Made by a program: the position numbers and the translations under genes | Origin: Opitutia bacterium | Lineage (GTDB): Bacteria > Verrucomicrobiota > Verrucomicrobiia > Opitutales > Seribacteraceae | Assembly: GCA_018645475.1 (NCBI GenBank) | Contig: JABGWU010000302.1 | Span: 1-54,474 of the forward strand | Length of the DNA stretch: 54,474 nucleotides | Direction of reading: 5' to 3' | Notes under the pieces: generated by a model | Told to the model about the DNA's origin: nothing | Database searches by the model: none | What the model saw: only the letters and a program-made list of their open reading frames with translations | In this document: positions 1 to 54,474 of the stretch, piece after piece | Layout: every line of letters starts with the position of its first letter | Numbering within the stretch: position 1 is the stretch's first letter

Positions 1-1710
1 ATTTTAGAAATAAATAAAACAATAAGACGCGACGCATATAATGATGAATTTACTGAAACAAATCATCATGTTGAACAGAAAATATCGCTAACCAAAGAAC
101 AAAGCCAAGCAACCAAAGAGATTTGTAATTCCATACAGAAAAAGAAATTCCAACCACATCTCCTGCAAGGAGTAACGGGATCAGGAAAAACCGAGGTTTA
201 TTTCCAAGCCATGGAGAAAGTCTTATCGAATGGCGGGGGCGTACTGTTTCTTGTGCCTGAAGTAGCACTTGCACCCCAAACTGTATCACGTCTAAGAAAT
301 AGATTCACCGTTCAAAACGAGAATGTAGTTGTGTGGCACAGTCATCTATCTGATGGCGAGAGATTAGACGCTTGGAAGGCAGTAACTTCAGGTGAGGCAA
401 GAATCGTAGTTGGTGCCCGTTCTGCAATTTTTGCCCCTGTGCAAAACCTGAAGCTCATTATCATAGACGAGGAACATGAGCCAGCCTACAAGCAGGAAGA
501 AAGCCCCCGTTACCACGGGAGAGATGTCGCGGTATATCGAGCAATGCTTAATCAAGGTGTCTGTCTATTAGGTTCAGCAACTCCCTCGCTAGAAACTTTG
601 CATAATGTTGAAGTAAGAAAATATACTAAGAGCGTATTAACCAAGAGAATTGACGGTAGAGAATTACCACTCGTTCACTTGATTGACATGCGAAAAGAAG
701 CCCAACGAGAAAAACATATTCCGATTCTTTCACAACCATTAGTGGAAGCTTTACGCCAAAGGTATTATGACAGGGAGCAAAGTATTTTATTTTTGAACCG
801 CAGAGGTTTTAATACAACCATGCTTTGTACTGACTGTGGCCATGTTGAACAATGTAAGGATTGTAGTATTTCAATGACATTCCATAGGACAGACGGATAT
901 TTAAGGTGTCACATTTGTGGTTATCGCAAACCGACGCCTAGGTTTTGTCCAAGTTGCCGTTCCATTGAAATCCTAAAGAAAGGCCATGGCACTCAAAGAA
1001 TTGAAGATATAGCAGAATCCTTACTACCACGCAGAGCCGTAATTCGAAGAATTGACGCCGACCTGATGTCTAAGAAAAACGCATTTCGTCAAACATTAGA
1101 AGAATTCCGCACCGGTAAAATTGATATACTGGTAGGGACTCAAATGATTGCCAAAGGGCTAGACTTCCCCAATGTTACATTAGTTGGAGTGATAGATGCG
1201 GATTTACCTTTACGCATGGAAGACTTTCGAGCCTCCGAAAGAGCCTTTCAATTATTAACTCAGGTATCAGGCAGGGCAGGGCGAGGAGATCGAGCAGGAG
1301 AAGTTTATGTTCAAACTTATGCACCTCATTCACCTTCAATTCAATTTGCAAGACAAGGAGATGTAACTGGATTTGTTGAAGAGGAAATGGAAATGAGAAA
1401 AGAATATGCATACCCTCCATATAGGCACTTGGTACGACATATCTTTAAAGGTAGAAGCGAGGATAAGACCTCGTTTTATGCAGAGCAATGGGCAAGAACA
1501 CTAGAAGCGAACCCGATAGAAAACCTTGAAGTAAAAGGCCCTGCTGCTGCACCTCTCGAAAAAATTAAAGGATATTACAGATTTCACCTTTTTTATCTGA
1601 CAAATAATGTGACTCGCTTCCTGAAACAATATCAGGAAAGGCGGAAGTCATTTCCCTTGGATCAGGAAATCCAGGACATCATAGATGTAGATGCTTTCCA
1701 AATCAGTTAA
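1..1710 (+). CDS. priA: Primosomal protein N' (replication restart helicase PriA), 5'-truncated by window edge
   Basis: PriA is a superfamily 2 3'-to-5' DNA helicase that recognises stalled or collapsed forks and starts primosome reassembly. The frame is open from base 1, so the gene begins outside the window; 569 residues are visible and about 160 N-terminal residues (the fork-binding domain) should be missing relative to usual PriA length. Seen directly: Walker A GVTGSGKTE (from 169), Walker B/DEAH-type DEEH (466-477), motif GSATPS, the zinc-binding insert with paired cysteines from CTDC through CHIC to CPSC (826-957), helicase motifs VGTQMIAKGLDFPNV and QVSGRAGRGDRAGEV, and a C-terminal GPAAAPLEKIKGYYRFHLFY that matches the PriA C-terminal domain. 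The ATG at 211 is internal, because Walker A lies upstream of it. The stop is followed 10 bases later by the stop of a convergent gene. Identification is firm. Confidence 0.96.
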   Translation: MLEINKTIRRDAYNDEFTETNHHVEQKISLTKEQSQATKEICNSIQKKKFQPHLLQGVTGSGKTEVYFQAMEKVLSNGGGVLFLVPEVALAPQTVSRLRNRFTVQNENVVVWHSHLSDGERLDAWKAVTSGEARIVVGARSAIFAPVQNLKLIIIDEEHEPAYKQEESPRYHGRDVAVYRAMLNQGVCLLGSATPSLETLHNVEVRKYTKSVLTKRIDGRELPLVHLIDMRKEAQREKHIPILSQPLVEALRQRYYDREQSILFLNRRGFNTTMLCTDCGHVEQCKDCSISMTFHRTDGYLRCHICGYRKPTPRFCPSCRSIEILKKGHGTQRIEDIAESLLPRRAVIRRIDADLMSKKNAFRQTLEEFRTGKIDILVGTQMIAKGLDFPNVTLVGVIDADLPLRMEDFRASERAFQLLTQVSGRAGRGDRAGEVYVQTYAPHSPSIQFARQGDVTGFVEEEMEMRKEYAYPPYRHLVRHIFKGRSEDKTSFYAEQWARTLEANPIENLEVKGPAAAPLEKIKGYYRFHLFYLTNNVTRFLKQYQERRKSFPLDQEIQDIIDVDAFQIS

Positions 1711-1720
1711 AGTAAGAACC

Positions 1721-3649
1721 CTAGAATCTTTGGACCGGATTATTTACCCGAATTAAAGATGACTGACCATTAGGGTGATTTCTAGTTAATAGCAAACCTG
1801 ACCCTGCGGGAACAATTGCATCATTAAAAGGTGAATTACCTGCACCAAGTCGGCGCCACCCACCTGAGTAAATGATTGCCTTTGGGGGGGCAACATAGCC
1901 ATAACCTGGATTGGTGATTATAATAGACTGAACAGAACCGTTACTGACTTGAGCAATCCCCTCAGCCCCCTGTCCGCCGCCGCCGACGAAAACCACATAC
2001 CCATTATTGTCATAACCAGATCCAGGACTTCCTGTTATCCAGGAAGCAGTACCATCAAAATTACAATTTCCGATTTTTCCTGAAAGTTCGAAAGTATTTG
2101 TAGTTACATTAGTAATTTCAAAAAATCCGTTCGCAGAAGATGATATTAACAACCTGTCTTCACTGGTTAATGCAATATCTCCATCCTCATTAACCTCTCG
2201 CTTGGGATTTGCCTGATTGGTCTTGTAGCCATATGCACCCGAGATAAAAACCGTAAAACCTCTTTTCAAAGAATGACCATTGGAAGTGACAACAATATTC
2301 GCAGAATGAGGATTCGTCATTCCAGTGATGGTACCACTGGACATGGAAATATCCTGAGAGGTTATTGAGCCAGCAACACCAGTGCCTCTCCTCGCCGTCA
2401 GGTAGGCTTTTTCAACTATATTCATATTTGTGCCATCATTCCAATAAGTTGTCCATATACCATCTTTTAGAATTTCAATATTATCAGCATTTTCCTGATC
2501 TGCGGAAACAAACCATTTTTGGGTTTGAGATGAATCAGAGGTTAAGTTGTCGTATGGAATGAGATCCGAAAGCATAGCATCAACCCCAAATGGATTATTC
2601 ATTAACATACGCCTTCCAACTGGAGGAATTTGCACAAAACTATCTAATGTTCCGGCAACACCACTCAGTTCCAAATCTAAGGATGGTGAAGAACGCCGAG
2701 CCAAGATAAATGATTCATCTGGATAAATAATTGTCTGCGAAGCATCAGTTACTGAACCATTGGTATCCTTCCAGGTTATTCCGTCATGAAAATATGACCT
2801 ATAATCATAATTAGTCCCATTTTGTTCACTTATTGGTTTCATAAGATAAACATAATCAGCCACAGAAGAATTTCCTTCTTTTAATGAAATATTCGAATAC
2901 CCAAAAAGTGAACCCAATGTCCATGACTCTGTAATCTCAACCATAGAATTTATAGAAAAAATTGAGCTTAAATCATAAGATAAAGAATTCTCTAGAGTTA
3001 AAGTATCTCCAGTATTCGAAATAATCCGAAAAAACTTGCCTTCATTCTGATTGTTTTTTTCCACACATTTTAAAAAATGAATACCACCTTCTATCTCAAC
3101 ATTGGGAGGAAATTGATATCCTTTACCTGAATGATTTGCATCAATAACAATAGAAGTTACAGAACCAGTATTTATAGTTGAAGTTGCATAAGCAGGTTCA
3201 TTATTAAGCCATGATTGATTTCCCTCCGATGGCATTGATATAAAAACATCTGGTTCCTGCAAATAACCACTTCCTCCATGAAGTAAGTTTATCTGCAGGA
3301 TGGACTGATTGGCATCGAGGATTGCCTGTGCTCGTGCTTTTTCACATGCAAGCATACCTTCCTTAAATGGCCAACTCAATGTTGTAGGATCGAGTAAATC
3401 CGGAACTCTATGAAATATAACACTATTACCGCTAACCTGTTTTACTTGACCGCGAAATACAACCTTTCCCTTTACACCGGGAGAAATAATTTTATAGGAG
3501 GGAGATTCTGGAGTTGCAGAGGGAAGAATCACAGACAGACTTCCAACAGGTAAACCGACTTCACCTGATTTACCTCGAAGGCAAACCACAACCATCAAAA
3601 CGATAAAGAGTTTGAAAGATGAAGAAGTTAGACGATAAGGTAGAAGCAT
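1721..3649 (-). CDS. Secreted protein of unknown function, resembling family TIGR02597
   Basis: A 642-residue protein starting at the ATG at 3649. Its N-terminus (MLLPYRLTSSSFKLFIVLMVVVC) is a plausible signal peptide. An in-frame TTG at 3706 would add 19 residues with a second hydrophobic run; I prefer the ATG. No known enzyme motif is visible. The order of features (an early 'GxVxFRGQV' segment, 'LTLENSL', 'SFILARRSS.S..L..SG', 'NPFGVDAMLSDLI', 'KDGIWTTYW', and a terminal 'AGSGLLLTR') resembles from memory the uncharacterised family TIGR02597 of Verrucomicrobia. Distinctive here are inserted glycine-tyrosine motifs GGSGYLQEPDV (3247-3279), GKGYQFPPNVE (3093-3127) and GYGYVAPPKAI (1873-1911), a type common in marine extracellular proteins. 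The product is probably exported. It is convergent with priA and divergent from the cytochrome gene. Function is unknown; family assignment is moderately sure. Confidence 0.7.
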   Translation of the reverse strand: MLLPYRLTSSSFKLFIVLMVVVCLRGKSGEVGLPVGSLSVILPSATPESPSYKIISPGVKGKVVFRGQVKQVSGNSVIFHRVPDLLDPTTLSWPFKEGMLACEKARAQAILDANQSILQINLLHGGSGYLQEPDVFISMPSEGNQSWLNNEPAYATSTINTGSVTSIVIDANHSGKGYQFPPNVEIEGGIHFLKCVEKNNQNEGKFFRIISNTGDTLTLENSLSYDLSSIFSINSMVEITESWTLGSLFGYSNISLKEGNSSVADYVYLMKPISEQNGTNYDYRSYFHDGITWKDTNGSVTDASQTIIYPDESFILARRSSPSLDLELSGVAGTLDSFVQIPPVGRRMLMNNPFGVDAMLSDLIPYDNLTSDSSQTQKWFVSADQENADNIEILKDGIWTTYWNDGTNMNIVEKAYLTARRGTGVAGSITSQDISMSSGTITGMTNPHSANIVVTSNGHSLKRGFTVFISGAYGYKTNQANPKREVNEDGDIALTSEDRLLISSSANGFFEITNVTTNTFELSGKIGNCNFDGTASWITGSPGSGYDNNGYVVFVGGGGQGAEGIAQVSNGSVQSIIITNPGYGYVAPPKAIIYSGGWRRLGAGNSPFNDAIVPAGSGLLLTRNHPNGQSSLIRVNNPVQRF

Positions 3650-3688
3650 GGAGAAAAACAAAATAAAAACCTTATTTAAGATGCTATT

Positions 3689-3703
3689 CTTTCTTAAAGA
3701 AAG
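3689..3703. promoter_or_regulatory. Short palindrome in the divergent intergenic region
   Basis: CTTTCTT-A-AAGAAAG is a perfect 7-base inverted repeat around one central base. It lies 40-54 bases upstream of the ATG of the TIGR02597-like gene, within the AT-rich 137-base gap that also serves the divergent cytochrome gene. It could be an operator, but AT-rich palindromes of this size arise by chance. Confidence 0.2.
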
Positions 3704-3786
3704 CAAAGCGAAATTTCTATTTTTTTAATTTCTTTTTATAAAAAACTATACCATTTAAAAAATTGTATTTGGCGAGAAGTAAATAA

Positions 3787-5067
3787 ATGAAAAACATATG
3801 CTTTTTATCTGTCTCCATTATTATAATTTTAAAATATGTTTATGGGACGAAGGATGCTCTGATAAACTTCAGGGACCCGGTACACTCATACCAGAACAAA
3901 CCTCCTCAAGATCCATTTTCTAAATTCTTTAAAAACCTCGAAAATGGAAATATTACACTCAATTTCAATTCTGAAAAAGAATACCTTTTATCCCTCTTTA
4001 AGGAACTTGAAATAAGTCCTTACAGTCAGTTACTAGTTTATTCAACGACAAGCCTGCAATTAAGTCGGATATCGCCATCTAACCCAAGGGCCATTTATTT
4101 TGGCGATGATATTTACTTAGGCTATGTCCCGGGTGGGCAGATTGAAATTATTGGCATTGACCCTGAATTAGGTGCAATCCCTTATATCTTTAATATCCCT
4201 CGTAAAAATGACTTGAAGCATCCTTCCATTTATAGATCCAAACGATGTATGAATTGCCATGCATCCCAAGAAACAAAAGGTGCCCCGGGATTGCTCCTTA
4301 GTTCAGTTATACCAGGTCCAGGAGGAGGATCTATAGATGCATTTCGTAGGGGAGAGTTTGGGCATGCGGTTTCCTATGAAAAAAGATTTGGAGGTTGGCA
4401 TATTACGGGAATGAACCCATTTACTAATTCTTGGGCAAATCATACGGGGATCATGCAAGATGGTGAAATTAAAAAAATTAACAACCCACCAGGTAAATAC
4501 TTTTCATGGGACAAATATCCTATAGGGCAAAGTGATGCCTTGCCTCACTTGGTTCTGGAACACCAAGTAGGATTTACCAATCTTTGCATATCTATTTCAT
4601 ACAAATTTCGAGAAATCAAAAGTCTAGACGAACAGCCAAAATCTGAGGAATATAAAGAAATCATTGAAAATGAAACGAACTCTCTTTTATTTTATGTTCT
4701 ATTTAAGAACGAGGCTAAGTTACCTAGAAATAAGATGCGTATTGATTCTCCATTTGCAAAAGATTTTAAAAACAGTGTAAAACCGACCAATCAAGCTATG
4801 CTTTTGCGGGAATTTGACCTCGAAGACAGAATCTTTCAATTAAGGTGCAGTTATATGATTTTTTCTAATTCCTTTGAAGGACTACCTGTACAAATCAAAA
4901 ATCAATTTCTAAAGAAATTACGGTATATCTTATCATGTGAGAGAAAAAACTTACCTAAAGAATATTCTTACCTTGATTGCGAAGAGCGACATAAAATCAA
5001 TTCGATTTTACTCGATTCACTATCTGGTTACTCCCCAAAAAAAAAGGCATCTATTGATGCCTTTTAA
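3787..5067 (+). CDS. Exported single-haem c-type cytochrome-like protein, function unknown
   Basis: A 426-residue protein with an N-terminal signal peptide (MKNICFLSVSIIIILKYVYG), so the haem would be attached outside the cytoplasmic membrane. The CMNCH haem-binding motif is at residues 154-158 (4246-4260). Around it is a conserved-looking core: LLVYSTTSLQLSRISPSNPR, then IYFGDDIYLGYVPGG, then IDPELGAIPYIF before the haem, and GAPGLLLSSVIPGPGGG then RFGGWHITG after it. I recognise this as the uncharacterised 'RCMNCH'-type family seen in Planctomycetes and Verrucomicrobia, in which no enzyme activity is established to my knowledge. Only one CxxCH is present. The protein is much larger than a simple class I cytochrome c, so most of it is a family-specific domain. 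The gene ends inside a terminator hairpin and faces a rhodanese gene. No partner oxidase or cytochrome maturation gene is in the window. Confidence 0.75.
   Translation: MKNICFLSVSIIIILKYVYGTKDALINFRDPVHSYQNKPPQDPFSKFFKNLENGNITLNFNSEKEYLLSLFKELEISPYSQLLVYSTTSLQLSRISPSNPRAIYFGDDIYLGYVPGGQIEIIGIDPELGAIPYIFNIPRKNDLKHPSIYRSKRCMNCHASQETKGAPGLLLSSVIPGPGGGSIDAFRRGEFGHAVSYEKRFGGWHITGMNPFTNSWANHTGIMQDGEIKKINNPPGKYFSWDKYPIGQSDALPHLVLEHQVGFTNLCISISYKFREIKSLDEQPKSEEYKEIIENETNSLLFYVLFKNEAKLPRNKMRIDSPFAKDFKNSVKPTNQAMLLREFDLEDRIFQLRCSYMIFSNSFEGLPVQIKNQFLKKLRYILSCERKNLPKEYSYLDCEERHKINSILLDSLSGYSPKKKASIDAF
5042..5065. terminator. Bidirectional intrinsic terminator between convergent genes
   Basis: The arms AAAAGGCATC (5042-5051) and GATGCCTTTT (5056-5065) pair perfectly around a TATT loop. 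On the plus strand the stem runs into TTTT; on the minus strand it is followed by nine T residues (complement of the A run 5037-5045). It therefore suits termination of both the cytochrome gene and the rhodanese gene. The hairpin overlaps the last seven codons of the cytochrome gene, and the stop codon (5065-5067) shares its first T with the right arm. Confidence 0.75.
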
Positions 5068-5087
5068 ATGTAAATAAAACAGGATGT

Positions 5088-5471
5088 TTATTTTTTAGCA
5101 ACATCTGCACCAGCTTTTTTCCATCCAGAAATTCCTGCGGAAAGGTGCTTGATATTTTTATAACCTAATTTAGCGGCAGCATCGGCTCCTCTTTTATAAG
5201 CTCTGCAACCAGGGCCTCCACAATATGACACAACCAAGGTATTCTTATCTTTAGGTAAAGATTTTGCCAATTTCTTTCCAGCACTGGAGAAATCAATAGC
5301 AGTAGGTATGTGCCCTTTACTGTAAGAACGTGCACCATTGACATCGATTACGGCAACCTTCCCGGATTTTATAGCTTTTTGTAATTCATTAATACTAATG
5401 TCAGGATATTCACCTGCAAACAAAGAAATGCCAAATAGGCTCAGAATAAGAATTGAGATAATTTTTTTCAT
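5088..5471 (-). CDS. Exported single-domain rhodanese (sulfurtransferase-like) protein
   Basis: A 127-residue protein from the ATG at 5471. It begins MKKIISILILSLFGISLFAG, a clear signal peptide, so the mature rhodanese domain of about 105 residues is periplasmic. An upstream TTG at 5510 would put 13 polar residues ahead of the signal peptide and is rejected. Rhodanese hallmarks are visible: VAVIDVNGARSYSKGHIPTA (the CH2A region D-x-R...GHIPGA, here with N-G-A-R), then the active-site loop YCGGPGCRAYKRG (5205-5222 for CGGPGC), then the C-terminal KLGYKNIKHLSAGISGWKKAG. The catalytic Cys would be the first of the two; the loop differs from the common CxxGxR by containing two cysteines. Rhodaneses transfer sulfane sulfur or bind thiol partners; the substrate is not evident. 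It is convergent with the haem protein and downstream of the giant gene on the same strand, separated by 175 bases. Confidence 0.88.
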   Translation of the reverse strand: MKKIISILILSLFGISLFAGEYPDISINELQKAIKSGKVAVIDVNGARSYSKGHIPTAIDFSSAGKKLAKSLPKDKNTLVVSYCGGPGCRAYKRGADAAAKLGYKNIKHLSAGISGWKKAGADVAKK

Positions 5472-5646
5472 ATTTGATTTATTATAATTAGATAAAGGAT
5501 CAATATTCAATTTCAGAAGTTACTTAGCAATAATTAAAATCAGGATTTATTTTTTTTGTTTCAAGTAAAATCTAAAATATGAACAACAAGAAACATGAAT
5601 CGGAGTTTCTTTTGCCAAGTAAAAATAAAGAAAAAAAACTGAAATA
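5472..5646. other. Intergenic region between the giant gene and the rhodanese gene
   Basis: A 175-base AT-rich gap. I see a weak 7-base inverted repeat AAGAAAC/GTTTCTT (about 5589-5612) with a 10-base loop but no following T run on the minus strand, so it is not a convincing terminator for the giant gene. A TTGAAA-like hexamer near 5560 could serve the rhodanese gene, but no clear -10 pairs with it. No small gene is evident. Confidence 0.4.
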
Positions 5647-6145
5647 TTATGGGGTGGTTATCCTTAATCGGAGAAAGGTTTTACCCCTAGATGGTAAACC
5701 TTGCGAAAGAACCCAAGTTTGTCTTTCCATACCTCCACCGAGATAAATTGTTTTTTCCATTTCCACCCCGCTAGTGCTCCAAGTTTGCAAGTTATCACTT
5801 TGTTCAACATGATAATGAAAAATTTCCCCAGCTGTATTAATAGTTGAATTCCCATCTTCTTTAAACCTAACAAAAGAAATCCTTGGCCGATTGTCATTCA
5901 AAACGGGGCGATAAGGAAGATCCTGCCTGCGATCCATTGCCAATGAATCTGCCCCAATTGCCCTTTCAAACAGATTCGAATATCCATCTCCATCAGAATC
6001 AGTATAGTCCTCATTAAAAATCTTTCGTGCTTGAATAGAATCAATAAAAGGATTCCTCAATAAAGCCCTTTCCAGAAAACGATCTTGAATACCCAAGTAT
6101 CGAACATCACCTTTTCGGAACTGCCTCCATACCGTTTTATTAACA
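5647..6145 (-). other. Conserved C-terminal module of the giant protein
   Basis: About 165 residues after the last Big-like unit. It has a charged helix-like stretch (WRQFRKGDVRYLGIQDRFLE), the calcium-type loop DSDGDGYSNLFERAIGADSL (about 5955-6000), RISFVRF, a 'HYHVEQSDNLQTWSTSGVEM' segment, GGGMERQTW and the end KTFLRLRITTP. Each element has a counterpart in the same order at the C-terminus of the product of 50214-54474. A role in secretion or surface anchoring is plausible but not shown. Confidence 0.7.
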
Positions 6146-9100
6146 TCAATAATGTTCAATGTTTTAGAAACTGGTTGAGCCGCTACAAAATAATTATTTC
6201 CAGGCACATTAAAAAGTAACTCTACTGAACCTGACCGAAGAGGAATTATTTGGCTTCCTCTAAAAACTCGAGCGACACTCGGGTCAGAACTAGTGATTTC
6301 AAGAGGAATACCACTTGTTGACCGAACTCCCTGCAATACTAAAGGACGATGCCCCCGTGGAGTATCCCTTAATCCACCAGGTTCGGTTGGTAATGGAAAG
6401 CGAATCTCCTGCCTTTGTTTTGAAGAGACATAAAAAACTTGAGTAACCTCAGGTGCGGGATTTACATATGCACTTCCACTTTGCCGTGCGGTAATACTAA
6501 CATTTCCCTCAAGCCCATCTAGAGTAACGACTCCCACTGAATTAACACTGGCAGGACCTGAGTTAACGATAAAAGTAACGGGCAAACTGAAAACTGAATG
6601 ATTAATACCACTTGATACAGCAGTTGCATTTAGTTCAAACGCGGGATCATCTCTCACTTTTTCAGGAATCAACTCAAAGGTAATGACTTGATCGTCTTTT
6701 ATGCCTGGATGAATGACTGAGAGAACCCTGCTAACAGGATCAGCGGGATGAAAACGATCATCTCCAAGTTGCATCGCAGTTATGGTAGTCGATCCTACAC
6801 CCGTAATGGTAACGATATTCCCAACAACCATAGCAACAGATGGGTTTGATGAAACATAAGAAATAGAAAGCCCTGAAGATGCGACTGCAGTTAAAGGAAA
6901 CGAGCTATCACTCGAAGCTTTATCAACAAGAGGAGAAAATGAAATAGTCTGGGCGCCACCAAAAGAGGGTGGTGTCGTGGAATAGGGGTGAATTGGATCG
7001 AGTATCGATGTTAGTCCCCATTTATGCGCAAGGTACCCCTCAACTTTTTGGCGATTGACCGAATTGACTGATTCATCGTAAACGAGAACTTCGGCAATTC
7101 CCCCGTCGAATGAATCACCAACTTTATCAAGAGCCGATGCTGAAGCTGAGTCTGAATCTGAGCCCACAATTTTTCCATTAATCCACAGAGATTGAGCATC
7201 TGGAATTACCCTCATACTATTAACGCTCCAATTTGACGATGACTCCTCGGAGAGAATGTCAATTCCACCAGAAGCAGCCTCCAGTCGAAAAAGTCCATCT
7301 GGGTTAGTTGTGGACAAATCCCCACCAAGAACTGTCGATATACCAGGTGTATCTTGTCGGTGAACGATGAATATGAATTGTGCATTCGGTACTGCTGACT
7401 GAATAACAAAAGACTCTCCAGGGTTCGATGATGAATCAAATTCCATAACAGGCTTATTATTAAGCATATTAGGATTCCATGTTGGCATAAGATTAACAGT
7501 AGCTTGAATTGGATTATTTGTATTCCCAGATTTATCTCCCCACATGCTTACGCGTTTACCGGAAATGAAATCAAAGACATTATCCACTTCGTTGTCGGCA
7601 TTAACATCATTTGCATCGAACCATAGTTTCAGTCCAGGAGCTGAGTCAGAAAATAAATTTCCATATCCGATGGTAAAGTTTTGATCAACAGGGACTGCAG
7701 GATTAAAACGACTATCCCCGTGCTGAAGTGCTGTAATAGTAACATTACCTGGTCCATGTATGAAAACTTTACTTCCATGAATGGTGGCCTTTGCTGGGTC
7801 AGATGTAGCGAATTGCAATCCAAGTCCAGATGAAGAATTCGCATCGAGCTCAAAGGGGAAATCGCCTACTGACTGATCCACAATGGGCCCAAATGTAATA
7901 TTTTGTGAAGTTTTCAACACGGTTAAATAGTTATAAACGGGAAGTGCAGGTGCAAATTCATCGTTACCCGACTGTCTTGCCGTTAACTTCGTTGTACCCG
8001 CACCAACAATTTCAAGAGTTTTAAAATCGCCTCCCCCGAGTCCATAAATTTGAGAAATCTCGTTGATATTCAAACTGTCATCATAAATTCGTACATCATC
8101 AACGATACCGTTAAAAGGATTATTCGAGCCACCAATCTCCAATGCTGAATATCTTTGTTTTAAAGGCAAACCAGTTATTGGGATAGATGAGAGTTGATTA
8201 GAAAGATTGCCATCTACAAAAAGTTTAGCCGTTCTATTAGATTCATTGGAATCATCATACACAACCGCAAGGTGAACCCATTCATCTTCTTTCAGAACAG
8301 GAAGTGAACTAACTAAGTTAACTTCGGTCGTATTTCCATCGGTAAATAAATTAAAGGATACTCGTCCATTCCCACTTTGCTTTTTAAGATCAAAAACATT
8401 CATAGGTACAAATCCACCTTTTGATATGATTAGTGACTCTGAAGAATTAAGATCCGATGAATTTAGCCATAGGCTTAATGTAAAACCACCATTCACGGGG
8501 ACACTTCCAGTCACCACACGACCATTAACCGCACCTAATTTAAGCCCGTTACCAAATCTACCTCCGACCCATGCGTTTGAAACTCCGGTTGAATTCAGAT
8601 CAAGCAATGTGCCGTTATAATTTCCAATAGTATCTATTGCGGCACTGTAAAGACTTTCATCAAGTTTCCAGTATGCAGTTAAAATATCCTCTCGTGTGGT
8701 TAAAATACGAGCCACAGATTCATCATCGACCTCGTATAGTAATGGAAGACTGGTTAGATTTCCGTCCATAGTTCTCGAATATCCAGTCATGGAAAGGCTG
8801 GATAATGTTGCAGAGACTGAAGATAAATTTTGATCAAATACGAGTTCGTGCTGAGTTTTATCTGAAACAGTCAAGAATCCATCAAGATAAGTAATAAAGT
8901 ATTTGTCAGAAATAACACCACTTGCATGGATAGGGTATAGACCTTCTGGAGTTCGAACGGTTTGATTGCCATCTCCAACAGTAGTCGAAACCGAGACACC
9001 TTGAGTCAATTCGCTTTCATTGTCATCATGAGCAAAACCTTCAAATGAATATGTAAAATTTGGATTGGACTGATCAGATTTCCTGAACTGGTCATGAACT

Positions 9101-12100
9101 CGTACAACAAGTTCCTTTTTCATAATTTGAACATCCAAATAAAGTGGCTCAGCGGACAACCAATCTAAATTACCGGCTTGTGAAGCCCTAATTCTCACTG
9201 AACCTGGAGCCAATATGGATAAGATCGAACCATTAAGATCCACAGAAGAATTTCCGTCGATCAAATCAAGGGAGACTGGCAAACCTGAACTTGTTGTAAA
9301 ATTCAAGTCAATTGGGTTTATCCCGTAAGAAAGTACACCCAAATCTTGATTAAAAGAAATACTTTGCTGCCCCCGTAGAACGACAAGCTTTATAACCTCT
9401 GAATCCCATCCCGAAATATTGGAGACTAATAATGTGGAATTATATTCACCAACTGCTGTTGGAATACCAAAAATCAATCCACTTACAGAATCAACCTCAA
9501 GACCTGTTGGTAAATTCGTAGCATTGTACTCAGTTGGTCCCTTTACAGACTCAATGGCGTAAGAATATTCTTCGCCAAAACGAGCAATCAATGGAGAATT
9601 AGCAAATTCGTACACAGACTGTCTTTCCTTCGGTGATAAACCCTGATCAAAAATTCTTAAATCATCGATGGATCCGCTTATAAAATCCGTTGTAGCTGTT
9701 TTGCCACCAAAATAAAAAGTGGTGTCAGTGAAATCACCCGTCAAACCTCCTTTTGCATTAAATGGGGCAACGGCTTCCTCTGTGTTCGCATAAATTGTAA
9801 TTTTATTACCATCCCATTGAAAAATATAGTGAACCCATTGATCTGTGGTAAGTGGAAAGACATTAGAAATTTTCCAAGAACCGGCAATCCTAGCTTCAGC
9901 ATTAACAAATCCATTTGATACATAAAATTTGATTCGATCACTATTAAATATATAGCCATCCAAATCGTTGGTGTTGAGCCAAAAACATATAGCAAAAGGA
10001 CCGGTGAGATTAAACTTGTTCACGACATTGGGTAAGCGAATAGTTTGGTTCTCATCAAACCTTAATGCAGTTCCATCTCGACCAGGGACGGAATGAAGAT
10101 AGAGATTAAAAAACGAACTGGCATCACCCGTATTCCCAACGCCCGATGAATCTACAACATTTGTGCCATTTAATTCATCAAAGGTCCAGTAAACAATAGG
10201 ATTGCTCGGCAATAAGATTTCAGGTGAATTGTCAAAAATCGGACTATTTGTACTATATAGATGGGCCCCAAAATCACCATTCCCTCCGCCAAAAAGCTCG
10301 ATTACCTCGGAAACACCAAGTGCACGACTGTAAACCCTAAAATCATCAATCTTATCCGAGAAACGACCTGCCCCGCCGAGATGATTACCAATCACCGAAA
10401 TAGGTGAAGCAACATTTGCATTCACGGAACCGACAGAAACTCCATCGACCCAGAATGAAGTCTGTCCACCATTGCCCATTGCAACCAAATGGTGCCAACC
10501 TGAGCCCAGAGTTGTGGCCCCAAATCCAGTCATCATAAAATTACCACCATCATAAACTCCTAACTCCTTGGCCCCAGCTTGATCAAAAACAACATGAGCA
10601 TTAGCACCACCACTGACTAATGCATGGCTGAGTAAAACATCAGTATCAATGAGTGGAGTAGTAAACCAAGTCGAAATTGTCCAATTTGTTGGAAGTGCAA
10701 GTTGATTAACACCAAGACTAATTTTTGTTTGTTCAGAATTATCAAATTCCAGTCCCGAACTAAACTTTCCTGTGGTATTTAAATTAGCTTCCTCAAGTTC
10801 AGCATTTCTCAATTCAGGTGACGCATCTTGAACCGTTGTTCCATCTGTCTCCTCGAACGGGTAGTAAAGAACTAATCCATTCTTAATTTTGTAACTGCTT
10901 CCAGCCAAATCAGGAACAATTCCCCATTTATGAGCTAAATACCCCTCAACCTTTGCTTTCTCTCCTTGAGACAATAAGCGGTCAAAAATCATAACTTCCC
11001 CGATCTCACCGAGTAACTGACCAAATCCTGTACTCGGATCATTACCCAAAGTCAGTTGCTGAAGTACATTATATTCATTGGAGTAAGAAACCAAGCGCGG
11101 TGTAGTTTTGGCATCCAAGGTCCAACCAGTCGAACCATTGGTTGCCCCCACACCCACACCCATTCCTTGGGCAATCATAAAAATGTGTACATTCCCAACA
11201 ATAAGATTCAATGAACCAATATTATAGGACTCTCCCGTTGCAAATCGCATAGCAGGATATCCCTCAAAAACTGATCTTGCATATGTAGGAGAAGCGTTAG
11301 GAACAGACTGAGTTGCATTCTTCATGCTCTTAGATTTGTCCACCCAAAGGGGGACGACTGCACCATCACTCCATAGATCATTACTTCCATCTCCGTCTGG
11401 GTCCATTGCATCTAACCATAAAACAAGGCCATCTAATGTATGCTTTGTGAAGCGTGTATCACTTGCGGTGAAAGTTTTAACTTCAGAAGCCCAACTGCCA
11501 CCACCCAAGTTTTCAGCATAAGCTCTGTAATAATATGGCTTATTTATTATCAATCCTTGTACCAGTTCATCATATGATCCCAATGAAACAGGGTTACCAC
11601 TATTTACATCCAAAACATAATCCCACTTTGAATCGTTTGTATCATCAATCAAAGTAGAATTCTTATCGATCCATTCGTCACCCCAGAATATCTTCACGAT
11701 TGGGTCATCACCACCACGAGTCTCAACGGTTGTGTTTTCACGTACGCCACCAAAAGGATTAATTAATGAATATGGATGAGATAAGGGTAACACATCTTCA
11801 TTAAGGCGCCATTTATGAGCCAGGTATCCCTCCAACTGTGAACGCTCCACTTGATTAAGTTCGCGATCAAAGACCATAACTTCTGCAATTTCACAGGTGG
11901 ATTTCTCATTATTATTTCGATAACCGCCAAATTGGAGAAGACCGGGGCCAAAATTATTATTATTTGATCCACGGCTATCGGAACGCAATTCATCGCCATC
12001 TCGCCAAAAAGAAGCTCTTGGGTCACCTCCCTTGGCTTCGATTATCCCAAGATGCAAATGCCAATCTGTATCCATTCCTGAAGCCAAGTGAACCCAACCT

Positions 12101-15100
12101 TGCGCAAACCATCTTTTTGTTGAACCATTATGAAAGCCAAACACCCAATTTCGTGTTCGCGATGATATTATGCGTCCGTTCACTCCACCAGTGTACCTTG
12201 CAAGAGATAAAATGGTATATCCATTATTTGTAAGAAAATCAAAGTTCGTCTGTCCCCAAATCATGTCATCGCCATCAAAACTGACCACAGGCTTACCCTT
12301 AAGGGCGGAATTGAAAAATCTTGGATTACCAGATACCCCCAGCATATTTCTTTGCTTACCTGAGCCATCCATCCATTCGGTAACGACATCTCCGTTGGAT
12401 AATAACGAACCTTGGTCCTCTACATTATCTCCATTCATATCTTGAGCGGAATACCAACCGGCCAAACCAGAAAAAGTATCAACCTTGAAAGACAAATCAA
12501 CCACAGATCGGGTGACTATAATTTCACCCCCAGTTGATACTACTTCAGCTCGAAGGGTAGCTTGTGAAGGCAAAACATTGGTAGGACTCTTCGTTAAGAC
12601 AACTGGCTTTTTAATCGATAAGAATTCAATAAATCCTTCGTTTGAAGAATCTCCTGCAAAAATCAAGCCCGCTTCCGCTTCACTCAATCCACGATCATAA
12701 ACTCTGACTTCATCGACATACCCTTGATAATTGCCAAACCCAGAAAAAACACTTGTTCCCTGAGGAGCGCCTATGGAAGGTATTTCGGGATGCAAAGACA
12801 CCATCGGATAATCAAGTAATGCCGGCTCTCCTTGTAATATTCCATTGAGATAAAGTTTTAATGTTTTAGGAGAATCGCCAAAAGTTACTAGGGCATGGTG
12901 CCATTGATCATCCTTAACATTAACATTACTTGTTACTTCTGCATAAGAACCATTTTCCCCAACCTTTGCCTTTAAACTACTTCCTTCAATGGCAATCCCA
13001 AAACCTGAGGACAGCGAGCCTTCATCATATATTGTTTGATTGATGTACCCCGCTTGAACCGAAGACGTTATATCGTCGTTAAAAGTAGCATTGATTTCAA
13101 AATCAGACAACGCAGAGCTATAAAAACGAAGGTCATCTATCTGCCCATTAAAATAATCCCTGGCAATTCTACTTGTTCCGCCAATCTCCCAGGGTTCCGA
13201 AGCTAGAAGATTTAAAAAGGCGTCCTCTGGCAAAGCTATGGTGTCAATCAATGCACCGGATTGGAAAAGCTTAAGGTTTGATGCATTGTAATCTAAAACA
13301 ACCGCAACATGAGTCCAATTGGAAGAAGCCAGAGGAATGGATGAAAATACAGAAACAGTCTGAGTCGCAGATGAATGAGTGAAAGACAGAGTATTATTTC
13401 CATCCATCTTAAGAGAGAAAGGGCCTCTTTTTATAACACTTGAAGAATTTTCAGTAATAAAAAGATCTGGATTTACGGTTGGATTAACGAGAGTGAGTGA
13501 TGAAGGACCAGAAATTGCACTAGGCGTTGAAAAATATAATTCAACTGAAGAACCACCAGTTCCTTCTCCATGAACCAGTGCAATGGGGTAATATCCTTCA
13601 CTTAAAACTACATTATTATTTTCATTATTTGGGGAGGCTGCATCTAAAACTTTTTCATTTCCTAAACTTCCGGAAACTTCAAAGGCACCATTTTGATTTA
13701 AATCTATCCAAAGAACACCACGATTGTCATTCCCTCTTGTTTCCCAACTATAAGTGCCTTCCTCTTTAGCTCGAAAAACTCCGGTAAATAAAGATAAATA
13801 ATTATTATTTTGGTTGATACCAATTCCAGCATTCTTGAAGTGATCGTCATTTAAGAAAGATAATCCGTTACCATTCGGTCCACTAGTTAGGACATTTGCA
13901 CCGCTTGGATTAAGTGAGAACAGTATATCAGTACTTGAAAAATAAACTTCACTCATCGGTAATGTAAACCCGTATGAATTTAATTGCCCTTCAGTATATT
14001 TACCTGGTGCAGGATTTGTGGGGTTAAGCCATAATGAAATTGTATATGATTCCTTATGAAGTTCCTTAAGCACTCCTTGGGTTTCGAGAGAAATTGAATC
14101 ATCTAGACCATCAAGACTGATCGAATTGCCGTAATTACCTGTCCCCCATGAAGAACCACCGCTAATATCACCTTCGAGTTGATTCACACTTATGTCTGTT
14201 GCGAGCACACCACTACCTTCGTCAAATGGGAAGTAGGCAACCAAGTCTTTGTATTTTGTAACAGTCGGTCCAGCATAGACCTTAGCATTTGGCTTAAAGT
14301 GAAAACTCACACTTCTACCCTCAAAAGAATTCTCTAAATACCCCGTTGTATTTAAGTCCATATTTAGCCAATTTGAACTTCCATCAAAGAACAAGCCTCT
14401 TGAATTGAAGCCAAGCGGGCGAGTTGCGTTATTGTCAACCCCTTCAAATCTTGCAGTCTTTTGAGGATAAGTAGAGTCATGAGCAATCTCTCCATTCTCC
14501 TCGTCTAATCTTAAAAACACCATCAACCCATCAAGAACCTGAGGGTCTCCACTCGACCAGTCTTCTCCATCTGCACTACTTGCAAACGCTCTGAAAAAAT
14601 AAGTTTCTCCTGGATTCAAGCCGGTAACGGTTGCGTTAAAATCTCCCAAAGCTAAGGCATTCCCCGATTCGACATCAACAAATGAATCCCAACTTGCCGG
14701 ATCAAAACCGCCATCTTCATTACCATAATAAACACGGGCAGTTGGAAAGTTTATATCCTTACTGACGATAGTGCCGGCAAGATTTACCGTACCCATCGCT
14801 TTGGGTGTTATACTGAGCATTTCAACAATGGGGGGTAGGGCAACACTGGAAGTTTGGAATTTCATGGTGCCATTTAAAGTCACACTCATGATATCAAGCG
14901 AAGAAAGCGAATGTTCATACAATCGAACTTCATCAATGATTCCATTGAAATAATTTCCATTTTCATCACCGCCCACACGCATGTCTTTACGTGCGACTGT
15001 ATTGACCCCCATTAATCCCCATTTATAAGTTAAATAGGAACGAACCTCCTCTATTTCAGAATCGGTTAACGCTCGATTAAAAACAATTAATTCACCAAGA

Positions 15101-18100
15101 TCTCCATTCGCAGTCCTACCTCCAATATTTCGATCATTTGAAAAATTATTTGCCCTTACATTGGAACTTGTCCGGAGAGAAATAACAGAAAAGTCAGATG
15201 GCCATGGATCATAAATACCATATGGTTTTCCATTAACGGCAAAACTGGAACCTGATTTTATACCCACATTTGCATACGTAGGATGAAAAACAGATAAACC
15301 ACCATTGCCATGAAAATCATAATTTCCAGAATCACCCAACAAATACCAATAGCCAGAGTTATACTTTACTGCAGCAAAAACAGTTCGGATATCGGAAATT
15401 CGGTTAAAGGAATGATATTCTCCATTATTGCCTCCATAACGCATAACTGAATGACCATTAACTACATTTGGTACCACAATGGGACTACCGTTTTTCGTCG
15501 CGTGATTATTATTTCCACTTTGATCATTCCATAATCCATCAGCACTCGATAATTGACTCGCATCCAACCAAAGGCTTACCCCACTTATAGTTCCAGGGAA
15601 ATTATGATCATGTTCAAAAGTCACATTCTCACGATTACCATCGATATAAATAAACGCATCAGCAGCACCATTCGATCCATTAGGTAGGACCACAGCCAAG
15701 TGTCTCCATGCATTATTATTTAAAGCGGTTGAACCGACAAGGCGAGATCCACCAATATCAAGATGTGCCTTTCCATTCTTTAATGAAACCGACCAATTGG
15801 AAAAGTCTGCAGATTCTCCCCAATCAATGAGTGTACCATTTGGATTGCTGGATTTCATCCACAAGGAGAGGGTTCTCGATTTATCGCCCAAAATCCCCTT
15901 GAATGATTTTGTGACTACATGGGACCCTGAACCATCAAAACTAAGGGCTTTACCAATTTCTCCAAAGACTCGAGATGCATTATCAATTCCAACAAGTGTA
16001 CCGGAATATCCACTTATTGAATCCACCGCTACAGTCCCGGAAGACTCATCGAATTTCCACCAAGCTTTTATTCCCTCTTGTGGGGGTAAACTCCAAACTT
16101 CAGATTGTACGGAATTAGAAGCCATCCAGCGGTAGAAATAAGTTGAACCAAGGTTCAGATTATTCACCAACTGTGTCGCCATACCCTCGGAGTGAGTTCC
16201 ATTTAGATCGATACGATTATCCCAAAGGGTATTATCAATCGGATTAACCTGGGGGTTATCTCCACCATCGTTGTCTCCCCAAAATAAAGATAGGGTAGGC
16301 GGATCTCCACCATCATTATTAATTAATGCAGTAAAGCGAGCTGAGCTTGATGTGACATTTCTTGGAGCAGAACTGGAAATAACGGGTGCGGCTTTGTCCA
16401 CAATTATCCTCAATGTACCCTGACCTGTTCCCGCTAGGTTAGAAGCCGTCACATTAATATCAAAGATCCCAATATCAAGAGGCTTACCAACAATTTCACC
16501 ATTTAAAGGATTCAAAGATAAACCAGAGGGCAGGGCAGTTGTGGAAAAAGAAGTAGGATCACCGGATGCCCCAACTGCGTGTTGTAAATAAACTACCTCT
16601 TCAGTCAAATCTTTTGAAGAAAAGATTTGATGAATTTCCCCTTCATTTAACGCATCTTTATAAATTCTCAGATCATCAAGTATCCCCCCAAAATAAGCTC
16701 TTGAATCATTTCGCCAACGTCCAAATTGAAAAGGCTCTGCAACTCCGGTTCCAATTTGTGATCGCGTCCAGTTAGCAATACTCACCCCATCCAGGTATAT
16801 GTAAATTTCTGAACCGTTAAAAGTATGAGCAAAGTGTGCCCATCGGCCAAGCAGACTATCCGTGTGATAAGCTCTTTGATCCCACCCCCAGTGTTGACTT
16901 ATCAATTGCGTGTATCCACCGTCCTTAATATTGCGCAACCCCCAATACCTATTGACACCGTTAGCTCCGGAAGTTTCACCATAGCCATAAAATCCAGGTT
17001 CGGACTGCAAATTATTAGCGTCCACCTTGACCCAAAAAGAAATAGTTCTTGGTTTCTTTCCATTTACATCCAGAATATCTGCCGTTGCTTGGGTTGAAAC
17101 ATAAGCATCGGAACCATTAAATTGGATTCCTTTTCCGTAATATCCATCCTGCCAAGTTGTACCCCCAATAAGATTACCATTATATCGAGCAAGTGCGTCT
17201 TTTGTTATCTCGCCACTGCCTTCGTCCATTGGCCAATAAGCAACTAAACTTGAAGGCCTAGTTGAAACACCTTTTCGAGTAAGCACCTGCCCAGTACTTT
17301 TATAGGAAATGTATAAATCACTTGTTCCATTAACCACCGGCGGCTTTACCTCTTTGAAGGTTCCTGAACCAATCGAAATAGACCCTTTAATGATTGAATT
17401 TGAAGCAGCCATCACGATACGCCCTCCACCGGCACCACGATTACCACCAAGTGCACGAAGAAGGCCTTGATTGTATATATTTTTACCTGACAATCTGAGT
17501 GCTCCACCTGAACCGCCCCCACCGTGATCATACTGATTTGCGTTACTTCGTCCATTACCACCGTTTACACTGACAATAACTCCCGGGGCTATAGTCAAAT
17601 CACCTTCTGCTTTCAGCTCCAATGCACCACCACCAGCTCCAGAACCTTGGAAGTAACGCCCGCTTGAGCCGCTACTCCCTGGCATTAAATCGAAAATTTG
17701 ATCATCACCATAGCTGTAACTTGCTCCAACACCCCAATTTCCTGCAGTACCAGGTCCTCCGGGGCCTTCGCCTGGTATTTTCTCCGAACTCTTACCCATC
17801 CATGGGTTTAATACCGGACGCCCACCATACCCATTAACACTCGAAGCATCACCACCATCAAGAAACAAATCAGCACCGATATAAATTTCGCCTCCAGCCA
17901 CAGTGGTCAAGGAAAGGGAACGATTCCCCCGAAGAATAACTTCTGTATTACCGCTCAAACGAACTTGTCCAAAAGTAAAAGTGCAGATACCATATTCCCA
18001 GTTTTGACCTACACTATCTGTATAAGTGTGACTAGAAAGTACTCCCATACCATGGGCACCACCTTCAATTGAAAAATAACCAGTTTTAGTATCGATAGTA

Positions 18101-21100
18101 ACTCTAGAATTATCAGCCATTAAGCTGGAATTTTGGTAATTACCACCAATAAAAATTGAACCATCACTACTAAGCCATTCTCCAGATACATCAATATCAC
18201 CAGACTTAACTTCAGCAGATGCAATCATGGAAACCCGACCGCCAGAAGACCCTCGATTTTGATTATTTCCATCAACCTGAACTCCACTTCCAGCCCTCGC
18301 TTCAATTCTTCCATGATTAAAAATTCTTGTGGCCTCCAAGCGAATCGCTCCACCACTACCCGAGGCGGCATTACCATCACCATTTCCGCCATTGGCAGTT
18401 ATAAGTACATTAGGCTCTATAATAAGTTCACGAGAAGCCTTCAAGTGAAGAGCACCTCCACCCGCACCAGCTCCATCCGAATCAGCTGAACCGCCTGAAC
18501 TTCCACCCAATAGAGAATTTAAAGAAGCATCTCCATATTCTTTAGCATTTCCAGAACCATGCCCACCATAAGAAGCACCATGCCCGACGGACGAAACTAA
18601 TTTAGGTGAACCTGGACCATTTCCATAAAGAGAACCCCCATCAACTCCAGAATAACCACCCAATTTTCCAGTTCCTCCAAAATTCTCATTAGCTGCTCCA
18701 CCGTCTGCTCTAATGTTTGCACCCATGATTAAATCTCCAGAATAAGCTTCCAGGGCTAAAGCATTTCTACCTTGAAGCCGTACCACAACACCACCGCTAA
18801 GTTGAATTCGAGTAAAGCTAAACTTACAAACAGAATAAGGCCATGCGGCACCAGACTCATCAATATAAAGGAAATCCTCAGTCATGCCATAAGCAATAGA
18901 ACCATCACTATGAAGTAGACTTCCTACATCAGTGTCTATAACGACGGAACCACTTCTGAAGTCTAGTTCCTCCATGTAGGATGGACGAACAAAACGCAAA
19001 GTGCCCTCCGTCCCGAATGCGGCACCTGAGCCTCCAGATTTCTTTAAATTGTTAATCCCCTGATTGATAAGTGATGCTTCACCTTCTAGATAAATCCTGC
19101 CAGCACCACCTCCACCGCCTCCTCCAGAAACATCTACAATTGAATTTTCTGTTAAAACTAAATTCTTGGCTTTTAAGTATAACGCACCTCCTGAACCTCC
19201 CCCAGATCCAAAAACTCCCGCACCACCCAAGGCAAAAACCCGTGAATCTAATGTTAAGGTTTCTGAAGCCTCTACCTTGAGAGCCCCACCTCCACCTCCA
19301 CCGGTATAATCAACCGTAAATCCTCCACCACCACTACCACCAACAAAATCAACCAACCCGCCCACACCGTATGGTTTTCCATTCGTGGCAGTTGAAAGAC
19401 CTCCCGCACCACCATAACCACCACCACCGGCTGAAATGCCTCCCAGTCCACCGCCGGGGCCAAATCCAAGTCCTGCCACTTCACCCCCGTTAAACCCACC
19501 AGGACCCGCTTTTCCGACTGCCTCTATCGAACCATCGCCACCTGATACTGAAATAGGAACACCAATGAAAGCATTTCCTGCACGGGCCACAATTTCAAGG
19601 GAAGCAGAACCTTTTACTTCCACCTCTAAATTACCTCTTAAATCAATACGGTCGAACTCAAATCGACAAACATTGTAAATGTATTCATTTCCGATATTGT
19701 CTGATACTTTCTTTTGTTGAACAAAACCGGTCCTTTGATCACCTCCACTATGTCTCCATGTTCCTAAATTAGTGTTTATGACAAGTTTTCCAGACTCATA
19801 AATAACGCTATCTTCAGCCTCAAAGCTAATGGTTTCAGGAGCCCATTTACCCCCGCCATCGTTAGAAGTAAAGCTACGATAATGATAGGTCTGCCCCTTG
19901 GTTAAACCATCAACTTTTGCTTCGAATAAACCGCTATCATTGACCCAAAATTCAACTTCTCCCCATTGATGCCCCCAACCCTGAAACTTGGGAGCCAATC
20001 GAATGGCACGGGTGGTGAGACCATCGAGGTCATATTCAGTAAATAATCCCTGTTCCCTTAAACCAACTCCTCCCGGTGAAACCCTTAAAAGTGAGAAGTT
20101 CATCTCCTCATCCGCAACCCAAATCTCAACTTCTTTGAACTCATCAGAACGATCGTAGGGTTGGAAATAAATTCGCATTTTTTCCATCGCTCTTTCTTTA
20201 CCTAAATTAAAAGTAAGAATGGGATCTACTTTAAACCAAGCAGTCCAGGAACTTCGCCAACCATCCTGCGGCAAATTCCCATCAAGTAACCGATTAACCC
20301 CATAAACGCCTCCGGATTCATTCGGTAACGGTTCAGCTAAAACAGTAACATCACTCGACAATTTTCTTAACCCTACACTGACTTCCCCTACATCAATTAC
20401 ATTATCCCACAGGGACGGATCAACACCACCGTCAGTTCCACCCCAATAAATCTTCGTAGTTGAAATATTCTCGGCCCTTGAAGGAGCAAAGTTGCGGTAT
20501 GGGTGAGAACCGACTAAAGATGACTGAATACCCCATTTATGGGCTAGATATCCCTCCACCTTTCGTAATATAGAGGTGGGTAGTGGTTCGTTATAAATAA
20601 GCATTTCAGCCAAATCTCCCTTCCAATAAGTCTCATTATTACGATCTTTAGAAAAATTGGAAGCAGTGACCGAACCGCTTGTACGGATTGAAATAAGTAC
20701 ATATTGATCATAATCAAAATCACTGGTAAGCCCGTCCCTCATATTACCATTTATTTGAGTCAGTCCGTTTATTACATTTGGATGTGTCCAAGTACTTGAC
20801 CAAATTGCATTATTTGCACGATGAAAATGGTGGTTTGTATCATCCCCCAACAGAAAACCTTGATTTCCAGTTTTTCGATTCACCACAAGAAATACCGTTC
20901 GAACAGTTTCTATTTTATCAAACTCCATGTAATCGTTCGCACCATCAAAGCGAAGAACGGGCAACTCATTAAGACCTCCATGTACAAAAGAAGGCTGTGC
21001 AGTTGCCAAAGCTTGCGTCACATCACGCCCCTGTCCTGACTTGTCCCGGACAAGCGAAACAGACTCACCAGGGATTAAAGATAAAACATCCCCAGATGCA

Positions 21101-24100
21101 TTAAGATCAGAAGCATCTAACCATAGCCTGAGTCCAGAAAAGTCCATTGGGGTAAAACCAGAATTTCCTGCTTGGGGAACAAAAGATAAAGTGGAAAGTC
21201 CCCAGACACTTCCGGCAGAATTTTCAGCTTTTATTCGCATGTAATATTCACGAGGAAATCCAAGACCACTCGTTATCTCACCATTAAGCCGCCCCACTTG
21301 TGCCTGATTAATGGTTATAGAATGTTGCCAAGAGGATGAATTGATACCTCCATCACTTTCTCCCCAATAAAAAGTAAAAGTAGTATTTGAATCTCCCCCA
21401 TCACTTAATAAAACAGCATTAAATTTAACACCTACCAAAGTAGGATCTGAAACAGAGTAAACGGGACTCAGAGTGGGAACAGAAACATTTGAGTCCGTGG
21501 TAAATGACTGAACACCTGACCAAGAAATTCCACCCGTCGCACCATTAAAATTATCTCCAGAGAACTTAAAATAATAAGTGGTATTCGGAGAGAGTCCGTT
21601 TACAAAATATGAAATAGCTCCTTTCCCCTGATTACCTAATGAGAAATTATTATCCCACAATCCATTCCCTGCATCATTATCGCCCCAATGAACAGTCACT
21701 AATGGATCCTGTCCCCCTGTTTGGTTAATATCCCCAATTAAATTAGCAGTTGTGGATGTCACGCTTCCCGCGGGGAAAGAAATAATATCTGAAGAAGTAT
21801 GAGAAACGGATAAAAGAAGGGTTGCATGTGCTGCATAAGTAGAATTTTCTGCAATCAGGTAAATTTTGTAATTCCCTCCCACGCTAGGATTGCCTGAAAT
21901 TAATCCAGACGCATCACAAGTTATTCCGGATGGTAGATTATAAGCCGCGAAATTTGGTGCAGGAATGTTTGTTAAAATTTGGTAATTGAAGGGATTACCA
22001 ATGGTTGCAGAATCCGACTCAAGACTGGTAATCTGCGGCAACTCTGACAAATGATATTGTTTATGCGGGTGTGTACCTGGTAGTGCACTTTGCAGTCCCC
22101 ATTTTTTAGCAAGATATCCTTCCTGGTTTTTAATTTGCTCGTCCGAAAGAGGAGTATTAAAAATAATAAGTTCTGCTAAATCGCAATTAGCGAAGCGATT
22201 ATTAATATTCCTATCACTGGCAAAATTAGAAGCTTCCACATTACCTAATGTACGAAGCGAAAGAATCGACATAGTTGAGGGCTTTGCTGTGTTCCAATAT
22301 GCCGTATTTCCATTCAAAGCAAAATTACCAGATTTTACATTCGAACTCGTATATCTGTTATGAACTAAACGATTCGAATTGAATGGATGGAAGTGGTATC
22401 TGTTATCGTCACCCAAAATAGGCCAATAACCACCAGAATTCTTAAAGACCCAGAAGACTGTTCGAACATCAGTGAAATTTGTAAAACTGTGATATTCCCC
22501 ATTCGTCCCACTATACCTCATCACTGGCAGTCCATTCTGAGCATTCGAAACAACAGTAGGACTACCATGCTTCGTTGCATGATTTCCGCTACCACTTTTA
22601 TCTGACCATGTTCCAGTTAAAGCCGATGAATCATTCGCATCGAGCCATAAAACTGGTGAAGGCAATAAATAAGAAAGTGAACTCGTTACAAAAACTCCGA
22701 CCTCAGAAGATACAAAAGAGCGAACAGAATTAGAAACGACTATTCTAAAATAGTAAGTTTTTCTTTCGCTCAAGTCTCCAACAGGCACCGAGAATGGTCC
22801 AGCTTGAACATATCCTAAAGACTGATTAAAATCCCAGCTGGCAAGATTACTTGAATCAGATCCCCAGTCTTCATCTCCCCAAACAAAGGTTATCGTAGGG
22901 GTCTCCCCGCCAATTGAAACAAGGGAGGCTTGTAAATTTGCACTACTATGTGAAATATTAGTGGCATTTAAATCACCCAATGTAGGATGAGATAGACTGG
23001 GTAGAATATTAAAACTAGTATTGATGGCACCAACTGGATTAATCGGGAGAACCCCTAATCCTGTATCAATAATAGTTCCTGTTAGAACTGCGGAAGTATT
23101 TTTCAAGTTGGCGGGTCTACGATTTATAACCGTGGGCACATCAGTACGGTCTGTGTCCACAATTTCAGTAGATCCAGATATTACAACATCACCATAAGAG
23201 GGAACATCATTCGCCCAAGGGTGGGAGGAGGGTAGGGGAATTCCCCATTTATGTGAAAGATATCCCTCTATGTTTAAGCGTTCATCCTCAGCAAGTTGAC
23301 CTTCAAAAATCATAAATTCAGCAACTTGACATTTTGAAGCTTCTCGACCGGATGTCATCGCACCAAAAGAAAGATGCTGTGGAAAAAACCAGTTATTATT
23401 CGATCCCTGCTTACTCCCCCTCCGATAGGAGCCTTCAATTCCGTCTGTCCAAACAGTTCCAGATGGATTATTACTTACGGATTTGCCATCATGCAAGGTC
23501 TCAAAAATGTGAAATTGGGTGTCTGAAGAAAAGCCTTGGTCAAGCCATCCATCAAAATGATACCGCCCAATCTGATTTCCATGGTGACCAAAAATCCAGT
23601 TCCCACCGACTGATGCAATTACCCTATTATTCGCCCCCCCCGTGTATCTAGACACACCAAAAGCACTATATCCTTCATTTCGCCATAGTGCTGTATCGGA
23701 GCCACGAAAGTTATAGCTGGTTTGCATTCTGGACTTGCCGTCAAAATGGACAACCTGCCTACGACTGCCCTCCTCGACTTTTACAACTGGATAACTTGTT
23801 GTAGAACCACCGCCAGACCTAACGATATCACGCCCCTTTCCTGACTTGTCCAACCATGTTAATACTTGTTCGTCTTCTGGCAGGTTATCTATCTTTCCAT
23901 CTGCATTTAAATCCTCACTATCAAACCAAATACCTAATCCTTTGGGCAAATGTTCCACAAGAGGTTGAGTACGAATTAAAAATTGTTTACCAGTCCAAGC
24001 TGAGCCAACCGAATTCTCGGCGTAAATGCGGATATAATAACTTTTATCGGGAGCCAGTCCACCAATACTTGCCGAACCAACCCCTAAGCCTAGTTTCCCC

Positions 24101-27100
24101 AATCCAATACGATAAGTCCAGGAATAAAAGCTCGTCCCATGATCGATAGTATCTGCCAATAAGTACACATTGGGATTATCACCACCTGTTGCATTAACCT
24201 CAAACGACACTGAAATGGTTGTAGGGTCAATCGTTTGATGATTCAAAAACAACAAATCGGGTGGACTTGGGCTAACCGTAAATGAATATTCCTGATCAAC
24301 TCGAACACCACTCGAATATAGAGCACTAATTGTGGAAGAAAAATCTCCTGAAACAGATGGAGTTCCACTTAGATTTCCATTATTTGGATTTAATATAACT
24401 CCACTTGGTAAACCAACAGCGGTAAATACCATGGGAGTTGCCGTAACGGACACTTGATGATCAAAAATTTGATCTGCAAAAAGGGTGAACTTAGAAATTG
24501 AAGTAAAACTGGGGGAACCATTTACCGCTGAAATTGAAGGAAGGGTAGAATTAACTTTTTGGTTAAAATATTCTGCATTAATCCAATCAGAAGAACGGGT
24601 TTTATTGGCAACTCTCATCTCGTCAAAAGATGATGGCACAAGACCCTGGCCGAAAAACCAATCTTGCGATGCAACTGAATGAGCCAAACTACCTGCGATA
24701 AATGAATGTGATCCGGTTTCATTTCCATCTTCAAAAACCTTAAGGAGACCCAATTCGTGATCTACGCTGACAACTAAATGCTTCCAATGGGCAGTGCCAA
24801 AATTGTTGGAAGATTCAATGGACTCACTTCCGTCTTCAAGGTCGTGAAAAAAGGCGATTTTACCACCAGATAAAGCAATTCTTTCAACACCTCCATGTTT
24901 GGCAAAAATGAAGGGACTAATTTCATCAGTAATATTTCCGTCGAAGGTAACCGAAAACATGCCTGCCTGTGTGGGATCACTGGGATCAATGATTTGCCAA
25001 TCTAAAGAAGGTGTTTTGATCCAAGGTCTAATTCTAGATCCCCCCCATCCTTCACCATGAGCAATAGCTATTTTATAATCTACACCCGCAGACAAGTTAT
25101 ACTGTGAAGAGGTAAAATTACCATTACCACCTAACTTCTCTCCCCCTGACGCACCACTTGTCTCAAATATACCATCCCTGTCCAAATCTAGCCAAATCGT
25201 GGCGTAGTCATCTTTCCAATCACATCTAAATTCATAATTCCCGGTTTCCTGTGGTGTAAAGATTGCCTGGAATAGAGTCATGTAATAGTCATTTCGATTG
25301 ATTCCAAACCCACCTTTTTTGAAATCGTTATCACCATCAAAAAATAGTCCTTGGCGAGGTCCGGCCTGCATAATTCGACTTCCACTAGGTGTTAGGTTAT
25401 AGAAGTTATTTATATCATCGAAGTAGAGGTCACTGGGCCCGGTAAGATATCCGGAAGCATATACAGAATCCTCTGCTTGCGAAGGTGGAGATTCATCCAA
25501 TTTAATCCAACTAGAAAAAGTAAAACTCTTTTCATGTAAATCATCCATGGAAAAGGAAGAAGGTACACGTAAATATTTCTCAACCCCACCGGACAAGGAA
25601 CGACCAGAACCAACAATAGCTGTTTCACCAAAACCAAGTTCATCATAAGCATGATTCCTATAAACGGATGAATCAGTTAACACTTCAAACCCATCAAAAG
25701 ATCTCAAGTGCCAAACTCCTCGATAACCATTACTCCAAGTAGAACCATCATCTCTATACGACGGCGGAACTTCAGCCAGGAGAGGATTACCCCAATAAGA
25801 AGAGATTACCGTAGATGCATTAAAATCCTTAACTTTCACCCAGACAGACAGGCTACCATTTGCATCATTAATCTCATCGATTTCATACTCCAGTTCACGA
25901 GATTCTTGATCGTAAAATCTCAAATCATTGCAGGACTTGGATGCAAAACTTTTAAGACTGAAATTCGAAACCGCTTGATCCAGTCGAACGAGAAGAGGGA
26001 AATCATTCAATGTGGAACCAGTATACGAAGAACAATTTAATTCAACATTATGTGAAAAACCACTTCTTTCAACTACTGAAAGTTGAAGAATACCTTGATC
26101 TTCACCAAAATTATTGGACGCGGTGATGGTTACATTGTAGATACCTCCCTGTAAAGGAACCCCAGAAATTTCGCCTGTGACAGAATTCAAGGATATACCT
26201 GCGGGAAGACCCACTGCCGCAAAACTGTTGGCCGAGGGAAAGACCTTTATAAAATATGAGATATTGTCATCGTTTGCATATCCTTCTGCAAGTTGTCCAT
26301 CCACAAACAAAGGTGGTCCCACCACTGCATCCATTGAGGAAAAATTAGCATCCGGTTTTTGGCTATTGTAGGAAGCCAATATGTAATCAGGTGAATGCAA
26401 CTCAAAACTTATACGTAATTCATCTAGCCAACCGTGCCATTCATTCCATGCATTCCTGTTAGCACCTAACTTGAAAGTTTCCAACTCGTCGCCAAATGGC
26501 CGAGTTAAATTGTACGCTTCATGCCAACTTACTCCATTTCTATAAATATACATGGCCCCCATATCCACATCTTTTTGAAAGGTCCAAAAATCCCACCTTC
26601 CGTTGTACGCATTAAATTCCTTATTAATGCTATCATAAGAATTATCGTTCCCGACCTGCCAATACAAACGAGAGTTAAGAGGGAAGTGAATATTGATAGA
26701 CCTACCAAGCGAAGACCCAGACTCAATAAGGGAAGTACCGCTAGAAGGACTCAAATTAGTTCCTCCGAAACTCCAGAAAGAAATACTCAATTGTTCATTT
26801 TCTGATGTGGGATGAACAGTCAAAGGCAAATCCACATAATCATCCAATCCATCAAAAGAAAGTGCAGTCCCAATCACTCCAACCACTCTCATATCTTCGA
26901 AATTATAAGGTGTACCATGGGCACTTGTTTTGGATTCATTAATTGTAGTCGAACTTTTTCCATCCATGTGCCAAACCGCTTCGTAATTACCCCAAACAGA
27001 ACCATCATTGCAGTAACTCGGCAGTTGAGTCACATTGGGATTCCCCCAAATAGCTTGAATGGTTGTATTTTCGTCAAAATTAGAAACCAACACCCAAAAA

Positions 27101-30100
27101 CTTGAGATACCTTGAGGGTTCCACATCACAGGTTCGTAAAAAATCTCCTTCGAGCCATTATTCTCTAAAAACCTAAGATCGTATCCGTATGTTGAAGCAA
27201 ATTGATCGTAACTAAACCCAAGTGATGATGAATTAAATTCAATGTAGACTGGAAAATCAGTAAGGGTGGAAGTACCCGCATAAGTGGGAAAATTAATATT
27301 GACCGAATACTTCCAATCTGAGAAATCAGTTACCACAAAATTGATATCCTTAGTGTATGTGCCAGCTTGATTAGATGTTTCCACACTGACATTGTAAGAA
27401 CCCGCAACTGAAGTAGCTCCTGTCAATACACCAGTAGTCGAATTAAGTTCAAGACCAAGGGGTAGCCCGTTGGCTGTAAAATTTAATGCGGGGCGATTGG
27501 TGGAAAGGGTAATACTGATGTTCTCATCCACCTTTATTGAATAGCTGTCGGCTGATATGATTTGTGGTCGATTTTCAAATTTAGGTTTCTGCGTCTTATA
27601 AGAATGTGCCCCAGGTAAATTCAAATCCAGACCCCATTTGTGTCCCAAGTGACCTTGCAACTTAGAAACATCTTCATCGCTAAGAGCATGATCAAATAAG
27701 AGGATTTCTCCGATCTCAACACCCCCTAAAGCAACAATTCCGTTTTGATCTCGACCAGCGATCACCAAATCACTTGTAGTCGAAGGAATTGAACCGCGAT
27801 CATCTATTCGAAATTCAAGACTACCATCGGACCATTGAGAACGCTTAAGGGCACTTTTTCTCATTGACCAAACACGAGGACTGCCATTAATCGGAGTTCC
27901 TCCCTGTTGCCCATCATTACCTGTCGTTCCCCTAACCGTGAAGGTGGCAAAACCTGTATCACCTTTCCTGAACTGCCAACCAAGATCATCTTCTCCTCTC
28001 TTGGAAATTATTGGCCTCCAATCATTTAATGTGTCCCCCTTAGCAACCACAAACAAAGTCATATCTTCACCAACTTCTAGAGTAGAGGAGTGCGGGATTC
28101 TTAAATAATTTGTTACCCCATCAAACTTCAATGTGGAAAGCGAATTCCAACTATTCAAAATTAACTTTGGACCGTTTCCGTTTCCAGCATGCCGACTTGC
28201 TCCTGATTTATCTCTCCACTCATCAACTGCCCCACCAAAAGGTTCATTAGAAAAATTTCCATCACCATTGACATCTGATGCATCCAACCAAACCAAAAGT
28301 TTTCCATCTGATATAGAATCAGATCTAAACTCAAACGCACCAGTTGAAAAAGAAGCCACAGGGCTTAACTGGGTGGAACCTGCAGCATTACTTGCCAAGA
28401 CCCTGTAATAATATGTTTTCCCCAGACTCAGACCCGATAAACTTGCTGAAAATTCACCAATAGGAAGCACGCCCAAGTTTACACTAGCATCCCAACTTTC
28501 GTTTGAAGACGCATTAACATCAATGCTTTGCCCCGCATCTTCATCTCCCCAATAAATTACAACACTCGGATTCTGACCACCCAGGATTGTATCTTTTTTA
28601 AGATCACCCATAAATATTGTTTCCACCTCGTTGGCTGTAATTGCACGATCGTAGATTCTCAAGTCATCCATCATGCCTTTAAAATATTCATCCGTACTCC
28701 AATTGCTCTTCCCAATGTAATGGTTTGTACGAGTAACAGTAGTAGGAGTGTGTCCTAGGATAGAACCTCTTAATTCACCATTTCGGTATACCTTCATCAC
28801 GCCAATTGCATCAACCGTACAAACTACATGTTGCCATTCATTGATCGTCCAAAAATTTGTTGCTATCAATGTCCGGGCATCACCTCCCCGTCGGATCGAC
28901 CATTCAACCTCACTGCTTCTCGTACGATTAGTAAGCAGTAAATTTTGGTCATTCGGACCATTACCAAAATCAAAAATTCGTTGAAAATTACCTAGATTTT
29001 CTTTGTACGCCCATGCAGAAAAACTCATATCTCCATCAATCACAAACGATCCGGATTTCAGATAGGCAAGGGAACTACCGTCAAATCTGAGTGCTTTGTT
29101 CCACTGACCGCCCATCCCCTCAACCCAAGAAACGCCATCAAAAATTTGAGCAGCACTCGTAAACCCAGTCGAATCATATGCTTCCTTTCCAACCCCTTCA
29201 TCAAATCTCCAATGTGCAACTAAATCCTGATTGATTAAGGGCGTTGGTGGAAATGACACTTGAACGATTCCTCCATTCCCCGAAACTGCCCCCCTGAGCG
29301 TTGCCGTTGAAATTGTCAATTCATTGGGAGGTAGAATCATAATGGATGGCATTGCAACCATTCGAACCAAGCCGAATTGATCGGACCAATCGCTATAAGT
29401 TGGACCTTTTGCTTGCACGCGATAGTAAACAGTCTCTCCAGGCATATAGCCGCTAATAGTATGATTCCCTTCACCAGTTCCGCGAATACCTAAACTCTTA
29501 TTATTATCCCACAAACCGACATTTTCTCCTCTGTCAACCGTTCCCCAATACATAATAATCTCTGGTTGAGTTTCATCAAATGAGATAAGGTCATAATGGA
29601 TAGATGCATTACTCTCAGTTATTTGAGATGGGGGCCGAACCTCAACCACGGGGGGGACAGTCTGAACCGATGTGGTAAAACTTTTCATCGACCCAATTTC
29701 AGCCAATATTGCGACTTCTGTGGAGGAAAGTTCGGCATCATAAATTTGAACGTCTTGCATGGACCCTTTAAATTCGCCCCAACTTTCTGAATTTGGTCGG
29801 GCAAGACCTAATGTTAGGGGAGAAGTCGTACTATCGTCCAACCTTCCATTATACTGAGTCCAAGTCGTAATTTTATTTCCATCAATGTATAAACTCATTT
29901 CTGAACCATAAACTAGGGCTAGGTGATGCCACTGATTTAAGGATATACCAGCCTCAACAACTACCGCAGTATCAAGTGCACCTGACAATCCAGAATCAAT
30001 GTAAACTTCCACCATAGAACCCTGGGTTCCGACTTCGAAATTATCATTCGACAAACCACTTGATTGGGCAAGTAGAACATTGTCGATTCCGTTATTAGTA

Positions 30101-33100
30101 GGTCGATCGACGAGATCTTCATCTTTTTTAAACCACAAGGACAATGTAAAGCGACTGGGTGAATCCAGTTCGTTACGATCCCCAAAAGAAACATAATCAT
30201 CTACACCATCAAATCGAAGAACATTCCCGCGAACCAAATCAACATTTTGGACAACATCCCCACCAACCATTCCAGGTGCGCGCCCCGTTAAGTCACTTAC
30301 AATTCCCGAATCAATACTTCTTAGGGGCCAGTCAAATAATGGCTTAACGGATAAAGCTTCCCCACTAGAAACCCCAGTTGAATTAACTGCCCATGCTTTG
30401 TAGAAATAAGTGGTATTGGGAGTCAATCCTGTGAGAAGCCTTGCAACCGACCCATTATTTGCAAAAATCTCCTGGGTGGTATTTTGATCTAAACTAGAGC
30501 TATCCAGACCATATTCAAAAGATACAAATGTGCTCTCACCTCCATTTTCAAATAAATGACCACGCAAACTTGCAGAAGTTGATCCAACCTGAACAGCTGA
30601 TTGAGTCTGTATTTGTGGGGCAACTGGGGTGACTTCAAGAGTGAAATTCTGATCAACTGAACCCCACTTATTAGATCCCGTTACATTGATAAGGAAGCTA
30701 CCAGCAACCTCTGGCACTCCTGATAATACTAAAGATTCTGAACCTTCGGGCGACTTCGATTTATAGGAATGAGATTGAGGTAAAAGGTCAGCAATAGACC
30801 ACTTATGTGCGAAATATCCTTCAAGTTTGACCCTCTCAGATTCCTGAAAAGTTCTAGGTAAGAACAATAAATCACCAACTAAAAGAGATGTGTTTCCATT
30901 GATACGGTCGAAGGGAATATCTGGGTGCCAATTTCCTGAAGTACTGGTAGAAATGATAGTTCCATTTACTCGCAACTCATACCCATATCGATTTAATGTC
31001 CAATGAACGATGGAAAGAATATTAGATGGAGTGGAAGACAGGATATTAGGATTATTATCATCCCATCTGCTAAGTCCCCAATTTCCATTACTGGAAAGGC
31101 GCCAACCCTTTTGGGTAAAAAGCTCTCGGTTGGGTAGGGCAATTCCGTTTTCACGACCGACCATAATCACACTCATAGGCATAGAAACGGCACTACTTAT
31201 TTTTAAACTTTCACCAAAATTGAATGATACCAGTTTCTTTCCAGTACGGGTATCCAAAACGGTGCGAGGCGAAGATATAAATGAGTCAGAAAAGGCGTCC
31301 CTGTTACTTATAGAAGCGTCTTCCCACAGACGAATACGACCTCCGTCAATATTGGTTCGGGATGAAGCATTCAAGTCACCATTACCACCACTAAAAAGAA
31401 GGGAGACTTCCGTGGCATTTAACTCTCGTTGAAACAATCTGTAATCATCAATGCTCCCGTTAAAATCCCCCGTCTGATCAGAATGTGGGCGGGATAACCC
31501 AATCGAAATGGGGGAGTCCGAAGATGAGTTAAGTGGACCATTTACCATAAAGGATGATGCATTTAAAGGAAGTCCACTGATTCCTTCTCGATTACTGAAT
31601 GCATACAAGTGCCATGTAGTACTCGAATTAACAGGATCAATGGTAAACTCAACTTCGGTATCTGGTGCACAATAAGAACATTCCACCAATAAACCATCTT
31701 GGCCTGATGAATTGAATTGATCCTGATTTACCATTATCGATTGAGACAGTGCAGAACTACTTAATGTGCAATTTCGCTCCCCCCCGCCCCAAGACTGACT
31801 GTAAAGAGAAAATGTGTAATTTTTGCCGGGAGTTAAATCGGTTAACTTAATTTTCTGAGGATCTCCGGCATATCGAAATCCATTTCCTAAAATGTCTCCA
31901 ATCTGACCGGTTACGGTAGAAGGATTGCTATTATGAAGAGAATTAAAACCAGAGCTGATAGACCACCCACTGCCAGAAGTTGCATTAGTTCCTGTAAACG
32001 GAACTCCATTCACTGTTTTTGTGGAACCGTTCACATTAACAGCACAGGTGTAGGTTTGAGTACTTGAAATTCCGGAATCACTATCTCCAGTTAAGTGAGA
32101 TGTTACCCAACCACTTATATGAGCGGGCAATCCATCCAGATAGACATTAAGATCCTCTCCGTAGGTAACAGACAAATGGTGCCAAGTATTGTTGGAAATA
32201 TTTGCATCATTTGTGGTAAAAACTAAGTCCGACCCATTATTTAAATATACCTGGACCTCAGACCCTGCTGTTCCAATCTCCACATTATCATTAAAATCAG
32301 CACTCGATTGAGAAAGTAAAATATTCGAAATGGTGTGAACTGTGGGGTTTCCTTGAATATCACTAAATCGATTAAACCATAGAGACAAACTAAAGGAGGA
32401 TGCACGATCGAGTTCTTGGATTTTAGGAAGAACTATCGCGTCTTTTGCTCCATCAAAACGAACTGCTCCATTAAACTTACCTGAAACTCTGGAAACATCA
32501 TTCGTAAATACACCATGATGCCCGTTTCCAGTTTCGTCAAAAGATACGCTTTCATTGCTTTCGTTGAAAGAAAATGCGACAAGTTGGTCAGAAATTGCAA
32601 TCGAATCGTTTCTTTCAAAAGAAACATTTGTGAAATATTGAAAACTGTTATTTCTGTCGGCATCATACCAAGCAATAATACCGGGAATTTCGACAGGAGA
32701 AAAGGATGACTTATTTGTTACTCCAGATGGGAGACCCGTTAAAGTGTAATCTAATCCTGCTGTATGACCTAAATCCAAGCTCCCTAAATCACTACCATAG
32801 GAAAGAGTTGAAGTAGGAATAACAGGAAGAGTAGGGGTAGAAACTTTTAATAGAGAACCCACCCCGGCTAGTTTAGATTCTGCACGGGCAGAAGTATAAT
32901 CAATTAATCCGGGATCCCCTTTGTAAAGATGATAAACATCTTCGCTGCCAAGAAATACATCATAAAGGCGAAGGTCATCCATTTCACCGAGATAATATTG
33001 ATTTATTGAACCCTCGTTTGACGGATCAACCCCAATGTTTAAAGGAGCTGTTTGATTCTTAATCAAGTTATCAAGAATTTGTCTTTCATACCGTTGGTTA

Positions 33101-36100
33101 TTCGAAATGAACGAGCCATTCACATAAGTCCTAGCCTCGGATCCAATACCTCCGTTCGTACACACAATATGGTACCACTTATCCCAACCACTTAAATTAA
33201 AATTACCTACCCCTTCATTAAAATTACTTCCTTCTCCAAATCGATGATGAAGAAAAGGACGGTCGGTATGATTTGAATCGCCAAGCCATATTGCGTAATT
33301 TCGACCGTTCCTCCCAAAAAGACCAGTGTATGATTCGTCATTTTTCTCAGGCTTTATCCAAAATGATACGGAATAGCTTTCCAATTGAAGAGAACTAGAA
33401 TTATTCACCACAATCTTATCATCAACACCATCAAACATAAATGCAGTTCCTTTTCTACCAGGGACGCGTAGTGGATTACCTGATATTACTCCATCTAGGG
33501 CTGTGTCCCCTGTCTGATTTACAGCAATATTACTTGATTGATTGTCATCTAATGCCCAATGGCCAACAAGGTCTTGTTGACGATAATGAACGAAGGTCAG
33601 GGATTTATTCTGACCACCTTCCATTAATATATTGCCCTCGACAATAGAACCTGGTGACAAAAGAGAAACACGACCACCTCCACCAGCACCAGCGAGAGAT
33701 GAATCTCCGAGAGCATCTCCACCACGAGCATCCAAAAGTCCATTATTTGTGATCGATGACGCCTCTATACGAATTGCACCTCCAGAGCCACCGGCTCCAG
33801 AACCATCTGAGTTTGATTGGCCATGACCACCCCTAACAGATAGGGTGGCATTTGCGTCCAAAGTAAAAGATCCCGTCACTCGAAAACTTATTGCTCCTCC
33901 TCCTCCACCAGCATTACCAGAACCAGATTGTGCATGACCGCCTCCCGAACCACCGTAAAGAAGGGAAATTTCATCATCTCCATAAGTCATTCCTGCAACA
34001 CCGCTATTTAATCCGCCAGTACCCAAACCACCATAACTTCCACCACCATTTGAATTACCCACTTCGTAACCTCGTCCCCCTCCTGGTCCTTGTCCATTAA
34101 GAGATGGATGCATATTTGAAAACATATCAGTGAATCTAAGACCCCGTCCAGAACCCCATCCCCCCGAGCCCGGAGTTCCTGAATAAACTCCTGACATTCC
34201 ACTTTTCCCATTTAGGGAAAAATTCGTTCGAATGGACGCATTTCCTTCAACGACGATTTCCAAAGCATTTATTCCTTTAATCAAAACGCTGACATTTTTT
34301 CCGATGGAAAAATTCGCGAAAGTAAAAGTAGAGACGCCGTATCCGTATCTTTGGCCTAAAATATCAAAGTAACGATGTTGAACAACTCCACCACCTTTTA
34401 TTCCTGAAGTGTGTGACCAAGTCCCGCCTGTATCAAAAATTAATGTCCCTTCTGTCAAATTAAGATCATCGGTAGGGGCCAATGACTTAACACCATTATA
34501 AATACTGCCAGGGAAGCCAGAAAAGCCATCTCCGTTCCCAACTCCTCCATTTACATTAACCTCTCCTTGTTCGACAACTCCATCCGAAATGAACGCTACG
34601 CGTCCACCACCGCCAGCACCACCAGCATTGGAAAGAAACCTAGCACCAGATTCGAAAGGGGACGCTCCTGAAGAGTCACCACCTTGGGCTTCAATAATAC
34701 CTAAATTTGTAATTGTTTTCCCAACTAAACGAATGGCTCCACCTGAACCAGCACCCCCAGAATAATAAGCACCTTGAAATGGATTTACGAAAACAGTTCC
34801 ACCGTTCATAGAAACTAAAACTCCTGGATTGATGACTAAGGAACCATTTGATTCAATTTCCAAAACTCCGCCCCCAGCTGCGGCCTCTCCCAAATTACCA
34901 TACCCGCCACCAGACCCTCCAAGCAAAATATCTATTGCACCAGAGCCATACAAAATACCTGCAGGTCCTGACGCACCAGGTCCACCTTCACCCGCAAATG
35001 AACCTCCTCCTCCAGAAAGTCCGCCAGCACCAGAAGTTCCCAAGCTCAAACCTTTACCGGGACCTTGCCCACCAGCGAATCCACCAAGCTGGCCCCGACC
35101 AACCCTCAGTCCCTTGTTCGGATCATCACTATAATGAGAGTCAAATCCGTCTTGTAGAGTGCCTCCCATTACATGAGCAGACAGTGGAGCAGTAGAACCA
35201 GACAAACTCTTGCCTATACTTACATTACCATCACTCACAATGGAAAGTGAATTTTTGCCTTCCAGGACAACTTGTCTCAAATTTGGCCCCAAATAAAAAT
35301 CAGAAGTAAAATGAAATGTTGCCTTTCCTAACATCCATGAACTCCCATCCGGTGCTATGTAATTTTGGGTGCTCATATTAGCATCCAAAACCTTGACTTC
35401 CCCACTTCCATTTTCTTTGTCCCAAAAGAGACCAGAAGAATCTCCCGCGTCATTTAATCCTGTATGAAAACGCAGAGTGCCTTGATCATAGGCGAGGGTA
35501 GTAAAAGAACCAAGACCAGACCACGATGAATAATCAGTATTATTTGCTTCAAAACGATAATAATACGTCACCCCGCTTTCAAGGCTTGTTAAAACAACGG
35601 GGATCGGTCCCTCATCAACAGAAGTTATATTTTTTTGTAAATCCCAATTCACCGAACTTTGGTTACCATCTACTTTTCCGTAGTGCAATGTAACCGTATT
35701 TGAAACTCCACCAGTATCAGATAGATATCCATTCGCTGTGGCACTTCGCCCCCCTACTTCAGTTACAGTACCAGCATTAATGACTGGCATAGTCTTATTT
35801 GCTAATAAATGAACAGTGAGAGATGCATTAGAATCTCCCATTGCATTGGACGCAATAATGGTCATATTGAAGTCACCAATCTGTCCAAGCCCAGGCGTAC
35901 CTGATAAGACACCAGTCGCAGGATTAAAATTCAAGCCAACAGGCATACCAGATTGAGAGTAAAAAGTGGCAGGTGGTTGAGTTCGAACTTGATAATTCAT
36001 GGCCACCCCTTGAACGACTGTAATATTAAGATCTGAAGAAAAGGTTGGGGCAGAGAGGTAGCTCAATTCATAAGTAAGAAAAGTGGATGAATTTTTCTGA

Positions 36101-39100
36101 TTTTCATAGGAATGCTTAATCCAAGCATCGCCTCTGGATACAGAGGAAATGCGCACCTCATCAAAATTTCCAAGGGTAGATGTGGTGCCATCATGAAGAG
36201 CACCTATCTTGACTGCCAAGATTCCACTAGTGTTAATAATACCAGCAACCGATGAAGCGGGGGCATCCACTAATTTACCATCCACAAATAGTCTTGTCTG
36301 ATTAAGATCGCTGGTAATTCCAGGGAATGAAAGTGCAACATGATGCCATTGATTGTCTGATAGGTCAAAAAATCCCTGCTCCACGGAAGTTCCATCAATT
36401 TGAACTCTCGGTCCAGTCGAATTCCAACTGAAGTTCCAAAGATCAGATCCACTTCCCCAACCAATCAGTTCTCCATTGAGTTCAGAACTTTTCATCCAAA
36501 CGGAAACCGAACGTGCATTATTTCCTGCCACACCATTGTAAGAATTAATTGATAAATAATCAGCGGTTCCATCCAATGATAATCCACCACCAAGCAAGGA
36601 ACTGGCCCCTAAGATTGAATCTCCGTTCACTGAAGCGGTATTTGAAGCGGAGGAGGAATCATTGGCATTACCAAGGTGCCAAACACCGTCAAAACCAGAC
36701 CATAAAGTACCATCACTACGGTAACTCGGTGGAGTTACATTGTTATCATTCCCCCAATAAGCAATTACCTTACTGGTCGGATTTAAACTTGGCACCTGAA
36801 CCCAGAGTAAAGATTCATCTGAGACATTCCACTCGTCTACCTCGTAAATGAGTTCTTTGTGGTCTTCATTGTAAAACCGAAGATCACCACCTGCAACAGG
36901 ATCTGAAAATGTATTAATATCAAAATCAGGATGATTGATGTAAGAAAGCCGGACGAGCATAGGAAAATCTTCTACTTCGCCTCCTGACCATTTTACTCTG
37001 AGGTAATTTTGTAAATCGTCTAACTCTGAAGCAGATAATACTCGATTATATAATAGAACCTCCGCTACTTCGGAATGAGAGAAGTTTTCATTAGTTTGGG
37101 ATCCACCCAAGGCTAAAAAACGAGGGTAGGAATCTACGGACACGGTAGTGTTTTGATCAAAAACTGTAATTTGGTCTCTTAACAATAGAGCATCACCATT
37201 GCTAGAAAAACTTCCTGCAAACAAATGCCATTTAGTATCAGCAGAAGTTGCCTGTGTAACTAGTGACCCCATTTTCCAATATGCTGAACTGTCATTCCCT
37301 AAACCAAAAACCCAGTTTGAACCGACCGAACCCAATACGGTCCCATTGTTTTCTCCAGTATGCCGGCCAAAATATAAAACCGTGAAATCAGAAAGAGATG
37401 CACCAAATTCAAAACTAGAATATAATTGTGAAAAACCATCAAATTGAACCACCTTGCGATTCCCCAATTCTACACTTTCAACAACTCGAGGTAATCCACG
37501 AACCCGATCAAAAGAATGTCCTGTGCCTGAAGAATCTGCCCACGAATTGATAACCGTACCATTTACTTCCTGAATGAGAGAACTGTCTAATTGAAGGACT
37601 AAACCTGGCAAATTTTTAGGATCCGCTCCACCAAGTGCACCGACGGGTGATAGATTCAACTTTGCAGAAAAAACATTGGGGTCGTAAACTTGGATTTGAT
37701 GATTTTGAGTGATAGTTGAAAGAGAATTCTGAACGGACAAAACAATTACTGAATCATTACTGTCAGTGGGAATACCGGATAGCACTCCCGTACTGGAATT
37801 AAAATCAAGCCAACCCGGTTTACCCGACGAGATTGAAATACTCTCGCCATGTTGTGTAACGAATGAAAAACTTCCATTCTCTCCGACAGCCCAGCTAGAG
37901 AGGGCAGGGGAGAGAATACTGGGCACCTGAATATTATGGGGCACGCTTTGATTTGCGTCGGGGAAAGTTTGCTCGAACAAATTAGTACATATACCACTTC
38001 CAGTTAATGAGATCAGCATGGGAGTCGTGCTATTTTGATCCAAGGGAGTCAATGTCACAACATATACTCCTGGAGACAGTTCTGTGAGACTGGTAATAAT
38101 TGCATCAGAAACAGAAATGTCTCCTATTGTAAATTCCCCTGGTCCAGAAGAATTTAAATCAACAGGAAATCCATTTTCCAGGAATCGAATGGTTACCGGC
38201 TTTGGGATTTGCAAAATTGAGTCGTAGGAGAATTCAACTGTTCTGGTATAAAAATCTCCATTACCTGAACCATATATTTGAGCAACTTCAGTTGCATTCA
38301 GTTCTACCCCATAAATTCTAAAGTCATCAATGTTCCCATCGGTGGAAGATGCTTGAAAACCGTCTTGAGGACCGAGTCGAAAAGCTTGTCCCAAGGGAAA
38401 GGCTTGGGCGTTGGCAAAACTAGTTTCGCCTTCAAACAATCCATTTAAATAAAACCGAACACGACGATTGTCTAAACTATAAGTGGACACTAAATGTGAC
38501 CATTTATTTAAGGATAGATATCCATCAGCCCAAAACTCATCACCACTTGTCCCTGGTAATGATTGTTGATTCAAACCACCCATCAAGAATAACGGCCTCT
38601 GTTTCTGAAGAGAAATTGAAAATTCCGGATCAATTCCATCGAGACTAAAAATATGAAAATCAGGGCTTTTCGGATATATCCAAAAGGACATGGTAGACGC
38701 ACTTAGATTACCGCTTAACCCACTACTTAATTTAATCGACCTATCATTCGTCTTGTCAAAAGCCAAATGTCCGGCACCAAACTTACCTGAATTTCCCCAG
38801 AGAACCCCAGAGGCATTTCCATCATTTAAACCTGATGGTGAGCTGTCACTGGCAACGACTCCACTACCTTCATTTAATTCCCACCAAAGTAATAGATCAG
38901 CCTCCCGCACTCGGTGCGGACGGAATTGTACTTCTTTAACTACTTCGGCATTTTTTAACCCAAATGAATCCGTTACTGAATTGGCTTTTAGCTTTATAGA
39001 AAAATTTGCATCTAATAAAGAAGTTGGTTGAAAAACTAGAGTCCACGAAGTGTTGGAATCACCATTACTAGTTGAAGTCACTAAATTCAACCCCGGGAAT

Positions 39101-42100
39101 TCCAAATCGGTACTAGCATTAAAATCACTGATGGATGAATTGAATATTGCATTCGTACGAATGGAGGAACCGTAAGTCGGGCTTTCGACAACTAAATCAA
39201 AACGGGGACCAAGGTCGCCCATTCCATTACCCCATAATTTAACCACTTCATTCGCAGATAGAGCTCTTCCCCAAATTCGAATGTCATCAATTACCCCATC
39301 ATAGTATCGACCATTTAACTCCCAACCAATTCGCAAAAGAGTTGTTGAGTCGTCAAAATCAAGTGAATTTATGGTCGCTGTCCCGCCATTTAAATAAAGA
39401 ATGGATCTACCTTGTGCAGGGTCAAAAACAGAAACAATATGCGACCATTGATTAGGAAAAACCTGCAGGGGAGATTGAAAACGAGTTGCCCCGGTCCATG
39501 AACTCAAAGCTCCATACCGTATGGATGTTGACCAATCCCATCCATCATCATCAGTGGAAAAAAGAATGCTTTCATTATCAACTCCACCTGTAACTTGGTC
39601 CGGTTTTATCCATGCGGAATAGGAAACACCGGTGGAAGAACTACTCTGATTAATGCGAAAAGGTAACTCGAGGTATTCACCATTTAAATCCAGGGCCTGT
39701 CCAAACATACCTGAGGTTAATGTTGGATTCCCTGTAAACCCTATGGCAGTAGCATGATTCAATCGTCCTGATCTATCTAGCGTACGAGTGCCATTAAATT
39801 CATCTAGCGGATACCAAGCCAAAAGATCATTTTCTACTGTGGTGACAATCCTATGTTGAAACTCAAATGCAACAGCCTGACTTAAGTTTCCATCTTTAAT
39901 TATGGCACCTTGCGGAATCGATACTCGGACCATGGATGGATTTGTGGTAGCATTCAAATCATAAGTGTAGGAATTTGATACATAGGAAAACAGGGAGATG
40001 CTAGCCCCAGTTGCATTAACCTCGCCGCTACTTAGATCGGAATTAGAAATGATCACGCTGGAATTACCATCCTGAAATGTAACCGTTTGAGAAACAGGTT
40101 GGGATGAAAAAGGAGAAGGGCCTTGTATTAAAGGACGCAATCCAACATCACCAGATCCATTTCCATACAAGGATAAAACTTCTGCGGGGGAGAGGGCCTT
40201 TCGATAAACCCGCACATCATCCACTTCAGCCTTTGCCTCCCAACCAACCAAACCATAACGCCCGAGATAAAGGTTGTGGTCTGATCCATCACCCCAGTTT
40301 AGGTAACCACTGACCAATAACTCATCCAGCAAGGTTCCATTAGTGTAAAGTTTTAATTCAACACCATCGTAGGTTAAAGCATAATGGGTCCATCTCCCAG
40401 GATAGGACCTGGCTTTCACCTCCTTCCATGAATTCCCTGTATAAACATGACCCCTGATTGTATTATCATCATGGTATTGCAAATTAAATTGACCACTTCG
40501 AATCAAAACACCCTGTGAGTCATCCAGCATTTTAGTCCACATTGACAGGGTAAAGGAATTACTCAAAGAAAGGGCTTCACCATTTGCGGTTACAAAATCA
40601 GTTGGCAATAAAGAAAGTGATTGGCCAAGCTTACCGGGCGAGCGCGTCCCCCCCGAAAGAACTCCATCTATTTTACTATCTGAAAAATCAATAATTGATG
40701 ATCCATTACCTTCCTCGAAGGCATACCATAAAACTAGGCTATCCATTGCAGTCACATGAGAATGCTGACTAAAAGTTTTTGAAATCGCGGAACTATCAAT
40801 TGATCCATATTTTGCGGATCCAACCTTTAAAGTAACAGTCATTCGAGAAGGTTGCATATCAGGTGATAACGAAAATAAATATCCATTGCCACTAGCATTG
40901 AAACTCGTAACCACACCACCAGTTACATCGATATCTGATTGATTAAAGTCACTAACTGAAACAATTTGACCGAATTGAAAAAAGTCAATTCTACCAGAAA
41001 TGGATTGTCCAGAATGATTTGCATCAATTGAAATCATCGGAACCACTCCCAAATCACCGATCCCGTTTCCATAAAGGATACTCAAGTCATTAGGGTTTAA
41101 TGCAGAATCGTAAATTCGCACATCGTCCAAAATTCCTGAAAAATCATAATTTGGACTATTATTCCAAGAACCTAGCCTTAATGTATTTCCTTCAATGTGA
41201 CCATTTGCGTTTCCTGCGAAATCAGTCCTCACCACTTCAGTGCCATCTAAATAAACAGAATGCTGCTTTTGGTTTACGGTAACAGCCAAATGATGCCAAA
41301 TCGCTTGAACAGCAAGAGAATCCGGTGCATTTATACGGTTTAAATTAATTCCGGTTGCCCCTAAATTAAAAGAAAAGGAACGATTCGCAGTACTCAATGA
41401 ATTGACATCGTACCAAAGCAACATGGAATTTAAATCGTTTCCATTTGCTGCAAATATAGCTCCATCGTGTTGATCGCTATCTACTCCAATGTCAGTCAAG
41501 TAGACCCAGGCACAGAGGGTGAAATTTCCATCTTCAAATAAACCTCTAAAGTGTGGGATTTCAAAGTAATCGCCATTACCATCCAAAACAAGACCTCGCC
41601 CAAAAAGACCATTACCTAATGATGCGTCACCCTGAAGAAATCCATGATTTCTTGCTTTGGCGACATCCCAGGAAACTTTTTTACCATCTATTTCAAATTC
41701 TTCTTCAAATCTCCATCTGCTGAGCAATTCCTCCTCTTTATAAACACGCTCGTGGGAAAAATAGTTGAGTCGGAGGTTTTCAACGGAAAAATTAGAATCA
41801 GACCTAAAATTATCTCCCATGGTAATTTCGGGTTGACTCTTTTGTGAATGACTCAATGGCAAACTTCCATTCAAATCCCATTTGTGTGCGAGATAACCCT
41901 CAACTTTTTCAATATCCGAATCTGATAAAGCTGAGTTGTAAATAAGCAATTCAGCAAGCTTGCCCTTCCAGCTTCTTCCACCAATATTTCGATCATTACT
42001 AAAATTATCTGATTGGACATTACCCAGAGTTCGTAGGGAAATAATAGACAAATTATTTGGTTTAGATGTTTGCTTTCCATTAATAACCGAACCGTTCAAA

Positions 42101-45100
42101 CGGGTGTATCCATCAAAAACTTTAGAATCCCCCCAGGTTGTACCCCAAATATTACCATCTCCATTATTATGCCAATCCGGTTCTACCGTTGAATCCCCTA
42201 ATAAATACCTCAAATCTGAATTTGAAACAGTTACATCTTCTGCAATGACCCAGAAAACAGTCCTTATATCTTCAATCATATCGAAGGTATGACTTTCACC
42301 ATTCGTTCCTGAATAACTCATGACAGGCATGCCATTTTGCTCATTATTAAGCAGGGTAGGGGAACCTACTTCAAAAGAATGATTTGAATTTGAGCTTTTA
42401 TCCTTCCAAAAACCATCGCCTAAATTACTGACGACTGTTGTTTTAAAAGGGTGATCTCCCGGTAAGCTCGATGAAACCCCCCATTTATGAGCAAGATACC
42501 CCTCAATAGATTGCCGATAAGTGGTATTCGTCAGTGCAATAATCTCCATTATTTCCCCCGACCATGTTGAGACTCCTGTAGTACCATCGAATTTTAGACC
42601 AATCCGATCGATGTTGAAGTTTCCATTCACACTACTTTGGTTAAGGACTTGAGCACCGTTAACATGTAAAGTTGCATTACCTGGCTTTAAACTAAATTCA
42701 AGCAACTGGGTTGCAGTATGAGAATAGCCAACAACAGAAGTATTACTAAAAAATTCGTTGTTATTAACTCTCCACCATAAATTATACCCTGAACCACTAT
42801 TGTAGAACAAGGTTCGTTCAGTACCATTATTGGAATATAAATAGCCATGTCCATGAACCACAAAGAAGACACTTAGTTTATTCTGACTAATATCACTAGT
42901 AAGTGTAAAGCCATCATCAACGCCATCAAATTGTATTGCATTATTAACGATGGTCGGTTTGCTTACCTCGGTTGACTGAACGGCGTGGTTATTATTTCCA
43001 CTTTTATCACTCCATTGACTAACACTATTAGCGATGTGAGTGATTGTTCCACTATCATTTGCATCCAACCAAAGAGCAAATGGAGGCATATCCAAATTTG
43101 AGTCATTTGCATCTAACCAAAGGCTTAAGTTTTCAAGCTGAATAGGTGCCGAAGGTGCACTTATTGAAAAACGGGTAGAATTAGTCTCAGGTAAAAGAGA
43201 AACTATGTAGGATGATCCCTCGATGGTTGAATTGACCTCAATAACTTCTCCAACTGATAATCCAATATCATATTTATCGAGATTAGAAATAACGACAGGC
43301 TGGGAATCTTTACCAAAGGAAAGCTTTAGTTTCCTTGGATTTGAATCAACCGTTGAATTTTCCTCAATTCTAACTGAAGTAAATTGATCTCCAAATCCAC
43401 CGCCATATATTTTTGAAACCTCATAGTCCTCCAAACTGACATTGTATATTCGAATGTCATCAAGGTATTCCGCAAACGCTTCTCCTGTACTCGCATTTCC
43501 AATGTAATAGACATCACTTTGATCTCGCCTGTCGGCTTCTCCGACAAATAACCCATCAACAAAAAATCTAGTTCTTGCTCCTTTACCGATTACAGCAAAA
43601 TGGCGCCACTCCATTATACCAAGTGGGTTTAATTGATAACCCGTCGGGCGGTACCTATTAGGCCCCCATCCAACATCCCCATCAAACAGACAAACCATAC
43701 GATCGCTCCCACGAACGCAGAAATACCGATCGTAATCATTATTGGAAAGTTTGTCCTGCCCGCGATACAAAGAAGACCTACCTCCAGCTGTTGGTGGAAA
43801 TAAATTTCTGGCCCAAGCGGTCAAAGTCCATGCACTTCCCAAAGTAATGCCATTATTTCCCACACGCATACGGGCATCAACTTGATCCTTGCGAAAACGA
43901 ACCCCACGACCAAATCTACCGAAGGAAGAAATGCTTGCGTAATAAAGATCGGCCACCTGCATTCCCGCAGTTTTACTTACCGCCTGATTACTGTTTATGG
44001 CATCAGTATCAAATGGCCACCAAGCAACTAGGTTTTCTCCACGAGTAACGGCACGGTACATTTTACGAGTTGCAATTGAATTTCCTCCGGGTTGACCAAT
44101 TGGAGGCACATTGGTCTGATTGTATTCATCATATACGGAACCGTTGGTTATGGAAATTTGAGAAATAACATTTTCCTGATCAAGGAAGAATTCAAATGAG
44201 TAAGTACCGAGACTTTCTCTGGTAATTGAATTAGGCACAATCGTTCCCCCGGGAATCGCAAGATCTCCTTGGCTTGAATTAAAATCATTCACATCAACGA
44301 GTTCCCCACCACGAGTGAACATAATGCGCCCAACACTTGGGTTTCCTTCCACGACCAAATCCACATCAAAAGAAGAGCGGATTTCAAAATCTCCATATCC
44401 TCCACTATACAATTTCGAGACATCACTGGAACTGAGTGCCGCATTATAAAGCCTAAAATCATCGAGTAACCCTTTAAAGGTTCGATCATTACGAGTCTCA
44501 TCGGTAAACCTGCCAAACTGAAGAGGAAAAACATTGCCGGTTGAAATATTACTTTTTGACCAGTTATTCCTTAGAGTACCGTTGACATAGGCCTTTACAT
44601 GAGTGCCTGTGTACTGATGAGCAATATGCATCCATTTATTTTTAACTCCTTCGGAAATGTATATTTGTGGATCCCACCCCCAATGTTGCGAAAAGATTCT
44701 TCTGTAATTCGCAGTATCCCATAACCCACGCATTCCCCACATTCTATGCACCCCATTGGCATTGCTCCTTTGCCCCATTCCATAAATCCCTGTTTGATAA
44801 TCACGATTCGATCCATTTGGACTTTCATGCGGTTCCGCAAACATCCAAAATGAAATGGTTCTAGGATTACCATACCCAACTCCCATGCTCGCGGGGTAGG
44901 CGTTGGTCGAGACCCATGCGTTCTTGGGAAACCTCAGTGCGTAACCAAATTTGGAATTAGAATTATCGAAAGTCACATTACCATCCATGCTGTTGATTAA
45001 ATTGCCCACATATCCACTCATGTAATCCGTTACAGTGGTTCCATTTCCTTCGTCAAACTTCCACCAAGCGACCAAGTTTTCAAGTCTGGTTACGGGGCGA

Positions 45101-48100
45101 CCAAATCCAATATTAAAGGACAGTGGTTGATTTTCAGTAAGGGAAGCATCCCTAGCTATGCCCTCAGGCAAAGAGACAGTCAATATGCCCGGATTAAGCG
45201 TAGAGTTCAATTCAAGCCGTATACTTGAACCAGTAGTTGCATTAATGTCATGGAGAATCGCATTGCTCAATCCTAGCATGGATTCATTAAAGTCAACCAC
45301 CCATGGCATTCCATAACGGGTAAAATTCAAATCCACCAAAATTGGATTAGTGTGAGTTGCAGGGGAGTAAGTGGTTGATACGGCTAAATTTAAATCTCCT
45401 TTTCCATCGTTGTAAAAGGATTGATGCTCATTAAGTGAAGTAGCTTTATTGAAAATCCGAAAATCATCAATATTACCCATAAAACGACCATCTGAAAGTG
45501 AGTTCATTTGAGCCACTGCAAGCAGCCATTTCATTGTTCCACTCCTTAATAAGTCTTCCGCATAAACGCTGGTGGATCCAATCATTAATCCATCCAAATA
45601 AACCGACAATTCATCTCCGGATACAAGGCTAGCATCATACGAAACGGTTACATAATGCCAAGTTCCATCCTGAATGTCTGCACTCATAGTAGTTCGCTCT
45701 GTCTTACCAACCGAACTCATAAATAATTCAAAACTAGTCCCCTTAGTTCCAATCTGAAGAGAACAATTCTCTTCATTACCAAGACTAAACATAACATTGG
45801 ACATTTGCTGAGCCGACCAACTGAATCCCTCCTCCACTCTCCGAAACCAAAAATTTAAACTAAATTGTCCATTATCCCACCCCGTTGCAGGAACTCCCAG
45901 TTCAGCATAATCTCCTACATTTTGAAAAGAAAGGGATGTTCCATAACTTGCAGCTAAAGACCAAGATGCCCCTCCCTTCAACGATCCGGCATTACCGCTA
46001 ATACTGTCTGTAGCAATCGAACCCTTACCTTCATCCATCCACCACCAACTTACAAGATCTGACTTCCCGGGTACGGGAGGAACTAACTGGATAAAAATAT
46101 GGGCGGGTAGCGTGGGTTCTCCTCCTAAGTCTGCTCCAGCGTTTCTTGCCAGAGAAACATTGATCTCAGTTGAATTGGGAAGGGGAATTAAATTGAAAGT
46201 AAAATTACCATCTCCACCATGGTTATTAAAATTAACAATGGTGGCCCCGGTTACATTCAAATCACCCTCGACTAAGTTGACTACTACTACGGGTTCCTCA
46301 AATTGCAAAAATCTTAGGTGGATAGAGATGTTTGAATCATCAGTTATACTAGGTGCTGTAAAATCAGCAACCAATCCCATGTCCCCTCCCTCATTGTTAT
46401 AGATCTTGGTAATATCATCATCACTAAGAGCTACCGAATACACTCTGGCGTCGTCTACATAACCAGAAAATCGATCATTTAATGTTGGCATACCACCAAT
46501 AAACCAGTCGCCAAGGGTAACTTCACCTTGCTTCCCCGCAACAAATGAATTCTCAGCAGCTAAGCTACCGTTGATGTACTGCCTTAAACGCCCTTTATCG
46601 CGATCCACAACCATCACGACATGATTCCATTCACCCAACTCCATTGGAGTAGCAGATAATGCAGTCAATGCATTTTCGTAAGTAGCATGCCATGAAATAG
46701 GGTATCCATCAGAACCTAAAGCAACCCCTTTATGAGCAAGCAAACCGGCTCGCATAAGTATTGGAGATTTCCGCCCAAGAAAACGCGTCCCCAATCGGTT
46801 TCTCTGCCCGTGCCCCCCTTTATTATCCACCACCATTTCACTGCCATTTAATCCTGTCTTTGAAAAATCCCCATCCTCATCCAGATCAATCCAGACAACA
46901 CTTCCATCATCACTTCTTGTACCAAAAGTAATATCACCAGTACTTAAATATCCAGTATTTCCGATCCTTAACTTACCAAACCAAAGTCCGCCAATTTCAT
47001 CCACCCCAGTTCCTGTAGCGGTACCTGTCTTACCAGTGCCGGTTGACTTAGACCTTGCATCCGTGCTTGCTCCATCAAAATCGATAGGAATTCCAAAATT
47101 TATGTCCTCGTAGACATAATCATGCTGAACTAAGAATCCGTTGCCGTAATGATAGAGCAGAGATGATCCAATTTCATAGGGCCAGGGAGTCGTGATGTCG
47201 GAACCGGCTACCGCATTCGAATGGATACCAAAACCACCATTATCAGTCCCCGTCCAATTCCCACCGCCAAGTCTTCCACCCGTGGTGTTAGACTCACCTA
47301 GCAAAGAACCATCTATCCATATACGAACTCTCCCTGGTAAAGCCCCACCATTCCCAATTCTCATCTCCCATCGTAATTCATGGAGCTTACCATCTGCATA
47401 TCCACCTGCTTGAAGATCCGAAAATGGAATATCAAGAACAGCCATACCGTCACTGGAGCCACCTGAGACGGGAATGGTATCACCACCATTCCCTGCTCGA
47501 AGGCGTAAGAAACCTTCCTTGAAACCTAAAAATGATCCTAAGCTATCCCCTCCATGTTCCCAAAGAAGATAACTGTCAGTATGAGCAGAAGTGGGAAATG
47601 CGGTCAAAACAGAGAAATTCGCGTCTTCATCTCTAGTTATTATTCCATTGTTAGTCGGAATCTGTTGACCAAATAAAAAAGCTCTTCCGTCTATACCTGC
47701 ATCATATTGGTTGGGACTACCTGCAGTATCATCGATTTGGTTATCATTGTAAGGACCATCGAACAACCTTTCGGTAACTCCTCCTGGCATGACTGATGAC
47801 TGAAGAGCATCTCCAGGGTTCAGTAAATTAAGTGAATTATAATTAGTTGTAGCTCCCTGTCCCAACTTAGCCTGCATGTATTCCCCTCCTCCTCCTTCAT
47901 ACCATCCGATCGCAAAATTATATTCAGGAGTAGGTTTTAGAACGGTTGGCTTCACCCATACAGAGACCGAATAACTGCCTTCCCCCACATTCAAAGAAGA
48001 ACCCTCGGCCTCCCGGTAAAGCATTTCAACTTCAAAGTCGGGTAAAGCGATTCCATAGACCCTGAAATCATCTAAATATTCAGCAAATCTTTGCCCACCG

Positions 48101-49893: not shown

Positions 49894-50213
49894 TAAGAAT
49901 TCAATATAATGGAATAGGGAGTTTTATTCAATGTACATGCCCCTTTTTCTTCAAGGTAAAAATTCTTAAAATGTAAAACAATATTTAATAAAATTAGATA
50001 ATTAAACCAACATATAAGTCAACAAAATTGATAAATAGCAACATTGATAATTTAAAATCAATCGTCGATTAATATTAGCATCAATTCGTTAAATCTTACA
50101 AATTTTATTAAAATCTAAAATCCAAGAACTTGTTTCATAAGTTAATAAAGAATCACTTTAAAAACTCAGTTAGTTATTTAAAGATGTGAGCAAGCAATGA
50201 TCAAGTAAAAGAT
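49894..50213. other. AT-rich intergenic region upstream of the giant gene
   Basis: A 320-base non-coding gap, strikingly AT-rich. It holds a candidate promoter close to the giant gene (see separate entry), a direct repeat ATTGATAA at 50027-50034 and 50043-50050 (16-base spacing), an inverted pair ATTGAT/ATCAAT (50043-50061), and a small palindrome AATCG-T-CGATT (50060-50070). I see no hairpin with a T run to terminate the upstream gene at 50214 and no small gene. Confidence 0.5.
49903..49931 (-). promoter_or_regulatory. Candidate sigma-70-type promoter of the giant gene
   Basis: On the minus strand TTGAAT (49926-49931) is followed after 17 bases by TATATT (49903-49908). Only nine bases separate the -10 hexamer from the ATG, so transcription would start about 0-3 bases before the start codon and the message would be nearly leaderless. 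No Shine-Dalgarno sequence is visible before the ATG. In such AT-rich DNA a chance match is possible. Confidence 0.35.
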
Positions 50214-50765
50214 TTATTTTGTACGAACTCTTACCCTGAGGAATTGCTTACCGCCTACTGCAGGATCGCTTGCTACTTTAGTTGTTCTAAAGAGTACACG
50301 CTCCATTCCCCCTCCAATATCGACTCCATTGCCGTCAGTTGAAGGACCATTAAGATCTACCTGGGTAACGCCAGTTGTAGTCCAAGTACGTAAATCTGTA
50401 CTTGTCTCTACAATATACTCAATTCCTTCCGAATTATAATCCGCACTGTATTTCTGAAAACTAATTCTTTGCTTGCCGTCTTTTTTGTTAATAGATCTAG
50501 GAAGGGTAGTTTTGGCATCACTCCCTAAGGAATCACCCCCAAAAGCACGCTCCATAAAGTTATTGACGCCATCACCATCTGAATCAACATCATCTGAATC
50601 AAAAAGGAGTTTCGCGTCTTCTATTGTAATACTTCCGGAACCATCCAAGTCGATCAGTCCTTTTAGGTTTTTCTTTGCGAAAAGTTTTCGGGCAAACTTA
50701 TTACGCTCCATTTCATAACGAGGATCCATTCTTCTCTCGTCAAAGAAAGCACTTTTTCCTGGCTT
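50214..50765 (-). other. C-terminal module shared with the giant protein
   Basis: About 183 residues. It has a charged segment (DERRMDPRYEMERNKFARKL), a dockerin/EF-hand-type loop DLDGSGSITIED, DSDGDGVNNFMERAFGGDSL, RISFQKYSADYNSEGIEYIV, GGGMERVLFRTTKV and the end QFLRVRVRTK. The copy in the giant protein has the same order but lacks the first EF-hand loop. Confidence 0.75.
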
Positions 50766-53700
50766 CCTAATCTTGATATCACGAATTACATCAGCAGCTT
50801 CATTGTAACTACCATTTCCTGCCTGAGTCGCTGTTATTGAAACGGTCAATTCATCTGCACCACCGAAACCAGTGAAATCTTTAGAGAAAACAAGCAAGGC
50901 ATTCGCCCCACTCCCAACGATTTCCATAGCATTATTCGGGTTGGCAGATAAGGTAAAACTCACACCCAAATTAGAGGTCGCATTAGCCATTCGTCCAATC
51001 ACAACTGGTTTTCTGGAAAGTGGTAGATCGCGCAGACCACCTTTTTCACCCTGCTTGAAGAATATTGTCTGTCCCTGCTTATTTGTAACATTAAATGTTG
51101 TTGTAGCTGTAGTGGTGAAAAATGCTGCACCTGTTGCCACTGCTCGAACCTGTACTACACCAGTTGTATTACCACAGGTAATTTGTCCTCCACTCACTGT
51201 TGCAGGACCTGAAACGATGGCATAAGTGGGCGAAACCTGAACCGGTTGATTACTTATTCCGTCAAGCACAACCGCCTTCACCATAAACTGCTGTTGCTTC
51301 CCCATATCTCCAATAGAATCAAATATAAGCGTAAGCGGACGTTTTACCATGAATGTCCGATCCACAGCAACTGCGGCGGCGTAAGTGCCATTCCCAGCCT
51401 GACTTGCCCTTACCGTAACTGAACCAGTTCCAGTGAAGGTTAATTGATTATTGGAAAGGTTGGCAATACTGCCACCTGCCTCGATTGAAAAGCTGACGGT
51501 TAGCCCAGCCGATGAACTTCCGTTTAAGTCCATCACTTGGTCTATGCGAGTCTCGTTTACTGTAGTAAAGGTCAAAGTTTGCGGTCTCTTTCCAATAACC
51601 TTCATATCAAAGGTTTGATTGGAAGCAGCAGAGAAATGACTGTCTCCAGGCTGCTTGAGAGTCACCCTTACAACTCCAGTGCCAACCGGGTCAAGATACC
51701 CGGCAGAATTAACAGCGATTACAGAGGAGTTATTTGTTTCGTATACTATATCCAACCCAGATGTAGCATAAGCTCCCTCCAGAACAAATGGACTATCGAA
51801 AGTCGACATGAAGGGTTTATTACTATCCGCGGCATCAAGCGGTACATTCGTGGCAGCAACTGTAATAGATTGGGAGCCTCCAAATTGTGGACGACTTGAG
51901 CCAAATGGATGCCCATTAATCAGACGTGCATTAGAACCCCATTTGTATGCGAGATATCCCTCAAGCCTGCGAACTGCAAAATCATTCAAGTCACCCTCGA
52001 AAAGCATAACTTCATGAATCACTGCATTTGCAAGCTGATTAGCGATGGCACCACTTGAATTTCTACCGGCACCCAGCAACATATCCCTTCCTGTCGAGGG
52101 AATCGATGGTGTCGAAGTGCCCGAAATGGCAGTACCAATTTTATTGGAACCGTTGAACATGAATTCACTATCTGCATAGGTTGAACCTGCTTTCCTGCGG
52201 TATACACCAACTTGAACATTCCCTCCAAAGTTTACACCGCTGAAGGTTTGCTCGCCGCCACCATTGAAATAGTAGCCACCATTTTTGCCCATGCCAATCA
52301 CTTGGCCAGCGACACCAGATGTGGCACCAAAGTGGAAAAACCTGTCGCCACTTGTACCACTGGTTTTAGCAGCAACTACCATGGTATAACCTGCATTGCC
52401 ATTCAAACTTGTTGGCAAGTTACCTGCTAGATATCCACCCGAATTTCCAAGGGTTGAACCAAAAGCCAAGCCTGGCTTTTGGTTCTGGATAACTCGAACT
52501 GGTTGTAATGAAGTGGAGGATTGGCTAAAGGAAACTGAATTCCCGGATACATCTGCCCATCCATCAGGCTGCACTTTTCCACCAATGCTGGTAAAATCAG
52601 TGTTTGCATCTGGGGATCCATCACCATTGATATCATATCCGTTTAACCAGAACAGCATACCGGGCAATGAGTCACTGTATGGACTGTACTCGGTTACTGT
52701 AACCGTGAAGGATTTTGAGGAAGCGGCATTGTAACCTGCATCTCCTGCCTGAGATACAGTTATTGTGGAAGTACCTCCTCCGACAGGCTTGAGACGGGTT
52801 CCGGAATTGGTAATTAAGATTACATTGGTATTTGAACTCGCATAGCTAACTGCTAGACCCGTGCTGGTGGTAGTTCCAGTTTTAACTGACTTCGATCCCG
52901 GACTAAACTCAAAGTCTCCTGAGTCTTTGGTTAAATCGGGTAGGGTAGTGGCATTATTGGCGGCAACAATCGTTTGATTTGCTTTGCTCACCGTCATATT
53001 CTTATCCACGGTCGGAGCAGCTGAGTATTGACCATTTCCTCCCTGAGAGGCCGATACAGTTGCTGTACCTGCACCAACTATCTTGAGGAACGATCCGTTT
53101 ACATCAACCACATTAGAATCAGAGCTAATATAGGTAATGGCAAGACCTGAACTGGCACTCGCTGTCATATTCGTATCCGCTGTTCCGTAAGTTAGACTGG
53201 AAAGGGATTGAGACCATGTGATCGTCTGTGCAGTCAAGGTATCGTCAATAATCGTCAAGTTTTGATTGACCGTGGGTGCGGCATCGTAAGTTGAATCACC
53301 ACCCTGACTAGCGGTAATAGTAATAGTTCCACCGGCAACCAGTGTGACCACATTTCCTGATACACTTCCTAAGGATGCATTGCTCGTTGCAAAAGAAACA
53401 CCTAAATTTGAACTTGCCGTGGCCACTAAGGTATAAGTTCCCGCACTTAAATTTTGGTTAGAAATCGACCCAAAGGTAATGGTTTGTGGCACCTTGGTTA
53501 TAGTCAAAGTTTGATCTACTGTTGGGGCTGCGTTGTAACTACCATTTCCATCTTGCGATGCCCTAAAAGTTGCGACTCCCGTGCTCTTAATCGTGACCGT
53601 TCCGTTTCCGTCCACGGTTGCAATGTTAGGAGTCTGGCTGGTAAAGCTGACAGGCAGAGTTGAGCTTGCCGTTGCATTCAAATCGAAGTTCGCAGACAAA

Positions 53701-54474
53701 GCATTCTTATTGGGTATTGCCGCAAAGGTTATGTTTTGGTCCGAACGAGGAGTGGCTGTAACAATCCAATCCTGGTAAGCATTTGCTGACAGCCAGTTTG
53801 AATTCCCAGCCTGAGTGGCGGTAATTCGAACCTTTCCGACTGCCAGAGCAGTTGCCACATTCCCGGAGAACGAGACTACATTTGTATCGTTACTATCATA
53901 ACTAAAGGCACTTAAACCAGAATCTGCAGTCACCGCAAGAGTCACAGTCTGTGCTACCTGACGGTCGGGCAGAGTTTGGAAGTTCAGGTTTTGAGTTCCA
54001 CCAAAGGCAGGCTTCGCGACTTTATAAGTATGACTGGTCGGGAATGAGGTGTTTAATCCCCACTTATGTCCTAGGTACCCTTCAAGTTTTTCTCGAACTG
54101 AAGCATTCATGGCACTATTGTAAGCAACCACCTCTGCAATATCTCCTGCAAAGTTGTTACCAATCTTGGTAAATGCGGCAGGTGCATTCGGATCAGTACC
54201 AGTTACTCTCTGATCTCCATTTATATAAACCGCATAACTCCCTGAAGCCATTTGCCAAGTCACCACCGCAAAAGATTTCGAACTTAAACCCGAATCCATC
54301 ATACTTGCTCCGGTTCTTTTTAATCCGAACTTTCCAGCTGAGGTCGTTCCCGAGATATTGCCTCCAAAAGGTTGAGTCTCCGCAGTTTGACTTGATGCTT
54401 GCTTGATCACCGCAAAGATCGTGCGAATGCTTGAGTCTCCAGTAATGTCGGAAGACTGGCCAGCAGTGTAGCTA
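50214..54474 (-). CDS. Second large surface protein: class B, Big-like repeats, EF-hand-type C-terminus (N-terminus outside window)
   Basis: The frame is open to the right edge, giving at least 1,419 residues; the GTG at 54410 is internal, because the upstream codons continue the class B unit (SIRTIFAVIK). Order from the edge: second half of a class B unit (LEGYLGHKWGLNTSFPTSHT, about 53995-54474), five Big-like repeats (about 52690-53990), a complete class B unit (MLFWLNGYDINGDGSPDANT to LEGYLAYKWGSNARLINGHP, about 51885-52665), four Big-like units (about 50765-51880), then a C-terminal module with an EF-hand loop DLDGSGSITIED (about 50618-50653), DSDGDGVNN, YIVETSTDLRTWTTTGV, GGGMERV and QFLRVRVRTK. 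It looks less AT-rich than the giant gene. It shares class B units, Big-like units and the C-terminal module with the downstream giant protein, so both probably use the same export and anchoring route. No catalytic domain is visible in this part. Confidence 0.88.
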   Translation of the reverse strand, partial: SYTAGQSSDITGDSSIRTIFAVIKQASSQTAETQPFGGNISGTTSAGKFGLKRTGASMMDSGLSSKSFAVVTWQMASGSYAVYINGDQRVTGTDPNAPAAFTKIGNNFAGDIAEVVAYNSAMNASVREKLEGYLGHKWGLNTSFPTSHTYKVAKPAFGGTQNLNFQTLPDRQVAQTVTLAVTADSGLSAFSYDSNDTNVVSFSGNVATALAVGKVRITATQAGNSNWLSANAYQDWIVTATPRSDQNITFAAIPNKNALSANFDLNATASSTLPVSFTSQTPNIATVDGNGTVTIKSTGVATFRASQDGNGSYNAAPTVDQTLTITKVPQTITFGSISNQNLSAGTYTLVATASSNLGVSFATSNASLGSVSGNVVTLVAGGTITITASQGGDSTYDAAPTVNQNLTIIDDTLTAQTITWSQSLSSLTYGTADTNMTASASSGLAITYISSDSNVVDVNGSFLKIVGAGTATVSASQGGNGQYSAAPTVDKNMTVSKANQTIVAANNATTLPDLTKDSGDFEFSPGSKSVKTGTTTSTGLAVSYASSNTNVILITNSGTRLKPVGGGTSTITVSQAGDAGYNAASSKSFTVTVTEYSPYSDSLPGMLFWLNGYDINGDGSPDANTDFTSIGGKVQPDGWADVSGNSVSFSQSSTSLQPVRVIQNQKPGLAFGSTLGNSGGYLAGNLPTSLNGNAGYTMVVAAKTSGTSGDRFFHFGATSGVAGQVIGMGKNGGYYFNGGGEQTFSGVNFGGNVQVGVYRRKAGSTYADSEFMFNGSNKIGTAISGTSTPSIPSTGRDMLLGAGRNSSGAIANQLANAVIHEVMLFEGDLNDFAVRRLEGYLAYKWGSNARLINGHPFGSSRPQFGGSQSITVAATNVPLDAADSNKPFMSTFDSPFVLEGAYATSGLDIVYETNNSSVIAVNSAGYLDPVGTGVVRVTLKQPGDSHFSAASNQTFDMKVIGKRPQTLTFTTVNETRIDQVMDLNGSSSAGLTVSFSIEAGGSIANLSNNQLTFTGTGSVTVRASQAGNGTYAAAVAVDRTFMVKRPLTLIFDSIGDMGKQQQFMVKAVVLDGISNQPVQVSPTYAIVSGPATVSGGQITCGNTTGVVQVRAVATGAAFFTTTATTTFNVTNKQGQTIFFKQGEKGGLRDLPLSRKPVVIGRMANATSNLGVSFTLSANPNNAMEIVGSGANALLVFSKDFTGFGGADELTVSITATQAGNGSYNEAADVIRDIKIRKPGKSAFFDERRMDPRYEMERNKFARKLFAKKNLKGLIDLDGSGSITIEDAKLLFDSDDVDSDGDGVNNFMERAFGGDSLGSDAKTTLPRSINKKDGKQRISFQKYSADYNSEGIEYIVETSTDLRTWTTTGVTQVDLNGPSTDGNGVDIGGGMERVLFRTTKVASDPAVGGKQFLRVRVRTK
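52690..53990 (-). repeat. Five tandem Big-like repeats
   Basis: Repeats of roughly 83-100 residues start at about 53990, 53738, 53487, 53230 and 52985. The consensus is 'QxITFxxIxxxxxxxxxxxLxATASSxLxVSFxSSNxxVxxVxGxxVTIxxxGxxTITASQxGNxxYxAAPTVxQxLTI'. The last is longer and more divergent. The same family supplies the Big-like units at 6145-9370 in the giant protein. Confidence 0.85.

Follow-up and report, generated by a model that had tools for sequence, protein, structure and literature searches.

Within the window analysed here (the whole stretch of DNA, 54,474 nucleotides), one reading frame encodes a giant protein in which complete domains are set inside other domains, repeatedly and in nests. 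We consider it very probable that this giant, which is probably a secreted glycan-binding surface protein, has grown by in-frame insertion of self-folding modules into tolerant places of its resident beta-sandwich domains, and that the inserts later host other modules and can be swapped. The evidence comes from complementary parts of interrupted domains in the protein itself, from related giants where the same sites are empty, and from modules that recur in unlike hosts.

The giant reading frame and its locus

The source contig is one of 375 in a 3.07-Mb metagenome-assembled genome (MAG, here G000) with a completeness of 82.6% and a contamination of 4.1%; the sample names of its relatives' MAGs presumably indicate seawater. 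The giant frame runs through 14,748 codons without a break (Table 1). Above the Pfam cut-offs it contains LamG (PF13385), He_PIG, DUF2341, Big_12, MBG_2, Pur_ac_phosph_N, Laminin_G_2 and PA14, and Laminin_G_3 (PF13385) alone gives 27 matches, 25 of them over the curated cut-off (some together with neighbours). No catalytic domain was found in the giant above the Pfam cut-off, Pur_ac_phosph_N being a domain which we take to be Fn3-like and non-catalytic. The F5/8 type C (F5/8C) module scores below its cut-off (24.3 against 28.2), and a related module of the congener G015 scores above it (44.5). An identity with TafC, based on NCBIfam matches, was rejected, the scores being far under that family's cut-off.

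Four labels used below were coined in this analysis: "WLDA" for a frequent second LamG-like family, after the start of its sequence, "SLAP-type" for Ig-like domains situated between LamGs, and "X" and "lectin-like" for single modules. In the modular reading frame upstream of the giant the WLDA family had no Pfam match. This frame and the giant have in common a C-terminal domain of about 130 aa (44% identity), possibly a sorting or anchoring domain. The same domain is met at two further places of the genome, at one of them (C13) with internal stop codons. Sequence searches of the PDB with X and with aa 13950-14748 returned nothing useful. A 426-aa reading frame on the forward strand (positions 3787-5067) contains a motif of the CxxCH type (CMNCH) and matches nothing in Pfam.

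Interrupted domains

Profiles were made from domain copies that are intact in the giant and were then run against the giant itself. A host appears as two or three partial profile matches with complementary coordinates, flanking a complete match of another module. The first-pass annotation had claimed at least ten interrupted domains, which is borne out by about 15 hosts and 17 insertion points; the fifteenth host, the GEVED/PA14-like domain around the lectin-like module, is counted from relatives only. The nests of three and four levels which it described are real as well: one reaches four levels (He_PIG, WLDA, LamG, X, from the outside; aa 5682-6426) and three reach three levels, namely LamG, LamG, PA14-like (11786-12418), SLAP, WLDA, WLDA (2170-2725) and LamG, GEVED/PA14-like, lectin-like (353-1172). 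That the whole protein would be organised in this way was too broad a statement, since nests span about 5,715 of the 14,748 residues (39%); the LamG/SLAP series, the Gly-rich arrays and the MBG tail are largely linear. Further complementary parts occur in the giant for WLDA (1-12 and 27-234) and LamG (7-156 and 178-215). Three more suspected nests, with the last Fn3 strand displaced behind a LamG, were dropped and are not claimed.

Table 1. Reading frames, interrupted domains (hosts) and inserted modules of the window; residues are those of the giant.
Feature	Position	Strand	Residues	Basis and remarks
Giant ORF	5647..49893	-		hydrophobic signal-peptide-like N-terminus aa 1-26, by eye
Upstream modular ORF	50214..54410	-		1,398 aa from first GTG, open to contig end
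Host LamG, cut twice	46378..48837	-	353-1172	profile parts 1-56, 65-77, 128-215
Insert: complete LamG	48001..48627	-	423-631	inside LamG 353-1172
Insert: GEVED/PA14-like	46759..47913	-	661-1045	by eye; family weakly identified
195-aa lectin-like module in GEVED/PA14-like domain	47146..47730	-	722-916	absent in G015, G024
Host SLAP-type bacterial Ig	41719..43386	-	2170-2725	interrupted in G000 only
Insert: WLDA-type, itself interrupted	41824..43140	-	2252-2690	profile; in SLAP 2170-2725
Second WLDA-type in WLDA 2252-2690	42442..43080	-	2272-2484	profile
Host He_PIG, level 1	30616..32850	-	5682-6426	profile 35-49 and 53-86
WLDA-type, level 2	30748..32673	-	5741-6382	uninterrupted in G028
LamG, level 3	31378..32586	-	5770-6172	in 18/18 congeneric rows, absent in G028
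Module X, level 4	31546..32127	-	~5923-6116	present in 4/18 rows, absent in 14/18
Host Fn3	28324..29358	-	6846-7190	profile 2-29 and 28-98; LamG inside
Insert: LamG in Fn3 6846-7190	28603..29238	-	6886-7097	profile, structure model
Host LamG after DUF2341 domain	24598..25731	-	8055-8432	profile 7-80 and 126-178
Insert: PA14 in LamG 8055-8432	24946..25470	-	8142-8316	Pfam 2e-5, 24.9 bits, cut-off 24
Host Fn3, cut twice	19810..23172	-	8908-10028	profile 3-28, 32-62 and 61-92
Insert block Fn3, WLDA, He_PIG, Fn3, Fn3, WLDA	20485..23043	-	8951-9803	in Fn3 8908-10028
Insert: F5/8 type C in Fn3 8908-10028	19939..20358	-	9846-9985	Pfam F5_F8_type_C 3.5e-5, below cut-off
Host LamG	14869..16071	-	11275-11675	profile 5-163 and 169-208
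Insert: WLDA-type in LamG 11275-11675	14998..15588	-	11436-11632	unlike WLDA there in G016, G012
Outer LamG of three-level nest	12640..14538	-	11786-12418	profile 3-78 and 95-213
Middle LamG	13063..14250	-	11882-12277	profile 2-79 and 113-213
Inner GLEYA/PA14-like module	13444..13998	-	11966-12150	GLEYA 4.2e-5, PA14 0.0015, both below cut-off
Host Fn3	11458..12624	-	12424-12812	profile 3-30 and 21-97, overlap of 10, not bridged on joining
Insert: WLDA-type in Fn3 12424-12812	11776..12465	-	12477-12706	profile
Host MBG/Ig-like	7900..8880	-	13672-13998	profile 19-42 and 51-85, N part weak
Insert: LamG in MBG 13672-13998	8029..8682	-	13738-13955	profile

When the host parts were joined, the best match spanned both in 9 of the 14 hosts tested (in He_PIG by just 0.3 bits), so that the expectation of split profile matches was met for complementarity and only in part for joining. 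Five hosts were not bridged: SLAP, where the C part was not found, WLDA-5741, where the parts overlap (4-22 and 9-235), MBG, whose N part scores 2.2 bits, Fn3-6846 and Fn3-12424. The first two are settled by uninterrupted relatives (SLAP by all eight covering congeners and G034, WLDA-5741 by G028), G031 and G035 show both halves of the MBG nest clearly, Fn3-12424 is supported by its own halves together with similar splits of Fn3 by WLDA in other reading frames, and Fn3-6846 is backed by a structure model instead. An empty site was observed for five insertion points (lectin-like 722-916, WLDA in SLAP, LamG in WLDA, X in LamG, WLDA in LamG) and a partly empty one for the block 8951-9803, whose site holds just one WLDA in G012, G021 and G034. 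Some nests are supported by profiles alone.

Relatives add detail to particular nests. Pfam GEVED matches the uninterrupted G015 copy of the GEVED/PA14-like domain below its cut-off (E 0.0098), and the module 722-916 has no Pfam match. The nearest relative of the WLDA at aa 2272-2484, 56% identical, lies in another giant reading frame, G017:C2. The C half of He_PIG (53-84) follows the WLDA in G028 as well. LamG 11275-11675 is uninterrupted in G015, G024, G003, G007, G028 and G034. For the nest 11786-12418, G028 and G034 likewise have two LamG N parts and, after them, two C parts, and the inner GLEYA/PA14-like module has an own-profile match in G034 and none in G028. MBG halves flank a LamG in G031 and G035, and the C half is found in G028 and G034.

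Structure prediction, which should have shown split halves folding together, gave a usable model for one nest only. The AlphaFold2 model of LamG within Fn3 (aa 6840-7192, 27-row alignment A2) had a pLDDT of 82.1 and a pTM of 0.65, with LamG blocks at 78-97 and the first 21 residues below 50; the four-level nest, with a 5-row alignment, remained at a pLDDT of 31.7. In the former model two host strands precede the insert (model residues 24-31 and 35-41) and six follow it (261-268, 271-277, 297-303, 307-314, 321-329 and 341-344), an order which would be expected of one Fn3 domain with LamG in the B-C loop. This predicted arrangement is consistent with the Fn3 halves packing as one domain and does not prove it, because neither coordinates nor PAE were at hand and the Foldseek matches listed were mostly jelly-roll. 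Most of the at least 50 matches listed were receptor-binding domains of clostridial neurotoxins (rmsd 12-16), which reflect the shared jelly-roll fold alone and are uninformative on relation or function; domain 4 of the arabinanase AbnA (5hon_A, rmsd 2.9) fitted better.

Filled and empty sites in related genomes

Searching 57 genomes with aa 5400-6450 of the giant, we found congeners which match residues 1-523 of this query and then directly 717-1050, that is, X is missing and its LamG is continuous. Orthologous giants could be taken from 16 of the 26 congeners (17 reading frames, several cut by contig ends or containing N); the other ten gave weaker matches. These giants are collinear and differ in whole domains which some have and others lack at exact positions within another domain. 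The giants of G000 and G009 form one collinear block of about 11,000 aa at 72% identity, more distant species show 41-63% identity in aligned blocks together with whole-domain differences, and giants of the family from other genera keep long collinear stretches with that of G000. The G+C content of eight giant genes within this one "genus" extends from 0.417 (G000) to 0.596 (G015), which seems wide.

Domain-size differences from 26 pairwise comparisons were merged by hand into 14 loci. In ten of them (S3-S12) at least one empty sequence has the junction within a host domain that the profiles recognise; S4, the SLAP host, is the weak case, where the host profile crosses the junction in 5 of 8 uninterrupted congeners at 6-17 bits. 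In S1 and S2 the junction is within a domain not covered by profiles, and the two other loci belong to the rearranged stretch aa 8950-9609. As a control, the share of residues placed 8 or more positions within a modelled domain match was determined for four of these proteins and came to 71-74%; ten of 14 loci therefore indicate that domain interiors are not avoided, and a preference for them is not shown. In the stretch 8950-9609 (window about 21067-23046) of G000 and G009, a WLDA which in congeners is nested in another WLDA sits upstream of it, separated from it by He_PIG and Fn3 domains; this could not be resolved into simple insertions.

The order of steps can be followed in the four-level nest. 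The junction between residues 5750 and 6173 of the G000 giant corresponds to 3088 and 3090 in G028, where the WLDA is continuous and is followed by the C half of He_PIG; G015 has a LamG in addition, and G000 has X on top of it. From these states it follows that WLDA entered He_PIG first, that LamG was added toward this genus and X in one subclade. In a tree of 18 rows and 2,061 columns, with strong support for 14 of its 15 inner branches, X occurs in G000, G009, G008 and G014a only. G004 is the sister of G000 (98/98) and yet has no X, so that one has to suppose a loss there, a local recombination or a second gain. The MAG G014 holds two versions of the locus (L050, L051), one with X and one without, which may be paralogs or two populations in the bin.

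In sequence terms, then, in-frame insertion of whole domains, its stepwise nesting and the collinear orthology of the giants are established. Repeated in-frame insertion of whole modules over a long time, as the first-pass annotation had it, is upheld by sites that are found both empty and filled, the host being continuous where the site is empty. The outcome which would have refuted it, namely that the halves are complete small domains, is excluded for sites with an empty ortholog.

Hosts outside the window extend the picture. In G031:C15 (L086-L087) a SLAP-type Ig is split 57 to 60 by a LamG, a nest that the window does not have, and an MBG is split 52 to 51 by two LamGs. In G035:C35 (L090-L091), of a sister genus, a WLDA lies between the two parts of a Gly-rich beta domain (profile 2-218 and 203-277), which means that Gly-rich domains can be hosts too.

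Recurrence and exchange of modules

Module X gave 19 matches in 13 of the 27 congeneric genomes (its own included), in hosts of various kinds. Besides the LamG of the G000 nest, it lies between Fn3 halves in G023, G019, G016:C14 and G016:C6, between Fn3 halves together with a further WLDA in G017:C2 and G009:C7, and inside WLDA in G016 and G026. It also stands just before the larger WLDA part in G017:C23 and just before the larger SLAP-type part in G010 and G007, small N parts being undetected in each case; the SLAP-type domain is probably another host of X. In G008:C223 and G020 it lies in stretches outside profile coverage. An intein reading of X was rejected: the Pfam hits include no intein match, and the flanks are in frame with and without X.

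Conversely, one place may hold different modules. The Fn3 loop before the Gly-rich array carries F5/8C in G000, G015, G028 and G034, a PA14-like module in G031 and in G053, from another family of the order, and WLDA in G035. The LamG insert of the first nest is of one subtype in G015, G024, G007, G025 and G016 and of another in G000 and G004 (by eye), with similar linkers, and this change looks like an in-place replacement of a nested module; the G000/G004 subtype recurs at a different site in G019 (66% identity). G019 and G024 also have different LamGs at one site. The occurrence of one module in different hosts, and of different modules at one place of a host, is thereby documented, as far as sequence comparison can do so.

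Copies within the giant are at most 51% identical (BLAST of windows of the giant against itself), so that either the insertions date far back or they came from elsewhere. Five of the 14 insert modules tested (S1, both of S4, X, S9) find their best non-orthologous relative, 46-62% identical, in G017:C2. The comparison is uneven, because G017:C2 was taken for its X and other giants were not compared evenly, and the donor step remains weak.

Six directly observed junctions in six different LamGs fall at profile positions 32, 32, 33.5, 74.5, 159.5 and 160 of 215, which is clustered relative to uniform draws (p 0.03); with five old nests added, p becomes 0.0007 to 0.009, depending on how their cut is placed. 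Exact placement in loops is not proven, because the junction intervals of the predicted LamG hold loop and strand residues alike. Of the 16 cases with known host length, 10 have an insert block that exceeds the host profile. Between G009 and G008, dN/dS is 0.12 (0.074/0.612) for the host flank, 0.11 (0.073/0.647) for the rest and 0.09 (0.052/0.554) for X; judged from these ratios, host flank and insert are both under purifying selection.

Discussion

From our analysis the following course of events is very probable. LamG, its WLDA-type relatives, PA14-like and F5/8C domains and module X were inserted into resident domains, and later turned into hosts themselves or were swapped for others. Their source may be the pool of giant modular genes in the bacteria's own genomes, with ordinary recombination moving them and no dedicated element involved, and selection would retain products that are in frame and foldable. 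Ordinary recombination is inferred, since no repeats were seen at the junctions of the 11 inserts compared, and inserts and the genes that carry them have similar G+C contents. A hydrophobic N-terminus with dozens of lectin-type modules suggests a surface protein which binds polysaccharide; adhesion to polysaccharide or its capture is likewise an inference, there being no data on expression, secretion or binding. Duplication contributes too, in that modules are copied and nested ones replaced in place. Tandem duplication with later truncation was rejected, since the halves complement each other and keep their order, and empty sites exist.

Movement of the modules by a dedicated mobile element or recombinase appears unlikely to us, though we would not dismiss it. 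The many hosts and loci of X and the repeated use of the same places are what such an element could produce. However, no word shared between the two junctions of an insert was enriched in any of the 11 inserts compared, even the best of them (S8) being equalled by 26 of 300 random pairs, so that the short direct repeats of a target-site duplication are not seen, and the inserts resemble their genes in G+C; old insertions could, admittedly, have lost such traces.

We give little credit to the idea that the ancestor was fully nested and that species differ by precise deletions of inner domains. It can draw on the module 722-916 (S2), absent only in G015 and G024, on the F5/8C of S6, absent only in G000 and G004, and on the lack of X in G004; at S2 and S6 loss is as likely as gain. 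Against it, S4 is filled in G000 only and empty in all eight covering congeners and G034, the 190-aa insert S9 is restricted to G026 and the WLDA in LamG of S7 to the sister pair G003 and G007, X is limited to four of 18 rows, and the LamG in WLDA is absent in another genus. S12, moreover, is empty in G028 and G034, two other genera, and in four congeners, and where filled it holds two unlike modules, one WLDA in G000 and G009 and another in G016 and G012. S5 requires a gain and a loss, or two gains. Growth by insertion remains our reading, with gain or loss undecided at some loci.

Could the halves be complete small domains, or artefacts of partial alignment? Most partial Pfam domains are artefacts, according to the available text of PMC4443539, and here the short N halves score only 2-15 bits, five hosts stay unbridged and many partial matches are unpaired. 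We hold this to be very improbable all the same: relatives carry these hosts uninterrupted at the corresponding position, the model of one nest is of good confidence, and the halves keep their order. In 33 reading frames (196,184 aa, with orthologs among them that are not independent) complementary pairs ran N-then-C 40 times and C-then-N 8 times under the same rule, with many halves unmatched, for example 34 LamG N, 34 LamG C, 40 Fn3 C and 40 He_PIG C. The objection is refuted for sites with an empty ortholog and open for profile-only nests. The idea that a modular gene was misassembled in this fragmented, incomplete and slightly contaminated MAG has next to no standing, given the collinearity with the separate MAG G009 (CAJQKB010000062), the low identity of internal copies and a frame which stays open to its end.

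A wider suggestion can be made only tentatively, and we would not yet bet on it: the giant genes of the order may be a module-exchange system, where reserved docking loops of the resident beta-sandwich domains repeatedly take up, lose and swap interchangeable binding modules from a shared pool, perhaps via a specific recombination pathway, so that the range of binding would widen through nesting and not through chain length alone.

Views on how one domain came to lie within another mostly rest on isolated, ancient examples. In these giants the congeners differ in about a dozen whole-domain insertions, and the same place can be met filled, empty or exchanged; this makes it possible to measure directly the order and polarity of domain insertion, its frequency, the sites it prefers and the sizes it allows. 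The insertions also form a natural catalogue of where LamG, Fn3 and Ig-type folds accept whole domains, which is of use to protein engineers, and show one route by which giant bacterial genes grow.

In the open-licence literature, preprints not included, we found no account of this protein or of polymorphic nested insertion of whole domains. The first-pass annotation had regarded the organisation as without known parallel. This does not hold for nesting as such, since domain insertion, even in six-level nests, is already known; the density of nested whole-domain insertion, its polymorphism among close species and the exchange of modules appear to be new, no report of them having been found. 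Giant genes of PVC bacteria (West-Roberts et al., as cited in PMC12057145) encode very large modular proteins with carbohydrate-related domains, interpreted as surface or extracellular, and the available part of PMC12057145 makes no mention of nested architecture or of domain presence and absence. Giant1-5 of Apilactobacillus are, in the accessible portion of PMC12863079, extracellular giants evolving by duplication and domain exchange, the only insertions mentioned there being short ones in loops of one beta-solenoid domain.

Nested insertions within earlier insertions, growing over time, are described in the available text of PMC2225427 as they are seen in our giant; those inserts are short (averages of 5.5 and 17.2 residues), whereas ours comprise entire domains, or blocks, some 140-850 residues long. 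Another close parallel is the ECOD survey in PMC13114784, which, so far as its accessible text goes, describes A1-B-A2 insertion and recursive nesting, up to six levels in cyanobacterial RNA polymerase, most insertion-bearing proteins having one level and inserts being smaller than hosts (median 115 against 199 residues). The giant has the same A1-B-A2 organisation and recursive nesting, and differs in its 17 insertion points, in inserts larger than their hosts in 10 of 16 cases, and in a presence and absence of inserts that varies among congeners.
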